From: a virus
Strand: one strand, 5' to 3'
IMG/VR virus record: IMGVR_UViG_3300046513_000201
Coordinates: 1 to 60,552 of that record
Length of the DNA stretch: 60,552 nucleotides
In this document: in pieces, positions 1 to 60,552 of the stretch
Layout: each line of letters starts with the position of its first letter
Numbering within the stretch: position 1 is the first letter of the stretch
Translations under genes and position numbers: made by a program
Notes under the pieces: model-generated
Seen by the model: the letters and a program-made list of their open reading frames with translations, nothing else
What the model was told of the DNA's origin: nothing
The model's database searches: none

Positions 1-32
1 GTTCTTTTTTCTGTCGCGGGAGGAGAAAAAGT
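1..32. repeat. 32-bp terminal direct repeat, left copy
   Basis: The first 32 bases are identical to the last 32 (60521-60552). This is what a circular or terminally redundant genome gives when written linearly with an overlap, so positions 60520 and 1 should be treated as adjacent. The repeat holds the T-run of a terminator-like hairpin that starts at 60510. It is too short to be a biological long terminal repeat and may only be an assembly overlap. Confidence 0.9.
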
Positions 33-94
33 CGTGACGTAACCGGGTACGCATACAACCGATTAACCATCCGAATTGATACGGTTTGATACAC

Positions 95-111
95 GTTGAC
101 ATAACGCAAAG
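95..111. promoter_or_regulatory. 17-bp operator at repressor promoter
   Basis: GTTGACATAACGCAAAG belongs to the recurring operator family whose best palindromic member is GTTTGCAAATTGCAAAC at 35442. It covers the -35 box of the repressor promoter. Confidence 0.6.
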
Positions 112-123
112 GTCCGCGATATT
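96..123 (+). promoter_or_regulatory. Repressor promoter with overlapping operator
   Basis: A consensus -35 box TTGACA (96-101) is followed after 16 bp by GATATT (118-123). The predicted start of transcription falls only a few bases before the ATG at 133, and no Shine-Dalgarno sequence is visible, so the repressor message may be leaderless like lambda cI from PRM. The 17-bp operator at 95-111 covers the -35 box, which implies autoregulation. Confidence 0.6.
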
Positions 124-132
124 GCTGCATAC

Positions 133-750
133 ATGGTTGAAGAACATTACAAATGGTTTGACGCACGGATCCGGGACAAGAAACTGTCGCAGCGAGCGCT
201 TGCGAAGCTTCTTAATATGGATCCTTCCAGCCTCTCTTTGTTGCTGCACGGGAAGCGGCGAATGAGGGTCGAGCAAGCCGCAGAAATCGCCCGTCTTCTC
301 GGGGTCCCCGTCGCTGATGTCATGCGCCATGGTGGTGCCAAGATATCGAAGTCCGGATCGAGTGACGGACCCGCATCGGTCCCCGTTGTTGGCTGGATCG
401 ATGGTGAGAACAGGGCCAAGCTTGATTGGACCCGGAGCGACCACCGTATCGAGGTGGAAGGCGGTTACCCGCCCACCGCTGTTGCGTTGCAGTTCCGCAC
501 CGCGCAAACCCGCCTCGACCTCCATGATGGCTGGATAGCTATTACCCTGCCCCCCAGGGAGCCGGACCCCGAAACCATGCTGGACCGTCACTGCGTTGTC
601 GGCATCGCTACAACCGGCGAAGCTCTTATCCGCACGGTGAGACGCGGCTACACGCCGGGTCGCTACACCTTGCTCGATATCTTCGCGGAGCCGGTTCACG
701 ACGCCGAACTCGCTTGGTTCTCGCCGATTCTGGCGATTAAACCCGCGTAA
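133..750 (+). CDS. CI-like phage repressor (HTH, degenerate S24-like C-terminus)
   Basis: This 205-aa protein has an N-terminal XRE/Cro-type helix-turn-helix (about residues 8-62, SQRALAKLLNMDPSSLSLLL) and a C-terminal half laid out like LexA/CI S24 repressors, beginning near VPVVGWID. Where self-cleaving repressors have a GDSM-type serine motif this one reads RTAQT, so it may not be inactivated by RecA. It is the only gene facing right in the control region and is divergent from the replication operon ending at 60256. It is the best candidate binder of the dispersed 17-bp operators, one of which covers its own promoter. The lysogeny role is inferred from domain and position. The family is clear; the loss of cleavage is less so. 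Confidence 0.8.
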   Translation: MVEEHYKWFDARIRDKKLSQRALAKLLNMDPSSLSLLLHGKRRMRVEQAAEIARLLGVPVADVMRHGGAKISKSGSSDGPASVPVVGWIDGENRAKLDWTRSDHRIEVEGGYPPTAVALQFRTAQTRLDLHDGWIAITLPPREPDPETMLDRHCVVGIATTGEALIRTVRRGYTPGRYTLLDIFAEPVHDAELAWFSPILAIKPA

Positions 751-802
751 CGTCCCAACTCCAAAATCATTTTCATCGTTTGTCATCTGCGGCCAAATCG
801 TG

Positions 803-831
803 TTGACAGTTATCGTCCTTGTTTGCATATT
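803..831 (+). promoter_or_regulatory. Rightward early promoter (PR-like)
   Basis: TTGACA (803-808), a 17-bp spacer and CATATT (826-831) form a strong sigma-70 promoter upstream of the recombination operon. Two operator copies overlap it: 821-837 covers the -10 box and 839-855 covers the start of transcription. This is the expected arrangement for a repressor-controlled early promoter. Confidence 0.75.
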
Positions 832-837
832 ACAAAT
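821..837. promoter_or_regulatory. Operator over early -10 box
   Basis: GTTTGCATATTACAAAT is a degenerate member of the 17-bp operator family. It overlaps the -10 hexamer of the early promoter. Confidence 0.6.
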
Positions 838-838
838 A

Positions 839-855
839 GTTGACGATTCGCAAAC
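839..855. promoter_or_regulatory. Operator at early transcription start
   Basis: GTTGACGATTCGCAAAC is a close match to the operator consensus. Its centre holds a GANTC sequence (GATTC, 845-849), the CcrM methylation site of alphaproteobacteria, and a second GATTC lies at 860-864. Confidence 0.65.
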
Positions 856-868
856 GAAAGATTCGAAA

Positions 869-1291
869 ATGACAAAAAAGATTTTGGGGCATCGAACGGT
901 GGAACGGTTCACCGGTGAAGGCGTAGGAGATGACTTCTCCTGCGCCGAATTCCCGCGCAAGGTTCCGCGCTTCACCCCTGAGAATGTGGGCGGCCATATA
1001 CTGAGGCCAACACCTGGCCCGTGGTCAGAACCGCGCGCAACAGAACCCGAACCGAATGCAGAACGCCGGTCTCTCACCGTTTCGGTGTGGTGCGGTGAAC
1101 TCGGCCTTTTGGTGGCCGATGTCGTTGTATCGCAGGATGTCCGGGTCTCCGGTGCCTACATCGAGAACGAGCTAGGCACCATAGCTCTAGACGATAGCGC
1201 GTTAGACAAGCTCGCGATCAAGCGTCAATCCGGTTTCGTTTCCCTGCGCTCCGCAGTTGAAGCCCGCGCCCGTGAGGAAGCTTTCGCATGA
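869..1291 (+). CDS. Hypothetical early protein, first gene of recombination operon
   Basis: This 140-aa protein is not a family I recognise. The ATG at 869 is preferred over earlier in-frame starts because those lie inside the promoter and operator region; it follows a weak GAAAG purine stretch. The N-terminal half is rich in proline and charged residues and the C-terminal half is predicted alpha/beta. Its last four bases overlap the exonuclease start (ATGA), so the two are probably translationally coupled. A role with the recombination proteins is only a guess from position. Confidence 0.6.
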   Translation: MTKKILGHRTVERFTGEGVGDDFSCAEFPRKVPRFTPENVGGHILRPTPGPWSEPRATEPEPNAERRSLTVSVWCGELGLLVADVVVSQDVRVSGAYIENELGTIALDDSALDKLAIKRQSGFVSLRSAVEARAREEAFA

Positions 1292-2280
1292 GAACGGGTC
1301 GCCACCAATATACGGACTCCGCGCAATGGTTTTGGCCCCGCACCGAAGCGGCGTGGCACAAGCTCCGGAAGCCGGACATCACCGCAACTTCCGCCGCCTC
1401 CCTCTTCGGCGTCTCCCCTTACATGACACCCTTCGATATGTTCCACCGGATGGCCGGTAACGTGGAGGTCGTGATCGAGGAAACGGGCCGAATGCTTTGG
1501 GGTAAGCGTTTGCAAAATGCAATCGCCACCGGCGTTTGTGCCGACCACGGATGGGAAATCGTTGACGGCTACGAGTTCCTTTATGCGAGGTCCAAAGAGT
1601 TCCCCGGCATGGGTGCCTCTCCGGACTACATCATCCGGGATCCCGCCAGGCCAGAGCTTGGCTTAGGCGGCCTCGAAATCAAAAACGTGGACTTGTTTGT
1701 CGCCAAGGACAACTGGACCGATGAAGAGGCCCCGCCGCATATCGAGTTTCAGTTGCAGCATCAGAACGCGGTGTGCGGGTTTAAGTGGGGCGTTGTCGCC
1801 GGTCTCATCGGTGGCAACACTCCCATGGTTTTCCGCCGGGACCGGGACGACGAGGTAATCGCCGAACTCGCGAAACGTTGCGCCGACATGCATCGCCGGG
1901 TCCGGGAGAACGACCCTCCCTCGCCGGACTACCTCGCGGACTACGACACCCTTCGCACCCTCTACAAGCACGCTCACCCAACGAAGTCTTTTGACATCGA
2001 TAACGTTGAGCCAGGGGCCGAACTGGATCCCGAGCATCTGAAAAAGTTGATCTCCGCGAAGTACGAAGCGGACATCGCGGCGAAGCTGGCGAAGGAAGAC
2101 GCGACCCGGACCTCCGCCGAACTGCTGGACTACATCAAAGACACCGAAACGGTGTTCGGCGGCGGCTGGAAGGTCTCCGCAACCACCACTCATAAGCAGG
2201 CTTACACGGTCGAATACAAAGAGACCAGCTTCCGGAACCTTCGCGTAAGCAAGCCAAAACCAAAAGGATCAAAAGCATGA
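1288..2280 (+). CDS. YqaJ-like (lambda Exo-type) recombination exonuclease
   Basis: This 330-aa protein has the PD-(D/E)XK layout of viral YqaJ recombinases. Asp113 lies in GASPDYII, the Glu130-x-Lys132 pair in GLEIKNV, and a following glutamine-rich helix reads EFQLQHQNAVCG (about 153-164). The family degrades one strand of linear duplex DNA 5' to 3' and hands the overhang to a single-strand annealing protein. The next gene, which overlaps it by four bases, is RecT-like, giving a complete two-part recombination system. An operator-like site lies inside the gene at 1508-1524. Confidence 0.85.
   Translation: MRTGRHQYTDSAQWFWPRTEAAWHKLRKPDITATSAASLFGVSPYMTPFDMFHRMAGNVEVVIEETGRMLWGKRLQNAIATGVCADHGWEIVDGYEFLYARSKEFPGMGASPDYIIRDPARPELGLGGLEIKNVDLFVAKDNWTDEEAPPHIEFQLQHQNAVCGFKWGVVAGLIGGNTPMVFRRDRDDEVIAELAKRCADMHRRVRENDPPSPDYLADYDTLRTLYKHAHPTKSFDIDNVEPGAELDPEHLKKLISAKYEADIAAKLAKEDATRTSAELLDYIKDTETVFGGGWKVSATTTHKQAYTVEYKETSFRNLRVSKPKPKGSKA
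1508..1524. promoter_or_regulatory. Intragenic operator-like site in exonuclease gene
   Basis: GTTTGCAAAATGCAATC matches the operator family at about 15 of 17 positions. It lies inside a coding region far from any promoter, a possible stoperator-type roadblock site. Confidence 0.45.
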
Positions 2281-3203
2281 ACGCCCTCACAACCCAAGTT
2301 CGGTCAAGGCCGCTTTCCGTCTTCGCCGATGCGGAGTCCTTCGAAACCGGCCAACGCATCGCGAAGGCTTTGGTGTCATCCGATCTCGTTCCGGTGACCT
2401 ATCGCGGCGCGGATAAAATCGGCAACGCAATGATTGCAATGGACATGGCGAACCGGGTCGGGGTCTCCGCGATGGTTGTCATGCAGAACCTTCATATCAT
2501 CGAAGGCAGGCCGTCTTGGTCATCGCAGTTCATTATTTCCGCCTTGAACTCCTGCGGCTTGTTTTCCCCGCTCCGATACAAGCTTGAAAAGCTTGGTGAA
2601 AAGGAAATCAGTTTCGACGCCTGGGAAGGCCCCAAGGGCAACCGGACGAAGGTCGTCAAGAAGAAGAAGATACAGGAAATGACCTGTATCGCTTACGCCA
2701 TCGAAAAGGATACCGGCGAAGTCCTCGAAGGCCCCGAAGTATCGATCAGCATGGCTGTTGCCGAAGGTTGGTACACAAAGCCAGGTTCGAAGTGGGTGAC
2801 GATGCCCGACCTCATGATCCGGTATCGAGCCGCCGCGTTCTTCGGTCGCCTCTACGCTCCGGATGTCATGAACGGGATGTCCACGCAAGAAGAGGCGATG
2901 GACATGGTGGAGATGCGCGATGTCACCCCGCTGCAACCGGAGCCCGTCACCACTACGGACGAAGCGAAACCGGCGGGCCGCCCCAAAGGCATCCACGCCG
3001 CGATGGCGGCGACACCGAAGGAACCGAAGCCGAAGAAGCCCGCCAAGGTTATCGAGGCAGACGCCAACGAGTCCGAAAATAATGCCGGTAGCGTTGACGA
3101 TTTGCAAACGCGTGATGGCGGCGAGGGTGACGGCGGCGGCGAAGACGGGGACATGTTCGGAGCCCCCGGCGAAGACGACGACGATGGTTACGATCCGGCT
3201 TGA
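2277..3203 (+). CDS. recT: RecT-family single-strand annealing protein
   Basis: This 308-aa protein resembles phage RecT proteins. Its N-terminal two thirds carry the usual features: LVSSDLVPVTYRGADKIGNA, a conserved GRPSWSSQF segment and the aromatic PDLMIRYRAAAFFGRLYAPD motif. From about residue 220 it becomes a low-complexity tail rich in proline, lysine and acidic residues, as in other annealing proteins. It starts inside the last codons of the exonuclease gene. Its expected role is to anneal complementary strands during phage replication and recombination. The tail carries an intragenic operator site at 3093-3109. Confidence 0.85.
   Translation: MNALTTQVRSRPLSVFADAESFETGQRIAKALVSSDLVPVTYRGADKIGNAMIAMDMANRVGVSAMVVMQNLHIIEGRPSWSSQFIISALNSCGLFSPLRYKLEKLGEKEISFDAWEGPKGNRTKVVKKKKIQEMTCIAYAIEKDTGEVLEGPEVSISMAVAEGWYTKPGSKWVTMPDLMIRYRAAAFFGRLYAPDVMNGMSTQEEAMDMVEMRDVTPLQPEPVTTTDEAKPAGRPKGIHAAMAATPKEPKPKKPAKVIEADANESENNAGSVDDLQTRDGGEGDGGGEDGDMFGAPGEDDDDGYDPA
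3093..3109. promoter_or_regulatory. Intragenic operator site in recT
   Basis: GTTGACGATTTGCAAAC is one of the best members of the operator family, yet it lies within codons for VDDLQT near the end of recT. This argues that these sites are not just promoter parts. Confidence 0.6.
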
Positions 3204-3212
3204 GGAATGACG

Positions 3213-3413
3213 ATGACAACAGCATCCACACTTCTGAACACCGCCGAGGCCGCGCAACGTTTGCGCGCCTCCCTGCCCACGCTGGCCCGCTGGCGGGGCA
3301 CCGGGAAAGGGCCCGTCTACATCAAGCGGGGCGGTCAAGTCTTCTACGAGGAAACGGCGATCAACGCTTACCTCACGGAAAACGTCCGGCAGTCCACGCG
3401 GGATTCCGAATAA
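3213..3413 (+). CDS. Small HTH_17 / AlpA-type DNA-binding protein
   Basis: This 66-aa protein has a MerR/excisionase-like winged helix (LNTAEAAQRLRASLPTLARW followed by GKGPVYIKRGGQVFY). The second ATG at 3213 is chosen because GAGGA at 3202-3206 is well spaced to it and touches the first ATG at 3207. Proteins of this fold serve as phage excisionases or small regulators. The integrase is 6 kb away, so excisionase is possible but unproven. Confidence 0.75.
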   Translation: MTTASTLLNTAEAAQRLRASLPTLARWRGTGKGPVYIKRGGQVFYEETAINAYLTENVRQSTRDSE

Positions 3414-3465
3414 GCCCGGCGGCGTTTCAGCCGCTTCTCTCCCTCTTCGGATAGGTCATTTCCTC

Positions 3466-4416
3466 ATGAAGGAACGCTTCATTCAAAAACGCTTCAATCG
3501 GTCCAGCGTTAAAATAATTGATCAGGCAAACGTCATCATCGCCGACTACCAGCGCCAGGGCTTCATGCTCACGCTTCGCCAGCTTTATTACCAGTTCGTT
3601 TCCCGTGACATCATCCCGAACAAGCAAAGCGAATATAAGCGTCTCGGCTCCATCATTAACGACGCCCGGCTCGCCGGTCTTATCGATTGGAATTCTATCG
3701 AGGACCGGACCCGCAACCTTCGCGGTGTCAACACATGGGACGACCCGGCCGATGTCATCCGGGCCGCGCTCGGCGACTACCGTGAGGACCTATGGGAGAA
3801 AACCCAAAGCTTCCGGCCCGAAGTCTGGATTGAGAAGGACGCGCTTGTCGGCGTGGTTCAACCGGTCTGCAATCGCTGGCGGGTGAATTATTTCGCATGC
3901 CGTGGCTACTCTTCGCAGTCCGAACAGTACGCCGCCGGGAAGCGTTTCGCCGCGATGAAGGCCGCCGGTCTGAGGCCGCTTGTTCTGCATCTCGGCGACC
4001 ATGATCCAAGCGGCATCGATATGACGCGGGACAACAGAGACCGCCTCACAATGTTCGCCCGTCACGGCGTCACCGTGAAGCGCCTCGCCCTCAATATGGA
4101 TCAGGTCGAAGAATACGACCCGCCGCCGAACCCCGCCAAGGAGTCGGACTCCCGCGCCGCTGGCTACATGGAAGAATACGGGGAATCGTCCTGGGAGCTT
4201 GACGCGCTCGAACCTACCGTCATCGACGGACTTATCGAAGCGGCGATTACGGAAAACCTTGATCGCTCCGCGTGGAATGCGGCCAAGACCGAAGAAGAGG
4301 AACGCAAGGACATCTTGCAAGCCACTTCGGACAATTGGGAAGATGTCGCCGATATCCTGCGAGCCGCACCGTCCCGCCTGGATGAAGTCGCCGATTTCGC
4401 GCGGGGTCTCGAATGA
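3466..4416 (+). CDS. Toprim protein of the Spo11/Topo VI-A type (mini-A-like)
   Basis: This 316-aa protein carries a Toprim domain with Glu123 in VWIEKD and the Asp178-x-Asp180 pair in LHLGDHDPSGID, typical of Topo VI-A/Spo11. Upstream lies TLRQLYYQFVSRD with Tyr41/Tyr42, the place where that family keeps its DNA-cleaving tyrosine. There is no B (ATPase) subunit nearby. Stand-alone A-like proteins of mobile elements have been called Topo mini-A. It lies in the recombination operon and could cut or resolve DNA during replication. The Toprim domain is clear; the tyrosine assignment is tentative. Confidence 0.7.
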   Translation: MKERFIQKRFNRSSVKIIDQANVIIADYQRQGFMLTLRQLYYQFVSRDIIPNKQSEYKRLGSIINDARLAGLIDWNSIEDRTRNLRGVNTWDDPADVIRAALGDYREDLWEKTQSFRPEVWIEKDALVGVVQPVCNRWRVNYFACRGYSSQSEQYAAGKRFAAMKAAGLRPLVLHLGDHDPSGIDMTRDNRDRLTMFARHGVTVKRLALNMDQVEEYDPPPNPAKESDSRAAGYMEEYGESSWELDALEPTVIDGLIEAAITENLDRSAWNAAKTEEEERKDILQATSDNWEDVADILRAAPSRLDEVADFARGLE

Positions 4417-4610
4417 TGACCCCGGATATCTTCACCGCCCGCATTCAAATTGTTGAGCGCCACGAAAGGGCAGTTGTGGCGCTGTTCGGTCTGCCTTCGC
4501 GGCCCGTTATTATCCCGATGGCCGGGGTCGATTTCGAGCCGGATGGCGAAACCCACTTCCGCGCCACGATGTCCACGGAAATCGCGCGGGACGTAGGTTT
4601 GTCCCGATGA
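4413..4610 (+). CDS. Hypothetical small protein
   Basis: This 65-aa protein overlaps its upstream neighbour by four bases (ATGA) and its downstream neighbour in the same way. That supports translation but says nothing of function. It contains alternating hydrophobic residues (VVALFGLPSRPVIIPMAGV) that look like beta strands. No family was recognised. Confidence 0.6.
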   Translation: MMTPDIFTARIQIVERHERAVVALFGLPSRPVIIPMAGVDFEPDGETHFRATMSTEIARDVGLSR

Positions 4611-5113
4611 CGGTTCGCGACCTCGACCACTTCTCGAACTGGCTGACGGACTGCGGAGCCGAGGTATTGGAGCCGACGTCGGAATGGGAAGTCTTGCGGG
4701 TCCGGACATCAACCGGAACCCACGTTGTCCACGTCAACCGCTCCGGCGTCCAGCGCTGGCCCGGCGACCTCCTAACCATCGTGGCCGCATACAACAACGG
4801 GAACCCGCTTGCTTTAGCGGCGACCCGGAGGAAGCGGAAGAATTCGAAGCTCCGCCAGGAATACGGCGCTCTAGTTCGCCGGGACGGCTCCGGCTGTTTC
4901 TTCTGCGACCAGATCGTTGCGCCACCGGGAGCGCCGGTCCCCACCGCTTTCGCGGCCACAACCGAACATCTCGTCTGTGTCGCCCACGGCGGTCCTGACC
5001 ACTTGAGCAACAAGTTCATTGCTCACCACAAATGCAATCAAATCGCGGGCAACCTATCGGCAGTTGAGAAGATCAAATTGCGGGACCGTATGAGAGGGGA
5101 AGCGACGGCATGA
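4607..5113 (+). CDS. HNH endonuclease-like protein
   Basis: This 168-aa protein has an HNH/zinc-ribbon core: GCFFCDQ (CxxC), then TTEHLVCVAHGG with the first His, DHLSNKFIAHHKCN with Asn and the last His pair, and a partner Cys. The N-terminal 80 residues are of unknown type. HNH proteins in phages nick or cut DNA as homing enzymes, packaging partners or recombination nucleases. This one lies far from the terminase and within the recombination operon, so a homing or recombination role is more likely than packaging. Confidence 0.75.
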   Translation: MTVRDLDHFSNWLTDCGAEVLEPTSEWEVLRVRTSTGTHVVHVNRSGVQRWPGDLLTIVAAYNNGNPLALAATRRKRKNSKLRQEYGALVRRDGSGCFFCDQIVAPPGAPVPTAFAATTEHLVCVAHGGPDHLSNKFIAHHKCNQIAGNLSAVEKIKLRDRMRGEATA

Positions 5114-5349
5114 GTTCGGCACTCAACGAATACAACATGGCGGACCAAAGAACCGCGATGGCGGCCTTAGACGAGGAACGTCGCTCCCGTGGGATGTCCT
5201 TGGGGGACATGGAAGAGAGGTCCGGGGTCTCCGTTAATTCGGTCTACGCCTGGCGTAGCTGCGCCCGCTCCCCGACGCTCTGCAACGCGGTTGCCATCGC
5301 TGAAACCTTTGGTTTCGAAATCATCATGCGGCGGAAGCCCGCGAAGTAG
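5110..5349 (+). CDS. XRE-family helix-turn-helix protein
   Basis: This 79-aa protein consists almost entirely of a Cro/C1-type helix-turn-helix (GMSLGDMEERSGVSVNSVYA followed by a leucine-rich helix). It overlaps the HNH gene by four bases. It could be the Cro counterpart of the repressor or another small regulator. Its position late in the early operon does not decide which operator it reads. Confidence 0.75.
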   Translation: MSSALNEYNMADQRTAMAALDEERRSRGMSLGDMEERSGVSVNSVYAWRSCARSPTLCNAVAIAETFGFEIIMRRKPAK

Positions 5350-5362
5350 GGATCAAAGAAAA

Positions 5363-5704
5363 GTGCCTGAGAGACGCGAATTGTTACCGGCTCGCCGGAT
5401 GTCTGAAAACTTCGATTTCGACCACATCAACCAGAATTGGCAAGCCTTCGCCTACAAGGCGACGGTCGGTTACTACCCGGACGGGAGGCCCGGAGAGGTC
5501 TTTTTGTCCGCCGCGAAGATTACAACCGACATGGACATTTCGGCGCGAGACGCCGCGATTCTTTTGTCCTTCGCTTTGCAACACGGCGTCGATGCGGAGC
5601 GGTTGCGGGCCGCCATGACACGGGACCCCGAAGGGAAGCCACTCGGCGTAATCGGCTCCCTTCTCGATTTGATGCACCAACAAGATCAAGAACGAAAGGA
5701 ATAA
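5363..5704 (+). CDS. TSCPD-type small phage protein (GTG start)
   Basis: The GTG at 5363 gives a 113-aa protein beginning VPERRELLPARRMSENFDF, which matches the conserved N-terminus I recall for a widespread proteobacterial phage family related to the C-terminal TSCPD domain of ribonucleotide reductase. The ATG at 5399 would cut this motif away. The core YYPDGRPGEVFLSAAKI and ARDAAILLSFALQHGV segments fit the same family. A link to nucleotide metabolism is suggested by that homology and by the next genes, but the function is unknown. Confidence 0.65.
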   Translation: MPERRELLPARRMSENFDFDHINQNWQAFAYKATVGYYPDGRPGEVFLSAAKITTDMDISARDAAILLSFALQHGVDAERLRAAMTRDPEGKPLGVIGSLLDLMHQQDQERKE

Positions 5705-5705
5705 A

Positions 5706-6272
5706 ATGCCAAACTTATCGAAACGGGCACTCGCCCTTTTGGAGCGGGTCAAAGGCGGGTCATGGTATCCTTGGAACGGCCCGAATGATCCGCGCTGCCC
5801 CAAGGCGATGCAAGAACTTGTTGACGCCGAACTAGTAGGCTTGTCCGGTCGGAACACAACAGTTCAACTTTGCTACGTTCCGGCAGGCTGGACAGAAGAA
5901 GGCGAACACCGGGACGCCCGACAAGCAGCTATGTTGAAATGGGCGCATGAGACCTTCGGCGGCATTGAAAACTTCGACCCCTGCACCGTACAGGAACGGG
6001 CACGCCGGTTTCTTGAGGAAGCGATAGAGCTTTGCCAGGCGGTTGAAGTCACGCGCGCCGAATGTGACGTTGTCGCCGACTATGTTTACGCCCGGCCCGC
6101 CGGAACAATTTTCCAAGAAATCGGCGGCGTCATGGTCACGCTTAACACCCTCGCCGAGGTGTGCGGGGAGTCTGTGGCCCGTTCCGAGGCGGCGGAATGG
6201 GAACGGGTGCAAGCCAAGAGCAAAGCCCACTTCGAGGCCAGGCACCGGGAGAAGATGGCGGCCGGACTATGA
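5706..6272 (+). CDS. MazG/MazZ-like nucleotide pyrophosphohydrolase
   Basis: This 188-aa protein has an all-alpha NTP-pyrophosphohydrolase domain from about residue 60. It includes RFLEEAIELCQA (the metal-binding ExxE helix) and the paired CDVVADYVYARPAGTIFQEI segment typical of the dATP/dGTP diphosphohydrolase (MazZ/DUF550) group. Such enzymes hydrolyse dNTPs to dNMP and pyrophosphate. MazZ serves 2-aminoadenine (Z) genomes together with PurZ, but no PurZ or DatZ-like gene is present here, so a general pool-cleaning role is more likely. AAGGAATAAA provides a strong ribosome site. Confidence 0.75.
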   Translation: MPNLSKRALALLERVKGGSWYPWNGPNDPRCPKAMQELVDAELVGLSGRNTTVQLCYVPAGWTEEGEHRDARQAAMLKWAHETFGGIENFDPCTVQERARRFLEEAIELCQAVEVTRAECDVVADYVYARPAGTIFQEIGGVMVTLNTLAEVCGESVARSEAAEWERVQAKSKAHFEARHREKMAAGL

Positions 6273-6607
6273 GGCGGGTCATCATCGAGTCCCCATTCAT
6301 GGGCGACGTAAACGCTAATATCGCCTACGCCCGCGCCGCTCTTTGGGATTGCCTTCAGCGTGGCGAAGCGCCGTATGCGAGTCACCTTCTTCTAACTCAG
6401 GTCGGGACACCGGAAGATGCGGACCCGGCGGAGAGGGCGCGCGGTATCGAGGCAGGTTTAGTGTGGGGAAATTTCGCCCATGCGACCGTTGTCTACACTG
6501 ATCGCGGAATGTCTTCCGGAATGCTCCACGGCATCGAGCGCGCCGAGAAGGAAGGTCGCCCCGTGGAGTTCCGGAGCCTTCCAGCCTTCGCGCTTGGCGA
6601 CACCTAA
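6269..6607 (+). CDS. DUF7768 / deoxyribosyltransferase-like protein
   Basis: This 112-aa protein starts at the ATG overlapping the MazZ-like stop. RVIIESPFMGDVNANIAYAR at the N-terminus and WGNFAHATVVYTDRGMSSGM later are typical of the small phage and bacterial family annotated DUF7768, with a fold related to nucleoside 2-deoxyribosyltransferases. The neighbouring pyrophosphohydrolase supports a role near nucleotide metabolism. Activity is not established for the family. Confidence 0.65.
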   Translation: MRRVIIESPFMGDVNANIAYARAALWDCLQRGEAPYASHLLLTQVGTPEDADPAERARGIEAGLVWGNFAHATVVYTDRGMSSGMLHGIERAEKEGRPVEFRSLPAFALGDT

Positions 6608-6804
6608 TGACCCGCGCCGAACGCGACAAGATCCTGGCTCAAGAGCTTATCGAGTTCAAAGAGCAATACGCCGCCGAGGCGAAGCGGATGAAATCGGGAT
6701 GGGTGGATGCCCGCCTACTCCTGACAACAGGCATCATGCTCGGCGAGCTTGAGCGCGCCAGACTGATAGAGCGGACCGGAACCACTTACCGGCCGTTGCG
6801 GTAA
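6607..6804 (+). CDS. Hypothetical small helical protein
   Basis: This 65-aa protein overlaps the preceding stop codon (TAATG). It is highly charged and alpha-helical (RAERDKILAQELIEFKEQ). No family was recognised. Confidence 0.55.
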   Translation: MTRAERDKILAQELIEFKEQYAAEAKRMKSGWVDARLLLTTGIMLGELERARLIERTGTTYRPLR

Positions 6805-6827
6805 CACCAACCACAAAGGGAATAGTT

Positions 6828-7358
6828 ATGACTCCAACACTTGATCTATTTGCCAAGGCTCCGAAATCGTCCGCCATCTTGTCCGCGTGCGAGGCCTACC
6901 GCTACCGTCTTGAAAGAACCTGGGACGCCGAGAAGGATAAGGTCGCCTTCATTATGTTGAACCCGTCCACGGCGGACGCGGAGCAAGACGACCCCACTAT
7001 CCGCCGGTGCATTGCCTTCGCGAAGGCGTGGGGATATGGCGGCCTCATCGTTGGAAACCTCTTCGCCTTGCGATCCACGGACCCGAAGGCGCTTTACGCC
7101 CACGCGGATCCTATCGGCCCAGACAACAACCGGCACCTCTCCGCCATCGCCAGAAGTTCGGAATTGATCGTGGCGGCGTGGGGAACCCATGGTGCCTACA
7201 AGGGACGTGGGCGCGTTGTGGCGGACATGCTGGACGACTGCAATCTGTCCGCCCTCAAGATGACTGCGGACGGCCACCCCGGCCACCCCCTCTACATCGT
7301 GGCGACGACTCAGCCGAAGGCGTATTTCGCGCCGAGCGATTCGGAATGCCGGTCATGA
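6828..7358 (+). CDS. DUF1643 protein
   Basis: This 176-aa protein has the conserved DUF1643 layout: YRYRLERTWD near residue 25, FIMLNPSTADAEQDDPTIRR (about 41-60), GGLIVGNLFALRSTDP, and a final GHPLYIV segment. DUF1643 proteins are common in phages and mobile elements and have no settled biochemical role. AAGGGAATAGTT before the ATG is a good ribosome site after a 23-bp gap. Confidence 0.8.
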   Translation: MTPTLDLFAKAPKSSAILSACEAYRYRLERTWDAEKDKVAFIMLNPSTADAEQDDPTIRRCIAFAKAWGYGGLIVGNLFALRSTDPKALYAHADPIGPDNNRHLSAIARSSELIVAAWGTHGAYKGRGRVVADMLDDCNLSALKMTADGHPGHPLYIVATTQPKAYFAPSDSECRS

Positions 7359-7732
7359 CCGATTTGTTTCCCATCATGGTACGCGAATATCGCTTTGACG
7401 AAATGTCGGCCTACGCTCGCCGGGAAGGGTGCCTTGCTCTTGTCATCCAAATCCCATGGGCGATGATCGCTCCGCACGCGCATCAAGCGGTCCTCAACCA
7501 CAGCCAAACCCTACAGCGACTCGCCGAGCGAGGCGGGTTAGCCGCCGCCGAGGCCGTGGCCGTTCTTGAGGATAGGCCGTATCGCACCATGACGTTTGGC
7601 GAGGCTCACGCCAAGCTCAACAACATGCTGATGACGTGGGCCGCCAAACAATACCTTGCCGGACAAGAACGTTTCAAAAACGCCGCTGCTACCAGTGTGC
7701 TACCAAGCCCCTCCGAAGGGGTCAAAAAATGA
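7355..7732 (+). CDS. Hypothetical protein ending in attP region
   Basis: The ATG at 7355 overlaps the DUF1643 stop (ATGA), giving 125 aa; an ATG nine bases earlier is possible. The protein is mostly helical (SQTLQRLAERGGLAAAEAVA) and unrecognised. Its last 16 codons contain the left copy of the 20-bp attP arm repeat (7686-7705), so its C-terminus AATSVLPSP is shaped by the attachment site. It would be the last gene at one end of the integrated prophage. Confidence 0.6.
   Translation: MTDLFPIMVREYRFDEMSAYARREGCLALVIQIPWAMIAPHAHQAVLNHSQTLQRLAERGGLAAAEAVAVLEDRPYRTMTFGEAHAKLNNMLMTWAAKQYLAGQERFKNAAATSVLPSPSEGVKK
7686..7705 (+). repeat. attP arm repeat, left copy
   Basis: CTGCTACCAGTGTGCTACCA is repeated exactly at 7922-7941. 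The unit itself contains TGCTACCA twice. The two copies flank the tRNA-like core at 7770-7817 in the same orientation, as arm-type integrase binding sites do. Binding is inferred. Confidence 0.65.
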
Positions 7733-7769
7733 AGGGGAAAAAATCGCCGATTATCGAACAATTTGAATA

Positions 7770-7817
7770 TGGTAGCGGGAGAGGGACTCGAACCCCCGAC
7801 ACGCGGATTATGATTCC
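7770..7817 (-). other. Candidate attP core: 3' part of a CAT-anticodon tRNA
   Basis: Read on the minus strand, these 48 bases are the 3' part of a tRNA: anticodon loop ATCATAA (anticodon CAT), 3' anticodon stem TCCGC, T arm GGGGG-TTCGAGT-CCCTC, acceptor strand TCCCGCT and ACCA at the end. The 5' part is absent and no cloverleaf can form. Many tyrosine integrases recombine within tRNA 3' ends and carry such a copy to restore the gene. The target would be an elongator tRNA-Met or a CAT-anticodon tRNA-Ile; the sequence alone does not decide. Confidence 0.8.
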
Positions 7818-7844
7818 TCGTTACCCCTATATCAAGCATCATCA

Positions 7845-7861
7845 TGCGATATCATATCGCA
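7845..7861. promoter_or_regulatory. Perfect 17-bp palindrome in attP region
   Basis: TGCGATATCATATCGCA has perfect 8-bp arms around one base. It lies between the tRNA core and the right arm repeat, a place where an excisionase or bending protein could bind. No second copy was seen. Confidence 0.45.
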
Positions 7862-7881
7862 TTCTTTTCAATGACTTAAGC

Positions 7882-7898
7882 GTTTGCAAAACGTCAAC
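7882..7898. promoter_or_regulatory. Operator site within attP/clamp upstream region
   Basis: GTTTGCAAAACGTCAAC is a near-consensus operator. It lies upstream of the sliding-clamp gene and next to the right attP arm, so it may control the clamp gene. Confidence 0.6.
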
Positions 7899-7921
7899 GC
7901 TTATCAACCATTATCAAACAT

Positions 7922-7941
7922 CTGCTACCAGTGTGCTACCA
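7922..7941 (+). repeat. attP arm repeat, right copy
   Basis: This is an exact copy of the 20-bp sequence at 7686-7705, lying 105 bp beyond the tRNA core. It lies upstream of the chosen clamp start at 7995, which is one reason to reject the longer in-frame start at 7884. Confidence 0.65.
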
Positions 7942-7994
7942 CGGCATTTTTCCGTGCGGAGCCGCTTGTCGCGTGGACAAAGGACCGTTTCACC

Positions 7995-9242
7995 ATGACT
8001 GCAAAACAGGAAGACAAAAAGAAGCCCGCCGGTGCGCCTGGCTCGATTTCCGGAACCGTTGATGCCCGCCAGTTCACCGCCCGCTTAAAGTTACTCGCCA
8101 GGTACGCGGAGCGCTACACGACTATCCCGATCCTGAATTATTGCGCCATCGAATTCGAGCCGCTTGGTTTCCGGATGATGCTTTCCCACTACGGCATTGA
8201 CATGACGATGTCGGCCACCATTGCGGCCGAAGGGACCGGCGCGGTGACTGTTCCGCTACGGACTCTTCTCGCCTTCGTCGCCGCCGCTGATGGCGATACT
8301 CTAGCTATGGAAAAGAAGCCAGACGAGTCCGCCGTGACATTCAAATGCGGCCGCTATACCGCCCTCCTTGTCCCGCTTCCCGTTGATGATGTCCCCCGGC
8401 TGAAAACCCCGGATGTCTTCGCCCGTGGGTTCGCACTCGGCGAAGGCGTCCTTGCTCACCTATTCGCCCTCACCGTGCCGTTTATCTCCACTGAAGAAAA
8501 CCGGTACTACCTTAACGGTGTCTGTTTCGAGTTCGGCGAAAACAAGGTGCGGGTCATTGCCACGGACGGCCACAAACTCGGCACCCGCGAGACTTCGACG
8601 CCTGCACCGTTAGACGCATGGACGTGTAAGGCGATTGTCCCACGCTTCGCCGTTTCCGCGCTCGCCGGTATCATCGGCAAGGCACAATGCACCGCACGCT
8701 TCCATGCCACATTGATGAAGGATGCAGACCCATCCCGCGACACAAGCTGGAAACCGCTTTGGGCACAATTCTCTTCGGATGGTTGGACGATCACAGCGAA
8801 GCTTATTGATGGCACCTTTCCGGACTGGCGGCGGGTTGTGCCAAACTACGCGGAGACGACGCCAGGTGAAGCCGTTGACGCCTCAATCAACGCCGCCGAT
8901 ATCGGCCGCTTCGCGAAGATGGTCAAAGGCTTCCAGAATGGTGCCCGCGCCGTGAAAATTTCACCGGTCGAATCCACCGGGGTCCGGTTCTCATTCCAAG
9001 ACATCGACACCATAGGTCGCACAACCTTTGATGGCGGCTCGGTGTCCGGAGAGGCCCGCGCCGATGTGGGCGGCGAATTCAAGCCGTTCGGTATCAATGT
9101 CCACTACCTCTCGTCTATCGCGAAAGCGTTGGGTTCTGACTGGATAAACATGACGATCAAAGGCCCTAGCGATCCGTTTCTTTTGCGCCCGAAGGACGGC
9201 CCGGAAACCGATTTCGCGGTCCTGATGCCGATGCTGGTTTGA
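7995..9242 (+). CDS. DNA polymerase III beta sliding-clamp homologue
   Basis: This 415-aa protein has the length and repeating domain pattern of a DnaN-type clamp. It includes TTIPILNYCAIEF early, NGVCFEFGENKVRVIATDGH in the middle domain, LIDGTFPDWRRVVPN in the domain 2-3 link, and the C-terminal FAVLMPMLV that mirrors the MLMPMRL end of bacterial clamps. The ATG at 7995 has AAAGGA upstream; earlier starts would run through the attP arm. No phage DNA polymerase was found, so this clamp may redirect host polymerase or repair enzymes. Confidence 0.8.
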   Translation: MTAKQEDKKKPAGAPGSISGTVDARQFTARLKLLARYAERYTTIPILNYCAIEFEPLGFRMMLSHYGIDMTMSATIAAEGTGAVTVPLRTLLAFVAAADGDTLAMEKKPDESAVTFKCGRYTALLVPLPVDDVPRLKTPDVFARGFALGEGVLAHLFALTVPFISTEENRYYLNGVCFEFGENKVRVIATDGHKLGTRETSTPAPLDAWTCKAIVPRFAVSALAGIIGKAQCTARFHATLMKDADPSRDTSWKPLWAQFSSDGWTITAKLIDGTFPDWRRVVPNYAETTPGEAVDASINAADIGRFAKMVKGFQNGARAVKISPVESTGVRFSFQDIDTIGRTTFDGGSVSGEARADVGGEFKPFGINVHYLSSIAKALGSDWINMTIKGPSDPFLLRPKDGPETDFAVLMPMLV

Positions 9243-9307
9243 TCGCGCCGGTAACCATGACGGACCCACGGGGCCGCCCGCGACTTGACCGGGCGGCTTC
9301 ATCGTTT

Positions 9308-9322
9308 TATGCGTGGTGCATA
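9308..9322. promoter_or_regulatory. TATGCGTGGTGCATA palindrome upstream of integrase operon
   Basis: This is one of six members of the TATGCGTGGCGCATA family. CATAGT overlapping its right arm (9317-9322) would serve as a -10 box, as at 41692, although no good -35 box is seen here. It lies 32 bp before the small membrane gene that leads into the integrase. Confidence 0.55.
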
Positions 9323-9353
9323 GTTGCCCTTATTGGGATTTGGAACCACAGAA

Positions 9354-9572
9354 ATGAAGCGATCAACGGTTATCCTTTTAGGTACTTTGGCGGCGTCTCT
9401 TATCGGAACTGCTGTTGCCTCGATCATGTGGCCACCACTTTTCGAGTTCTTCGCAGGGCTCTTAGACACCTCGCCCTTCTACATAAAACTTGGCCTTTGG
9501 CTTGTGCTTTGGGCCGCGATGTATAGCGGCGCACTTAGCGCGGCCGCCAACCAATCCACCGTCGATAAATGA
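9354..9572 (+). CDS. Small membrane protein upstream of integrase
   Basis: This 72-aa protein has two predicted membrane spans (about residues 5-24 and 45-63) and a short soluble tail. It overlaps the integrase start by four bases, so the integrase is probably made by coupled translation from this message. The role is unknown; superinfection exclusion is one possibility for a small membrane protein next to an integrase, with no direct support. Confidence 0.6.
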   Translation: MKRSTVILLGTLAASLIGTAVASIMWPPLFEFFAGLLDTSPFYIKLGLWLVLWAAMYSGALSAAANQSTVDK

Positions 9573-10732
9573 GCGATAAACCAACAAAGACCGGGACAGC
9601 CGGAACATCATGGAACGACGCGAAGACACCCGGACTTCGCCTCCGATATCTTTCCACCAAATCCGTCTGGTATCTCTACTTCAGAACGAAGACGGGTCGC
9701 CAGAGGAATATGAAGCTTGGCGACGAGCGGGTTCTAACTCTCACTGCCGCAAGAGATCGGGCCAAGACCGTATTAGCGTCCGTGGCAAGAGGTGAGGACC
9801 CCGCCGCCGAATGGTCTGACCTCGCGGCGCGGCCAACAATGGCGATGCTTGCGGAATGGCACTACGAGCGCCACGCAAAGATCAAGAATAAACCGGTGTG
9901 GGCACGGGACATCGAGTCCATGTATCGGATCCACATCGTTCCCCACTTCGGCGAGAAGAAGGCGGTGGCGGACATCACGGAAGCGGATATCAACGCGCTT
10001 CACCACAAGATGCGGGCTCAACCGCACCGCGCGAACCGAGTTTGCGACGTCCTGTCCAAAGGCTTCGAACTCGCCGAGAAATGGCAGTGGCGGCCCCGCA
10101 ACACCAATCCGGTCCATATCGAGCGGTTCAAAGAGAAGAAGAGGAACCGGCAACCCACCGCCGAGGAGTCCGCGCGGATGCTTATCGCCTTGGATAAGGC
10201 GCGCAAAGATGAGCCGTGGTTTGTTGGCCTTGTCGAGCTTTTGCTTTTCACCGGAGCCCGCTTAAACGAGGTCATGGCCGCAAAATGGGAATGGGTGCAT
10301 GATGACGGCCTACACCTTCCGGATTCCAAAACGGGCGAAAAGATAGTGCCGCTGTCCGCCCTCGCGCGTGATGTGCTGGACGAGATCCCGGTTGTTAAAG
10401 GCAACCCCTACATCATCGTCGGCCACATCAAAGGTAAGCATATGGTCAACGTGACGAAGCCGTGGGCCAGACTGATGAAGGAAGCGAAGATCACGGAACG
10501 CTTGGTCCGCCATGACCTCCGCCGCTTCTTCGCATCTGCTGGCCTCTCCGGTGGCGGTGTATCCCTATCGCAGGTCGGTGAGCTTCTAGGCCATATGGAT
10601 ACGAGGACAACGAAGCGTTACGCCAGCCTGTTGACGAACACGGCGCAAGAGGCGGCGGACGCCACGGCGATAGCGGTGAAGGCAATTATGACCGGCGGTG
10701 GCAAGGTGACGGCCCTTCGCAACAAACGATAA
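9569..10732 (+). CDS. int: Tyrosine site-specific integrase
   Basis: This 387-aa protein has the full lambda-integrase plan. The N-terminal domain (about 15-80) resembles the DUF4102 arm-binding type (PGLRLRY, LGDERVLTLTAARDRAKTVL), and a core-binding domain spans about 95-190. The catalytic domain carries Arg231 (TGARLNE), Lys254, His315-x-x-Arg318 (RHDLRR), His342 (LLGHMDT) and the nucleophile Tyr351. It should recombine the tRNA-derived attP at about 7770-7817 with the host tRNA. That site is 1.8 kb upstream, separated by the clamp gene, whereas most attP sites lie directly beside int. Confidence 0.9.
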   Translation: MSDKPTKTGTAGTSWNDAKTPGLRLRYLSTKSVWYLYFRTKTGRQRNMKLGDERVLTLTAARDRAKTVLASVARGEDPAAEWSDLAARPTMAMLAEWHYERHAKIKNKPVWARDIESMYRIHIVPHFGEKKAVADITEADINALHHKMRAQPHRANRVCDVLSKGFELAEKWQWRPRNTNPVHIERFKEKKRNRQPTAEESARMLIALDKARKDEPWFVGLVELLLFTGARLNEVMAAKWEWVHDDGLHLPDSKTGEKIVPLSALARDVLDEIPVVKGNPYIIVGHIKGKHMVNVTKPWARLMKEAKITERLVRHDLRRFFASAGLSGGGVSLSQVGELLGHMDTRTTKRYASLLTNTAQEAADATAIAVKAIMTGGGKVTALRNKR

Positions 10733-10761
10733 TTGCACGGGAAATATGCGTGGCGTATATA
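10733..10761 (+). promoter_or_regulatory. Promoter with TATGCGTGGCGTATA operator for HTH gene
   Basis: TTGCAC (10733-10738), a 17-bp spacer and TATATA (10756-10761) form a good promoter. The palindromic motif TATGCGTGGCGTATA (10745-10759) fills the spacer and overlaps the -10 box. The downstream gene encodes an HTH protein, which suggests autoregulation. Confidence 0.7.
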
Positions 10762-10782
10762 TGGCTTCGAAGGGAAAACGCT

Positions 10783-11028
10783 ATGCCAGTCACAGACGCC
10801 AAGAACCAACGCGAGTTTTCATTGCTGTTCGATAGGAGCGAGTTGCAGCAAACGAAGCTAGCCCGGCTTCTTGGAGTCTCGGTCATGACCGTGAACCGCT
10901 GGCTTTCGGACCGCGACGACGCCGTGGATCCGCCGTGGTACGCCCTCACCTTTCTCCGAGTGTTCTTGATGCTTCCGGAACCGGCCCGCGCCAGGATTCC
11001 GGAAAAGCCAAAGAAGGTGGTAAGGTAA
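10783..11028 (+). CDS. XRE-like helix-turn-helix regulator
   Basis: This 81-aa protein has a single helix-turn-helix (LQQTKLARLLGVSVMTVNRW) followed by a basic tail ending KPKKVVR. AAGGG at 10770-10774 is well spaced to the ATG at 10783. Its promoter contains a TATGCGTGGCGCATA-type palindrome also found at other operons, so it is the leading candidate for the regulator of that motif. A host factor could equally bind it. The bidirectional terminator at 11229-11249 lies beyond it. Confidence 0.75.
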   Translation: MPVTDAKNQREFSLLFDRSELQQTKLARLLGVSVMTVNRWLSDRDDAVDPPWYALTFLRVFLMLPEPARARIPEKPKKVVR

Positions 11029-11055
11029 TTGAGCCTATAGGGTGTTTCTGTTATT

Positions 11056-11241
11056 GTGTATGCAACCCGTTGGCCCGCACCTCAGTTGCTCGACCCGGAC
11101 GCACGAACGTCAGGGGATGACTGTAAAGGTCCGCGCACGATAACCAGTAGATCGCTGTGCAACGAGTGTTCGAGGACGGCAAGCACCCCAATTAAGGGAA
11201 CGATGCTTAGGAAATGCCCCGCAAAAAGAAACCCGGCTTGA
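11056..11241 (+). CDS. Possible small cysteine-containing protein
   Basis: A GTG-started open frame of 61 codons fills the gap between the HTH gene and the terminator. It contains CNEC and further single cysteines that could form a zinc site, but it has no convincing ribosome site and runs into the terminator stem. I treat it as doubtful; otherwise the 220-bp gap holds nothing I recognise. Confidence 0.2.
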   Translation: MYATRWPAPQLLDPDARTSGDDCKGPRTITSRSLCNECSRTASTPIKGTMLRKCPAKRNPA

Positions 11242-11252
11242 CCGGGTTTTTT
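11229..11252. terminator. Bidirectional rho-independent terminator
   Basis: An 8-bp stem, AAACCCGG-CTTGA-CCGGGTTT, is followed by T residues to the right and preceded by an A-rich tract to the left. It can end both the rightward HTH transcript and the leftward late operon, whose last gene ends at 11251. Confidence 0.8.
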
Positions 11253-11451
11253 AGTGCCTGACCACGATGTGCCGCTTCCGGGATCTGGCGGGGATCGCGA
11301 CTCGGTTCTTGTCTTCAAGGAAGTCACTCACGGCCTTTGAGAGGCCATGACTCGCGCGCTCCTGTTTGGCGGCGGCCTCATCGACCCGACGACTAACTTC
11401 GTCTTCCCTGATGCGGTTCTGTGAGAATATAGCCCTCAAAAGGTGCATCAT
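11251..11451 (-). CDS. Hypothetical small protein at end of late operon
   Basis: This 66-aa basic protein (RREDEV-type charged helix, C-terminus rich in Arg and His) is coupled to the upstream membrane protein by an ATGA overlap. Its stop lies in the terminator region. No family was recognised; position suggests a lysis accessory. Confidence 0.5.
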   Translation of the reverse strand: MMHLLRAIFSQNRIREDEVSRRVDEAAAKQERASHGLSKAVSDFLEDKNRVAIPARSRKRHIVVRH

Positions 11452-11663
11452 GTGCGTTCCTTTATCAGTTCCTTGAGCGCTTCGATTGCTGATGTGTTGC
11501 GCTCCATAGCAACCGCTATTCTCGCCCCATCATCGGCCCGCGCTTCAATGGCGGTCGTGTATTTTACGAACAGTGCGCGGACCGCGTAAAGCAGCACTGC
11601 AATAACAATGCCTGGCAAGCCATAAAGTTCAATTAATTTTCCGGCCGCCTGTGTCCAGTCCAT
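11448..11663 (-). CDS. Holin-like small membrane protein (candidate)
   Basis: This 71-aa protein has one strong membrane span (LPGIVIAVLLYAVRALFV, about residues 16-33) followed by a charged amphipathic tail. The start at 11663 (MDWTQ) is preferred; an upstream in-frame start would add 14 residues. It sits directly after the endolysin and spanin genes, the usual place for a holin. Holin families are too diverse to assign by eye, so this rests on size, topology and position. Confidence 0.5.
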   Translation of the reverse strand: MDWTQAAGKLIELYGLPGIVIAVLLYAVRALFVKYTTAIEARADDGARIAVAMERNTSAIEALKELIKERT

Positions 11664-11932
11664 GGCTTTCGCTTCGAATATTCCCGGCGAAGCTTGTTGT
11701 ACCAAGCCCGCGCGTTCGCGTTCATCCTATTGGCTCTTGCCGTTTCCGACATTGATACCGCTAACGCCGCCCTGGCGTCACTTCCGCTTTGTGGAATCCA
11801 GACGGTTACACCGCTAAATTGTGAGGGCCATGGCGGCAAATCGACGCCGGGGACATCACCGGATGGCGCGCAACCGCTTGATATCATCATCAGTAAGGTC
11901 GCAACTGCCATTCTTCTTGAGGCCGCGCGCAT
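11633..11932 (-). CDS. Outer-membrane spanin (Rz1-like lipoprotein)
   Basis: This 99-aa protein has a basic N-terminus, a hydrophobic stretch MAVATLLMMISSGC with a lipobox ending in Cys, and a proline-containing mature part (VPGVDLPPWPSQ). AGAAGGTGG is well placed before the ATG at 11932. The gene starts inside the i-spanin gene in another frame and runs past its end, the overlapping Rz/Rz1 arrangement. The lipoprotein should pair with the i-spanin to disrupt the outer membrane at lysis. Confidence 0.8.
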   Translation of the reverse strand: MRAASRRMAVATLLMMISSGCAPSGDVPGVDLPPWPSQFSGVTVWIPQSGSDARAALAVSMSETARANRMNANARAWYNKLRREYSKRKPWTGHRRPEN

Positions 11933-12197
11933 ACGATTCCACCTTCTTTTGCAGTTCGGCGGCGAGCTTGTCCGATTCGGAGGCAAGCCGTTCCGCGTCT
12001 TCGTTGGACTTCTCGGCGATGGCGAGGTCGCGCAATGCGGCGTCCCGTTCCGTTTTGTATTGTTCGGCGCGGCACCCTGTAGCGGCGGCACGATATCCGG
12101 CGGTGTAGACACCGGCGCACACCACGAAGCCAACCACGGCGGCCGTGACGAGGCGAGCCGCCGGGTTTCCGGCAAGAGCGAGCGCCGCGCCAATCAT
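11856..12197 (-). CDS. Inner-membrane spanin (Rz-like)
   Basis: This 113-aa protein starts at the ATG overlapping the endolysin stop (ATGA). It has one N-terminal membrane span (LVTAAVVGFVVCAGVYTAGY, about residues 14-33) and a long periplasmic coiled-coil region (YKTERDAALRDLAIAEKSNE onward). This matches Rz-type i-spanins. The o-spanin gene begins within its C-terminal coding region. Confidence 0.8.
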   Translation of the reverse strand: MIGAALALAGNPAARLVTAAVVGFVVCAGVYTAGYRAAATGCRAEQYKTERDAALRDLAIAEKSNEDAERLASESDKLAAELQKKVESYARGLKKNGSCDLTDDDIKRLRAIR

Positions 12198-13384
12198 ACG
12201 ATGCGCCCGGACTGATACCCTGCGAGCCTGGCGGCTTTGATGCGGCGGGCGTAGTAGAACAGAGCGAGCCCGGCACCGGCGGCGAGGATCCACCAATTGT
12301 CGGCGATGAGTGCGGTGACGGACGCCAGCGGTTCGGAGAGCGCGGAAAGTGCGGTAGACGCTTCCGTAACCTTGTCCAGAAGCCCGGCCTTTTCGGCGAC
12401 ACCAACGGCGGCGAGGCCCGTGGTAAGGATGCCGACACCTTGCGTCTTGTCCGCCTCCTTGATGATGCTGGACCCCTTTTCGCGGAGGTCCGCGACGGTG
12501 GCGTTGGCGCGGGCTTCCGGAATTTGCGAAACAGCAACGTCAAGCGCACGCTGAGTCGCTGGACCGACGACTCCATCGATATCCGGCAAGCTCACACTTG
12601 CCTGAAATGCCTTCACCGCGTTCCGCGTGGTCGGCCCAAAATCCTTGTCGATCGCTACGGGAAAGCCGATTTCGTTGAGGCGCTTTTGCAGTTCTTCGAC
12701 CCGGTAGCCAGTGGAGCCGAGACGAAGCCCGGACTCCCTCACCACACTTTCAATCTTCGGTTCCTTCCCGGCAAATGTCCGGTACTCCACGCGCATCCGG
12801 TTCGCGTAGACACCGTTCTGTCCGCCGCCGTTATAGACCCGCTCGATAGCATCGAAGTCGCGGGCGCGAAGTTCGTCCGCCAGTCCGTTGCCGACAAGGA
12901 AACCCATCATCGCCTCGACGTGGCTGTCTTCGGTCTCGCACATATCGAGCACGAAGGATTGCACCGAAGGCCAGCCGCAAAGGCTGTAGTTTTCGCCCAT
13001 GACCTGGCCCGCTCCGTAAGACGCGGATTTCAGTGCGGCGGTTTCGTCAATGGCAATGGCCCGGACAAGGAAGTCGAGCGCGGCCGCATTGTTTGGTTGA
13101 TCTTTGTATCCGCCCTTCTTCGCGGAAATCCATGTCGCACGGGCGAGTCCAGCCTTGACGGCACCGGACCGCTTCTCCGGCGGAAGGTTCTTGTAAAACT
13201 TGTGCTTCTCGAAAAGGACCTTTACCCGGCCCTCTTTATCGATGCCGGAGCCGTTGGACTCCACTTGCACGATGGCTTGCACCGTGGCCGCCTCGCATTT
13301 CAGCTTCGCCGCAACAGCTTTTAGGCCGTCCGGGCTTCTCTTGTTGACGCCGGAAGAAAGTAGGATTTCAGCAATATTGGACAT
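12194..13384 (-). CDS. Endolysin: muramidase plus peptidoglycan-binding domain
   Basis: This 396-aa protein has an N-terminal N-acetylmuramidase domain (DUF3380 type; QAIVQVESNGSG near residue 40, then VLFEKHKFY and SYGAGQVMGENY). A PG_binding_1 repeat follows (about 225-285; YRVEELQKRLNEIGFPV, DFGPTTRNAVKAF, DGVVGPATQRAL). Near the C-terminus lies a hydrophobic span (WWILAAGAGLALFYYARRI). The C-terminal membrane anchor is unusual and may tether the enzyme until the holin acts. The start at 13384 is preferred over the GTG at 13393 because GGAG is better spaced. Confidence 0.85.
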   Translation of the reverse strand: MSNIAEILLSSGVNKRSPDGLKAVAAKLKCEAATVQAIVQVESNGSGIDKEGRVKVLFEKHKFYKNLPPEKRSGAVKAGLARATWISAKKGGYKDQPNNAAALDFLVRAIAIDETAALKSASYGAGQVMGENYSLCGWPSVQSFVLDMCETEDSHVEAMMGFLVGNGLADELRARDFDAIERVYNGGGQNGVYANRMRVEYRTFAGKEPKIESVVRESGLRLGSTGYRVEELQKRLNEIGFPVAIDKDFGPTTRNAVKAFQASVSLPDIDGVVGPATQRALDVAVSQIPEARANATVADLREKGSSIIKEADKTQGVGILTTGLAAVGVAEKAGLLDKVTEASTALSALSEPLASVTALIADNWWILAAGAGLALFYYARRIKAARLAGYQSGRIV

Positions 13385-13389
13385 CGTGT

Positions 13390-14553
13390 TCACTCCGAAG
13401 GAACGGTTATAATAAAATCTTCACTCGACTTGCTCGGCTTCACCGATTCCGCCGGTGCATCGCTATCAATCTTGTCGTCATCGGTTGGCGTCGTCCCCTT
13501 CACCTTCGTGGGAACGTCATCTTGCGTCGCCGCGAATAGCTCGGCGGATATCGTGTTTTTGTAGCCGGACGCGTCGAACCGGTGGGCGCAAGACGTGATC
13601 CGCCATTCCAACGGGATGTATGGCCGGAACGAAGCGAGGATCAATTTCGCCTCCGCTTGCACTTCCACATTGCCGCCGATGGTGCATGAAAACGAAGCCT
13701 TGCCGCGCGCCGCCGTGTTCATCTTCTCCGATACCGCCGCCATCGCTTCGGCCTCGTTGTGGAAGCTGTAGCGGAGGTCGTGATATGGTTCCTGTCCGCC
13801 GGTGACGATCTTGGTTTCGCCGGTCCTGATGTCCGTCCACTTCGCGCGGACCCCGCCGCCGGTTGCCCCGGACTTCGCCCCCTCGATCCCTCCGGCTTCT
13901 CCGGCTTCGTCACGTGCGGAGTAATTGAAGTCCCAGGACTCACACATGGTTTCGGTGAGAACAACGGGCGGAAGCTCGGCACCGGTTACGCTCTTGCCGG
14001 TCCCACGCTTCGCAACGGCGAGCTTGCCAGCCACGGGCCTCGCCACGGCGTCATGGCCGCCAGCGAGACGGGTAGCGAAAGCCATGTCGCTTTCGTTGTG
14101 TTGATCGATATGCCGAACCACGATAGAGGCGAGGTCTGGATCGACCTTCGCCTCGTAACCGTTACGCCCCGCCACCTCTTCCATGATCTCGCCAACGGTC
14201 TTTTGATGGTAGCTTTGCGTCCGTGGCGTCCTATAGCTCTTCGTCATCGCGGCGGACCGGCCGGTAACAACAAGCTGGCGAGGCGGGGATGAAACGGAAA
14301 GATCATCAATAAGGTAGGTGCCACGGCTCGCGGACTTCCCGTCCCGGTATCCCATGATGATTTCCACTGTCATCCCGACAACCGGCATCGCGAGGACCCC
14401 GGAATCGGTCCAGCGTGGCCGGTCATCAAGCGTGATGGAAACCCGGTCGGACTTATCGTCCGCTTCGTCAAAGCACTCCACGGATAGCAGCCGGTCCGAA
14501 AGACCGCCGGTGATGTCAGTGCCGCCACCGATGATTTGAACGAACGGTTGCAT
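13390..14553 (-). CDS. P2 gpD-like tail protein
   Basis: This protein of about 387 aa resembles gpD of P2-like phages, which forms the baseplate hub around the spike. LSVECFDEADDKSDRVSITL at the N-terminus, GTYLIDDLSVSSPPRQLVVTG, and a C-terminal EWRITSCAHRFDASGYKNTI are characteristic. The start at 14553 overlaps the gpX stop (TGATG); the ATG at 14562 is an alternative. A Gly- and Pro-rich insertion near residue 220 and an acidic C-terminal tail are less usual. Confidence 0.85.
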   Translation of the reverse strand: MQPFVQIIGGGTDITGGLSDRLLSVECFDEADDKSDRVSITLDDRPRWTDSGVLAMPVVGMTVEIIMGYRDGKSASRGTYLIDDLSVSSPPRQLVVTGRSAAMTKSYRTPRTQSYHQKTVGEIMEEVAGRNGYEAKVDPDLASIVVRHIDQHNESDMAFATRLAGGHDAVARPVAGKLAVAKRGTGKSVTGAELPPVVLTETMCESWDFNYSARDEAGEAGGIEGAKSGATGGGVRAKWTDIRTGETKIVTGGQEPYHDLRYSFHNEAEAMAAVSEKMNTAARGKASFSCTIGGNVEVQAEAKLILASFRPYIPLEWRITSCAHRFDASGYKNTISAELFAATQDDVPTKVKGTTPTDDDKIDSDAPAESVKPSKSSEDFIITVPSE

Positions 14554-14768
14554 CAGCCCCATATCCTGATGATGGGAGTGGATTCAGGCTTCGGCAGATC
14601 CGGGAGGAAAACGGCGGTTCCGGCCTTGAGGCGGACGCCGATAGCGGCGAGTCCCCGGTTCGCTTCAAGCACCCGTTCGACGGCAAGCGGCTGTTGCGCC
14701 GCCGCATAGAAGCGCCAGCAAATCGCGTCCACCATGTCCCCATCCGAAGCGATGTAGGTTTCAGCCAT
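14553..14768 (-). CDS. P2 gpX-like tail protein
   Basis: This 71-aa protein matches gpX, a small LysM-like tail protein: an early DMVDAICWRFYA, a middle EANRGLAAIGVRLKAGTAVFLPDL and the C-terminal LW-type end (IIRIWG). It starts inside the stop region of the upstream DUF6527 gene and overlaps gpD, so these tail genes are coupled. Confidence 0.85.
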   Translation of the reverse strand: MAETYIASDGDMVDAICWRFYAAAQQPLAVERVLEANRGLAAIGVRLKAGTAVFLPDLPKPESTPIIRIWG

Positions 14769-15078
14769 TGTCAAAATCCGGAATGTCCACGGTCTGACCG
14801 GCGAGCGCGTGGGTGCAGTCCGTGAGGAATTGAATCCGGCCGTCCGTCACGAAGGAATGGCAAATCGCGGGCGGTGCCCCATCGATCCCGGCGTCAGAGC
14901 CGTTGTACGTCACCAGTACCGAAGGCGTGAAGGTCGGCGCTTCCGGGTTCTCGTTGTATCCCCATCGCGGCCCCTGCCCTTCGCCTACTTTCACTTGATG
15001 CGCGCCATCGCAACCAGGGCACCAAAACATGAGCCCGCCATCGACCAAGCTCCGCAATTTCTTCGATATCGCCGCCAT
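14761..15078 (-). CDS. DUF6527-like zinc-ribbon protein inserted in tail operon
   Basis: This 105-aa protein has FWCPGCDGAHQV (CPxC), APTFTPSVLV, CHSF and LTDCTHALAGQTVDIPDF, typical of the DUF6527 family found in phages. Four cysteines and histidines could bind zinc. It lies between gpU and gpX, where P2 has no gene, and overlaps both neighbours (TGATGG at its start). Its role in the tail is unknown. Confidence 0.7.
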   Translation of the reverse strand: MAAISKKLRSLVDGGLMFWCPGCDGAHQVKVGEGQGPRWGYNENPEAPTFTPSVLVTYNGSDAGIDGAPPAICHSFVTDGRIQFLTDCTHALAGQTVDIPDFDNG

Positions 15079-15488
15079 CAGAATAACCCCGCTAACCCGC
15101 CGTCCGCGCCGTAGCTCTTAAGCTCAAGGCTGAATTCCTGCTTTCGCGGTGCGCCGTTGTTCAGGAATGCCGTTTGCGTTTCGTCAACACTCATAACAAC
15201 AAATTGCCCGAAGATGTCCCCGTATCCTGAGACCAAGCGAAGCGGGAACCCGCGACCCGCGATGGTCCGCATATTCTGAATTTGGCCTAGGCCGCCTTTC
15301 CAGTGCGGATAAACAACGCCCTCCAACGTGAACGTCGTATGCCCTGGCCCGATGAATTGCATCGCGGGGGCCCGGTTGATCCGCTCTTGCGATTCCCACC
15401 GGTATTCATCGTTCCGGGTAAGCGTCTGGTAAGCGGCGGTGTCAATCGCAAACCTGAATTCGCCGAGCCCCATCATGATTCCAGCCAT
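15078..15488 (-). CDS. P2 gpU-like tail protein
   Basis: This 136-aa protein is typical of gpU: a short beta-rich protein with WESQERINRAPAMQFIGPG, FTLEGVVYPHWKGG and an ending FSLELKSYGADGG. In P2 it takes part in finishing the tail. GAGGGG precedes the ATG with good spacing. Confidence 0.85.
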   Translation of the reverse strand: MAGIMMGLGEFRFAIDTAAYQTLTRNDEYRWESQERINRAPAMQFIGPGHTTFTLEGVVYPHWKGGLGQIQNMRTIAGRGFPLRLVSGYGDIFGQFVVMSVDETQTAFLNNGAPRKQEFSLELKSYGADGGLAGLF

Positions 15489-15498
15489 GCCGAGCCCC

Positions 15499-17343
15499 TC
15501 AATCCGAAAGCGACGACTTCACCGCCGCCGCACTCTGTTTATCGCGGGCCGCTAGTTGGGCACCAACGGCCGCCGCAATGGCGTTTGCGTTATCAAGCGG
15601 GACGCCTGTAATGTGAATCGTGGTAGGCGACGAAACCGTGATGGTTTGCGGCTCATGCGCGATGATGGGTTCCGGCATCGTGACATTAACAGCCGTCAAA
15701 TCATCCTTCGTCTTGCCAGGTAGGTTTTCGGTAGTCCGTCCAAACCCGAATTGCCGCGCCTTAACAGCGCTGTCCAATGCAAGAGTGGAGCCCACGGACG
15801 CCACACCGGTCGACGGTTTCGCCGCGCTGGAAAATATGCCCTTGATCCCCTGCAACAGCTTGTTGGCTGGCGAGTTTTGGAAATCATCTTTGCCGCGAAG
15901 GAATTCGAAGCCGAGCGCTTTGTTGACCTGATTCCCACCGTTACTCATCAGAGAATTGTTGCGCTCTTCGTCCTTGCTTTTGTTTTCCTTGATCCGTTGG
16001 TCCCACTGTTCCTTTGTGGACGGCATATCCCCGATGATTTGCATCGCGGTATAAGCGCCGAGACCGAGAAGGCCGAGTCGAACCGCGCCGCGCATGCTCT
16101 TTGAGAACGCGGTTCCATAAGCCGTACCGGCGGCGGCCCCGGACGTCGCGGCGGTGCCAGCCATGCCGGTAAACAGCTTGGCGAAGCCAGAGAAGGCGAG
16201 CCCGATGGCAGACGTCGCAACACCGGCCACGGCTACGCTTAGCGTTGTGAACGCGCCAGCGAGGGCGACAACGGCCGCTATCGTAGGAGCAAGAACCCAA
16301 AAGGCAATGAGCGCCAGCGCCGCCTTAAACGGGCCGCCGAGAAAATCCACGAACGGCTTGATAGTAGCGATAGCGTCGGAAAAGCCATCCGAAAGGCTCT
16401 TGATGTTTTGCCGCAATTCTGACGCCGGGTTAAGAAGGTCCTTGATGAATCCGCCGAGCCGTTTCACCCATCCCGTTATTTCGGAACGCACCATTTGCGC
16501 GTTGGCGTCATACCATTTCGTCATCCCCTTCACCGCATCGTTGACGATGGGAAGAAGTTGGATGCCGATAAAGTTTTTGAGTCCGGCGAACCGCTCTTTG
16601 AGCGCGTCCACGTTGTCGCCGAGTTCGTCCGCCGCGCGAGTCGCGTCCGCGCTAAAAACGTTCCCGGTCCGCCTGGCTTCCTCCCGCAAAGCCCGCAAGC
16701 CTGATGCCCCATCGGAGAGGATCTTCGTAAGCTCGACACCCGACTTCCCGAACACCTTGAAGGCGAGTTGATTCCGCTTCAACGGATCCTTGATGCTGGA
16801 AAGCGCGGACATCGTGTCGTCAAGGATCTCTTCCGTGGTCCGCATCTGACCGCCGGTGCCTTTGACCCTGACACCAAGCGCCTTGAAGGCGGCCGCCATT
16901 TGCTTATTGCCTTTGGTGGCTTCAACCGCGTTGATGCCGAGCTTTTCGACGCCCTTGTCAAACGCGGCGACTTCGACACCGCTCATCTTCGCCGCGAACC
17001 GGTATTCTTGAAGCTGTTCCACCCCGATGCCGAGTTTTCCGGCCATATCGAAGACTTCGGCCCCGACATCCGCCGCGCTTTTCGCGAGCCCGTAGGCCGC
17101 CGTTATCGCTCCGGCTCCGCCAACGCCGAGTAGACCCAGGAAAGCACCTAAACGGCGGGACGTCGCCGCGAGGCCGTCACCAAGCCCCCGAAGCCGGTTG
17201 CCGAGATTGGTTACGGCGGTACCGATGCGATCAAAGCCGATGCGTTTTGAAAGAGCGGATAGACGGGCACCAATACGCTTTATCGGACCGGTGACCCGGT
17301 CGATAAGCGAAAGTGTTACTGTTGCTTCGGCATTGGCCGACAT
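15499..17343 (-). CDS. Tail tape measure protein
   Basis: This 614-aa protein is long, helical and alanine-rich. It has LSLIDRVTGPIKRIGARLSA and LRGLGDGLAATSRRLGAFLG near the N-terminus, a phage tape-measure core around DKGVEKLGINAVEATKGNKQ, and hydrophobic segments near residues 340-400. It is smaller than many tape measures, which implies a tail shorter than that of P2 (815 aa). The ATG at 17343 overlaps the E' stop codon (TGATG). Confidence 0.85.
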   Translation of the reverse strand: MSANAEATVTLSLIDRVTGPIKRIGARLSALSKRIGFDRIGTAVTNLGNRLRGLGDGLAATSRRLGAFLGLLGVGGAGAITAAYGLAKSAADVGAEVFDMAGKLGIGVEQLQEYRFAAKMSGVEVAAFDKGVEKLGINAVEATKGNKQMAAAFKALGVRVKGTGGQMRTTEEILDDTMSALSSIKDPLKRNQLAFKVFGKSGVELTKILSDGASGLRALREEARRTGNVFSADATRAADELGDNVDALKERFAGLKNFIGIQLLPIVNDAVKGMTKWYDANAQMVRSEITGWVKRLGGFIKDLLNPASELRQNIKSLSDGFSDAIATIKPFVDFLGGPFKAALALIAFWVLAPTIAAVVALAGAFTTLSVAVAGVATSAIGLAFSGFAKLFTGMAGTAATSGAAAGTAYGTAFSKSMRGAVRLGLLGLGAYTAMQIIGDMPSTKEQWDQRIKENKSKDEERNNSLMSNGGNQVNKALGFEFLRGKDDFQNSPANKLLQGIKGIFSSAAKPSTGVASVGSTLALDSAVKARQFGFGRTTENLPGKTKDDLTAVNVTMPEPIIAHEPQTITVSSPTTIHITGVPLDNANAIAAAVGAQLAARDKQSAAAVKSSLSD

Positions 17344-17758
17344 CACTTACCCGCCTTCGGCATCCGTGCCGCCGCCAGTTCTCGCCAGCGGCGCAAATCG
17401 GAAAGGTCCATTTCGTAGAGTTCGGAAGGCGGCCAATGGAACACGACCGCGATATCAGCCATCAAGCTTTCGACGGCGTCGAGGCTTAACGCTTCGCCTT
17501 CCGCCCCATAAAACCCTCAATGATTTTCGAGAGCGCTTCGAAGTCCGCACCGTCCAGTTCGTCAACACCTTCCGGTGCCCATCCCGAAAGCTCGCCGATG
17601 AGGAAGAACGCCTTATCGATGTCGTCGTCGTAGTCCTTGAGGCGCTTGATGTCCTTGCCTTTGAGGCGGCGAAGCGTGATCGTTGTGCGCTCCACCCCCT
17701 CGAAAGTGACGGGAAGCATAAGGGTATGCTGGACCTGTTTCAGTATGGCGGCGGTCAT
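17343..17758 (-). CDS. Tail assembly chaperone E+E' (-1 frameshift product)
   Basis: gpE (starting at 17758) is expected to shift to the -1 frame at the heptamer GGGTTTT (complement of 17510-17516, read G GGT TTT). It then continues as YGAEGEALSLDAVESLMADI and VVFHWPPSELYEM to the stop at 17343-17345, giving 138 aa. The E' frame is closed by a TGA just upstream of the heptamer, so it can only be reached by slippage there or by starting at the ATG at 17462. P2 makes E+E' by the same kind of shift at T6G. The product assists tape-measure and tube assembly. Confidence 0.8.
17486..17758 (-). CDS. P2 gpE-like tail assembly protein (unshifted product)
   Basis: This 90-aa protein has the gpE/gp41 pattern: LPVTFEGVERTTITLRRLKG, then DYDDDIDKAFFLIGELSGW and LDGADFEALSKIIEGFMG. 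AAGGATCAACA precedes the ATG at 17758. It ends in KAKR at a TAA shortly after the frameshift heptamer. Confidence 0.85.
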   Translation of the reverse strand: MTAAILKQVQHTLMLPVTFEGVERTTITLRRLKGKDIKRLKDYDDDIDKAFFLIGELSGWAPEGVDELDGADFEALSKIIEGFMGRKAKR

Positions 17759-17767
17759 TGTTGATCC

Positions 17768-18271
17768 TTAGACACCGATAGCGGCGCGGAGCGAGGCGAG
17801 TTGATCCACGCCGCCGAAGTTCCGCACCATGTTGATGATATCGATTTCCGCGAGTTCGACGTCGTTCTGACGGAACCGGAAATAGGAAAGCGAATAGGTG
17901 AAAGTGTTCGTGGACTTCGTTCCCGGTGCCCACTCCGCCGCTTCTTGGTTCTTGAGCATGCCGCGCATGTTCACAACAACCGATTCAGCGGCCTTACCCT
18001 GAGACTGGACGGCCCCACGGGCAACAAGCGGAATCTCCGCCTGGCCGAGCAAGGACATCAGACGCGGCGAGTAGTCAGAAAGGACGAAGGATGCGACCAT
18101 CGCTTCCATGCCCATTTCAAGCTCAACAGGCGCATCCATGCCACCGGCGCGATGCTCTTCCGTCACGAACGCCATCGGCGGGAGCGTGAGCGTGTCACAC
18201 CGTCCCGCGAAGCTTTCGCCGTCATAGTAGAGATTGAACGCCTTAAGCTGGCGCGGAAGTTGAGCGGCCAT
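17768..18271 (-). CDS. P2 FII-like major tail tube protein
   Basis: This 167-aa protein has the length and motifs of gpFII: KAFNLYYDGESFAGRCDTLT at the N-terminus, GGMDAPVELEMGMEAM in the middle and the C-terminal DIINMVRNFGGVDQLAS. It forms the inner tube of the contractile tail. Its start overlaps the sheath stop. Confidence 0.9.
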   Translation of the reverse strand: MAAQLPRQLKAFNLYYDGESFAGRCDTLTLPPMAFVTEEHRAGGMDAPVELEMGMEAMVASFVLSDYSPRLMSLLGQAEIPLVARGAVQSQGKAAESVVVNMRGMLKNQEAAEWAPGTKSTNTFTYSLSYFRFRQNDVELAEIDIINMVRNFGGVDQLASLRAAIGV

Positions 18272-19695
18272 TAAACCAGATCCTCAAGGTAATCGTTGAC
18301 GATGCGCGAACGGAAGATGATGTGTTCCGCCGGATAAGGCGGTGTGAAGTCAACGTTGAACCACACCTTGCCTTCTGCGATGGACGCCGGTGAATTCAGG
18401 TCCGGGTCCGCGAAGCAACGGCCGCCGATGAGTGCGCCTTGCGCGACAAGACCGCGAATGTAGGCGTTCACGGACTCCTCAACATCATCGATATAAGTCT
18501 TGGTGATGTTTCGGTCGACCGCCCACAAATGGGCGCGGAGAATGGAGTCGTTGATGATGTCCGCCGTCCGGACCACGGAAAGGAAGGCGAACTTCGGATC
18601 GCTCGAAAGCGTCCGGTTCCCCCAGAGACGGAAGCCGTCTTCGCGGATGATGGTGGCAACGTTGGCTTCGTTAAGAAGGTTTGCCCGGCTGTTCGCGTCA
18701 CCAAGCGTGAAGTCGATTGGCCGCGCGGTCCCAACGATGCCGTTGATGTTTTGGTTCGAAGGCGACCACCAAAAGCCGCGATCATTGTCAATCTTGGCGA
18801 TGAGACCGGCCACGGCAGACGATGCGGGCTCGACCACGATGTTCGTTCCACGGGCCACCTTGACGGCGGGATCGACCACATAGACGCGGCGGGAGCCGAA
18901 GTCATCGGCGTAAGTGATGGCCTTGGCGTCGGTATCATTCGGGCCATCGGCAACGATAACGCCCTTGAGGCGTTCCGCGATACCGATAAGCTCGGCGACA
19001 ACCGGGTTCGCTACAGCGGCAAGCGTTGCCGTTGCGGCGGCACCGGTGAGACCGGCGGACGCGGCAAACGAGAAGGACGGCGCAACGGTGTAACGGCCCG
19101 ACTTCGTGATATTGATAGCGGTGAGCGAGCCACCGGAAACCGTAAAGGTTCCTTCCGCGCCGGAGCCGGTGCCACCGGTAAAGGCGAGCGCGAAGGTGCC
19201 ATTTGCACCGCTGTTACCTGGCGTAATCGCACCATGACCGGAAACGCCGGTCGGGCGGTCCGATGTGAAGCCGGGAGCGATGAGAATACGCGGCTGGAAA
19301 CCCACGATGGATTGCGCGCCGAGAAGTGCATGGACGCCTTCGTATGCGCCGGTGACACCGTCGACACCGCCGAGAACATTGGCGGCGGACTCCGCGAAAT
19401 CGGCCCCTTCATCGACACGGATGACAACGATAACGGCGCCGATTTGGTCAAGGACCAAATCAACGGCGTTTGGAAGCGTACCTTCGCGGGTCTGTGCAAC
19501 AGACGTATCGAGCTTTGCGGCTTCACCACGGGAGCCAGCGATAAGAACCGGCGTGTTCAGCGGAAACGTGGTGGCATCAGCATCGGGAGCGGTTCCGACA
19601 ATGCCGATAACGGAGGAACGGACGGTCCGGATAGGGCGTGGACCATCGTCTATTTCGATGACTTCCACACCATGAAGAAATTGCGCCGCTGGCAT
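18271..19695 (-). CDS. P2 FI-like contractile tail sheath protein
   Basis: This 474-aa protein is a clear sheath protein: HGVEVIEIDDGPRPIRTVRS at the N-terminus, a glycine-rich beta inset near residues 175-235, FGSRRVYVVDP, WWSPSNQNINGIVGTARPI and the C-terminal VWFNVDFTPPYPAEHIIFRS. The glycine- and serine-rich inset of about 60 residues is extra compared with P2 and may be an exposed surface domain. The ATG at 19695 follows CCGGAG. Confidence 0.9.
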   Translation of the reverse strand: MPAAQFLHGVEVIEIDDGPRPIRTVRSSVIGIVGTAPDADATTFPLNTPVLIAGSRGEAAKLDTSVAQTREGTLPNAVDLVLDQIGAVIVVIRVDEGADFAESAANVLGGVDGVTGAYEGVHALLGAQSIVGFQPRILIAPGFTSDRPTGVSGHGAITPGNSGANGTFALAFTGGTGSGAEGTFTVSGGSLTAINITKSGRYTVAPSFSFAASAGLTGAAATATLAAVANPVVAELIGIAERLKGVIVADGPNDTDAKAITYADDFGSRRVYVVDPAVKVARGTNIVVEPASSAVAGLIAKIDNDRGFWWSPSNQNINGIVGTARPIDFTLGDANSRANLLNEANVATIIREDGFRLWGNRTLSSDPKFAFLSVVRTADIINDSILRAHLWAVDRNITKTYIDDVEESVNAYIRGLVAQGALIGGRCFADPDLNSPASIAEGKVWFNVDFTPPYPAEHIIFRSRIVNDYLEDLV

Positions 19696-19739
19696 ATTTG
19701 AATCTCCGGACCTTACTAGTTGCCATTTTATAAACCCGC

Positions 19740-19756
19740 GTTTGCATTTCGCATAT
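19740..19756. promoter_or_regulatory. Operator-like site upstream of tail sheath gene
   Basis: GTTTGCATTTCGCATAT is a partial member of the operator family. On the minus strand it is followed after 7 bp by TATAAA (complement of 19727-19732), a -10-like box, in the 112-bp gap before the sheath gene. It may mark a secondary late promoter. Confidence 0.4.
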
Positions 19757-19806
19757 CACGGAAACGGGAACCCTCCGGAACAACGGGCTCATCTCGCCCG
19801 ATACCC

Positions 19807-21297
19807 TTAATATCGAATGCAGGCGAGAAGCGCGATGTTGCGAGGCCGAGTCTCCGATCCTCCGGTGAGGGATGTGGTGATGTCACCGCCTTCACTTGGA
19901 CCATTTTGGACGAAAGCGCCGCCGCCAGTCTGACCCTTCCCGACAGTGTGGGAGTGGCTCTTGAATGCGTCCGTTTGAGCGGACCCGAAGACGCGGCCGG
20001 TATCGATGCCACGCCCATCATCCCACCCACGGATAAACTCGCCGCGAAGGTTCGGGACGTTGAACGTAGAGGAACCGTTGCCAGCGCCGAACGAGGTCCC
20101 GATGACTTCGAAGAGCCGGGAATAGGTGACGCGCGAAACCGCTGCACCGTTTGCCTTGAGGTATCCGGTCGGCGCGGTGTTGCGGGCAAAATACTTCACT
20201 TCGCCAACATCTGGATTAAGGTCAATCTTCGCTGCAAGCGAGGCGGTGACGGCAACAGCCGTCGCGAAGAGCGCGTTTGCCTCTTCCTTCGTGTAGTAGT
20301 CCACGGCGTCCAGTGCCTTGACCGCCCACACAAACCATGCCTGCCCTTCAACGGGCGAAAGAACTGTGATGTTCGGTGAAGCAAGCGTGTAATCCGTGGC
20401 GAGCTTTTTCAGCGCGCCGTTGATAAACACCATGACAGAAGTGAATCCGCCGCCGACCGTGATGACGCCTGAGGGTGACGGTCCGAAGGTTCCGGACTCG
20501 AACCGCAAGCCGCCGATAGACGCGGTGATAGCTGGCGCGAAGGTGGAGCCGTCATAGACACGCAGAATTGATCCATCGTACCAAACCATACCGTCAACCG
20601 GATCGGCTGGCGGGGTAGGACCTGGCGGCGCGATGATGTCGAAAACGTCCGCGCGGGCCGCCTGTGCCTCGTTCTTCGCCGTGGTTGCGGCGGCCGCCGA
20701 AGAGGCCGCCGAGTTCGAAGAGTTTTGCGCCGCCGTCTTCGCTAGTTCGGCCGCTTCCCGCTCCACCTTGGTATCGTCAAGGATTTGCGATTGCGCCAGG
20801 ACTTGACCGGCAACCGCCGCAATAATCCAATCGGAATGCGGACCCGGATCGCCGGAAACATAATCAACATCGATATCGATGACCCCGGACACCCGGTCGA
20901 AATAGACGACGCGGCCTACGCCGAAGTCGAAGGCGTCATTTTCGCGCGTGATCGCAACGAAGGGTGACGGCGTGAACAAGTCACGTTGATCGCCTTCGTC
21001 CATCACGAACGAAATAACGGTGTCCGCCGCAAGCGTCCGTGTCACCGATGCAGGGACCGTGAGAAATCCTAACTCGGCGATACGGCTGATGCGTTCCGCC
21101 GCCGGGCCAAGGACCTCATTGATCCGGTCAAGGGCAACACCAAGGCCCTGTTGCGAAACCTCTTCCCATGAAATCTTGATCGTTTCGAGTTCACGGAAAC
21201 GAACCGCGACGTCGCCGATAAATCCATTCCAGAACGCCGGGTTAACGATGGTGTCATTGGTGGCGTAGTATTGTTCTTGAAGCGTTTTCAGCGCCAT
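19807..21297 (-). CDS. Tail fibre with C-terminal collar domain
   Basis: This 496-aa protein has a structural N-terminus, an alanine-rich helical linker (about 180-225, SSNSAASSAAAATTAKNEAQ), a repeat-like beta region and a C-terminal phage tail-collar domain. The last includes GEVKYFARNTAPTGYLKANG, FNVPNLRGEFIRGWDDGRGI and the closing TRPRNIALLACIRY. Such proteins are receptor-binding fibres. It lies in the tail operon after gpI, the P2 gene H position. A second, larger fibre is encoded at 48418-51519. Confidence 0.8.
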   Translation of the reverse strand: MALKTLQEQYYATNDTIVNPAFWNGFIGDVAVRFRELETIKISWEEVSQQGLGVALDRINEVLGPAAERISRIAELGFLTVPASVTRTLAADTVISFVMDEGDQRDLFTPSPFVAITRENDAFDFGVGRVVYFDRVSGVIDIDVDYVSGDPGPHSDWIIAAVAGQVLAQSQILDDTKVEREAAELAKTAAQNSSNSAASSAAAATTAKNEAQAARADVFDIIAPPGPTPPADPVDGMVWYDGSILRVYDGSTFAPAITASIGGLRFESGTFGPSPSGVITVGGGFTSVMVFINGALKKLATDYTLASPNITVLSPVEGQAWFVWAVKALDAVDYYTKEEANALFATAVAVTASLAAKIDLNPDVGEVKYFARNTAPTGYLKANGAAVSRVTYSRLFEVIGTSFGAGNGSSTFNVPNLRGEFIRGWDDGRGIDTGRVFGSAQTDAFKSHSHTVGKGQTGGGAFVQNGPSEGGDITTSLTGGSETRPRNIALLACIRY

Positions 21298-21309
21298 TTT
21301 CGAGCCGCC

Positions 21310-21486
21310 TTATTCAGCGACTTTTGTGGCTTCGATGACATCCGCCTGATTGGCGGCCACGACCTTGCCCTTCAAACGCACGGTTTGCATCGGCAACAGG
21401 ACGGACCTCCCGACCGTGATGGGCCGGGCAAGGCGGACTTCATAGAGGCTTTCTGGATCGTAAGTCGGTGTATCGGCCTTCGCCAT
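21310..21486 (-). CDS. Small protein between tail fibre genes
   Basis: The 58-aa reading frame MAKADTPTYDPESLYEVRLA onward fills the gap between the 757-aa tail protein and the collar fibre, in the same direction. It is rich in beta-type residues (RPITVGRSVLLPMQTVRLKG) and could be a small structural or connector protein. Its codon pattern matches the neighbours. No family was recognised. Confidence 0.6.
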   Translation of the reverse strand: MAKADTPTYDPESLYEVRLARPITVGRSVLLPMQTVRLKGKVVAANQADVIEATKVAE

Positions 21487-21496
21487 GATGAGCCCC

Positions 21497-23770
21497 TTAT
21501 GAGAACGCGAGGTCGTAGCGTTCCGCTACGTGATATGTGACAAGCACGTTATCGGTCGTGCCTTCGATCTGGATTTTGTAGGCGCTGATGGGTACAGCGA
21601 TATTGAACGTCGCCTTGCGTACAATCGCGTTCGGATCCGGTGTAGCGTTGTCCACCACGGCGTCGGCGGTCTCAACCGTGGCGAAGGTGCCGCCGGTAAG
21701 AAGCTTGATCGCGCAAGTGTGGTGTGCGGCGTCCCAATATTCCAGACGCACCGTAACTTCCACGGTGTCGCATGGTGCCGGAAGGGTGCGCACCGTGGAG
21801 ATATGCTTGAAATCGGCGCGCGGACGTTCCGTTGTGGTCTCCGATTTCGCGCCGACCCCGAATCCTGGCATGACATCCGTGGTGCCGAGAAGAACCGCAC
21901 GAAGCGGCAAGAGCGGCGGAAGGCCGATCAAGATATTCGTATCGTAGTGCTTGAGCGGCTTCCATACCCCCGCTATCTGGACTTCGAACGCAACTTCCGT
22001 TCCATCGGGAATCATGCTGTCAAAGTTCAAGTCAATATCGGCGATGCCGTCTGCAAGTTGCAGCCCGGTAAGAGCCACTTCGACACGCGGCGAAGTGAAC
22101 GAGGCATAGTAGAGCGAGAAGGACAGGTCCTTGACAAGGTCGCCTTGCGCCCATGCACCATCGGTCGAATAGAACAGAGAACCGTTGGTGTTCTTGTTGC
22201 CGTCCACGGTGGCGAGGAAATGGTTTCCAGCGGACGCCGGAACAATGGCGTAACGCTTGCCCTTTTCGAGGAAGGTCGGTTCAAGCGGTATCTTCGTGAC
22301 TTCAGGATAGACCTTGAGGTCGGCCGCCGGAATGGTGACGCGAGCAACCACGGATTCGAACAGCGGTTTCCCGTTTTCGGTCTCGCAAATCATCAGCGTG
22401 ACATCGCCGGTGTTCGCCTTGCGCGTGAAGTAGAGGCCGACCGCCGTCACATAACCCGGTTCCGAATTCAGGAAGGTTTCAGCCAAGAAGGATGCGGACA
22501 CCGCTTGCGTCGTTGTCACCGCGTCCCAATATGGATCCGCGTAGGTATCCACGAAGAACTGTGTCACCCGGATCCACTTGTGGTTTTTGGTGCTTTGCGC
22601 CCGATCCCCGGCGGCGACTTCCCATGTCTCCGCACCACGGCGGAAGATGCCGGTAACCGGATCATAGATGCCAGAACGCCACCAAGAGCCGTTGGTGCAA
22701 ACCGTCTTCGACGCGCCGTAGCGGATACGTGTACGGGAGCGTTCGCGCTTCACCGTCGACACCGTCTGATACTGATACTGAGCAATCGAAACTTCGCCAT
22801 CGCGCCCCGTGATTTTCTGGCGCTCGATTTCGGTAAAGACCGGCAAGACAAAATCGTTTTGCTTCTTCACAGTCGGATCGATTGGATTGAGCAAGTTCAA
22901 CTGCGCTATCTGAGTTGCAGCGGGAGGAAAATGTACGCCTTCTTCAACCTTTGCCAGCCAATTCACGTTGCCGGTATCGGAGTCCGATGTGTCCACCGTG
23001 AGGAAGCGGTCGGCGGAATAATAGGTGTAGGTATCCGGAAGTTCGGAAAGTTCCTTGAGGCGGGCGACATCGCGCGCCATATCAAACACAAGCTCATTCG
23101 GTGCGAGCCCGGCTAGAGAAGCCTGAATACCGGCGACGGACGTGTCCAGCACGTCGAGGCGGGCACCGGCACGGTTCCGCCAAATCTCAAGGTCGGTTGT
23201 CCGGTTCGCAACACCGCGCGTAGAGACGAGGCGGTTTTCTTCGACCGCCGTGACGGAAACAACGCCAGCGGGAGAAAGGCGAACATAAGCCACGGCGAGA
23301 ACGTTGGCGTCGAGAGCGGGCGCAACCGGGTCGGCGGCCTCGATCCCGGACACCGGATTGACGTTGCAGAACCGGCGGGCTTCCGTGGCAACGGTGCGGG
23401 CTTCGGTCTGTTCGGTATCGACGTCGACAAGGAAGGTGCGTGGTTCAAGCGCGGTATCTTGCGTCTGTCCCCACACCGCGATGGTGACAATCTTTCCTGT
23501 TACCGTGGGCAACAGACTGAGAAGATCAACAACAACGCCGCCGTCATCATCGCGATAGTAGACGGACCCCGCGTTGAAAAGACGCCCTGCCCCAACGGTG
23601 ACTTGCGCCGGACCGGACTGGACAACAACGAAGCCGGTGAACTTCTTGCCGGGTTCGATGCCGTCATTGACAACGTGGTCAAGCGAGCTTTGCGCGAAAG
23701 CACCAATCTTATTGAGGTCGGTATCGGTGACCTGCTGATCCTGCTGAATTTTTACAAGGCGCTCGCCCAT
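21497..23770 (-). CDS. Large baseplate/tail-fibre protein (DUF4815-like)
   Basis: This 757-aa protein starts VKIQQDQQVTDTDLNKIGAF and is beta-rich throughout. Long N-terminal segments (GGVVVDLLSLLPTVTGKIVT) resemble the DUF4815 type of phage tail protein. The middle contains QLNLLNPIDPTVKKQNDFVL and the C-terminus RYDLAFS. It lies directly after gpI and before the collar fibre, so it likely connects baseplate to fibre or forms the fibre shaft. The family match is from memory and moderate. Confidence 0.6.
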   Translation of the reverse strand: MGERLVKIQQDQQVTDTDLNKIGAFAQSSLDHVVNDGIEPGKKFTGFVVVQSGPAQVTVGAGRLFNAGSVYYRDDDGGVVVDLLSLLPTVTGKIVTIAVWGQTQDTALEPRTFLVDVDTEQTEARTVATEARRFCNVNPVSGIEAADPVAPALDANVLAVAYVRLSPAGVVSVTAVEENRLVSTRGVANRTTDLEIWRNRAGARLDVLDTSVAGIQASLAGLAPNELVFDMARDVARLKELSELPDTYTYYSADRFLTVDTSDSDTGNVNWLAKVEEGVHFPPAATQIAQLNLLNPIDPTVKKQNDFVLPVFTEIERQKITGRDGEVSIAQYQYQTVSTVKRERSRTRIRYGASKTVCTNGSWWRSGIYDPVTGIFRRGAETWEVAAGDRAQSTKNHKWIRVTQFFVDTYADPYWDAVTTTQAVSASFLAETFLNSEPGYVTAVGLYFTRKANTGDVTLMICETENGKPLFESVVARVTIPAADLKVYPEVTKIPLEPTFLEKGKRYAIVPASAGNHFLATVDGNKNTNGSLFYSTDGAWAQGDLVKDLSFSLYYASFTSPRVEVALTGLQLADGIADIDLNFDSMIPDGTEVAFEVQIAGVWKPLKHYDTNILIGLPPLLPLRAVLLGTTDVMPGFGVGAKSETTTERPRADFKHISTVRTLPAPCDTVEVTVRLEYWDAAHHTCAIKLLTGGTFATVETADAVVDNATPDPNAIVRKATFNIAVPISAYKIQIEGTTDNVLVTYHVAERYDLAFS

Positions 23771-23781
23771 ACTGCCCTCTT

Positions 23782-25050
23782 CTAACGTAGCCGCTTCTTG
23801 ACGTGGTCGCCGAAGCTAAAACTTCCATCCATCGGAATTCCGTCGCCGAAAGTCCGGGCGCGGACGGTTTGCGTATCAACAAGAATCCTGTCACGAGCGG
23901 CCTTGCTGCGCCTGATTGCAGCATAGGCCAATTTCGTTTTCTGTAGATTCTCGGATACCGCAAAGACCCGGCCGATAAACACGCGGTTTGAATAGGTGGC
24001 GCGGCGAATAGTCTTTGATCTCGCCTCAATCAACATTTCGGCGCGATAAGGTGCCATCCCAATACGGGCGTGGCCCACAAAGGAATGAGCCCGGCTCCAC
24101 GGCGCGTCGACGGTGTCATCGTGGAGATAGACCCGGTCGTATAGATGTTGCTCCGCGTCATCGTCCGTTACGAACGTGTTTCGCAAGAACCTTCCCACGA
24201 AGAGCGATGGCCCCGCCGTTCCGATATCGGAAACCCGCTCATACTTCACATCTATAGGCGTCAAGCCAGGTGCCACCGTATCGAGGTGCAGCGTGGACCG
24301 AACGGAGTCATAGGTGCGATCAAGCGAATAGGTCACTATAGACGCCTGCTTGTTCTTCGAGGTCGCGAAGCCCCGGCCCGCGAAGCCGCGCACGAACAAG
24401 GCGGGTCCCGCCTCGCCCGGAATGTGGATCCGGTCCGCCTGTACCGCCGTCTTGGTTTCCGTCACCGTCTCCACCGTGGACCGGCGCAACGTTACTTCCA
24501 CACCGTCCGCGCTTCGCAACACGGCTTTCCGGCCGTAGAGAGCGGCACCACGGTCCAGCCTGGCGAAGAGGTTTCCGGCGAAGGCACCCTTCCGGCGACC
24601 ATCGGCACCCGCGAAAGCGTCCGCTTCCTTCTTGCCCTTTGCCGAGACTAGATAGACTCGAATCTGTGGCATCCGGGCGAGCCACGCGTTTCGCTGTTCC
24701 TTCGTTATCGAACCCATAGCGAAGATGCGTTGTGGGTAAGTGATGGTTTGGACAAGCCGGGCACCAACAAGGGCGAGCATGCGCCGCGTCCCCTCTTCCG
24801 TGCCCTTGAGCCGGTGAAGGTCGAATTGCTGTTTCAGGACATCCCGGCGTGTCTCTTCGTCCCATTCGTCAAGCCAGAAATCGGTCGCGAACCGATACGC
24901 CAACCAGGGGAGAAAATCGGAATCGATGTCCGCCGGGTCCGATAGGTCGGCGAGTGCCGAAATCGGCAGTTCCGGAAACGCGGTTGCCCGCTCAAGAGCG
25001 AGTTCAAGCGGGCCCGCATTGCTCGGAAGGATGGTTTCAAACGTCGACAC
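23782..25050 (-). CDS. P2 gpI-like baseplate protein (extended)
   Basis: This 422-aa protein starts at the GTG at 25050, inside the end of gene J, giving VSTFETILPSNAGPLELALE. The first 180 residues match gpI (LSDPADIDSDFLPWLAYRFA, FWLDEWDEETRRDVLKQQFD, HRLKGTEEGTRRML). P2 gpI is only about 176 aa; here about 240 extra residues of beta-rich sequence follow, with repeated RxFxGRxF-type motifs (FVRGFAGRGF, FVGRFLRNTF, FIGRVFAV). The extension may be a baseplate wedge or fibre-attachment domain. Confidence 0.8.
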   Translation of the reverse strand: MSTFETILPSNAGPLELALERATAFPELPISALADLSDPADIDSDFLPWLAYRFATDFWLDEWDEETRRDVLKQQFDLHRLKGTEEGTRRMLALVGARLVQTITYPQRIFAMGSITKEQRNAWLARMPQIRVYLVSAKGKKEADAFAGADGRRKGAFAGNLFARLDRGAALYGRKAVLRSADGVEVTLRRSTVETVTETKTAVQADRIHIPGEAGPALFVRGFAGRGFATSKNKQASIVTYSLDRTYDSVRSTLHLDTVAPGLTPIDVKYERVSDIGTAGPSLFVGRFLRNTFVTDDDAEQHLYDRVYLHDDTVDAPWSRAHSFVGHARIGMAPYRAEMLIEARSKTIRRATYSNRVFIGRVFAVSENLQKTKLAYAAIRRSKAARDRILVDTQTVRARTFGDGIPMDGSFSFGDHVKKRLR

Positions 25051-25990
25051 GATCAACCACCACGCTAACCGCCGTGCATACCGGCAAGTCATAGTAAGAG
25101 GCCGCGATATCGGCGAGCGGTGCGGCAAGGATCACATTTTGAACGCCTGGCACCTTTAGCGCGGCGATGATACCCGCAAGCGTGGCGTCGTAAGACACCT
25201 TCCTGATGCTTTGTAGATAAGCCGCCAGCGCCGCCAGAGCGGCCGCCCGGACCGCTGCAGCATCGGGACCCGGATAAATCACAAGCTTCGCATCAATCGA
25301 GAATTGGATAACGTTCGGCGGCCGCACCGTGACGGAATCAGTAAGCGGGCGGACATCATCGGCGGAAACCCGGTTCCGTACCGCCGCGATGACTTCCGAT
25401 GCGGATCCGGAAAGAATTCTGACTTTCGATATGTCCGCCGGTTGCGCGAACAGCGCTTTACCGACAAGCTTCTGTTCCGTGGTCGCCGCCGTGGATTCAA
25501 CGTCTTCAAAGGCAAGAACCGTCACAACCACTTCGCCAGGGGCCGGGCTATGAACGGACACATCAACCACGCTGATCGCGGCGGAAAGCGCATGGACTTC
25601 GTAAGCCTTGCGCGGGCCCGCCACGGACGAAATATAGATGCCGAGTTGAGCCCGGCGGCGGAACCTGGCGTCGGTCTCGCCTTCGATGCGGCCGATGCTG
25701 AAAAAGGCGGCGATGGTGTCGAGGTCCGCACCGGTGGCGTGGGTGATGGTGTTCGCGCGGGCCGCGTCATTGATCCGTTGCCGCAACAGCAATTCGCGAT
25801 AGCTGAAAGCTTCGATGAGCTTGATAACCGGGTCGCTTTCGAGGATGGCGGTGAAGCCAGGATGAAGCGCGCGGAAATAGTCAATTGCCGCCTGGCGGAT
25901 GACTTCGTAGTCAAGCGTTTCAACGAAATCCGGAGGTGGAACACCGTCAAGGTCGATAAGCCGAAAATAGAGCGGATTGGAATCAGTCAT
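25037..25990 (-). CDS. P2 gpJ-like baseplate wedge protein
   Basis: This 317-aa protein begins at the ATG at 25990 (MTDSNPLYFRLIDL), which overlaps the gpW stop; further upstream codons belong to gene W. VIKLIEAFSYRELLLRQRIN and ATGADLDTIAAFFSIGR are classic gpJ sequences, as is PGEVVVTVLAFED. It forms the baseplate edge with gpI and gpW. Confidence 0.9.
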   Translation of the reverse strand: MTDSNPLYFRLIDLDGVPPPDFVETLDYEVIRQAAIDYFRALHPGFTAILESDPVIKLIEAFSYRELLLRQRINDAARANTITHATGADLDTIAAFFSIGRIEGETDARFRRRAQLGIYISSVAGPRKAYEVHALSAAISVVDVSVHSPAPGEVVVTVLAFEDVESTAATTEQKLVGKALFAQPADISKVRILSGSASEVIAAVRNRVSADDVRPLTDSVTVRPPNVIQFSIDAKLVIYPGPDAAAVRAAALAALAAYLQSIRKVSYDATLAGIIAALKVPGVQNVILAAPLADIAASYYDLPVCTAVSVVVDRVDV

Positions 25991-26325
25991 CGCACAATAA
26001 TCCCGCTCAACGTTATCGTTTTCCCATCCGGCAGATAGTCGCCGGTCAATGAGAAATCTATAACGCCATCCCCCTGCGGGGTCATTGAAGCTTTCCGCAA
26101 CCGGAGTCGCGGTTCCCACTTATCCAACGCGTCCGCGATAGCGACATAGATATCAACGGCGAGTTCACTATTGACGGGCCGGTCGATTAGATTCGGCACA
26201 TCGGAACCGTAGTCCCGGCGCATCACGCGCGTTCCGACCCGCGTGTTCAGGATATCCATGATCGATTGACGAAGATGGTCCATGCCGTCTAGCGGGCGGC
26301 CCGTGGTAGCGTTCATTCCGAGCAT
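25987..26325 (-). CDS. P2 gpW-like baseplate protein (T4 gp25-like)
   Basis: This 112-aa protein has the gp25-type lysozyme-fold pattern: TGRPLDGMDHLRQSIMDILN, TRVGTRVMRRDYGSDVPNLI and WEPRLRLRKA. GGGGTGAGCT precedes the ATG. It initiates sheath assembly on the baseplate in contractile-tailed phages. Confidence 0.9.
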   Translation of the reverse strand: MLGMNATTGRPLDGMDHLRQSIMDILNTRVGTRVMRRDYGSDVPNLIDRPVNSELAVDIYVAIADALDKWEPRLRLRKASMTPQGDGVIDFSLTGDYLPDGKTITLSGIIVR

Positions 26326-26336
26326 AGCTCACCCCT

Positions 26337-26918
26337 TTACGCTGGCGGTCCAGTCAATCCACCGCCAGGCACTACGCCGGTGTGTTCGTGGTCATCGCCG
26401 ACATTCTTGCTGTTGTGCTCAAGCTTCTCGCCGAATATCTCGACCGGCCCTTCAAGTTTGATATTCCCTTTAATCGTGATCTCTTCGCCGGAAGCCACAA
26501 TGGAGGCTCCACCGCCAATATTGAGTTGGAAACCGCCGCCGGATGCCACATCCATTTTGTAGCGCTTCGCCTCGTGGTCATATTCCACGACTGTCCCATC
26601 CGGGTATTTGATCCGGTGTAAGTTCCCGGCGTCCCCGGCTTGCGTTTCACCCGTGGAAACCGCGCCGATGATGACGGCTTGAGACATGTCACCGGAGGGA
26701 GAGGCGAGGATAACTTGTTCCCCTACCTCAAAGCTTGAATAGTGGCTTGTCCGCCCGGCGCGCGGCGTCGTCATTGGAATCCAATCGGACACCAGTTCCC
26801 CGGCGGTTACACGGTAACGGCCCTTCTCGTGGTCAACAGAACTGATCTTTCCGACCAAGACCGAGTTTGAGACCCGGCGTTTCAGGTCCGTGATTTCTTT
26901 GTCGTACCGGTCCGCCAT
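26337..26918 (-). CDS. P2 gpV-like baseplate spike protein
   Basis: This 193-aa protein matches gpV: an N-terminal OB-fold segment (VLVGKISSVDHEKGRYRVTA, SDWIPMTTPRAG, GEQVILASPSGDMSQAVIIG) and a C-terminal triple-beta-helix with gpV-like repeats (VASGEEITIKGNIKLEGPVE). The C-terminal tip DDHEHTGVVPGGGLTGPP has an HxH motif of the kind that binds iron in P2 gpV. It forms the membrane-piercing spike. Confidence 0.9.
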   Translation of the reverse strand: MADRYDKEITDLKRRVSNSVLVGKISSVDHEKGRYRVTAGELVSDWIPMTTPRAGRTSHYSSFEVGEQVILASPSGDMSQAVIIGAVSTGETQAGDAGNLHRIKYPDGTVVEYDHEAKRYKMDVASGGGFQLNIGGGASIVASGEEITIKGNIKLEGPVEIFGEKLEHNSKNVGDDHEHTGVVPGGGLTGPPA

Positions 26919-27475
26919 CAGTCACCCCCGATGATGGCGGAGTAATCCGGCTCATTGCCTGGCCCGACTTCCGGAACGAAGCCGAGAAGAACAGTAACAG
27001 GACGGCCGCTCCCATCAGGGACCTCATGCGTCCAATAAACCACCTCGTAAGTCATGATTGCGGCGTACAGGGCGAGTTCGGCGTTCTCAACAACGAAGAG
27101 GTCGATGTCATTTAGGGTGATGGATTCCACTGTATCGCCGAGCGTAGGGAGCGCACGCAACGCGTTCTCCGTCTGCCAAGCTACATCATCGGCGGCGTCC
27201 TTGCTGGCGGTGTGGTAGCACTCGACCCGCATTTCCATGACGCGCCGCTTCGGACTATCCAAGCCGAGCCCATCTTGATGCTGAGAAGTCCGGTCAATGG
27301 TTTCGCGGATAAAAACGACATTGGTTTGCGGCATTTCGTCAACGTCCGGCGGCGTCGCATCGGTATCCGTTACGCGTCCACGGGAATCGGTGAGGAATGC
27401 CGGAGGGTCCGAATCGTCCGGCGTTTTCAGGTAGGTCGCAACTGCCGCTGTTATGAGCTTGCGCGGGTTCGTCAC
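26918..27475 (-). CDS. Tail terminator-like / head-tail connector protein
   Basis: This 185-aa protein starts at a GTG (27475). It has the form of phage tail-terminator and completion proteins: RKLITAAVATYLKTPDD at the N-terminus, VRFIRETIDR-type strand near residue 50, CYHTASKDAADDVAWQTENA in the middle. Position between the head-tail joining gene and gpV supports that. The exact family was not recognised. Confidence 0.55.
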   Translation of the reverse strand: MTNPRKLITAAVATYLKTPDDSDPPAFLTDSRGRVTDTDATPPDVDEMPQTNVVFIRETIDRTSQHQDGLGLDSPKRRVMEMRVECYHTASKDAADDVAWQTENALRALPTLGDTVESITLNDIDLFVVENAELALYAAIMTYEVVYWTHEVPDGSGRPVTVLLGFVPEVGPGNEPDYSAIIGGD

Positions 27476-27478
27476 GGA

Positions 27479-27820
27479 TCAACCTTTCTTGCGTAGCTGA
27501 AGCTTCATGTTGCCGGAGGACGACGGGTCCTTATCCATGACGAAATATGTGGTGCCGCGTACCGTGGCTTCGTCATTTTTCGCCGGAACAAATCCGAGAT
27601 CCGCGAGGCGGATATCAATCACGGTTCGCCGGTTCGAAGCGGTTAGGCTGGCCCCGTCCTTGGAATCGATGGACTCAACATCAAACACGGCGGTAAGCGG
27701 TGCGCCGCTCGGCGTTGTGGTGTGAGTGGTGCCGGTTTCGGCCCGATAATAAGAAACCGGGTCGCCGAAGGTGTCCCGGACAACGCCGGTCATTCCATCA
27801 AGCAACCCGGTCCAATCCAT
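27479..27820 (-). CDS. Head-tail joining protein (lambda FII-like)
   Basis: This 113-aa protein has the short beta-barrel pattern of phage head-tail attachment proteins (lambda FII, Phage_attach): FGDPVSYYRAETGTTHTT, VFDVESIDSKDG, TVIDIRLADLGFVPAKNDEA and GTTYFVMDKDPSSSG. It follows the capsid gene and would attach the tail to the filled head. Confidence 0.7.
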   Translation of the reverse strand: MDWTGLLDGMTGVVRDTFGDPVSYYRAETGTTHTTTPSGAPLTAVFDVESIDSKDGASLTASNRRTVIDIRLADLGFVPAKNDEATVRGTTYFVMDKDPSSSGNMKLQLRKKG

Positions 27821-27837
27821 AGCGGAACCCGCCCGGC

Positions 27838-28932
27838 TTATGCGCCGGACGACTCCTTAGCCTTGAGAAGCATTTCCGGCCGCGTGCAAATGTACAGCGG
27901 GTAAGAATAGACTTCCGGGCGCACATACATGTTGCGCTTTTCATCTCTGATCATCAGCGAATACAGCTTGCGGCCGATGGTGTTGACGAATTCGAAGGAT
28001 TCGCCAGGTGCGAAAGCCTGCTGGAAGACGCCGGGCGCGTTGACCGGGAAGAACTTGCACCGCTTGGACTGTACGCCCATGCCGTCCTTGCCGGCGGCGG
28101 CAAGCGTGGCTTCGTCGGAAGCGAAGTTGAAGGCGTCGGCCTCCTGGTAGCGAATGAACAGGATACCGCCGTAGTCAAAGGTTGCGATGGAACCGGCGCG
28201 GAAGCCGGACCCGGTGGCAACGCCCATCGCACGATTGAGCGTCTGCGCTTGCTGCGTATTCAGGTAGGTTTCGCGGATCGTCTTGTGCTTCGTCAGCTTG
28301 TTGAAGAAGCTCTTGCCGCAAAGACCGACCACGTAGGTCGACATAGACCAGGCACCCTTGGAAGCGCGCTTCATCACTTCGTTGACTTCGCGGCACTTCT
28401 CTTCGATATCGGTATCGGCGGTATCCAGCGCGAAGTCGATTTCAGTGGGCGGGGTGATTCCCCATTCCGTGAACCAATCCACGATGGTCGTACCATCGGC
28501 GTCCAGAACCTTGCCCATTACCGCGCCGAGCTGCATGTTTTCCCAGGTCAGTTCAACTTCGTTGACCAGCTTGGTTTCGTAGCGGCCGACATAACCGATC
28601 ATGGTTTCAAGGTCGGCTTCGGTACCGAAGGCGCGGATGCCCTGAATTTCAGACGCCTTGATGGTGTGACCCTTCGCGATACGCGAGGTCGGGAAGTAGC
28701 GGATGTTCCGGCCATCCGTCTTGCCTTCTTCGATGGGAGCACCGCGCGGCGAAGTCTGGATGATGCCGAGCGTGTTGCCGCGCCGCTCGATTGAAACCAC
28801 TTCGGTCGCAATCGGGATGTCATCAAAAAGGTTCATCGAACCGATGAGATTCGGCTTGAATTCGAAGTCTTCAAGCGCGGTCGTCATCGTCATTGCCGAG
28901 AACGCGTCGTCGTTGAAAATGTCCATGTGCAT
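27838..28932 (-). CDS. Major capsid protein (lambda gpE family)
   Basis: This 364-aa protein is a lambda-E-type capsid protein: DIPIATEVVSIERRGNTLGI, RGAPIEEGKTDGRNIRYFPT, IAKGHTIKASEIQGIRAFG and GILFIRYQEADAF. The start at 28932 is chosen among several near in-frame codons because GGGGAC lies upstream. It follows the decoration protein, as in lambda D-E. Confidence 0.9.
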   Translation of the reverse strand: MHMDIFNDDAFSAMTMTTALEDFEFKPNLIGSMNLFDDIPIATEVVSIERRGNTLGIIQTSPRGAPIEEGKTDGRNIRYFPTSRIAKGHTIKASEIQGIRAFGTEADLETMIGYVGRYETKLVNEVELTWENMQLGAVMGKVLDADGTTIVDWFTEWGITPPTEIDFALDTADTDIEEKCREVNEVMKRASKGAWSMSTYVVGLCGKSFFNKLTKHKTIRETYLNTQQAQTLNRAMGVATGSGFRAGSIATFDYGGILFIRYQEADAFNFASDEATLAAAGKDGMGVQSKRCKFFPVNAPGVFQQAFAPGESFEFVNTIGRKLYSLMIRDEKRNMYVRPEVYSYPLYICTRPEMLLKAKESSGA

Positions 28933-28965
28933 AGTAGTGAGTCCCCGTTCCAACAACGCCGCCGA

Positions 28966-29634
28966 TTAGCGGACGATGATCCCTTTTGCCTTGAGAGCGG
29001 CGATTGCAGCCGCCTTATTTCCCGCCGAGATACCAGCGGGCCAAACCAGTTTCGCGTCGTGAACTTCACTTTCACGGGCGGTGAAGACGGCCCTAGCGTC
29101 CGCCGCACTGGCGTCCGCCGATGTGAAGAGGATGGCATCAGCAACGGCGAGGCCGTTGTTTGCCGCCGGATCCAGCGGAGAAAATTTGCCGGTGCCAGCA
29201 GCAACGGTGATGTCGAAACCGTCGCCCACGATGAAGTCGGTTGCACCATCGGCGATCACAAATTTGATATCGTCCGAGAAAGTGGCAGCTACAGCAACGT
29301 CACCAAGGACATCGCCATTCGGACCTTCGACACGGAAGGTTCCGCCGTTCGCGGCGGCCGCGATGCACCGCACTGTATAGACGCCCGTTTTCGCGCCAGC
29401 CAGGACCGGCGTCGTCGCATCCATCGTAATGGTACCGTTGCCGGTATTGCCGCCGGACTTCGCCGCCGTAGTGGCTGCACCGGTGACAACCTTGCCGACC
29501 ACCATGCCGGAGACACCAACGGTTCCGGACAACAGGACGCCAACATCGCGCGACCGCATGCCGCCGGTTGCACCTTCGGATTCGCTGATGATGTAACCGC
29601 CTTCGCGGCGACCGGAGTCAGTCAGTACAGTCAT
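28966..29634 (-). CDS. Capsid decoration protein (lambda gpD family)
   Basis: This 222-aa protein has a lambda-D-like layout: RREGGYIISESEGATGGMRS at the N-terminus and GNTGNGTITMDATTPVLAGA followed by GVYTVRCIA. Its C-terminal third is the typical DPAANNGLAVADAILFTSAD segment. It is twice the size of lambda gpD (110 aa), so an extra domain is present. AGGAG precedes the ATG at 29634. It stabilises expanded capsids. Confidence 0.85.
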   Translation of the reverse strand: MTVLTDSGRREGGYIISESEGATGGMRSRDVGVLLSGTVGVSGMVVGKVVTGAATTAAKSGGNTGNGTITMDATTPVLAGAKTGVYTVRCIAAAANGGTFRVEGPNGDVLGDVAVAATFSDDIKFVIADGATDFIVGDGFDITVAAGTGKFSPLDPAANNGLAVADAILFTSADASAADARAVFTARESEVHDAKLVWPAGISAGNKAAAIAALKAKGIIVR

Positions 29635-29667
29635 TTTCGTAGTCTCCTGTTGCCGGTTCCGGCTCGA

Positions 29668-30114
29668 TTAGTTCCGCTTCAAGGCTTTGCCCCACGCGGA
29701 TTTTTTGGCCTCCGCGCTCATTGTCGTTTCGCCACCGTTCCCGGCGGCAACTTTGCTTTTCGGCAACACGATGCCGGAAGTTTCGTCCGCGTCACCATCG
29801 GCGGCGGCGCTCATGACCTTGGCGCGGGCGGCGTCAACGGACATCCCTTTTTTGATGGCTTCGGCCGCATTGAACTGGACGCCGAGACGGGCGGCCTGTC
29901 CGGCAACAGCTTGAAGCCCGGCGCAACGGTCCGTTTCAGCCTTGACGGCCTTCGCGATGGCGTCCGCGCTTGCGGCGGTTGCGGGTTCCTGCACCGGCGT
30001 CGCGGGTTCGTTCGGCTCTTCCACAACAACAGGTTCAACAACGGCTTCTTCAACCGTTACATCTTCCGTGCCGGTGTCCGCGCTCGCTACCGTTTTCCCG
30101 TTCTTCCGTACCAT
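29668..30114 (-). CDS. Internal in-frame scaffold product (lambda Nu3-like)
   Basis: The ATG at 30114 (MVRKNGKTVASADTG) follows a good ribosome site (AAGGG about 8 bases upstream) inside the protease gene in frame. It would give a free 148-aa acidic, helical scaffold sharing the protease C-terminus, as lambda makes Nu3 from within C. This is inferred from position and the ribosome site. Confidence 0.5.
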   Translation of the reverse strand: MVRKNGKTVASADTGTEDVTVEEAVVEPVVVEEPNEPATPVQEPATAASADAIAKAVKAETDRCAGLQAVAGQAARLGVQFNAAEAIKKGMSVDAARAKVMSAAADGDADETSGIVLPKSKVAAGNGGETTMSAEAKKSAWGKALKRN

Positions 30115-31053
30115 CAGTTCGGCCCTTATCTGTGATCCGCTCAATCGGGCTCCGCCCGATGTTTGCATTTCGTCAACATGCTCCGCAAAAGCTTCAAGCG
30201 CTTCATCGAAAGTACCCACCTCATCAGCGAGACCCGACTCCACCGCGAGAGTTCCGCGATATATGTCAGCGTTTGTATCGCGGATTTCTTCGGCGGTCAT
30301 TCCACGATTCTGCGAAGCAAGCTCAACAAACATATCCATCAGATGGTCGACATCCGCTTGCGTCCGGTCGCGGGCACCATCGGAAAGCTTTTCGTGAATA
30401 TTGCCGTCTGTCTTGTGGTCGCCTGCGAAAATATAGGTCCACTTCACACCGGCCTGTTTGTCCGCTCCGCTCACATCGACATGCGCGGCGAGGACGCCGA
30501 TGGACCCGACTTCCGCTGTGCGTGCCAACCATATTTGCTCGCCGGAGGAACCAAGAGCGTAGGCCGCCGAACACATGACTTCGTTGGAGTGCGCCCATAC
30601 CGGTTTGCCGGTGGCCGCCGATGCCGTCTTGATGAAGTCTGCACAATCGAAGCACCCCGAAGCTTCGCCGCCGCCGCTATCGATTTCAAGCATGAGGCCG
30701 CGCACGCTGGAATCCATCAGAATTTCCGTGACTGCGGAAGTGATGAGTCCATAGCTCATCATCCCACATTCCGCGTCAAGCCAGGTCCCGCGCCGGACAA
30801 GGGAACCAACGATAGGCAAAACGGCGATGCCGTCCCGGTCCATGTAGGCACCGCCAGCGAGGCGGCGGGATCCACTTGGTGCCCTGGCCTCCCGTTGCGG
30901 CCGCTCGATATCCGCGCCGACTTCCGACCTCCGAATGACTTCGCCGGTAAGGACGCGTGGTCCAATCGCGTCAATGATCTGGCGGCCGATGTCTTCCCGA
31001 TAGAGAAGCGGCCGATTGAAAATCAGTGACGCCAGGTGTGGAAGGTCACGCAT
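29668..31053 (-). CDS. S49-type prohead protease with C-terminal scaffold
   Basis: This 461-aa protein has an SppA/ClpP-like protease domain. The catalytic Ser lies in NEVMCSAAYALGS and the Lys dyad partner in FAGDHKTDGNIHEKL; LMLEIDSGGGEASGCFDCAD is typical of the fold. From about residue 310 it is an acidic, alanine-rich scaffold-like region ending SAWGKALKRN, as in lambda gpC, whose C-terminus is shared with the Nu3 scaffold. The start at 31053 overlaps the portal stop. An operator-like site lies in the gene at 30161-30177. Confidence 0.85.
   Translation of the reverse strand: MRDLPHLASLIFNRPLLYREDIGRQIIDAIGPRVLTGEVIRRSEVGADIERPQREARAPSGSRRLAGGAYMDRDGIAVLPIVGSLVRRGTWLDAECGMMSYGLITSAVTEILMDSSVRGLMLEIDSGGGEASGCFDCADFIKTASAATGKPVWAHSNEVMCSAAYALGSSGEQIWLARTAEVGSIGVLAAHVDVSGADKQAGVKWTYIFAGDHKTDGNIHEKLSDGARDRTQADVDHLMDMFVELASQNRGMTAEEIRDTNADIYRGTLAVESGLADEVGTFDEALEAFAEHVDEMQTSGGARLSGSQIRAELMVRKNGKTVASADTGTEDVTVEEAVVEPVVVEEPNEPATPVQEPATAASADAIAKAVKAETDRCAGLQAVAGQAARLGVQFNAAEAIKKGMSVDAARAKVMSAAADGDADETSGIVLPKSKVAAGNGGETTMSAEAKKSAWGKALKRN
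30161..30177. promoter_or_regulatory. Intragenic operator site in protease/scaffold gene
   Basis: GTTTGCATTTCGTCAAC is a near-consensus operator within the late operon, about 50 bp upstream of the internal scaffold start. No promoter is evident at the site. Confidence 0.5.
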
Positions 31054-32569
31054 CTTCGCTGGCCTCTTCATTTTCTTTTTTCGATTGATCTTGATCCGGT
31101 TCTTCTGATGCCGCGTTTCCGTTGCCTACCGGCGCGCCTTGCTTCGGTTCCGGCTCGCTTCCATCGGTATCGAATTTCAGGTCGGACGCGCTGCTACGTT
31201 CCTCCCTGATCTCTTCATCCAAGTCTTCGATATCGTAACCGCGAGCGGCTACCGCTTGCGTCCGGCTCATCAAGCCGCCGTTTATCGCTTCCTTCTCGGC
31301 CGCGACGTCCTTGGCCGGGTCGATCCATTCCTGGCGCGGCGGCAAGTGCTCCGCGGCCCAATATGGCGTCGGGTCCTCATCGTAACCGGGAAGCTCGATA
31401 AGCCCGGCCATATAGGCGCGCTCCACAAATTGCATCCAGACGACGCGGCAAAGCTGGAATATCAGCGTGTTGTTTTGCCACTGAGAGACCCGGCGGCGGA
31501 ATCGAATGATATCGGTCCTGACGTTGGAGAAATTGCCCTTGGTCATATCCCCGGACACATAAGCGTAGGGGACGCCGAGACCGGCGGAAATCTTGAGGAT
31601 GTTCCTATATTGGAAGGGCTCATAGGAGCCGCCAACGTCCACCGGTGACGCGAACTTGATATCCTTGTCGTCGCCGAGGTCAATCATTGCGCCCGGTTGC
31701 ATCGGTGCAATTGGCGTATCGTCCTCGTCGTCATCGTCTTCGGTTTCAATGGGGTTATCCCCGCGCCCCACGATGAAGCCAGTGAAAAGCGCGGCGGTGC
31801 CTTTGCGCTCAAGCTCGGCGTCGTCATAGGCTTCCATCTTGAAGATTTTCACAAGGATGCGGGCAACGCTCGGAACACCCCGGATCTGTCCACCTTCCTT
31901 GCCTTCGATGACATGGATAACTTCGTCGGCGGGAACCCGTACCCGGTCCCGTGTCACGCCAGCGGCGCGGGGGACATCATCATGCGGATGGTAGCGCCAA
32001 AAGTGATAGGCGACCCGGCGGCCGATCTTATCAAACTCGATACCGGCGCGGATATAGTTTCCGTTTGGTTCCGATTGATTGAAGGCGAGGTCGAGCATTT
32101 CCGCCGTGAGAATTTGAAGCTGGAAAGGCACCGTCCACATATCGCCGCGACGGCGCGCCCGGATCCTGATGAAGCATTCACCGGCCAAACGGGTTTCACG
32201 GGCGACCTTCTCTTGGATGCCGTAGTAATCTGTCATGCCATCGGCATCAGCCTCTTCGGTCCAGCGCCAGAAGAGATCAAGAAGTGCTTTTTTTTTCGCT
32301 TTATCTTTGATCTTTGGACGCGGCTTGATGCCGTCACCGGTAGCGGCGGACACCCATTCGTCAATGGCGGACCCGACGTAACCATCGTTGTTATATAGCC
32401 ACCGCGCCCGCGCGATGAGCGTGGGACCCGCCGCGATGATGGCGGCGTTAACGTGGCGCTTCGGAGGATTGAAGCCCCGGAGGCGACGGCCGGAACCCGC
32501 CGCTTCATAGGAAGGGTTCGAATTTCCGCCGATGCGAAACGCATCCATGACCGTTTTAATGATACCCAT
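31046..32569 (-). CDS. Portal protein (lambda gpB family)
   Basis: This 507-aa protein is a lambda-type portal: NNDGYVGSAIDEWVSAATGD (residues about 61-80), ARRRGDMWTVPFQLQILTAE, YRNILKISAGLGVPYAYVSG, DMTKGNFSNVRTDIIRFRRR and the C-terminal YWAAEHLPPRQEWIDPAKDV. A run of acidic residues occurs near residue 280. Its start overlaps the stop of the gpW-like gene. Confidence 0.9.
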   Translation of the reverse strand: MGIIKTVMDAFRIGGNSNPSYEAAGSGRRLRGFNPPKRHVNAAIIAAGPTLIARARWLYNNDGYVGSAIDEWVSAATGDGIKPRPKIKDKAKKKALLDLFWRWTEEADADGMTDYYGIQEKVARETRLAGECFIRIRARRRGDMWTVPFQLQILTAEMLDLAFNQSEPNGNYIRAGIEFDKIGRRVAYHFWRYHPHDDVPRAAGVTRDRVRVPADEVIHVIEGKEGGQIRGVPSVARILVKIFKMEAYDDAELERKGTAALFTGFIVGRGDNPIETEDDDDEDDTPIAPMQPGAMIDLGDDKDIKFASPVDVGGSYEPFQYRNILKISAGLGVPYAYVSGDMTKGNFSNVRTDIIRFRRRVSQWQNNTLIFQLCRVVWMQFVERAYMAGLIELPGYDEDPTPYWAAEHLPPRQEWIDPAKDVAAEKEAINGGLMSRTQAVAARGYDIEDLDEEIREERSSASDLKFDTDGSEPEPKQGAPVGNGNAASEEPDQDQSKKENEEASEDA

Positions 32570-32802
32570 CAGTAACCCCGAGTCCCGACGATGTAGAAGA
32601 CGCGTTTCCGCTTCTTGCCGGTCTCGCCTTCCGCAAGCTCATCATTGATCCCGTCAAGGACGGTCTGCATTTCCGCGATGCTGCGATACTGGACGCGCTT
32701 GTCGCCATGCTGGACGGACAGCGCGCCGGACCTCATCGCCCTCACAAGCGCAACCTTCTGCGCTTGAAGGGCTGCTATTTCTTCCGGTGTTAAGACCGCC
32801 AT
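32569..32802 (-). CDS. Head completion protein (lambda gpW-like)
   Basis: This 77-aa protein has LTPEEIAALQAQKVALVRAM, HGDKRVQYRSIAEMQTVLDG and a basic tail. This resembles lambda gpW, which plugs the portal and prepares it for the tail-joining protein. It lies between the terminase and portal genes, the same place as W in lambda. Confidence 0.8.
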   Translation of the reverse strand: MAVLTPEEIAALQAQKVALVRAMRSGALSVQHGDKRVQYRSIAEMQTVLDGINDELAEGETGKKRKRVFYIVGTRGY

Positions 32803-32805
32803 AGC

Positions 32806-34818
32806 TCAATCCATGAAAGGACTCGCGATGACGCGGCCCCGCTTCCGTTTCTTTGTCTTTATCGCACCCGCGTTTTTAGGTGTCATTACGGTTTCCGGTG
32901 GAAGCCGGACTTCCTCCGCTACATCCTCAACCTTCACAGCCTCTTCCCGCTTCGGTTCGGTATCGCCCATTTCGGCCCGCCTTTCCGTTAGTGCCCGCTC
33001 GATACTGGCGGCGCGTTTGTTCAAGTGGACCCCGCCGATAACCAGTCCCTGCAATGCGGCGTAGGCGTAGACCCTGCAGTCGAACGCTTCGTTTCGAGCG
33101 TGGTCCGGCTTGTGCCATTCGATGACGCGAAAACCCTTCACGTACCGCGTCACCTTCCGCTCAACCGTCAACTGTTCGAAATACTCTTTGTCCCGATCCA
33201 ACGGGAAATGGCATGCGCCAGGACCGGAGACGCTTGGCCCCGTCTTTGTCAATCGAGCGGTAACAGTCTCTTTCGCGGCATCGACGCCGATGGCATAAAG
33301 GTTGATCTTGCCTTTATTGGTCCGACTCGGACGCTTCGGCCACACCGGACGCTTTCCAGCGTATCCCTTGATCCCCCATATCCGGCGGCCTTCGCGCGGC
33401 CGAACAAATCGGTACGCGTCTTGCGTGTTCGCACCGCCGGTATCGATGCACGTCGCCGAAATCTTCATGCCGCCAGGCACCGCCGGATGCGCGAACCGCT
33501 TCTTTGTTAGGTCGTCCAATTGGTCCCACACTTCAAGTTCGGATGGGTCGCCGACGAGGACGTGATACTCCACGGACCACGACTCTTCGTCCCGGCCCCA
33601 TGCAACAACTTCAGCTTCCAAGCGATCCGGCTGGACGTCGACGCCCATGGTTAGAAGCGCGGCGCGGTCCGGCAACGGTTCCGCGCTGAAATCCTCACGC
33701 TTCCCGAACAAGGTGTCGGGATCCAGCTTGTCCCCGCCTAAGTCTTCCCACTCCTGGCCTAGAATGTTGTTTATGAACGGCTGCAGAAGTGCGGGGTCGT
33801 CCTTCGCCTTCAAGAAGCGTTGCGCGCATTCCGCCCATGTGTACCAAGGCGAGTACAGCGCGGAGAGGTGATAGCTCCTGATGTTCGGGTTCGACGGCTC
33901 CGCCGTGGCAACCCAACAAGCCCCGTTCTCTTCGGCGAGGATGAAACCTTTCCGGTGTTCGGCGTGGCGGTGTTCGCAAAGCTCGCCGGTTACCTCATCA
34001 TGCCCGGCACAAACAAACGCGGCGGTCTCCGGCTTCCCTTCCTCCCACTTGATCCGGTCCCACGTGATGGGCTGCAGGAAACCGCACTTGTCACACTTCA
34101 CGTTGTAGTATCGTTGATCCCCTTCGCGGAACGCGGGACCAATACGACTCGAACCCTTCAAGAGCGGCGTCGAAAGCTTGAAGATTTTCCGCCGGGTGAA
34201 TGTGGATGTTCGGTCCGTCGCCAGGGTAACGGGGTCGCCGTCATCATCGGCCGACGCCGGGTAACCGTCGACTTCGTCCAGCACGAGGCAACGCATCGGG
34301 AGACCGCGCAAGCCGGAGCCCGAATTCGCGCCGGTCAACACAAGGATGCCGCCGTCGAATCCCTTCTCGAAAATCGTGTTATCGGAATCCCTGGACCTCG
34401 CCGGAGCGATGCGCTCCGATAGCGCCGGGCTCGCCTCAATCATGGGATCAATGCGAGTCTTCGAAAACTTCTTCATCAAGTCCAGAGTCGGCAACACATA
34501 CATCATCGGACCCGGCGAATGATGGATTGTGTAGCCGACGAAATTGAACCCGGCTTCGGACATCCCGATTTGAACGCCCTTCATCACGTTCACGACTTGC
34601 ACCGCCGAGTAAGCGGAGAGGCAGTCCATGATTTCGCGAAGGTATGGGGTCCTTGATGTCCGCCAGCGTCCGGGCTCCGCCGACGACTTCGTGGAAAGAA
34701 CGCGGTTCTTGTCTGCCCATTCCGATACGGTGTAGGGAGGATCCGGAAGAAGGGCGTCCGCGCCATCAAGATAGAGAAGCGCCGCCTTGTTAAGCGTTAT
34801 CGGCGCATGAGCATTCAT
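32806..34818 (-). CDS. terL: Terminase large subunit (lambda gpA family)
   Basis: This 670-aa protein is a lambda-A-type terminase. It has an N-terminal ATPase with VVNVMKGVQIGMSEAGFN (about 75-92), RCLVLDEVDGYPAS as Walker B (about 176-189), and KIFKLSTPLLKGSSRIGPAF. A C-terminal nuclease domain includes LLTMGVDVQPDRLEAEVVAW and ISATCIDTGGANTQD. Its size suits gpA (641 aa). Lambda A-type enzymes cut at cos sites, so packaging from a cos near the small subunit is likely, though none can be proven here. Confidence 0.9.
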   Translation of the reverse strand: MNAHAPITLNKAALLYLDGADALLPDPPYTVSEWADKNRVLSTKSSAEPGRWRTSRTPYLREIMDCLSAYSAVQVVNVMKGVQIGMSEAGFNFVGYTIHHSPGPMMYVLPTLDLMKKFSKTRIDPMIEASPALSERIAPARSRDSDNTIFEKGFDGGILVLTGANSGSGLRGLPMRCLVLDEVDGYPASADDDGDPVTLATDRTSTFTRRKIFKLSTPLLKGSSRIGPAFREGDQRYYNVKCDKCGFLQPITWDRIKWEEGKPETAAFVCAGHDEVTGELCEHRHAEHRKGFILAEENGACWVATAEPSNPNIRSYHLSALYSPWYTWAECAQRFLKAKDDPALLQPFINNILGQEWEDLGGDKLDPDTLFGKREDFSAEPLPDRAALLTMGVDVQPDRLEAEVVAWGRDEESWSVEYHVLVGDPSELEVWDQLDDLTKKRFAHPAVPGGMKISATCIDTGGANTQDAYRFVRPREGRRIWGIKGYAGKRPVWPKRPSRTNKGKINLYAIGVDAAKETVTARLTKTGPSVSGPGACHFPLDRDKEYFEQLTVERKVTRYVKGFRVIEWHKPDHARNEAFDCRVYAYAALQGLVIGGVHLNKRAASIERALTERRAEMGDTEPKREEAVKVEDVAEEVRLPPETVMTPKNAGAIKTKKRKRGRVIASPFMD

Positions 34819-35393
34819 TCGGATTCCGACTCATCCTGTACGTTGATATCGAACGGAGCCGGGGTCGTTGCTATCTCTATCAGCGCTTCCCTGATCTTTG
34901 CTTCCAATGCACCAACGAACGCGGCGGCCGGAACGCCGAATTCAGCGGCAATAGCGGCCCCGTACCGGTTCGCGAAGTTGAGCATGCCGTCGCGATAGGT
35001 CCGCATCAGCGCGCGGGTCGCTAGTCTCGCGTCGTCCGACTTGATAACGGACCCCTCAAGAATGGAGAGTTGAATCGTTTCCTTCCGGAGTGCGATTTCT
35101 TCGCGCTCCATCTTCACCTTGAATTCGCCGCGCGACTCCTCCGCCGACTTCGCGGTGCCGCGACCATCGCGTGGTGCCGGTTCGATGTCCTTGGTACGGG
35201 CGCGGACCCGGTTCGGATTCATGTTGGCGAACCAGAGAACCCGCGCCTTCTCTTCGTCTAGCGACCCGTCATCAAGAACGGCATCGGCAAGCGATCCACG
35301 CTTAATCCGGTCCGCCACCGCCTTATGCGTTACGCCAAGGGATTTAGCGAAGGCGTTTACCGCGATGCCTTGGCGCTGATGACGTGGCGACAA
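34815..35393 (-). CDS. terS: Terminase small subunit (Nu1-like), TTG start
   Basis: This 192-aa protein begins at a TTG (35393) preceded by AGAAGGATC with good spacing; no ATG lies upstream. The N-terminus holds a helix-turn-helix (IAVNAFAKSLGVTHKAVADR), as in Nu1, and the middle is a charged coiled coil (FKVKMEREEIALRKETIQLS). The C-terminus EALIEIATTPAPFDINVQ matches the large-subunit interaction region of this group. The stop overlaps the large-subunit start (ATGA). It is the first gene of the late operon. Confidence 0.85.
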   Translation of the reverse strand: MSPRHQRQGIAVNAFAKSLGVTHKAVADRIKRGSLADAVLDDGSLDEEKARVLWFANMNPNRVRARTKDIEPAPRDGRGTAKSAEESRGEFKVKMEREEIALRKETIQLSILEGSVIKSDDARLATRALMRTYRDGMLNFANRYGAAIAAEFGVPAAAFVGALEAKIREALIEIATTPAPFDINVQDESESE

Positions 35394-35409
35394 TTTTGAT
35401 CCTTCTCAC

Positions 35410-35424
35410 TATACATGGTGCATA
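35410..35424. promoter_or_regulatory. Degenerate TATGCGTGGCGCATA-type site near late promoter
   Basis: TATACATGGTGCATA matches the palindrome family at 12 of 15 positions. It lies at the expected late transcription start, between the late -10 box and the small terminase gene. Confidence 0.4.
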
Positions 35425-35430
35425 TTTTGC

Positions 35431-35458
35431 ATTATACCGATGTTTGCAAATTGCAAAC
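35431..35458 (-). promoter_or_regulatory. Leftward late promoter with operator
   Basis: On the minus strand a perfect TATAAT (complement of 35431-35436) lies about 40 bp before the small terminase start. No good TTGACA is present at -35; instead the perfect palindrome at 35442-35458 occupies the spacer and -35 zone. The layout suits direct repression in the lysogen and possibly activator help during the lytic cycle. Confidence 0.6.
35442..35458. promoter_or_regulatory. Perfect palindromic operator at late control region
   Basis: GTTTGCAAATTGCAAAC has perfect 8-bp arms around a single A and is the cleanest member of the operator family. It lies between the divergent late operon and the rightward gene at 35490, so it could control both. 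Confidence 0.7.
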
Positions 35459-35489
35459 GCAACAAACCGCAAATAGAGGTTTTGACATC

Positions 35490-36329
35490 ATGAAGAGTTA
35501 CAGCGTGAAGAGCAATGCGAAGCGGTTCGCCCGTGGTATCGCGGCGAAGCATCCGGAGAACATCGAAGCAATCGAGCCGGTGGAAACCTCTATCTCTGGC
35601 ATGGGATGGTTCCCGGCAATCCGCGTGATGGGCGAGGTCACCGATGGTTTCAAAGTGATGGTGTTCGATTCCTACGGTGCCGATGTTGTTATTCACGGCA
35701 TGGATACCGGCGAGGTCGTCAACGAGTCGAACGACGCTAGCAGGTTGAAGAAGGCCTTTGATGCGGTGCCGCCAGCCACTACCGGCGACCTTGAACCATT
35801 CCCGGCACCTACTCGCAAGGACGGTGAATCGCCATGCGGCGAGTGCCATGTTAGCCAAGGCGAAACTTGCGATGTATGCGGAGCAGTTGAGCCCGTTACC
35901 ATCACGAAGACGGCCGCCGTTGGCATCAGCGAAGCGAACCTTGCCGGGATGTCACAAGCTGACCTCGCCGAGATCGCCGCCACACTTCCCCCACGCGTTG
36001 AGTCCAGCGCCGAAGAGATCGCGGCTCGCCGGGCGGAACGCCGCGCCCGTATCGATGCGGAGAAAGCGAACCCGACACCGAAGCCGGTTAAGATCAATAA
36101 AACAAAAATCATTCTTGATCTTGTGAAGCGCAAGGGCGGTGCGACACAAGAAGAGCTTGAGACCGCAACGGGCTGGCAACGCCACACCCTTCGCGGCTTC
36201 ATCGCTGGCACCCTTCGCAAGCGGCTCGCCGTGGTCGGCATGTCCATTGATTGCATCCGGGCGAAGGGTGAACCGACCCGCTACATGGTTCCGATGATGG
36301 AAGCGGACTGGAAGGAAGGTGACGCATGA
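35490..36329 (+). CDS. DUF3489 protein
   Basis: This 279-aa protein starts at the ATG at 35490; earlier in-frame codons lie in the operator region. The C-terminal 70 residues form the winged-helix-like DUF3489 domain (IILDLVKRKGGATQEELETA, TGWQRHTLRGFIAGTLRKR). The middle has a possible zinc site (CGECHVSQGETCDVCG) and a charged helix. DUF3489 proteins are common in alphaproteobacterial phages and islands and are probably DNA-binding. It heads a run of six or seven coupled small genes and is divergent from the late operon. Confidence 0.75.
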   Translation: MKSYSVKSNAKRFARGIAAKHPENIEAIEPVETSISGMGWFPAIRVMGEVTDGFKVMVFDSYGADVVIHGMDTGEVVNESNDASRLKKAFDAVPPATTGDLEPFPAPTRKDGESPCGECHVSQGETCDVCGAVEPVTITKTAAVGISEANLAGMSQADLAEIAATLPPRVESSAEEIAARRAERRARIDAEKANPTPKPVKINKTKIILDLVKRKGGATQEELETATGWQRHTLRGFIAGTLRKRLAVVGMSIDCIRAKGEPTRYMVPMMEADWKEGDA

Positions 36330-36556
36330 GACCGGGCCGCGCTAAAACCGAATCCCTGCAACGGGAATGCGATGCCTTCAATCTGGCGAACGCTGTGGGT
36401 GCGCGGGTCCGCGTCAAGATGGACAACGGCACCACTACCATCACGAACACCCGGAGCACGGCGCAAGTCCTGTCCGGTCATTCAGCCGTCATCTGGCTTG
36501 ACGGGATCTCCGGTTGCTACTTGTTGGACCGGGTGACGCCGATGGGTGATGCATGA
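36326..36556 (+). CDS. Hypothetical small protein
   Basis: This 76-aa protein overlaps the DUF3489 stop by four bases. It has a basic N-terminus and beta-type core (VGARVRVKMDNGTTTITNTR, SAVIWLDGISGCYLLDRV), which could be a small SH3- or OB-like fold. No family was recognised. Confidence 0.6.
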   Translation: MRPGRAKTESLQRECDAFNLANAVGARVRVKMDNGTTTITNTRSTAQVLSGHSAVIWLDGISGCYLLDRVTPMGDA

Positions 36557-36690
36557 CGGATATCACCGATAGACTCCGCGCCGCCTTGCTCGGCTGGCCC
36601 TTCGGCCTTCACCGCGTCCTCTATGACGCCATCCACGAAATCGAGCGTTTGCGCAAAGAGCGGGACGCCGCGAAGGGCGGTGACGCTTGA
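36553..36690 (+). CDS. Hypothetical small protein
   Basis: This 45-codon frame (MTDITDRLRAALLGWPFGLH onward) overlaps both neighbours by four bases (ATGA and TTGA) and ends in the same GGDA-type tail as nearby genes. Coupled overlaps on both sides support translation. It is helical and has no known function. Confidence 0.55.
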   Translation: MTDITDRLRAALLGWPFGLHRVLYDAIHEIERLRKERDAAKGGDA

Positions 36691-36908
36691 CCCCTAAGAC
36701 AGTTCCAGAAGACATGGTGAAATCTGCCGCTGCCGTAATCGATGCCCGCTCCTTCGAAATGTTTTCAGGCGACAAACTCGAAATGACCGGGCTGATTATC
36801 GCCGCGCTTCTGGCGGAGCGGGAGCGGTGCGCCCGCATCGTTGAACGCGGACTTGGCCGGACGAACACCGCGATTGCCCGCGCGATCCGGGAAGGCGGTG
36901 ACGCATGA
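36687..36908 (+). CDS. Hypothetical small protein, TTG start
   Basis: This 73-aa protein starts at a TTG that overlaps the upstream stop (TTGA). It is helical, with LIIAALLAERERCARIVERG typical of small Ead/Ea22-like phage proteins. It overlaps the next gene by four bases. Confidence 0.55.
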   Translation: MTPKTVPEDMVKSAAAVIDARSFEMFSGDKLEMTGLIIAALLAERERCARIVERGLGRTNTAIARAIREGGDA

Positions 36909-37234
36909 GCGCCGCCGTTTATGTCATCCTGAAACGCGGCTACTACTACCGGCCACACGCGCGAGGCTATACCGGTATTCTTGAGGAAGCCGGTCGGTTC
37001 ACCGAAGCCGTCGCCATGGCGGAGCGGGACAACGAACCCGGTGCCGTCTCCTATCATCATCAGGACGTCGCGCCAGATTTCAGCGAAGGGTGTGACGCCT
37101 ACACCGCCGCCGAGTATACGAGGGTGAAGCTCGCCGCCGCAAACGCCGCCCTGGCGCTCTTAGCTAAATCGCATCAGACGGAAGTCGCAGTGTTGCGTGA
37201 ACGTCTGGCGATGGTGCAAGGCGGTGCGGCATGA
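36905..37234 (+). CDS. Hypothetical phage protein
   Basis: This 109-aa protein contains VYVILKRGYYYRPHARGYTG and YTAAEYTRVKLAAANAALAL, a pattern I recall from small phage accessory proteins with no assigned role. It is coupled to both neighbours. Confidence 0.6.
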   Translation: MSAAVYVILKRGYYYRPHARGYTGILEEAGRFTEAVAMAERDNEPGAVSYHHQDVAPDFSEGCDAYTAAEYTRVKLAAANAALALLAKSHQTEVAVLRERLAMVQGGAA

Positions 37235-37563
37235 CGCGGGAACCACCTATCAAATGTTGCCCGAATTGTTTCGCGGTCCAGTACGCCGTAATAAAGGTGT
37301 GCGAAGCGTGCGGCTCCCCGCTCGGCGACCCACTCAAAGCGTGGGACCGTCACGACAACAAGCGCCGGAGCATCATGGTCGACGGCACCATGTTCGTTGC
37401 GTACCGCCCGGACCGGTCCAGCTTGTGGGCGATCAAGGACGCGTCCACCTTGAAGGACATAGCCGCCGGACTCACGACGAGGGATGTCACCGCTTACTTC
37501 CGCCGGAAAGCGGACAAGGAAGAAGCCGCCGCGTTCGCCTCATGGAAAGGCGGTGCGTCTTGA
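37231..37563 (+). CDS. Zinc-ribbon small protein
   Basis: This 110-aa protein has a zinc ribbon at the N-terminus (CCPNCFAVQYAVIKVCEACG, residues about 9-28) and a beta/alpha remainder (YRPDRSSLWAIKDASTLKDI). Such ribbons bind nucleic acid or protein. Function unknown; it overlaps both neighbours. Confidence 0.6.
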   Translation: MTREPPIKCCPNCFAVQYAVIKVCEACGSPLGDPLKAWDRHDNKRRSIMVDGTMFVAYRPDRSSLWAIKDASTLKDIAAGLTTRDVTAYFRRKADKEEAAAFASWKGGAS

Positions 37564-37646
37564 TCGTTCAAGCCATCTTGTGGGCTATACTCATCTTCTG
37601 TTTCGGATGGTGTATCGCCACCGTAGTTTGCACAGGTAGCCGCTAG
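37560..37646 (+). CDS. 28-aa membrane peptide, TTG start
   Basis: The 28-codon frame MIVQAILWAILIFCFGWCIA ending CTGSR begins at a TTG overlapping the upstream stop. It is almost entirely one hydrophobic span. It is the last gene before a terminator. Small size makes it uncertain. Confidence 0.4.
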   Translation: MIVQAILWAILIFCFGWCIATVVCTGSR

Positions 37647-37674
37647 GCGAATTCATAAATCGTTGCAATGACAT

Positions 37675-37702
37675 AGCCCGGAGTTAATCCGGGCTTTTCT
37701 TT
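37675..37702 (+). terminator. Rho-independent terminator
   Basis: An 8-bp perfect stem AGCCCGGA-GTTAA-TCCGGGCT is followed by TTTCTTTG. It ends the rightward operon that starts at 35490. Confidence 0.8.
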
Positions 37703-37734
37703 GTCATCATCATTCGGAATGGTTATGAATTTGA

Positions 37735-37749
37735 TATGCGTGGCGCGTA
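37735..37749. promoter_or_regulatory. TATGCGTGGCGCGTA motif at edge of AT-rich island
   Basis: This is a member of the TATGCGTGGCGCATA family with one changed arm base. TTATGA about 11 bp upstream and CGTAAC overlapping the right arm would be weak promoter boxes. It faces the AT-rich segment 37750-37980. Confidence 0.45.
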
Positions 37750-37756
37750 ACATCAT

Positions 37757-37969
37757 ATGCTTTATGAATATTCTATCGCTAGCGAAAGCCTGCGCTGCCA
37801 AGTCCCCCGCACCATGGCACTCACGTGGAAGGACCCAAAATCTTTGTTTTATATAATTATTTCAATATGTTACATACATGCAACGTGTCTTATACACCAA
37901 ACACAACTAGTGATGTATCATTCTGATTTCGCATCAACTCGATTTGAATACATAACCATTCTTATATGA
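37757..37969 (+). CDS. Doubtful reading frame in AT-rich segment
   Basis: A 70-codon frame follows the motif at 37735. Its composition is AT-rich and unlike the rest of the phage, with an IIISICYIHATCLIH hydrophobic patch. There is no ribosome site. It may be a recently acquired small gene or no gene at all. Nothing else is recognisable between 37703 and 37976. Confidence 0.2.
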   Translation: MLYEYSIASESLRCQVPRTMALTWKDPKSLFYIIISICYIHATCLIHQTQLVMYHSDFASTRFEYITILI

Positions 37970-37976
37970 ATGACAC

Positions 37977-38010
37977 AAAGAAAAGGCCGGAATCCATGAT
38001 GGCCCCGGCC
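37977..38010 (-). terminator. Rho-independent terminator, leftward
   Basis: On the minus strand GGCCGG, a 14-base loop and CCGGCC are followed by TTTTCTTT. It ends the leftward pair of genes 38037-39055. Confidence 0.65.
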
Positions 38011-38036
38011 CTGATGTCTGCGATCAATTGATGTTG

Positions 38037-38669
38037 TTATCGTTGAGACTTAGGCTTGAACTTACCTTCGCCATTGCGCTTCGTTGATGCAGCCTTCTTT
38101 GTTGATGCGTACCGGGTAAGCTGGCGCAACACGTTGGCTTGCAACCGTTCCACTCCATAGGCTTCATTGGCCCCGGACACCGCGTCCTTCGCCATCGCTT
38201 CGGCTATGGCTGCACCCTTGGCCCTTTTTATAGGGAGACGGGAGGGACCAAGACGGGTGAAGACGTGACCGCCCATACCAAGCTCTTTGTTATGGGCACC
38301 TAGCGCGCCGCCATAGATGAAGGCCCCAGGATGGTGGATCCTACGCCCCCATAGCGTTGCGGAGACACCGTCGCCTTCCTCACGTGCCTTGAACGCTTTG
38401 AGTGGGATGATGGAGCCGGAACCCCGGACAACCGCCGTAAGTGTTGACGGAGTCGAATACGGACGCACCCATATCCCCATCTTAGACCGTTTCGCCGGGA
38501 TAGACAGGGATTTCGCTACAAGCTGTTCCGCTTTACGCTCTACCTGGCGAGCGGAGTCATTGACTGCAACGCTCATCGCCTGATGCAATTTAGGCCCTGA
38601 CAGCTTTCGCATCAGAGCCTTTGCTTCGGCCCAATCCCAATTGGCCTTGATGGTGATTCCATCAGCCAT
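38037..38669 (-). CDS. Minor tail protein Z-like (GPZ family)
   Basis: This 210-aa protein has the pattern of the prophage minor tail protein Z family: VNDSARQVERKAEQLVAKSL, IIPLKAFKAREEGDGVSATL and GHVFTRLGPSRLPIKRAKG. In lambda, Z helps finish the tail. Here the gene lies 2.6 kb outside the late operon, next to an AT-rich island and with its own terminator, so it may be an acquired or displaced structural gene. Confidence 0.75.
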   Translation of the reverse strand: MADGITIKANWDWAEAKALMRKLSGPKLHQAMSVAVNDSARQVERKAEQLVAKSLSIPAKRSKMGIWVRPYSTPSTLTAVVRGSGSIIPLKAFKAREEGDGVSATLWGRRIHHPGAFIYGGALGAHNKELGMGGHVFTRLGPSRLPIKRAKGAAIAEAMAKDAVSGANEAYGVERLQANVLRQLTRYASTKKAASTKRNGEGKFKPKSQR

Positions 38670-38671
38670 AT

Positions 38672-39055
38672 TTATTCGCCGGGGTTGGCGGCCTTGTTGA
38701 TATCGGCTTTGATCGCGGCGATGATATCAGCCTTCTTCCCCGCGGGATTAATGGTAATCACCTTCGACACCGCGAAGTCGACAAGCTGATCCTTCGTCAT
38801 CGCATCGAGGTCCGGTGTTTGGACGACATCGGTTCCGGTAGTCGTTGTGTCAAATTCGGGGAAACCCGCTTTCGCCAACACCTGATCTAGCGCGGATTCG
38901 ATATCCGGAGCAACATACGGAGTAGCTGCCCCGGCTCTACGGAGGCGGCCGAAGGTTTCGGCATCGATTTCAATTGCGCCACCAGACTTCGCGAAAAACT
39001 CGTTTTCGCCATTCGCATTCATGACGTTCATGTTGCGGGTGATGATGGCTTTCAT
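38672..39055 (-). CDS. Hypothetical protein with SAP-like C-terminal motif
   Basis: This 127-aa protein starts at the ATG at 39055 with AAGGA upstream. The C-terminal 45 residues (DAMTKDQLVDFAVSKVITIN, GKKADIIAAIKADI) resemble a SAP/Rho-N DNA-binding helix pair. The N-terminus, KAIITRNMNVMNANGENEFF, resembles short head-completion or FI-type proteins that carry the same C-terminal motif. It is probably cotranscribed with the GPZ-like gene three bases downstream. Confidence 0.6.
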   Translation of the reverse strand: MKAIITRNMNVMNANGENEFFAKSGGAIEIDAETFGRLRRAGAATPYVAPDIESALDQVLAKAGFPEFDTTTTGTDVVQTPDLDAMTKDQLVDFAVSKVITINPAGKKADIIAAIKADINKAANPGE

Positions 39056-39110
39056 GGTCACGAATCCTTGCGAGGTTAAAAAACGTCAATTTCGGGAATT
39101 GGACCACGGC

Positions 39111-39127
39111 ATTTGCAAAACGTAAAC
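39111..39127. promoter_or_regulatory. Operator site at left edge of iteron island
   Basis: ATTTGCAAAACGTAAAC is a near match to the operator family. It lies 56 bp upstream of the leftward gene at 39055 and directly beside the first iteron. A weaker related site lies at 39074-39090. Confidence 0.55.
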
Positions 39128-39129
39128 CC

Positions 39130-39186
39130 TGTATTTTTTTCGAGCATGTATTTTTTCATTCTGAAAAAAATACACCCAAAAATACA
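39130..39186. repeat. Iteron cluster 1 (TGTATTTTTT x4)
   Basis: Copies lie at 39130-39139 and 39147-39156 (direct) and at 39165-39174 and about 39178-39187 (inverted). With cluster 2 they flank about 185 bp of mostly AT-rich DNA, including an AT-only stretch near 39200-39250. Confidence 0.65.
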
Positions 39187-39372
39187 CATTAACCAATTGT
39201 TATTATTCATTTCTATTTTTCTATGAAAATAAATAAATAAATATACATATACGCCTATGCACCTGTGTGTGCTCCCGCGTCTACGTCTGGATGTGTGTGC
39301 AGGCATTTGTATGTATGTTTTCGCGCTGAAAAGCATAGAAAAATAGAATACAATGAAATCAATAAGTTAAGT
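39187..39372. other. AT-rich spacer between iteron clusters (origin candidate)
   Basis: The first half is strongly AT-rich (39188-39250, including tandem AAAT units) and would melt easily. The second half has GT-rich stretches (TGTGTGTG type). No gene with a convincing ribosome site is present on either strand. The layout of iterons around an AT-rich tract resembles theta origins. An initiator protein of known type was not recognised elsewhere. Confidence 0.45.
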
Positions 39373-39419
39373 TGTATTTTCCGTGTATTTTTTCATGTAT
39401 TTTCTGCGATGTATTTTTT
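39373..39419. repeat. Iteron cluster 2 (TGTATTTTTT x4)
   Basis: Four direct copies lie at 39373-39382, 39384-39393, 39396-39405 and 39410-39419, with two of them ending TTTTCC and TTTTCT. They are 11-14 bp apart. The cluster abuts the promoter at 39434. Confidence 0.65.
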
Positions 39420-39424
39420 GGAGT

Positions 39425-39462
39425 GTTGACGAATTGACAATCTGTTATGCGTGGCGCATATG
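39425..39462 (+). promoter_or_regulatory. Promoter with double operator (39495 operon)
   Basis: TTGACA (39434-39439), a 17-bp spacer and CATATG (39457-39462) form the promoter. GTTGACGAATTGACAAT (39425-39441), a relative of the 17-bp operator, covers the -35 box. The perfect palindrome TATGCGTGGCGCATA (39446-39460) fills the spacer. Nearly the same arrangement recurs at 41660-41697. Confidence 0.7.
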
Positions 39463-39494
39463 TGGGGGATAGGTGGATGAAGAGGGTTCCCCCG

Positions 39495-39743
39495 ATGAAT
39501 TCGGACCAAATGAAGGCACTCACCGCCGCTTCGACCGGATATGAGAAGGCGAGGCGCAGGCTCAGGAAGATGGTCGCCGAAATCTTCCCAATTGATTCCG
39601 CCGTTATCTTCACCCGTCACGGGGCCAGGCTGTCCGGAACGGTCTACGCTTATTCGGAAGTTGATTCCGATCTCCTTGTGAACGGGACGGGTTCCCGCTT
39701 CATCGTCTCCCCTCTTGATGCCATGAAAGTAGGTGCGAAATGA
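39495..39743 (+). CDS. Hypothetical small protein
   Basis: This 82-aa protein starts at the ATG at 39495, served by AGAGGG; the ATG at 39477 would leave almost no leader. It has a helical N-terminus (KALTAASTGYEKARRRLRKM) and a beta C-terminal half (VIFTRHGARLSGTVYAYSEV) that could be a small barrel. No family was recognised. It overlaps the next gene by four bases. Confidence 0.6.
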   Translation: MNSDQMKALTAASTGYEKARRRLRKMVAEIFPIDSAVIFTRHGARLSGTVYAYSEVDSDLLVNGTGSRFIVSPLDAMKVGAK

Positions 39744-39859
39744 GCGCCGCTCTTCTCCTCACCATCGCCGCCACACCTGTAGGGCTCGCCGCTTTAACCC
39801 TCTTCGCCGCCCTCGCGCTTGGCTGGAGTCCTTCATGGCTGTCATGGCCGGACCTTTAG
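39740..39859 (+). CDS. 39-aa membrane peptide
   Basis: The frame MSAALLLTIAATPVGLAALT onward is one long hydrophobic span ending WPDL. It overlaps both neighbours. It may be a tiny membrane protein; size limits certainty. Confidence 0.45.
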   Translation: MSAALLLTIAATPVGLAALTLFAALALGWSPSWLSWPDL

Positions 39860-40005
39860 AGCCGAGTGCTCGCCAGCGCATCGAACGGGTCGCCATTGCC
39901 TTCTACTACCGCCGCGGCCGCAAATTGATTGTGCGACCAGGATACACGGAACGGCTCCGGGCCATCGGCTGCAACATGCACTTGTTTAAGATCAAGGATC
40001 AATAG
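39835..40005 (+). CDS. Hypothetical small basic protein
   Basis: This 56-aa protein starts within the end of the membrane peptide gene (ATG at 39835 or 39844). It is basic and helical (ARQRIERVAIAFYYRRGRKL). No family was recognised. Confidence 0.45.
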   Translation: MAVMAGPLEPSARQRIERVAIAFYYRRGRKLIVRPGYTERLRAIGCNMHLFKIKDQ

Positions 40006-40007
40006 AA

Positions 40008-41051
40008 ATGGAAACACACAACGCAAAGGGTGTCCCGTTCAATGGACGTGACGCGATGCGGACCGGATGGGACACCAAGGCGAACCCGTGGCCCAAGGAC
40101 TCCTGGGAGCGGATGCGCTGGCTCGCGGAATGGTGGTTTGAAAACGCGGACTGTTTCAAGAGCCATATCGAAGCCGCCGCTTTTCAGCCCATCCGACTCG
40201 ATGTGCCCGCCTCGCTCCATCCCGACGCACCGGTTTCCAGCGTCTTCCCTCGATTTCTCTTCGCGGGCACCCATGCGGTTGCCACCTTCATAATGGAAGA
40301 CGGCCAACCTGGCCCGGTCGCATGTTTGACCGGGGATGACCATCAGGAACGGGGCCGCGCCATTGTTCGATCCGTGATGTCCGCCGGTCTCACCATGACA
40401 GCGGCGTCGAAGCTTGTCGCCAGGCTGGCGGAGCTTGAAGACGAGAACCGCGCTTTGAAGGCGTCGGCTCCAACCCCCGCACCTGCGGACCATGTAAATT
40501 TGTATGGATGGCGCAACAAGTGGCACCCGCAGTACGCCAGTTTGGCACACGCTATCTCAGCCGCCAGCCAAGATCTGATCGTTTCCGCTGACCTTGTCCG
40601 CAACAAGACTGTCGGAAAACGACTTCAGGAACATGCGGATCTTCTCGGTCGTATCGCCTCCGATTTGATTGGTAACACCAACCCCGCGCCCTCAGATCAT
40701 GTGCGGGGGATATCTGACGAAGACCGAAACTATCTTGAAGAAGTGGCTGACGGTGCTTGGGGCGATGACCCGCGCACCCGTGGCCTTGCTCGCGATCGAT
40801 TGAAATCCCTCGATACGGAAACAGATGCGCCGCGCCTGACAAGCGGCGAACGCTTCTTGCTCGAATGGCTTGCAAAAGAAGACAGCAGCGCGTTGGGCGA
40901 ATGCGAAGGTGCGGACCTCGCTCACCTCGAGCAGATGGCGCTGGTGGTCATCCAGCCGGTCGAGGGCAAGCACCGGCACTATTCGCGGGTCAGCGTGACA
41001 GAACCCGGGTTAGCCGCCCTCGCAGCGTCGGAGGGCGGACGAGATGAGTGA
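40008..41051 (+). CDS. Hypothetical accessory protein
   Basis: This 347-aa protein appears modular. An N-terminal segment (about 1-110, WFENADCFKSHIEAAAFQPI) is followed by a short coiled coil (SKLVARLAELEDENRALKAS), a repeated ADHVNLYGWR/SDHVRGISDE-type linker, and a C-terminal region resembling small winged helices (TSGERFLLEWLAKEDSSALG, YSRVSVTEPGLAALAASEGG). Modular accessory proteins of this kind vary between related phages. Function unknown. Confidence 0.6.
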   Translation: METHNAKGVPFNGRDAMRTGWDTKANPWPKDSWERMRWLAEWWFENADCFKSHIEAAAFQPIRLDVPASLHPDAPVSSVFPRFLFAGTHAVATFIMEDGQPGPVACLTGDDHQERGRAIVRSVMSAGLTMTAASKLVARLAELEDENRALKASAPTPAPADHVNLYGWRNKWHPQYASLAHAISAASQDLIVSADLVRNKTVGKRLQEHADLLGRIASDLIGNTNPAPSDHVRGISDEDRNYLEEVADGAWGDDPRTRGLARDRLKSLDTETDAPRLTSGERFLLEWLAKEDSSALGECEGADLAHLEQMALVVIQPVEGKHRHYSRVSVTEPGLAALAASEGGRDE

Positions 41052-41472
41052 CCGCGTTTACACCGAAGGCTTTCCCGAGCGCTGGTCGATGGTTCACCGC
41101 GATGACTGCACGCTGCTGGTCAGGCGCGGCGACATGGGAATGTTTGTCCTCCCGTCGCAGGCAATCTGCATGGCTCCCAAGCTGATGCAGGGTGAGGCAT
41201 GGCTGGGAACAGCAAAGGAGATTGCCCACGCGATGGCCGGAAGCCGCGAGCGAGAACTCAATCAAATCTTCGATGAGTTTTGCGATAGCTGCGGTATCGG
41301 CCCGCCGCACGATGAGCAAGACCGGGCGGAAGCAAATATTCGATCAGTCCGGACTTGGACATGTGATCGCTGCGACCACGTCAACGAGCGCCCCAAGCAT
41401 CGTGAAAACCCATCGCCCACACCGAGGGTGGAGGGTGACAACATCGAAAAGGAATCTACCAATGGTCAATAG
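41044..41472 (+). CDS. Hypothetical protein with two CxxC pairs
   Basis: This 142-aa protein has CDSCGIGPP near residue 80 and CDRCDHVNE near 105, which could bind zinc. The N-terminal half is beta-rich (YTEGFPERWSMVHRDDCTLL). It overlaps its upstream neighbour by eight bases. No family was recognised. Confidence 0.55.
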   Translation: MSDRVYTEGFPERWSMVHRDDCTLLVRRGDMGMFVLPSQAICMAPKLMQGEAWLGTAKEIAHAMAGSRERELNQIFDEFCDSCGIGPPHDEQDRAEANIRSVRTWTCDRCDHVNERPKHRENPSPTPRVEGDNIEKESTNGQ

Positions 41473-41656
41473 AACCGAAACAAAAGCGTCGGAAATCGCC
41501 GAGATCGAGGCCAAGATTGCCCGCATCGAAACCGCGCAATTCGCGTCTTCGATGAGCAATTCCCGCTACTACACCGATGGAAGCAAGGCTAGGGATGACG
41601 CCGAGATCAGCGCGGCAAAGGATGCCTTGAACGCAATGAAAAAAGATCAAGACTAG
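41462..41656 (+). CDS. Hypothetical small coiled-coil protein
   Basis: This 64-aa protein (ATG at 41462) is charged and helical, with TKASEIAEIEAKIARIETAQ forming a probable coiled coil. It starts inside the end of the previous gene. No family was recognised. Confidence 0.5.
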   Translation: MVNRTETKASEIAEIEAKIARIETAQFASSMSNSRYYTDGSKARDDAEISAAKDALNAMKKDQD

Positions 41657-41659
41657 GGC

Positions 41660-41697
41660 GTTGACGAATTGACAATGCAATATGCGTGACGCATAGT
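41660..41697 (+). promoter_or_regulatory. Promoter with double operator (41734 operon)
   Basis: TTGACA (41669-41674), 17 bp and CATAGT (41692-41697). GTTGACGAATTGACAAT (41660-41676) covers the -35 box and TATGCGTGACGCATA (41681-41695) is a perfect palindrome around TGA in the spacer and -10 box. It is almost a copy of the element at 39425-39462. Confidence 0.7.
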
Positions 41698-41733
41698 CAC
41701 GGTAGTTCAAACGCAACCGCCGGAGTCATCCTC

Positions 41734-42375
41734 ATGAAGAAGTATGAAACCTTAGCCCGAGAATTCCCGGACTTCGATCAATCCACACTACCGCTTATCC
41801 CGGAGACGTGGGCGGATACTTCTTGGCGGAACGACGCCTGCCCTTCGTTCACTTCCACGCGCTTCGGCAAAACGGCTGTTGTCTACATCGATTTCGCGGA
41901 CCCCGCGCTTCGCGAGTTCGAAGAAGGCAAGCGTTTCACCGTAGTAGAGGACGCCGAAGACGGTGCCACCGTGTCGGTTCTCGAAACCGATGATTTCCAC
42001 GAAGTTCGGGACTACTGCAATGGGATCCCGCGTTTTGATGGCACCCGCGTTTGCAAAACGCAAACGACGGGACTCATAGATATTCAGTACCTCGCCACGG
42101 TGGCGAAGGCTCGCGGCTTCGTGCTCGGCGGCTACGCTCACACCGGCGTAAACGGCTTCGGTACATCAGGCCCGGAAGTCGGGTACGTCCAGATTTGCGC
42201 CGAAGGTAAGTCCATCTACGCGAACCCGGATTACGTCATCAACGATGAGACAGGCTGCACATGGGATCAGCGGGTTTCACCGCATCCCGGTGAGGCCCGC
42301 GTCGATAGCTATGGCGTCTCCCGCTTGCTCGCGCATCCCCGTATGGAAGACATCGCGGAACGCTACGCGGCATGA
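41734..42375 (+). CDS. Hypothetical accessory protein
   Basis: This 213-aa protein starts at the ATG at 41734, served by GGAG. It is rich in aromatic and acidic residues (PETWADTSWRNDACPSFTST, AVVYIDFADPALREFEEGKR) and not a family I recognise. An operator-like 17-mer lies in the gene at 42049-42065. It overlaps the next gene by four bases. Confidence 0.6.
   Translation: MKKYETLAREFPDFDQSTLPLIPETWADTSWRNDACPSFTSTRFGKTAVVYIDFADPALREFEEGKRFTVVEDAEDGATVSVLETDDFHEVRDYCNGIPRFDGTRVCKTQTTGLIDIQYLATVAKARGFVLGGYAHTGVNGFGTSGPEVGYVQICAEGKSIYANPDYVINDETGCTWDQRVSPHPGEARVDSYGVSRLLAHPRMEDIAERYAA
42049..42065. promoter_or_regulatory. Intragenic operator-like site
   Basis: GTTTGCAAAACGCAAAC has an almost perfect dyad and lies within codons for VCKTQT in the gene 41734-42375. 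It is another member without a promoter. Confidence 0.6.
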
Positions 42376-43131
42376 TCGTTTTTGTCGGAATGGAGACATC
42401 GGGGACGGTTCGCCGGGCGTTTCAAGCGCATGGTGTCGAGACCTATTCCTGTGATCTCCTTCCGTCTCAAGACGGCGGGGAAACCATGGCCTTTCACCAA
42501 GGTCGCGCCGTTGGCCGTCACATCGTTGGCGACATCTTCGAGGTTCTGGAATGGATGCGCGCCAACGGGCTCTGGCCTGATATCGGCATCTTCCACCCGG
42601 ATTGCACCTATCTCACCGCATCGGCGGAATGGGCGTACAGCGACCCCGATTACATCAAGTATCCGGGCATCGGATACCATCAGGCGGTACAGCCGGGCAC
42701 CCTCACAGGGGGGGGGTAGGCGAGAGGCGAGACAATTAGCGGTTGCAATGGTGGAACGGATATGGGCGCTTAAAATACGGAAGAAGTGCATTGAGAACCC
42801 CGTGGGCGCGCTGTCCAGTCTGTTCCGGAAGCCGAGCCAAACCATTCAGCCAAATTGGTTCGGGGACAACGCCAGTAAGAAGACGTGTTTATGGCTTGAT
42901 AACCTTCCGTGCCTTGTCTCCACTAAGAGGGTTCGCGGGCGGTTCGTGCAGAAGAATGAGTGGTCATCGAAGACGGTGGAGCGCTTCGACAACCAAACGG
43001 ACAAAGGTCAGAACCGGCTTTCCGATACCCCGGACCGCTGGCAGAAGCGGGCGGACACCTATCCGGGTATCGCCGCCGCGATGCCGGAACAATGGCTTAA
43101 CCCGGCCCAAGGTGCGCTTTTTGCGATGTAG
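42372..43131 (+). pseudogene. DNA cytosine methyltransferase-like gene, frameshifted at G9
   Basis: The first frame (MIVFVGMETSGTVRRAFQAH, then YSCDLLPSQDGG and IFHPDCTYLTASAEWAY) runs into TAG at 42717-42719 just after a run of nine G (42708-42716). The second frame continues the same family beyond the run: RREARQLAVAMVERIWALKI, CIENPVGALSSLFRKPSQTI, QPNWFGDNASKKTCLWLDNL and YPGIAAAMPEQW. Deleting one G restores about 252 aa. The family resembles C5-cytosine methyltransferases (HPDC in place of PPC, ENPVG in place of ENV/ENP). It may be a sequencing error, a mutation or a phase-variable tract. Confidence 0.7.
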
Positions 43132-43134
43132 AGT

Positions 43135-43151
43135 GTTTGCAAAACGCAAAT
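43135..43151. promoter_or_regulatory. Operator-like site after methyltransferase-like gene
   Basis: GTTTGCAAAACGCAAAT is a near-perfect operator in the 72-bp gap before the small gene at 43204. A related half-site lies about 20 bp further on. Confidence 0.55.
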
Positions 43152-43203
43152 TATTGAGCCGCGAGATCAACAAAACGCAACCATAAAACAAGGATCAACG
43201 AAA

Positions 43204-43428
43204 ATGATGAAATCGAAACACCCGGTCCGGCTCAAAACCCCACGGGGTCAAACCAAGATTTTCTTGGAGCCGATGATGCCGGACCCCCGGAAATTGATCT
43301 TGGAAGAAGCGATGTTTGCCCGCGCCGTCATCATCGCAACCGGCTTCTTTATCCTCGCCGGGTTCGTGGTCTGGACCCGGATCAGCGAGATCGAGGCATT
43401 AACCCGTGTCGCCGCTTCGGTGAACTGA
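43204..43428 (+). CDS. Small membrane protein
   Basis: This 74-aa protein has a basic N-terminal half and one membrane span (ARAVIIATGFFILAGFVVWT, about residues 39-58). AAGGATCAACGAAA precedes the ATG. No family was recognised. Confidence 0.55.
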   Translation: MMKSKHPVRLKTPRGQTKIFLEPMMPDPRKLILEEAMFARAVIIATGFFILAGFVVWTRISEIEALTRVAASVN

Positions 43429-43502
43429 TGCGGGATCGTCAAGGCATCCGGTTCCCGATGACGGAACCGGATATCCGGGCGATCCTGCACCGCGAGGAAT
43501 AG
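43428..43502 (+). CDS. 24-aa small frame
   Basis: The frame MRDRQGIRFPMTEPDIRAIL ending HREE overlaps the previous stop (TGATG) and ends four bases before the next gene. The tight packing suggests it is translated, but at 24 codons it is uncertain. Confidence 0.35.
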   Translation: MRDRQGIRFPMTEPDIRAILHREE

Positions 43503-43505
43503 ATC

Positions 43506-44360
43506 ATGGATAACAGAAACATGTCGTATGTGCGGAAGGATTCCGCGATGGGTAAGGCCGCGTTGAACGCCGCCGGGTATACCGGCCGCCCGTTTGGGGT
43601 CGGGGTCCTCTTCACCTTCGAGGGCCGTAGCTACCGGGTAACCGAAACCACGATGGAAAACCTTCAATCCTACATGGGTTACGAGGACATCACGGGAAAG
43701 GAATCTTTGCATAGCCAGGAGGTCGGCCGAATACCCCGGAAGCCCCGCGCCGGTGTCATCGTCATCCATGACTTCGCTGAATACGCAAAACGGCTTCGTA
43801 TAGCCCGCGAACGCGGCTACAGGAACCCGGAGAGATGGGCGGCAACAGCCTCCAACGGTATCGCGATGGCTGCTGGCGACTTCGAACGGGACCACGCGCC
43901 GGAGCCGGAGGCCGAAGCCAGCAACGCGACCCGCCCGGTAAACTTTTCCGATGTTCTGGCGGCCGCATTGATCGCGGAGGCGCAGAACTGCGATTGCGGC
44001 CACTGTAGCCCAGATCCAGACTTCGCCGAGATCGACACCAGTGAAATCACGCTGAAATCTTACCGCGACGAACTGGACGCCGTGTTGCGGGCCGTTGCCG
44101 CTGAAGGTTTTGATATCGAGGATGGAGCCGCCGTTTCGGTGCAAACCGCCATCAGGTATCTACGCGCGCAACTGACCGAAGCGTCAAAAACATTTGCCGC
44201 CCTCACCCGTGAGCGAGACCTCGCCCGCAGAGACACCGCGATTCACGCGGAAAACTATAAGGCGGTTTACAAGCGCGCCACCGACCTCGAAGGCACTGTT
44301 GATCGTATGTGTAAAGCGGTCAAAGCCGAATTTGATAAGGCGGATATCATCCCGTTTTGA
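43506..44360 (+). CDS. Hypothetical accessory protein with coiled coil
   Basis: This 284-aa protein has a globular N-terminus (GRPFGVGVLFTFEGRSYRVT), a possible zinc site (CDCGHC near residue 160), and a C-terminal coiled coil (FAALTRERDLARRDTAIHAE). It resembles composite ead-like phage proteins. Function unknown. Confidence 0.6.
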   Translation: MDNRNMSYVRKDSAMGKAALNAAGYTGRPFGVGVLFTFEGRSYRVTETTMENLQSYMGYEDITGKESLHSQEVGRIPRKPRAGVIVIHDFAEYAKRLRIARERGYRNPERWAATASNGIAMAAGDFERDHAPEPEAEASNATRPVNFSDVLAAALIAEAQNCDCGHCSPDPDFAEIDTSEITLKSYRDELDAVLRAVAAEGFDIEDGAAVSVQTAIRYLRAQLTEASKTFAALTRERDLARRDTAIHAENYKAVYKRATDLEGTVDRMCKAVKAEFDKADIIPF

Positions 44361-44370
44361 TTGTAGCCCC

Positions 44371-44399
44371 TTGACCTAGGAATATTTTCCGCGATAGGA
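44371..44399 (+). promoter_or_regulatory. Weak promoter candidate
   Basis: TTGACC (44371-44376), 17 bp and ATAGGA (44394-44399) lie in the 70-bp gap before the gene at 44431. The -10 box is poor. Confidence 0.3.
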
Positions 44400-44430
44400 A
44401 TTAGGTCTCATCGGAAGTGCGGAGTAAATG

Positions 44431-44721
44431 ATGGAACACATAGTGAGCATAACAGCATATCACGACCCGCTAGTCGCGGCCGTAAACACATACAGAGACG
44501 CGGCGAAGCGGTTCAACGAACTACCGGACACCGATGATGAGGCCAGCGCCTCCAAGGAGGTCCACGCCGCCTATGACACCCTTTCCGCCTGGGTGGCACC
44601 GGTGACCCGAGAGGGCGCGCTTTCCGCCCTGTTGCTCATCAGGGACCGCGAAATGATCGAAGAAGACGCGGGGCACGCCATGCTTGCCGCCGCGATCCGA
44701 TGGGTCCGGAACCCGCTATAA
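44431..44721 (+). CDS. Hypothetical protein
   Basis: This 96-aa helical protein starts at the second of two ATG codons, better spaced to GGAG at 44421-44424. It has PLVAAVNTYRDAAKRFNELP, acidic DTDDEASASKEVH and WVAPVTREGALSALLLIRDR, a composition seen in small phage proteins with no known role. The terminator follows. Confidence 0.55.
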   Translation: MEHIVSITAYHDPLVAAVNTYRDAAKRFNELPDTDDEASASKEVHAAYDTLSAWVAPVTREGALSALLLIRDREMIEEDAGHAMLAAAIRWVRNPL

Positions 44722-44742
44722 GCCGCGATAACAGCATAAAGA

Positions 44743-44768
44743 AAAAGCCCGGATCGCTCCGGGCTTTT
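44743..44768. terminator. Bidirectional rho-independent terminator
   Basis: A perfect 11-bp stem AAAAGCCCGGA-TCGC-TCCGGGCTTTT works on both strands. It lies between convergent genes ending at 44721 (+) and 44794 (-). Confidence 0.85.
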
Positions 44769-44793
44769 CTCATTTCAGGGCATAAGGAGGTCG

Positions 44794-45096
44794 TCAGCTT
44801 CGCCACGGCACCGCGTAGACGCGGGCGAGGTGGCCCCGCTTCATCTGGGCGAGGTGGAGCGCGGCCGCCGTCATGACGGGTCCGGAAGTCTTGGCAATAG
44901 TGTAGTGCATCGGCACCGCGACATCGTGTTCGGCGGTTGAAGCGATGACGTAGCCAGGAGCTACGATTTTTTCAGTGGAGTGGTTCGCCGCCGTATAGGC
45001 GGTATCGAGCGGGGGCGAGGCCGCCGCCGAGTTCATCGGAACGATAGTCGCAAAGAGTGCCAGAGCGGCAAAGGCTGAAAGGAAGAGGCGTTTCAT
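44794..45096 (-). CDS. Small exported protein
   Basis: This 100-aa protein has a clear signal peptide (MKRLFLSAFAALALFATIVP, cleavage probable near SAAASP) and a mature part of about 75 residues with histidines. AGGGGACTATCT precedes the ATG. It is monocistronic, ending at a terminator, like a lysogenic-conversion (moron) gene that might act in the periplasm of the host. No family was recognised. Confidence 0.6.
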   Translation of the reverse strand: MKRLFLSAFAALALFATIVPMNSAAASPPLDTAYTAANHSTEKIVAPGYVIASTAEHDVAVPMHYTIAKTSGPVMTAAALHLAQMKRGHLARVYAVPWRS

Positions 45097-45237
45097 AGAT
45101 AGTCCCCTGTTGATGAAGCGGCCGCGTGTTGCAACTCGTAAGCAACCACAACGCGGCCGCGCTCCCCGTCATTCACTAGACATTTAAAGGCCGTCTTGGA
45201 ACGACGAAGGTCATCCAGCCTTGCCAACATATTGCGC

Positions 45238-45254
45238 GTTGACGAATTGACAAC
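45238..45254. promoter_or_regulatory. Orphan GTTGACGAATTGACAAC element
   Basis: This is identical over 16 bases to the upstream elements at 39425 and 41660 but lacks the TATGCG palindrome and any -10 box. It lies 13 bp beyond the end of the leftward lyase-like gene, facing its antisense. It may be a roadblock site at the end of that transcript. Confidence 0.5.
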
Positions 45255-45266
45255 GCAAGTTGATCC

Positions 45267-46916
45267 TTACTCAGCCATCGCAGTAATTGACTCAATAAGA
45301 GGATGTTTCAGCGCGGCGGCATCAAGTGCCCAGATCCCGCCGGAGGGTGTCGCCGCAAAGGTTTGCTTCCCGCTGTCTACGGCGAGCGGAGCCGCCGCCC
45401 TACCGGAAAGATCAACTAGACCTTCATCGACGTTCTGATACTCAACCGAAGGCGAATAGGTGTCCGCTTTCTGATAGATGCCGAATTTCCAGTAACCCGC
45501 TAAGGCATGATCCCAATAGCCAACGGGTCCCGGTGCCCGGTCAACAACCTTGGTGCCGTTATACCAGATCCGGACGACGCCCGCTGTCTGATGAACCATG
45601 TGTTCAAAGATGATGTCTAGCCAGGCCTCCCGTGGGAAGTTGGGCACCCTGTAAAGCTCGGTCTCCGGGGTCCCTGTTCCGGACCAATGCCGCATCATGA
45701 AAACAAGATCATTTCCGGATATGCAGGTATAGAGATACGGGGACCTTCCATCCACAATGCTTTGCCCGTGCCACTGCCCGATGATGAACCATGAAGAGGG
45801 ATCGGTTGATGTCTGGAACCCGGCATCCACCTTGACCTGATACGCGTTGAAGATGCTAACACCTTTCGCGTAGCTGCTTCCCTCGCCCCGTGTCGCTTCG
45901 GAACGCATCCTGTCTGCGGTATCGAAGGACACCTTGTCCCCCGGCTTCGTGGTGAAGCGTAGTACCTCGCTGTTCTCATACTTCCGCATCAGAGCATGCA
46001 GAGCGCTTGGCGCTTGGTCCAGATTGTAGGTGTATCCCCGGTACACCATGTTATTTTCATGGATCGGGACCATAGCGTCGGCGAACTTCACTTCAACGCT
46101 GGACGCCTGCGCCAGGTTAATGGAAACCGCATCAGCAGCCCTCGTAACACCGGCGGCACCGGTTTCAATCGGCGATGTCGGAAGCTTGCCGTCATCGACC
46201 TGCGGGCACCCCACCAAGACGGAATCCGCCATAGTGGCCGCGTTGTCACCGGCATGGATAACAATGGCGACCCCGGTGTTTCCGGTGACGGTTTGGAAGG
46301 CGGTGAACACAAGTTGCGGTTCCGCCGTCAACGTTATCTGGACCACGGAACCCGCGAAGGTACTCGGTCCCGCGTGCCGCTTGATCGCGAGGCCGACACG
46401 CTTGCCGATGTTGGCACCTTCTCCCCGGACAAAGCACCATGCACAATAGAAGTTGCCGACAACGATGCCGGTTGTGATGTTCTGCAGGATAAGAAGTCCG
46501 GCGGCGGCTTCTGACCCCCGGTTGATCCGGGTGTAGTTCCCGTACGCAGGGGTTTGGATCGCGGTGGCTTCGCGGGTCGCGGTCCCTTGCGGGACCCAAA
46601 CCGCATTCATCATGTCCCCGCTCCAACGGAGCCGATTAATTCCGGCGGCCTCGACACGGGCTCCCCGTGGGGACACCCGCAACAGGTTCGCCGCCACAAC
46701 GGCCCATACCCCGGACCCGTTGTCCATGTAGGAGGTTCCGGCACGGGTCACCGCCAAGGCTTGCGCCTGGCTCGCCTTCTTGCCAGCGATGGCGAACCGG
46801 GCTTTCTTCGCGTCCCATGCCCACTTCGCCCCGGCACGCCACCACGGCGGAAAAAACACGGTGTCCCGTGGCTTCCCGACCGCGAGCTTCGATTTCCCGA
46901 AGACAACAGCACCCAT
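45267..46916 (-). CDS. Tail-associated polysaccharide-lyase-like protein
   Basis: This 549-aa protein has a short virion-type N-terminus, a beta-sandwich region of the kind found in phage spike proteins (about 90-260; IQTPAYGNYTRINRGSEAAA, NFYCAWCFVRGEGANIGKR), and a C-terminal region (about 300-540) resembling heparinase-I/PF14099 lyases. The last has MRSEATRGEGSSYAKGVSIF, SSWFIIGQWHGQS, YLYTCISGNDLVFMMRHW and RIWYNGTKVVDRAPGPVGYW. It may depolymerise capsule or exopolysaccharide. The lyase call rests on pattern memory. Confidence 0.6.
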   Translation of the reverse strand: MGAVVFGKSKLAVGKPRDTVFFPPWWRAGAKWAWDAKKARFAIAGKKASQAQALAVTRAGTSYMDNGSGVWAVVAANLLRVSPRGARVEAAGINRLRWSGDMMNAVWVPQGTATREATAIQTPAYGNYTRINRGSEAAAGLLILQNITTGIVVGNFYCAWCFVRGEGANIGKRVGLAIKRHAGPSTFAGSVVQITLTAEPQLVFTAFQTVTGNTGVAIVIHAGDNAATMADSVLVGCPQVDDGKLPTSPIETGAAGVTRAADAVSINLAQASSVEVKFADAMVPIHENNMVYRGYTYNLDQAPSALHALMRKYENSEVLRFTTKPGDKVSFDTADRMRSEATRGEGSSYAKGVSIFNAYQVKVDAGFQTSTDPSSWFIIGQWHGQSIVDGRSPYLYTCISGNDLVFMMRHWSGTGTPETELYRVPNFPREAWLDIIFEHMVHQTAGVVRIWYNGTKVVDRAPGPVGYWDHALAGYWKFGIYQKADTYSPSVEYQNVDEGLVDLSGRAAAPLAVDSGKQTFAATPSGGIWALDAAALKHPLIESITAMAE

Positions 46917-46919
46917 CGA

Positions 46920-47174
46920 TCAAACCGCCGTAACAACAACGGGGAACGCGTAGCCCGCGCCGGACCGGATATAAACGTTCTGTCCGGAAATCCCGCCCAT
47001 CGAAAAGGGGGTGTCCGCCCGGCATTCGTGGTACGCGGAATTCGCGTCAGGATCCACGGACCCGACATAGACATGCAGGGGAAGCGAAAGCTTGTGGGTG
47101 ATAACCACGTTTTCAAGTGCCGTGGAGACCTTAAGCCAGGAGCCCACAGGGGCGGTCTGATTTGCTGTAGCCAT
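46920..47174 (-). CDS. Small structural-type protein
   Basis: This 84-aa beta-rich protein (VSTALENVVITHKLSLPLHV, FSMGGISGQNVYIRSGAGYA) is directly upstream of the lyase-like gene and shares its direction. It resembles short phage beta-barrel proteins linked to tail spikes. AGGAAGG precedes the ATG. The 168 bp to its right (47175-47342) hold no further gene I can support. Confidence 0.55.
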   Translation of the reverse strand: MATANQTAPVGSWLKVSTALENVVITHKLSLPLHVYVGSVDPDANSAYHECRADTPFSMGGISGQNVYIRSGAGYAFPVVVTAV

Positions 47175-47342
47175 GTCCGAAGCCTTCCTATTATTTGACC
47201 CGGTTTTACCATGTGCCAGTACACGCCGGAATGAAGGATACCGCGAACCCGGACCGAGTTTTAGAATGTCCTTAAATTGAAATTCAGGGTTGAAAAACGC
47301 GCCAAAGGTCTATAGCGATTTCATGATGCAATGGAGAAGTGA

Positions 47343-47555
47343 ATGACCACGTTTGTAGAGGGCGTAGAGCCGCAAAATTCAATTAAAACCAAACGCTTCC
47401 TAGTTTTCGTCGGTCATGACGCCCATCCAGGCGGTGGATGGAACGATTTCATAGGTAGCGCGGACACCTTTGACGACGCCGTAGCGGCGGCCAAAGCAGT
47501 CGACTACGAATGGTTCCAAGTGGTGGACGTGGAATCGGGACTACTGGTCGCGTAG
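47343..47555 (+). CDS. Hypothetical small protein
   Basis: This 70-aa protein (RFLVFVGHDAHPGGGWNDFI, DTFDDAVAAAKAVDYEWFQV) looks like a small alpha/beta domain seen in phage accessory proteins. GGAG precedes the ATG. It is 21 bases upstream of the hydrolase gene and probably cotranscribed. Confidence 0.55.
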   Translation: MTTFVEGVEPQNSIKTKRFLVFVGHDAHPGGGWNDFIGSADTFDDAVAAAKAVDYEWFQVVDVESGLLVA

Positions 47556-47576
47556 TCGAAAAGACCGGGGGGAATA

Positions 47577-48452
47577 GTGAACAAGAATGAGTTTTGGGTG
47601 ACGTCGAAGTTCCGAAAAAAGGAAGGCTCCGACGAACTGATTGTTGTTTTTTCCCCATCGAAGAAGATGACCTTTTACCGAACGGATTTTCCAGCATCCG
47701 TCCTGTTCTTGGCGGATCAACGTGGCACCTACTACACGCACGGCGCGGAACGGGTCACCACGATAATAAAGCGACTCGCCTATCGTACCGGTGCCCGGCG
47801 AGTTCTTCTGATGGGGCCGAGCAAAGGCGGGTTCGCGAGCCTTATGTTCGCGAGACAGCTTTCATATCTGGACGACACCAGGGAATACAGCGCTCTAGCT
47901 TTCAGTCCCCAAACCGCGATCTACCCACAGAATCTAAGCATCCCTTTTCCGAGTTACGAGCAACTGCTTAAGCGGGCGAGGCGCGATGATTCACTTATGC
48001 AATCATTAAAGGCATTTGGTGACGCATCTGATCTCGGCAAGGTTCGCGCCGCCATCATCTTCGGAGCTGGCAACCGCGACGATAGCCTTGAGGCGCAAAG
48101 AGTCTCAGGGAATAGAGTAACCTTCATCGCTCTTCCTATCTCCGGTCATTCCAGTTCGTTGCCGTTCCTATGCGACACAACAAAGAAAGACGAGGTCGTA
48201 GAGGTAGTCCGCAAACTATCCGACGCCGCGAAAGATCAGAAAGATTTAGCGCTACGTCAAAGGTCTGAAGACATGATTGCTGAACTGATGGCGATACCTA
48301 AGATGCCGACCCTTTCGGAAGTATGCCGCCTAGTCCTTGATGGAAAAGAGCGCGATCTCAGATCGGCACTTGTTTCCCGTGAACCTTCGTTTAGTGCGGG
48401 CGTACTAGAGAATTTTATTATGAAGCTTTCCCGCCGTTTTCAAGCGCGCTGA
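47577..48452 (+). CDS. Alpha/beta hydrolase-fold protein (GTG start)
   Basis: This 291-aa protein begins at a GTG with GGGGG upstream. VLLMGPSKGGFASLMF gives the nucleophile elbow (Ser82 in GPSKGG), GAGNRDD (Asp168/169) the acid and ISGHSSS (His191) the base, a complete triad in the usual order. The surrounding layout suits bacterial esterases and polysaccharide-associated hydrolases. The 3' end runs 35 bp into the convergent fibre gene. It may modify host surface glycans during infection or lysogeny. Substrate unknown. Confidence 0.65.
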   Translation: MNKNEFWVTSKFRKKEGSDELIVVFSPSKKMTFYRTDFPASVLFLADQRGTYYTHGAERVTTIIKRLAYRTGARRVLLMGPSKGGFASLMFARQLSYLDDTREYSALAFSPQTAIYPQNLSIPFPSYEQLLKRARRDDSLMQSLKAFGDASDLGKVRAAIIFGAGNRDDSLEAQRVSGNRVTFIALPISGHSSSLPFLCDTTKKDEVVEVVRKLSDAAKDQKDLALRQRSEDMIAELMAIPKMPTLSEVCRLVLDGKERDLRSALVSREPSFSAGVLENFIMKLSRRFQAR

Positions 48453-51400
48453 GACGCTGTTCAAGCTCATCGATTCTATCTAGAGCCCATCCCATAGCCG
48501 CCCATAGGTATGGGGTCCGCTTCGCTTGGTCGACGCCCCACGGGATGTAGAATGCCTTTTTGATTTGGATCATAAAACCATCGTCGGTCTTAACTGCGAC
48601 CTCGAAGGTGTCATGCTCATCGCATGGCGTATTATCGATAGGGCTGAACCATCCGCCAGGTGTCGCTAGATCAGGGGATACCGCGTGTGAAGTCTGTGCC
48701 CCCCACCCCTTCGCCTTTTCACCGTCCGTCTTCCACGTCCACTCCCGGACCGGGTCGTTTCTGATGATAGCGATGGCTTCAAGAGGGTCGTAGACCCCGA
48801 TGAAATCCTTCATGGTTTCATCCGAGGAAACGTTGAAAGCCGTAGCTGTTCCGTTGGTGCTGATGGAGCCGACCTGAATGGGTGTCGCAGCGGCGTCGTT
48901 GTAGAACCTGTAGTGCGTTGTGCTCGCTGTTCCGGAACTGAACGTATTCATAAACGGACCGGCGGCCGTCATCGCCGAGCCTACGCCAGCCGTAGTGGTA
49001 GATGTAGTAGTGCGCCCCATAAGGAACTGACCTGACAGCCACCGGCCCACCTCTAAACCATTGAGCGCGAAGCCGATGGAGTTCGAGGCGGGGCGGAAGA
49101 AACCGGAATCCGGATCCGCGTCGAAGCCGAGGGCTGGCAACGCAGCCGTACCATCCGGGCGCTCTGACGTGGTGACAACAACACCGGCAGTTGCCCACCC
49201 GCTAAACGTACCGTCGATAGTAGAGGTGACTTCACGACGCAGCGTGTTGTTTGCCGGGGTGTTGAATACCTCCATGAATGGCGCCGACGCCGCGTTGTCC
49301 CTGGCGTGGGTCGCCACAAGCCTGATATCCGTAGACGGAACAGTACTCGCCACCTGAATAGGACTGTCCGACCCGGACGTGCCGGATACACCACAACGCT
49401 TCCAGTCCACGCCGATGAATGAGATATTTTTGTATGCGCCGTCACCAAGCAAATTGACGCCTGCTTGCAGCGTAGGGCCAATACTGCCGCCGATAAATGC
49501 GATGTCTTGGATCGGGTTTGCGAGGCTCGATGTCATCCGGACCGCATGGTTGGACAGACGATCCCCGCTCGCACCTTCATAGCCTACGGCGTTGAAGTTG
49601 ACGAATTTGGAATTACGTGATCCCGGCTGTAGTTCAAGCATGCGAGAAGCAGCGAAGCCCGAGTAACGGCACTGTATTCCGGTAGCCATCATGTCGATGG
49701 CGACACCTTGGATAAGGCCGGTGTCAGCGCCGACATCAGCGATCAAGCCATTGATTTCGATCCCGCCGATGTTGAGCGCATAGGTTCCCGTATTCTTCAG
49801 GAACGGGGCTTGCATCGCATGGGCACGGCTGTTGTTGAACCTGTAGCCACGGGTTCCGGTGTCGATGCCATCGATAGACGCGGAACCGCGCGGCGTCCAT
49901 GTCGCGGGCTGGTCAAGCTCGATGCCAGCGATATACAGTTCGCTGAAATTGCAGCCACTTGTTTCGAGCCCGCGGCCTTTGTGATAGACGGCACGCCCCA
50001 AGATACCGACGCCGATGTTGATCAACCGGGCGTCGATATCCCGGTATGAGTCAACCGTTCGCTCAAACCAAAAGGCGGTTGTTGTCTGGTTTGTGGTGCC
50101 TGTGCTTCTGACGGAGAAGCCAGCCGCTTCAAAGTTGTCATGTCCGACGCGGAACAGAACGGGGAGAGTATTGTCGATGACGTTGATGATGCTGCTACCC
50201 ACACCTGCGGGTTGACGGCTTTCGTGTGCCGCGCCGATTTTCGAACTTTCATTCAAAACGCTTATCTCGGCGTTGATCCTAAGGGTGGCTCCGGTGATAT
50301 CCACCACTACGCCCGCCGCCATCGCCGCCTGCAACGCAGCGGTGTCAACCGCCGCGTTGCCAGCGCCGACGTCGATAAGCGAGGAACCGAACGACCGGAC
50401 ATGCCAGGCAGCCCGCGCTTTATGATAAGTGATCTTATACCCGGTACCGCGAAGCAATTCGCTGTTCGGGTCCCACTTCGCTTTCACTTCGTCAAACGTC
50501 TTGCTTTCGCGTGCTGTACCGGCGGCGTTATCAACAATCATCCGGTCTGCGGCGATGGCGGGTAGTGTGTCAGCCTTGGCACCCTGCGCCGCCGTGGCGA
50601 AAGCGGTCGAAGATTGCGCCGCCGCTGTACCGAGCGTTGGCTTGTTGGAAAGTGCGTTGTAGTCCGTGGTTCCCGCCGGTCCAGTTGCGCCGGTTGCTCC
50701 TGTCGCACCGGTAGGACCTTGAGCGCCGACAGGACCTTGAGCCCCGGTTGCGCCGGTAGGCCCTTGAGCCCCGGTATCTCCGGTGTCACCCTTGAGGGAA
50801 ATAATCCACTGTGCTTCCGACCCGGAGAACCCGTTGGAAAGCGCGATTTCATAGGCGGAAAGCCCGTTGTCACCATCAGCACCGGCGGGACCAATCCCCC
50901 CTTGAGGACCAACGGGTCCTTGCGGACCAGCGTCCCCGGTCTCACCTTTGCCGAACGGGATCGGCGGGGACCAATTCCCGGCGGCACCCTGGCGGATGTA
51001 GAGGTCGCCGGTATCCGACGCCAGGTAGGCGAAACCTTCGTCCTTGGTGTCATGAGTACTACGGGCGGCGAGCAAGCCGGTTGCATTTACGGTGAAGGAT
51101 GTACCGGGCACCCCTTCCGGTCCTTGCGGGCCGACGTCACCCGTATTGCCTTTTTCTCCGCGCTCCCCTTGCGCGCCAATGGTCCCTTGGATGCCACGGT
51201 CGCCTTGCGGCCCCTGGACGCCCTGCGGGCCGATGAGATCAACGAAGGCACCCCACGAACCATCTGTGTTCCGGAGGCGGAGAAGGGCACCGCTCCACTC
51301 ATGGCCGGGAATGTTCGCCGCGATGATGTCCGCGATTTCGTTACGACGCGCTTCTACAGTTGCCAAAATAGCGGAAGCGGTCACGCTGCTTTCGCCAGCT

Positions 51401-51519
51401 TCACCGGCTGCACCGATGGTGTCAGCAAGAATTTGCGCGAATTCATCGACGAGCGAACGGGCTTGGTCGATAAGCGTTTGCGTAATTCGAGCGGCGACTA
51501 GGTCGGTCACGTTGGACAT
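48418..51519 (-). CDS. Large tail fibre: collagen-like repeats and S74 chaperone
   Basis: This 1033-aa protein has a helical N-terminus, a collagen-like Gly-X-Y zone (about 95-290; GPQGVQGPQGDRG, GATGAQGPVGAQGP), a right-handed beta-helix-like middle (about 360-760) and a C-terminal Peptidase_S74 intramolecular chaperone (SSDETMKDFIGVYDPLEAIA) followed by a coiled coil (LDRIDELEQRLSALENGG). S74 domains trimerise fibres and cut themselves off. The start at 51519 follows AGGGA. This is the second receptor-binding protein of the phage. Confidence 0.8.
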   Translation of the reverse strand: MSNVTDLVAARITQTLIDQARSLVDEFAQILADTIGAAGEAGESSVTASAILATVEARRNEIADIIAANIPGHEWSGALLRLRNTDGSWGAFVDLIGPQGVQGPQGDRGIQGTIGAQGERGEKGNTGDVGPQGPEGVPGTSFTVNATGLLAARSTHDTKDEGFAYLASDTGDLYIRQGAAGNWSPPIPFGKGETGDAGPQGPVGPQGGIGPAGADGDNGLSAYEIALSNGFSGSEAQWIISLKGDTGDTGAQGPTGATGAQGPVGAQGPTGATGATGATGPAGTTDYNALSNKPTLGTAAAQSSTAFATAAQGAKADTLPAIAADRMIVDNAAGTARESKTFDEVKAKWDPNSELLRGTGYKITYHKARAAWHVRSFGSSLIDVGAGNAAVDTAALQAAMAAGVVVDITGATLRINAEISVLNESSKIGAAHESRQPAGVGSSIINVIDNTLPVLFRVGHDNFEAAGFSVRSTGTTNQTTTAFWFERTVDSYRDIDARLINIGVGILGRAVYHKGRGLETSGCNFSELYIAGIELDQPATWTPRGSASIDGIDTGTRGYRFNNSRAHAMQAPFLKNTGTYALNIGGIEINGLIADVGADTGLIQGVAIDMMATGIQCRYSGFAASRMLELQPGSRNSKFVNFNAVGYEGASGDRLSNHAVRMTSSLANPIQDIAFIGGSIGPTLQAGVNLLGDGAYKNISFIGVDWKRCGVSGTSGSDSPIQVASTVPSTDIRLVATHARDNAASAPFMEVFNTPANNTLRREVTSTIDGTFSGWATAGVVVTTSERPDGTAALPALGFDADPDSGFFRPASNSIGFALNGLEVGRWLSGQFLMGRTTTSTTTAGVGSAMTAAGPFMNTFSSGTASTTHYRFYNDAAATPIQVGSISTNGTATAFNVSSDETMKDFIGVYDPLEAIAIIRNDPVREWTWKTDGEKAKGWGAQTSHAVSPDLATPGGWFSPIDNTPCDEHDTFEVAVKTDDGFMIQIKKAFYIPWGVDQAKRTPYLWAAMGWALDRIDELEQRLSALENGGKAS

Positions 51520-51561
51520 CAGCAATTCCCTGAAAATATACGTCTCAAGGTTTGCGTTTCC

Positions 51562-51578
51562 GTTTGCAAAACGTCAAT
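51562..51578. promoter_or_regulatory. Operator upstream of large tail fibre gene
   Basis: GTTTGCAAAACGTCAAT lies between the fibre gene and the replication operon end. On the minus strand a TATATT box (complement of 51535-51540) lies 21 bp downstream of it, so the fibre gene may have its own repressible promoter. Confidence 0.55.
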
Positions 51579-51592
51579 GCAACAAGCGGGAA

Positions 51593-54493
51593 TCAAGCGG
51601 GTTCGCCTGTCTCACCGTAGCCCCTGATCCGGTCAACAGGCACCGAAACGAAGGGCGTGTTGACGCCGGAAGAGAAATACCGGTTCCCCTTCGGAGCTAT
51701 CGCCCCTGGGATGGTGTCCAAGATTTTCCGCCACTTCGTCCCCGCCCATTCCGTCCCTTTCAGGATGCGCCGGAAGTTCTCATGTGACGTCGTGATATCG
51801 CAGTACGCATCGAAGCCCGTGGTAACCCACACCTTCATTCCGAGCCGACCCAAAGCGGTTATCGCGGAATCCTTCCGCTTGTTCTTGACCTTCTCAACGA
51901 AGCCAAGGTTGTTTTGATGATCTTCGGTGTCTTCCTCATAGGCCGCGATTTCGATGAGTTCGCCTATCGGTCGTTCCCATGTCCCGCCTTCTGGTGTCGA
52001 ATGCCGCACCATGAACCCGGTTAAGTGCTGCAGGAAGCGGTCCGCGTCCTTGGCACCATCCTTCGCGGAGTGGTCCGCCCAATCGTTTGACTTGATCCAT
52101 TGAAGCGCGGTTTCCACCGTTACCGGCTTCGTGGTGTTCAACAGGTAGGCACCCGCCAGCATGGGGCCAAGTTGGTCGCCAAGCCGTTGCGTCCCTAAGT
52201 GGATTGTGGCGGCGGATGTAAAGACTTCCACGTACTCCCGGAGTTGGGGAAGGTTGTGAATGGTGCGGGCAAGAAGCCGTTTCGCAAACGTTGGGGTCAT
52301 CTGTTCCACGAACTGAGAAACCAGCGCGACGTAATGCGCCTTTGCCGCCTTTTCCTCTTCCGGGTCGCCTATGGGCGGCGCGGCAAGGGTCAACTGTGTG
52401 AACCGGCTTTCATCCGCGTACCCCTCGATTTGCGTATTGATCGAAGCGAACACGAACATTGAACGGGCTCGATACCCCTTGGTCTTTTGGTTCGAGGTGC
52501 CCTTTAGAATGAGACCATCGGACTCCGATGACGCGACACGGGCCAAATCGAGGATGGAACGGATCCGGGTTTGCGACGCCATGTCCTTCGGTTCGGACTC
52601 ATCAAAGATAATCGGCAACGCGTCCATGCCGAGAGCACCACGGACACCGGCTTCCGTGGTGTTCCCAACAACGCTATGCGCGGTGGAGCCGAGCGCCGCT
52701 TTTATGATCTTGTCCATCACTGTTGATTTCCCGGAGCCAGCGGGACCGTTTACCCAGATATGCGGTCGCCATTTCAGGAAGCCGCATACCGGGGCAACAA
52801 CGCAGAAACCCGCGAGAAGGTAACCGGATAGCGGGGACTGCCACCGCAACGATTTGCAGAGCGATAGGAAGCGTCGGGCTTCGTCCGTGGTTGCCGGGTT
52901 CCCGACCTCAACCGGGATGAAGTCGCCTTCGTCATAGACGAAGCGGCTGTTGTGCCGGTGGATCGCAATCGGACGGCCGTCAACGATAAGGGAGTCGCCG
53001 GAATGGAATACAGCGGTTTCACCTTCGAACCATGCGCCACGGCCCCGAACCAAGTTATGCGGGACAAACTTCCGGCGCTGCATACATGCTTGCATGCACG
53101 CGTTCACCGCCTGATTCCAGTTTACCCCGCCTTCCTTCGCCTTCCCCGGAAACTCGAATTCCCACCATTGCAGCGGGGCCAGGCGCAACATATGGGCACC
53201 CTTCATTTGTGACGCGTTCAATTCGATGACTTGCGCCACGTTCGCGGGCTGGAAATAGCATGTGGTCCCATCGATCCCGAGACACCGGAAATGCGGGGAC
53301 CCGAATCCGTCAAGCGGTTTTTCGTTGATGTCATCCGGGCCGCCGTGGTCCGGTTCGTAGTCCGGGACATCGTTGTCGCCGGGTCCATCGGGATAGGAGT
53401 CCACCGCGCCCCGGCGCATCCGTTCTTCGTTGAGATCAACAACATTTTCGCGGGGATTGATCGTTTGTTCGATAATATCCCGAACACGGTCAAGGCCGAA
53501 TTGTTGCGCTAAGTCATCAAAGTCGGTTCGCGTTAAATCACCTTCTTCGAAGACGGGAACCGCGACCCTACCCTTTACGGCTTCCGCCGCTTCCGTGGCC
53601 TTGGTGAGCCCCGGATTCTCTTTGTCCCCGACCTTTGTGAACCGGTCATTATCGGCGGTGAAAACAAGCCGAGCCTTCGGGTACTTCTTCCGGATCGCCT
53701 TCGCAACAGGCAACAGATTGCCGGAGTCGAAGGCGGCGATAGCGAGGTATCCTGTTGCTTCATGGACGCGAGCCGCCGTTGCGTACCCTTCCGCGATCAA
53801 GATTACACCATTGTCTTCCGCCGGTGCTTTCCCGACGGGATGATAGTTCCCTTCCTTCGCGGTTCCCTTCAAGAACCGCTTCGTTCCGTCCGGCTGTATG
53901 ATCTGGACGCTGATAAGCTCTGCACTTGGCGAGAAGATGGGAACCACAAGATTCCCGGCCCGCGCCGTCTTCGGTTCCTCTTCCGGGTCGATAACGTATT
54001 TCACGTTTTCCTTGAGGACGCGTAAGCCAGGGAAAACAGGCAACCCCTTCTTCGCAAGGTAGGCATGGGCGGGGTCCGCCTTCGCGGTTGCCTTCATGAT
54101 CGCCGTAGCGGCCACCCTGGCGGCGGCGTGGAGCGCGGCTTGCTCTTCCTCGCGTTGCTTCCGGGTATCCGACATCCGTTGTTTAAGATTGGACTTCTCT
54201 TCCGCCGTCATGCTGGACGGGCGTTTCGCGCACCACGTATCCTCGATACCGAGCTGATAATCGCCGAAGGCTCCGGCGGCGATCTCGCCTTCCCGCTCCG
54301 CGAGATGCAGAACATACCAGACGTGACTATTTTTCTTACTCTTCTTGCCGATGGCGTTGGCGCGGTGGAGTCTGCCATCCGCAACGGGATGCGGGCCTTT
54401 CGGTGAGGCGGTATCGATATGGACACCGGCCGCCGCCATCGCACCCAGAAACGCGGCAACGGTGTCTTCTACTGAGGTTACTTCGGTCTGCAT
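51593..54493 (-). CDS. Primase-helicase (Toprim plus P-loop ATPase)
   Basis: This 966-aa protein starts at the ATG at 54493 (MQTEVTSVEDTVAA), just past the VRR-NUC stop and served by AAGGACTG. It has an N-terminal primase-like part, a Toprim domain (ILIAEGYATA near residue 235, VFTADNDR near 280), an acidic linker, and a helicase domain with Walker A GPAGSGKST near 585, LPIIFDESEP as Walker B and an arginine region further on. It is likely the replicative primase-helicase acting at a host-polymerase fork. No phage DNA polymerase was seen. Confidence 0.8.
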   Translation of the reverse strand: MQTEVTSVEDTVAAFLGAMAAAGVHIDTASPKGPHPVADGRLHRANAIGKKSKKNSHVWYVLHLAEREGEIAAGAFGDYQLGIEDTWCAKRPSSMTAEEKSNLKQRMSDTRKQREEEQAALHAAARVAATAIMKATAKADPAHAYLAKKGLPVFPGLRVLKENVKYVIDPEEEPKTARAGNLVVPIFSPSAELISVQIIQPDGTKRFLKGTAKEGNYHPVGKAPAEDNGVILIAEGYATAARVHEATGYLAIAAFDSGNLLPVAKAIRKKYPKARLVFTADNDRFTKVGDKENPGLTKATEAAEAVKGRVAVPVFEEGDLTRTDFDDLAQQFGLDRVRDIIEQTINPRENVVDLNEERMRRGAVDSYPDGPGDNDVPDYEPDHGGPDDINEKPLDGFGSPHFRCLGIDGTTCYFQPANVAQVIELNASQMKGAHMLRLAPLQWWEFEFPGKAKEGGVNWNQAVNACMQACMQRRKFVPHNLVRGRGAWFEGETAVFHSGDSLIVDGRPIAIHRHNSRFVYDEGDFIPVEVGNPATTDEARRFLSLCKSLRWQSPLSGYLLAGFCVVAPVCGFLKWRPHIWVNGPAGSGKSTVMDKIIKAALGSTAHSVVGNTTEAGVRGALGMDALPIIFDESEPKDMASQTRIRSILDLARVASSESDGLILKGTSNQKTKGYRARSMFVFASINTQIEGYADESRFTQLTLAAPPIGDPEEEKAAKAHYVALVSQFVEQMTPTFAKRLLARTIHNLPQLREYVEVFTSAATIHLGTQRLGDQLGPMLAGAYLLNTTKPVTVETALQWIKSNDWADHSAKDGAKDADRFLQHLTGFMVRHSTPEGGTWERPIGELIEIAAYEEDTEDHQNNLGFVEKVKNKRKDSAITALGRLGMKVWVTTGFDAYCDITTSHENFRRILKGTEWAGTKWRKILDTIPGAIAPKGNRYFSSGVNTPFVSVPVDRIRGYGETGEPA

Positions 54494-54494
54494 G

Positions 54495-54908
54495 TCAGTC
54501 CTTGAAAAGTCTGGCGGAAAGCGCTTCTTCTTCGTTCCGGACGATTTCGGCGATGCCGCCACGACTCCGGATCACTCTTGCAAAGGTGTTCTGTTCCGTG
54601 GTCGGTCTCCCGGTCCCGGACTTCACTTCCCATGACGCGAAGACGAGAACGGTTTTCCCCACCATGTCCGGAGTAATTAGCACGGGGTCCCCGCCGATGA
54701 GGTCCCCGGATCCTTTGCATAGCCCGGCCTTAATCGGATACGGGTCCATAACGACCCGTTCGCCGCCGCGCGCCGTATACTTCTCACCGGCTTTCAGTTC
54801 GAAGCTTTTCCCGGCCCATCCTTGAGCGGTGATGTTCCGGAACACCACTTTGCCAGCGGCCGACAACGCGAGCCAGATACGGTTTTGGAGTGCTGTTGAC
54901 GCCTTCAT
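54495..54908 (-). CDS. VRR-NUC domain nuclease
   Basis: This 137-aa protein carries a VRR-NUC fold: GWAGKSFELKAGEKYTARGG, then GGDPVLITPDMVGKTVLVFA, the catalytic E-x-K in SWEVKSGTGRPTTEQNTFAR, and GGIAEIVRNEEEA. These small PD-(D/E)XK nucleases act on DNA junctions or ends and often lie beside phage primase-helicases, as here. The start at 54908 overlaps the upstream stop. Confidence 0.85.
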   Translation of the reverse strand: MKASTALQNRIWLALSAAGKVVFRNITAQGWAGKSFELKAGEKYTARGGERVVMDPYPIKAGLCKGSGDLIGGDPVLITPDMVGKTVLVFASWEVKSGTGRPTTEQNTFARVIRSRGGIAEIVRNEEEALSARLFKD

Positions 54909-55756
54909 AGCAAGGCACCTTGGAACGCGGCGGCGGTCTCCGGCGGCTTCCACTTATCGAAATCGGACTCGATCTGTCCGAAGTTCACCGGATGCGCGGA
55001 GCGAAGGTCTAGCGGGGTCGGACCGGAGACATATTGCCCGCGAATGTACTTGCCATCTTGCACCGCGCTCGATAGCCACCCCATGTCATGCCAGCGTTTC
55101 CGGTCAATCTTGATGTGGGCGAAATCGGCGCCGGTGACGTAACCACGCCGTTCCAGAATGATTGCAATCTTGATCGCCTTTATCTTCCATTCTGAAAGCT
55201 GAGATGGGCCGGAAGCCCCGGCGACAACATCGGGAACGTATTCAGGGACCACGCATTTTTTGACCGGGCAAAAGTCGACCCATCCACGGTCATCGTACCA
55301 ATTTCCCACGCTCGGCAGTTCCGGCTTAAACGCCTTGTAGTCGCGGCTCGCATATTTCCTGTAAAACTCGCCATGCGCCGCGACCTGGCGCTCGATTTCC
55401 TTGTCGCCTTCATCAGCGGCGCGAGCCTCGATTATGGTAACGCCGAGAAACCGGGCAATAGTCTTCATCTCCGCCCCGGCGGCCCCGTATGGCACCAAGG
55501 CGGCGCGGAAGTCTGGCCCAGAATGTTCGGAGCCGTGGCCGGAATAGATGCCTTCCACGGACTGCAACAACACCTTGGCATTCAACGTCATCTTCGCTTC
55601 GACGCCGATTTGCGCGCCATCGATCGACCGAACCAAGAGGATGTCGAAACCGGCGGTTTCCGCGTAAGCGGTCCAGCCCTCCGGAAGCGCTGCGATGAAG
55701 GCGGCGCACAACGCGGCCTCATTCTCAAAGACGGATTTGATCTTTGTGGGTTTCAT
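54905..55756 (-). CDS. PD-(D/E)XK-like hypothetical protein
   Basis: This 283-aa protein has an N-terminal restriction-endonuclease-like motif set: AYAETAGFDILLVRSIDGAQ followed by IGVEAKMTLNAKVLLQ (Asp ... Glu-x-Lys). The rest includes FCPVKKCVVPEYVPDV and a C-terminal PTPLDLRSAHPVNFGQIESD. The start at 55756 overlaps the upstream stop (ATGA). It is probably a DNA-processing nuclease of the replication operon; the family was not named. Confidence 0.6.
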   Translation of the reverse strand: MKPTKIKSVFENEAALCAAFIAALPEGWTAYAETAGFDILLVRSIDGAQIGVEAKMTLNAKVLLQSVEGIYSGHGSEHSGPDFRAALVPYGAAGAEMKTIARFLGVTIIEARAADEGDKEIERQVAAHGEFYRKYASRDYKAFKPELPSVGNWYDDRGWVDFCPVKKCVVPEYVPDVVAGASGPSQLSEWKIKAIKIAIILERRGYVTGADFAHIKIDRKRWHDMGWLSSAVQDGKYIRGQYVSGPTPLDLRSAHPVNFGQIESDFDKWKPPETAAAFQGALL

Positions 55757-56109
55757 CGGGAGGCCTCCCGGCGGCAAGTCGTCCACCTTAGCCATTCGAT
55801 GAAGGACATGTCGTTATCGGCTTCGAGGAAATCGAGGTAGCGTTGCTTCCCGCGCGATAGCTTAGGAGGTGCCGGGCTATTCTCGATAGCTGCACGCTTA
55901 CCGGATTCGGTAACCCAAAAACCATCATCGCCACCGGCCAAAGGATGGTTTTTGCGAACCCCCATGTAACCGGCCTCGACCAACGCCATGCAATCCGCAT
56001 GGTCTTTGCTGCCTTCGCCGGTAACGAAGTGGCTCCGGTACATCGTGCCCCGGCCGAATTCATCGAGCCCGAGCGAGTGCTGCAGGATATGGAGTTGTTC
56101 CGCCTTCAT
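55753..56109 (-). CDS. Conserved phage protein of unknown function
   Basis: This 118-aa protein begins MKAEQLHILQHSLGLDEFGR and has YRSHFVTGEGSKDHADCMAL, a pattern I recall from a family widespread in phages of alphaproteobacteria. It has a winged-helix-like middle (LVEAGYMGVRKNHPLAGGDD). It is coupled to both neighbours by four-base overlaps. Confidence 0.65.
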   Translation of the reverse strand: MKAEQLHILQHSLGLDEFGRGTMYRSHFVTGEGSKDHADCMALVEAGYMGVRKNHPLAGGDDGFWVTESGKRAAIENSPAPPKLSRGKQRYLDFLEADNDMSFIEWLRWTTCRREASR

Positions 56110-56417
56110 GCGTCACCGCCTTCCGGGAGCGGCATTTCATCCTGGCGGGCATCCTTCACGGGCTGGCGTTCACACACATCCGCGTAGTGTCGGAAGACTT
56201 CGCCAGCAGCGGCGGGCCCGTACCAGTCCACAAACTTGATAGCGACACAGTCCAGCGCACCGAACGCGGCGGCGTCCGCCGGGAGGCCTTGGGCGAGGTG
56301 CTTGGCAAGAATATGCGCCATGCCATCCCGCCCGCCGTTGCGGACGGTCTGATGTTTTATAGCCTCAAGTGGATCCATCTGGCCGGTTTTGATGTAGTCC
56401 GAATATGCTTTTGTCAT
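56106..56417 (-). CDS. Hypothetical helical protein
   Basis: This 103-aa helical protein (MAHILAKHLAQGLPADAAAF) lies between the SF2 helicase and a conserved phage gene, overlapping both by four bases. No family was recognised. Confidence 0.55.
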   Translation of the reverse strand: MTKAYSDYIKTGQMDPLEAIKHQTVRNGGRDGMAHILAKHLAQGLPADAAAFGALDCVAIKFVDWYGPAAAGEVFRHYADVCERQPVKDARQDEMPLPEGGDA

Positions 56418-57892
56418 CTTACGTAGCGCCTTTCCGATTTGGTATTTCGAGCTTTGATGATGTGTGAGGCCCAGCCGTGCGGGTTCTTCATCCCCCGCGA
56501 CTTCCCGATGGCGACCAAGTCTTCCAAGGTCTGCGCCTTCGCCTGTTCCTGTTTCCGCTGGACAACCGCGACCTTCTTTTCGACCTCTTTCAACTCGCCT
56601 TCGAGTTGTTCAACGGTGCGACCAAGGGCGGGATATTCGTGCTTGCAGGACGGGCATGTCGGGGCCGGTGGATGGACCCGGAAGCAGGACGGGCATTGTC
56701 TTGTTTGGACCGCCGGTTCTTCATCGGCTTTGTCACCTCCCCGGCTCTTCTTTTCGCGCCCGGCCAAGGTCCAGTTCCGGTCGTCATCGGGGAGACCGTG
56801 ACCACGGCCGCCTTGCTCTTTGGCTATGGAATTCGCGGAGTGGTCCAAGATGAGCGCGTAAGGCTTCGGGCCCGCCGCGATAGCTGCGATGCGACCAAGC
56901 TGTGTAGAGAGGTCAAAGCCTGGCGCGTAAACCGGGCGGAGGACGCGGCCGACTTGTTGCAGGAAGAGGGAAAGGGAGTGAGTGGGACGAAGTAGGATCG
57001 CGACCTCGATAGCGGGGAGGTCGAAGCCTTCGGACACCAAGTCCACCGAAGACAGAACTTGAATCCGGCCGTCCTCGAACGCCTTGATTAGTTCGTCCCG
57101 GTTCTCGGATTCCCCGTCGATATGGGCGGCTCTGTAGCCAGCGGCTTGGAACCGCTCCACCATCGCAAGGGAATGTTTGATGGAAACACAGAACACCATG
57201 GCCTTCCGGCCGTGGGCGAGTTCGCGGTAATGCTTGATGACGTCGCCAACGATTGACGCGCCGGTCATCCGTTTCTCGGTTTCGCCGCGATTGTAGTCGC
57301 CACCAACTTTCTTAACGCCGGTGAGGTCCGGCATCGAAGGCGCGAACAGCCGGTACGGTGACAGATAGCCTTGGTCGATAAGCCAGCCCGGAGACGGGCC
57401 GTTGACCATCTTCTGAAACCACTTGCCTAAGCCGGTTCCGTCCAGCCGCTCCGGGGTCGCGGATAACCCAACGATCTTAGTGCCGCCGATGGCGTACTTA
57501 TCGATGACTTCCGCCCAAGTCGCGGCCCCGGCGTGGTGTGCTTCGTCCGGGATGTAGAGGTCGGGGATCCCGTACCAGTCCAGCCGCTTCTGTAGCGTCT
57601 GGATCGAGGCGATTTGAACGTTTTGATGCCGGTCCCCGGTGAAACCGGCGGCGATGATGCCGAAGGGGATCCCGACCTTATCGAACGTTTTCGCGGTCTG
57701 CTTTATCAGTTCCTTGCGGTGACATCCGAAGATGATCTTTTTACCGCGCTTCGAAGCGGACCCCGCCATATATCCGGCCAAGGCCGTTTTTCCGCCGCCG
57801 GTCGGACATTGCAAAAGCACGGACTGATGTTCGCGAAGCGCGTCCCGTGTCTCCACAATCATTTCCGATTGATAGTCACGAAGTGCGAACAT
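56414..57892 (-). CDS. SF2 DEAH-type helicase
   Basis: This 492-aa protein starts MFALRDYQSEMIVETRDALR. Motifs seen in order are Walker A CPTGGGKTALAG, motif Ia/b ASIQTLQKR, DEAH box PDEAHH, motif III GLSATPERLDGTG, and motifs V-VI (LVSEGFDLPAIEVAILLRPT, QQVGRVLRP). A C-terminal zinc finger (CPSCFRVHPPAPTCPSCKHE) and coiled coil follow. It belongs to the group of phage and restriction-type SF2 helicases and probably unwinds DNA during replication or recombination. The start at 57892 overlaps the GcrA-like stop. Confidence 0.85.
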   Translation of the reverse strand: MFALRDYQSEMIVETRDALREHQSVLLQCPTGGGKTALAGYMAGSASKRGKKIIFGCHRKELIKQTAKTFDKVGIPFGIIAAGFTGDRHQNVQIASIQTLQKRLDWYGIPDLYIPDEAHHAGAATWAEVIDKYAIGGTKIVGLSATPERLDGTGLGKWFQKMVNGPSPGWLIDQGYLSPYRLFAPSMPDLTGVKKVGGDYNRGETEKRMTGASIVGDVIKHYRELAHGRKAMVFCVSIKHSLAMVERFQAAGYRAAHIDGESENRDELIKAFEDGRIQVLSSVDLVSEGFDLPAIEVAILLRPTHSLSLFLQQVGRVLRPVYAPGFDLSTQLGRIAAIAAGPKPYALILDHSANSIAKEQGGRGHGLPDDDRNWTLAGREKKSRGGDKADEEPAVQTRQCPSCFRVHPPAPTCPSCKHEYPALGRTVEQLEGELKEVEKKVAVVQRKQEQAKAQTLEDLVAIGKSRGMKNPHGWASHIIKARNTKSERRYVR

Positions 57893-58350
57893 TACGCCGC
57901 CCTTGCCAGGACGGACACGGCGGCGCGCTCCGAAGGTGTGCCGAGCCCGGTTGTCACCTTGCGGTGGAAGGTGCAATACGGGTTCCCGTCATCCTTCGCG
58001 GCACCGCAATACAGCGACTTTTTCAGGTCATAGCGTTCGTGGTCGCCCCATAACGGGAACTCGCACCCGCACCCGGTAAGCTGCCCACGTGGCACACCGT
58101 TATGACCTGGCGCTTTCGGTGGAAACCGCTCCGGAACAACAATGGCGGGACGGACTTTGACCGCCGCGACACACACCGCCGCTTGCTTCGCGGCCGCCGC
58201 CACCTTAAGGCGGTACGGGAAGAGTTCCCGGTTAAGCTCGGCGGCATACCGGACCTTCCGGACCGGGACCCCGATAGCCTTTGCGATGGCTTCCGCTGTT
58301 TCCCCACGACGCCAGAGCTTGGCGGCTTCCTGAATTTGCGTTTCGTTCAC
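57892..58350 (-). CDS. gcrA: GcrA-like transcription cofactor (GTG start)
   Basis: This 152-aa protein starts at the GTG at 58350. It has an N-terminal helix-turn-helix (EAAKLWRRGETAEAIAKAIG) and the characteristic C-terminal segment CGCEFPLWGDHERYDLKKSL, then YCGAAKDDGNPYCTFHRKV. In Caulobacter, GcrA binds sigma-70 domain 2 and raises transcription at promoters with GANTC methylated by CcrM. A phage copy beside a DNA methyltransferase could redirect this switch. Catalytic-type homology is not at issue; the call rests on the C-terminal motif. Confidence 0.75.
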   Translation of the reverse strand: MNETQIQEAAKLWRRGETAEAIAKAIGVPVRKVRYAAELNRELFPYRLKVAAAAKQAAVCVAAVKVRPAIVVPERFPPKAPGHNGVPRGQLTGCGCEFPLWGDHERYDLKKSLYCGAAKDDGNPYCTFHRKVTTGLGTPSERAAVSVLARAA

Positions 58351-58364
58351 GAAATCGACTCCAT

Positions 58365-58381
58365 GTTTGCAAAATGTCAAC
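58365..58381. promoter_or_regulatory. Operator between methyltransferase and GcrA-like genes
   Basis: GTTTGCAAAATGTCAAC (GTTGACATTTTGCAAAC on the minus strand, with a TTGACA box) lies in the 32-bp gap between the two genes. It may give the GcrA-like gene separate control. Confidence 0.55.
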
Positions 58382-58382
58382 G

Positions 58383-59951
58383 CTACAGCGAAGAAAAAAG
58401 CGGCAAGTCTTCCGGAGAAGCCACCACGGTCCGGGCTCGCTTCTTTTCGTCGGGGCCCGCAAGAATGAGCTTCATCCGCTTCGCGATGTCCCTTTGATAC
58501 GCGGGCTCCCGCTCGATAAGGATGGCGTCACACCCTTCCCAATACGCCCCGGCCCCGGTGGAACCGGTTCCCGCGAAGCAATCCAAGACGGTTCCACCCT
58601 TCCTCGTTGTCAGCCGGACAAGCCAGCGCATCAGGTCCACCGGTTTAACCGTGGGGTGTTTGGAGCCGAGCCGGTCGTCGCCGTCCGCTTTCGCCGAATA
58701 GAAGAACCTGGCGGCGGAGCCTTCATCCATGCGTGGGTCCGAAGTGGCGCGGTTCGCGAAGGCCCCGTGCGTGTTCTTTGTGGACGCGCTGGCTTCGGTC
58801 CCGTTGACCCTGCCTTGCGCTCCGGATGCGTCGGGAAACGCCGCCATGACTTCCGGCGACCCGTCTGTGATGATGTTCGCCGGGAACCGGCCTTCCGATG
58901 GGCGCGCCGCACCATTCTTGCCGAGACCGTTGTTCTCTTCGGTCCAGGTCCCGCCACCGGCGGCTTTACCACCCCATCCCGTCACCTTCTCCGCATCGAT
59001 TTTGCAAGCCCGGACGTTGAGCGCACCGGTGCCCCAATAAAGGACGTTTTCGGCAACGGTGGCGGCCCTCATGAGAAGCACGGGAGACACGACCATTTCG
59101 CCGGTCTCGTCATCCATAACCAGTTGGCTTTCGCGAGGCACCGCCAACGGCTTCCTAGCCACAACGATAGGCTCCCACGCCGGTTTAAGCGCGGTGCCCC
59201 ATCCGTCCCACTCTTCCGCCTCCGGAAGGGCATAGGCGGTGATTTCGCGGCTGTACTCTTCGCGCTCCCCACCCTTGCCGATGTTGAGCATTGCGGAGTT
59301 ACGCATATCGTTGGCAATAATTTCGGTCCCGATAACAGCACCGATAACCCCGGCCCGCCGCCGGAAACAGGACTCAATCCGCCCACGGATGCCCTTGGAG
59401 ACGCCACGCTTATCCCGTGCCTTCGCCCATGAGTTCAAGCGATTGTATCGGGTCCGCTCTCGTGGGTTCGCCGCCAGCCATTCTTGGAACCGGTGTTGCT
59501 CGATACCCTTGGGGACATCATGGCTTTTCGGGAAGCCGGTACCGTATGCCCACGCCGCCTGATCCCGGATTTCAAACCCGGCGTCCTCGATAGCCACCGC
59601 CATCCGGTGATAGGTTCGGGTCCCGGAGAACGCGACGAGATGGGCCCCAGGCTTAAGCACCCGGAACACCTCCGCCCAGAATTCGGAGGCGAAGGCGGTC
59701 TCGCCGGTATCCCACTGTTGACCCATGAAACCGGCGGATGCCCGTGCATAGGCACCGGCGGCCCCGTCCTTCGGTGTAGCCGCCGCCGCGTTGTCGGAAC
59801 CGAAACGCTTAACTATGGATACCAAAGCGTAAGGAGGATCCATGACACCGGCGTCTATCGAATTGTCCGGGATATCCTTGAGGCGGTCCCGGCAGTCGCC
59901 AGGCTTCAAAGTAACGCGTCCGCCGAAAAATAAAGTATCATCTATCTTCAA
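58383..59951 (-). CDS. Beta-class DNA N6-adenine/N4-cytosine methyltransferase
   Basis: This 522-aa protein has motif IV DPPY at 38-41 and motif I (TVLDCFAGTGSTGAGAYWEG) near the C-terminus, the order of beta-class enzymes such as CcrM. GFMGQQWDTG, FRVLKPGAHLVAFSGTRTYH and EDAGFEIRDQAAWAYGTGFP are shared by a large group of phage methyltransferases. The 300-residue middle holds the target-recognition region. The target is not predictable by eye; GANTC would be suggestive given the GcrA homologue downstream. It overlaps the upstream gene by four bases. Confidence 0.85.
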   Translation of the reverse strand: MKIDDTLFFGGRVTLKPGDCRDRLKDIPDNSIDAGVMDPPYALVSIVKRFGSDNAAAATPKDGAAGAYARASAGFMGQQWDTGETAFASEFWAEVFRVLKPGAHLVAFSGTRTYHRMAVAIEDAGFEIRDQAAWAYGTGFPKSHDVPKGIEQHRFQEWLAANPRERTRYNRLNSWAKARDKRGVSKGIRGRIESCFRRRAGVIGAVIGTEIIANDMRNSAMLNIGKGGEREEYSREITAYALPEAEEWDGWGTALKPAWEPIVVARKPLAVPRESQLVMDDETGEMVVSPVLLMRAATVAENVLYWGTGALNVRACKIDAEKVTGWGGKAAGGGTWTEENNGLGKNGAARPSEGRFPANIITDGSPEVMAAFPDASGAQGRVNGTEASASTKNTHGAFANRATSDPRMDEGSAARFFYSAKADGDDRLGSKHPTVKPVDLMRWLVRLTTRKGGTVLDCFAGTGSTGAGAYWEGCDAILIEREPAYQRDIAKRMKLILAGPDEKKRARTVVASPEDLPLFSSL

Positions 59952-60256
59952 AACAAATCTCCCTGTTTAGGTGGCGAAAGCACGACCTCCGCTATTACAA
60001 CCGGTTGTACCGCTGCCGGTTCAACCGGCGATATGCGCGTCGCTTTAACGGGCTTTTCAGCAACTTCAGTTTGTGAAACGACACCACGATGTAGGTAGCA
60101 ACTCCACCGACCCGGCCTCCCGTGTCGCAATGACACATCGAATCCATATGGTGCGTTTGCGACACCACACGACGCACATGGGTGGAAAAACGCTGTTCCG
60201 CCGCCTTCTATGGGGATCAGCCGAGGCCGGAAATCGTCACTCTCTACAACCATCAT
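59948..60256 (-). CDS. First gene of leftward early operon, zinc-binding type
   Basis: This 102-aa protein has FFHPCASCGVANAPYGF (CxxC) and RWSCYLHRG (CxxH), a possible zinc finger in the N-terminal 60 residues. The C-terminal part is a proline- and valine-rich tail ending PPKQGDLF, which resembles clamp-binding or SSB-type tails. It is the first gene after the leftward early promoter. Function unknown. Confidence 0.6.
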   Translation of the reverse strand: MMVVESDDFRPRLIPIEGGGTAFFHPCASCGVANAPYGFDVSLRHGRPGRWSCYLHRGVVSQTEVAEKPVKATRISPVEPAAVQPVVIAEVVLSPPKQGDLF

Positions 60257-60270
60257 TTTGCATTCTCTGA

Positions 60271-60300
60271 ATTAGAGTTGACGTTTTGTAACCATGATTC
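60271..60300 (-). promoter_or_regulatory. Leftward early promoter (PL-like) with operator and GANTC
   Basis: On the minus strand TCTAAT (complement of 60271-60276) matches the -10 consensus at five of six positions. The operator at 60277-60293 fills the 17-bp spacer. No TTGACA is present at -35; in its place lies a GANTC site (GATTC, 60296-60300). The message would start about 10-15 bp before the gene at 60256. The 260 bp from here to the end contain no gene I can support. Confidence 0.55.
60277..60293. promoter_or_regulatory. Operator at leftward early promoter
   Basis: GTTGACGTTTTGTAACC is a near-consensus operator in the spacer of the leftward early promoter. Confidence 0.6.
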
Positions 60301-60509
60301 CGACGACTTCGAACGACTTGTTGCTTGGCTTTCATTCAACCGATACGACAGTAATAAATCATCTAGGTAACAGGACTTCCCGAAGTTATTCATAAGAAGA
60401 ACCAAGGGAATCTGACGTGATCCACTAAGACATGCCCGCGTAACTATCACGGGCGTGAACTGTTAGTTTCGTCTTTGCTAAAAGATGTTTGGTTTGAAAT
60501 TGAAAAGCC

Positions 60510-60530
60510 GGAGCCAACCGGTTCTTTTTT
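60510..60530 (+). terminator. Possible terminator at genome junction
   Basis: GCCGG-AGCCAA-CCGGT forms a short hairpin with one G-T pair when extended, followed by TCTTTTTTC, which is part of the terminal repeat. It would end any rightward transcript before the repressor promoter. Confidence 0.45.
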
Positions 60531-60552
60531 CTGTCGCGGGAGGAGAAAAAGT
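60521..60552. repeat. 32-bp terminal direct repeat, right copy
   Basis: Identical to bases 1-32. Together the copies show that the window closes on itself. Confidence 0.9.

Follow-up and report, generated by a model that had tools for sequence, protein, structure and literature searches.

The window, that is, the whole stretch of DNA analyzed here, comprises 60,552 bases of viral sequence (record IMGVR_UViG_3300046513_000201). The ends of the record are identical over 32 bases (positions 1–32 and 60521–60552), which suggests a circular assembly, and the window is consistent with a complete temperate phage, assembled as a circle or with an overlap. Its genes include those for a CI-like repressor, recombination, a beta-clamp-like protein, an integrase, packaging, and the virion. 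The closest cellular relative found was a Neorhizobium xiangyangii (G001) prophage, most of which is syntenic with the window at 66%–78% DNA identity. This prophage is 56 kb in size and is flanked by direct repeats at contig positions 6200 and about 62360, the second of which lies at a tRNA-Thr gene. No near DNA match to positions 36500–47500 of the window was found among phage records. The following genes and blocks are relevant to the analysis:

133 to 750, plus strand: CI-like lysogeny repressor (Pfam HTH_3, 2.8e-8)
9345 to 9572, plus strand: small predicted membrane protein, first in the integrase operon (ORF reading; no PHROG match)
9569 to 10732, plus strand: tyrosine integrase (Pfam Phage_integrase, 1e-14, and Arm-DNA-bind_3; PHROG 1)
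10783 to 11028, plus strand: 81-aa HTH protein, the proposed palindrome regulator (weak HTH_3 and HTH_23 matches)
34815 to 35393, minus strand: terminase small subunit, at the start of the packaging/virion operon (PHROG 57)
37773 to 37813: conserved non-coding block TCGCTAGCGAAAGCCTGCGCTGCCAAGTCCCCCGCACC between two converging operons (five-phage alignment, also visible in G324)
39477 to 41472, plus strand: accessory operon A, small ORFs (no Pfam or PHROG match)
41734 to 44721, plus strand: accessory operon B, which contains a DNA methyltransferase-like gene (PHROG 757)

The accessory operons consist of small variable genes, mostly without a family match, and an anti-defence role for them is plausible. 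A DNA methyltransferase-like gene is present among the accessory genes of the window, G001, and G778. In the window, this gene (42372–43186, operon B) is split between two frames, and the C-terminal part of its G001 homolog is open over 198 aa; a sequencing error, a programmed shift, and decay are equally conceivable reasons for the split. Upstream of accessory operon A, a low-GC stretch (39179–39380) contains an AT-rich 47-bp inverted repeat with 79% complementarity. The non-coding block at 37773–37813 follows the pattern TCGCTAGCGAAAGC..TGCGC.GCC..GTCCCCCGCA, is kept in six phages, and is a possible cos site or regulatory element. An Rfam search of positions 37500–38100 yielded no family at gathering score and a single sub-threshold match.

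A 15-bp palindrome occurs six times in the window, and all copies were located where an earlier note on this DNA had placed them:

9308 to 9322, plus strand: TATGCGTGGTGCATA, integrase operon, left half forming the -10 box
10745 to 10759, plus strand: TATGCGTGGCGTATA, HTH promoter
35410 to 35424, minus strand: TATACATGGTGCATA (as read on the plus strand), directly 3' of the terminase -10 box
37735 to 37749, plus strand: TATGCGTGGCGCGTA, in non-coding DNA 5' of the conserved non-coding block
39446 to 39460, plus strand: TATGCGTGGCGCATA, overlapping the -10 box CATATG (39457–39462)
41681 to 41695, plus strand: TATGCGTGACGCATA, overlapping the -10 box CATAGT (41692–41697)

With up to three mismatches allowed, the palindrome gave 8 strand-matches in the window versus 1.58 in shuffled sequences, and 0 of 100 shuffles scored as high. 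A stricter degenerate pattern matched 5 times versus 0.02 in dinucleotide shuffles. All six copies lie wholly in non-coding DNA, which accounts for 8.3% of the window in the gene model of this analysis. A palindrome profile (23.6 bits) built from 28 family sites found exactly the six window sites above 15 bits and no further strong site; the window sites were included in the profile and their own scores are not independent evidence, its point being the absence of further sites. The earlier note named the integrase operon, the HTH gene, and two accessory operons as lying behind the sites. The 35410 copy had been termed weak, but it is genuine, with the same 15 letters at the terminase promoter of both G001 and G002 (in one of them in the opposite direction on its contig). 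The terminase palindrome occupies the same place in G047, G324, G778, and G789 in related form. A placement like that of the 37735 copy was seen in G001, G002, and G047.

The HTH gene at 10783–11028 is the best candidate for the palindrome regulator because the palindrome stands upstream of every ortholog examined and because its half-sites shift together with a divergent HTH protein. The earlier observation that a palindrome precedes this gene was extended to every ortholog found (window, G001, G002, G047/G774, G775, G778, G324, and G542/G789), where it lies directly upstream over a range of 83% to 33% protein identity; the copy in G324 is imperfect (CACGCGCTGCGCATA). The most divergent ortholog, 33% identical, is that of G789, a record of the G542 phage. 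All four matched palindromes of G789 (4/4) read TATAC..GTATA and not TATGC..GCATA. These sites (TATACGGTACGTATA, TATACGGGACGTATA, TATACGTAATGTATA, and TATACGCTACGTATA) are located 5' of the HTH gene, at the terminase, and at two likely accessory promoters. Such a concerted half-site change at symmetric positions is what would be expected of operator and HTH protein co-evolution, although CI and the other small HTH protein (5110–5349) may differ in this phage as well. The AF2 model of the 81-aa protein (pLDDT 85.8) has a four-helix HTH fold. Among the families listed by VIA-align, it was compared with Aca2 (Z 7.5, rmsd 1.6, 55 positions aligned), Aca1 (Z 7.3, rmsd 2.7, 62 positions aligned), and Aca10 (Z 6.0); these values are not clearly above those of other HTH proteins, for which Z below 8 is common. 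The predicted resemblance to the autoregulating phage repressors Aca2 and Aca1 is suggestive. No match to the protein was found among phage and plasmid records. As to the autoregulated switch proposed earlier, an autoregulated repressor is the simpler reading.

The location of the HTH gene allows a different function to be considered. It lies directly downstream of the integrase in most relatives, and the integrase-operon site of G001 is about 200 bp inside attL, so that the protein could be mainly a recombination directionality factor similar to Apl or Cox, which also represses promoters. We regard this as unlikely: the sites stand at promoters dispersed over about 30 kb, the HTH gene of G542/G789 is not beside an integrase in the stretch read, and attP of the window was not located. 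It is also rather improbable that the palindrome is bound by another phage protein, either the 79-aa HTH protein (5110–5349) or the DUF3489 protein encoded divergently from the terminase, with the 10783 gene being merely a target. The 79-aa HTH gene is conserved in the window, G001, G002, G047, G324, and G778, but it lacks its own palindrome and overlaps with the gene upstream. The DUF3489 gene adjoins the 35410 site, but no homologs of it were found in G002 or G324, where the terminase site nonetheless persists. The 10783 gene is the only one of these whose own promoter carries the palindrome throughout the phages. Because the 79-aa HTH gene is conserved too, the assignment to the 10783 protein rests on promoter adjacency and half-site co-variation.

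Promoters were assigned on the basis of consensus. The palindrome had been described earlier as fixed within TTGNCA-17-YATANN promoters; the spacing is real, but the 10745 promoter reads TTGCAC-17-TATATA (10733–10738 and 10756–10761), the palindrome overlapping its -10 box. Among the 28 family sites, TTGNC is found exactly 12 nt 5' of the palindrome at 11, while every other offset is represented by 5 or fewer. There are three recurring arrangements. In the accessory and HTH promoters, a TTG-type -35 box is located 12 nt before the palindrome, and the right half of the palindrome merges with the -10 box. In the integrase operons of four phages, the -35 box is 23 nt before the palindrome, and the left half forms the -10 box: the window promoter reads TTGACC (9285–9290)-17-TATGCG with the palindrome starting at the -10 box, and G001 (6403), G047 (30553), and G778 (33304) have the same TTGAC/TTGAT-17-TATGC geometry. 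At the terminase, the palindrome follows TATAAT; in the window, this -10 box is on the minus strand at 35431–35436, with the 35410 palindrome directly downstream. No convincing promoter was found at the 37735 palindrome. All three arrangements would put a bound protein over the -10 box or the start region, which is where a repressor would be expected to bind. The fixed spacing to the -35 box at many sites could also point to an activator or alternative-promoter element, with the -10 box supplied by the right half of the palindrome and the operons turned on by the bound factor. This is very improbable, considering that the terminase palindrome is conserved at a place 3' of a separate TATAAT, the palindrome of integrase operons stands 11 nt further from the -35 box, a near-consensus -35 box with 17-bp spacing needs no activator, and no phage sigma factor was present among the genes scanned.

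A second operator accompanies some of the palindromes. The consensus of this CI-type operator, GCGTTGACAAATTGTCAACGC, was built from 48 family sites, and the relevant copies in the window are as follows:

95 to 111: GTTGACATAACGCAAAG, operator of the CI-like gene itself, directly 5' of this gene
35442 to 35458: GTTTGCAAATTGCAAAC, terminase promoter (profile score 28.5)
39425 to 39441, plus strand: GTTGACGAATTGACAAT, containing the -35 box TTGACA (39434–39439)
41660 to 41676, plus strand: GTTGACGAATTGACAAT, containing the -35 box TTGACA (41669–41674)

The CI-type operator and the palindrome are different sequences placed side by side. At seven accessory promoters of four phages (39446 and 41681 in the window; 26975, 28358, and 32192 in G001; 31755 in G002; 17019 in G047), a gap of exactly 4 nt separates the end of the CI-type operator from the palindrome; the profile behind the CI-type scores was partly made from the same operators, while the fixed 4-nt gap is independent of the score. 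At the terminase promoter, the two are separated by 17–18 nt in the window, G001, and G324. A scan with the family profile found no CI-type operator near the integrase, HTH, or 37735-type sites. The palindrome circuit had been thought separate from the CI-like one, which does not hold, since three of the six window sites (35410, 39446, and 41681) adjoin a CI-type operator. The best reading of these sequences is that palindrome control is layered on CI.

The palindrome is not limited to the window. The degenerate pattern matched 7 sites in G001 (versus 0.02 in shuffles), 4 in G002 (0.12), 9 in G047 (0.03), and one in G324 (0.02–0.12 in shuffles across the relatives). The motif appears to mark a dispersed regulon that is conserved across the genomes of about eight temperate phages; record pairs from the same phage were counted once, and several relatives are fragments. 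The strict promoter pattern was found in none of the viral contigs, while a looser one was present in 13, including G778 and two known prophages. The earlier note had suggested searching host genomes for the motif. In the 5-Mb Neorhizobium genome G001, all three exact copies of TATGCGNNNCGCATA are inside one prophage, which argues against a host regulon, and all nine degenerate-pattern matches in G047 (6.1 Mb) are on two contig ends carrying phage homologs. Sequence comparisons thus far support a phage regulon with a sequence distinct from the CI-type operator, and no host regulon.

Exact TATGCGTGNCGCATA was found in 14 of 395 Rhizobiaceae genomes, and several copies are located next to MarR-family genes within stress-gene islands, where two copies often stand about 40 bp from each other. 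Examples of such islands are G248:C4:766957-774093, G338:C13:84593-86519, and G278:C46:57110-64001, with genes for methionine sulfoxide reductase, GAPDH, and transporters as neighbors. No protein is shared between these islands and the window, and no close MarR relative was found in G001, G047, and G324, whose prophages carry the regulon; therefore, a similar operator has been put to use independently in the islands, and finding the motif does not by itself prove this phage regulon. Recognition of the palindrome by a host regulator, for example a MarR-family stress regulator, would tie the prophage to host physiology. This reading is extremely improbable despite the paired copies beside MarR genes of several Rhizobiaceae, and was rejected in view of this MarR absence and the prophage-only location of the exact G001 sites.

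Some viral contigs carry the palindrome in other contexts. Two or more copies were present in G779, G782, and G788, with no HTH homolog detected; all three may be fragments, and G788 appears to be an unrelated phage. Between positions 21211 and 40947 of the G788 contig there are ten copies of T-TATGCGNNNCGCATA-A, several of them 12–31 bp before a start codon. In the stretch read, the palindromes precede unrelated genes and no window homolog was found, and G788 was set aside as an independent use. G776, G777, G780, G781, and G785 have one palindrome each near an unrelated 86-aa HTH gene; they are probably one phage, and the palindrome is possibly due to chance.

In a family of temperate phages of rhizobia, a second small repressor appears to act alongside the lysogeny repressor, through one 15-bp palindrome. 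Support at the sequence level comes from the sites, promoter geometry, conservation, phage restriction, HTH linkage, and half-site co-variation; we infer HTH binding, repression by binding, and timing. The 81-aa HTH protein is quite probably a dimeric autoregulated repressor at the integrase, its own, terminase, and accessory promoters, layered with CI. Its operator would be the palindrome TATGYR-N3-YRCATA, and by occupying the -10 box or the start region it would repress the integrase operon, its own gene, the terminase operon, and the variable accessory operons. The accessory and terminase promoters, having an extra CI-type operator, would be off in the lysogen under both proteins and, after infection or induction, would be active until the HTH protein has built up. 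For the integrase and HTH promoters, control would be through the HTH operator alone. More tentatively, an Aca-like repressor may have turned into a phage-wide second repressor, with the palindrome 4 nt after the CI operator marking dispersed early host-takeover or anti-defence genes that are expressed in a burst on infection and then closed by two independent locks; we consider this scenario possible but doubtful.

If the preferred reading of a second repressor layered on CI is true, a temperate phage can place two repressors on the same dispersed promoters, each with its own operator and with the spacing between the operators fixed, resulting in two-input control of cargo genes. The 15-bp palindrome would be a ready tag for phage early accessory genes, specific enough to list small early genes in rhizobial prophages as candidates for anti-defence or takeover functions. 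The shifted half-site of the divergent phage would be a natural experiment in which a regulator and its scattered operators change together.

In lambdoid phages, Cro and CI act on the same promoters, the small repressor is autoregulated, and the two compete for the same operators. The proposed system is similar in having two phage repressors on the same promoters with the small one autoregulated, but here the two would recognize different adjacent sequences at dispersed promoters, with no operator sharing of the Cro type. The stoperators of mycobacteriophage L5 are dispersed operators of one immunity repressor; many near-identical operators across the prophage genome are common to both systems, whereas here a second regulator would have its own site, a subset of which is common to CI. 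Apl of phage 186 and Cox of P2 are small HTH regulators encoded near the integrase that also act as transcriptional repressors. The window HTH gene likewise encodes a small putative repressor near the integrase, but its operators are palindromes at promoters. Bcep22-like podoviruses have a distant homolog of the CI-like repressor (about 30% identity) and a similar genome size (about 61–63 kb), and relatives of the window repressor are annotated as repressors of these phages; in contrast, no homolog of the palindrome regulator was found in the phage collection. Aca1, Aca2, and Aca10 are small phage HTH proteins with an inverted-repeat operator within the core promoter in an autoregulatory placement (PMC9410906, PMC9410881). 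The window protein is likewise a small HTH protein, and a palindrome overlaps the -10 box of its promoter in an autoregulatory placement; the Aca repressors are among its best fold matches, at Z values not clearly above those of other HTH proteins. Its gene lies directly downstream of the integrase, has its own promoter, and follows no known acr gene. Unlike the Aca repressors, the protein would act at dispersed promoters and not at one operon, and its operators are combined with CI operators; its similarity to Aca1 is not significant (E 0.06, profile versus PDB sequences), and no Aca family was among its NCBIfam matches. In archaeal viruses, a conserved early-gene regulatory sequence is a strong promoter motif (PMC11065993). 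There, as here, early accessory genes at scattered positions have a promoter motif in common, but the window motif looks like a repressor operator. Nothing directly comparable was found in the literature on a second dispersed phage repressor, and operators are not mentioned in the JC1 paper (PMC9144972). The dispersed, doubly operated layout appears to be the new feature of these phages.
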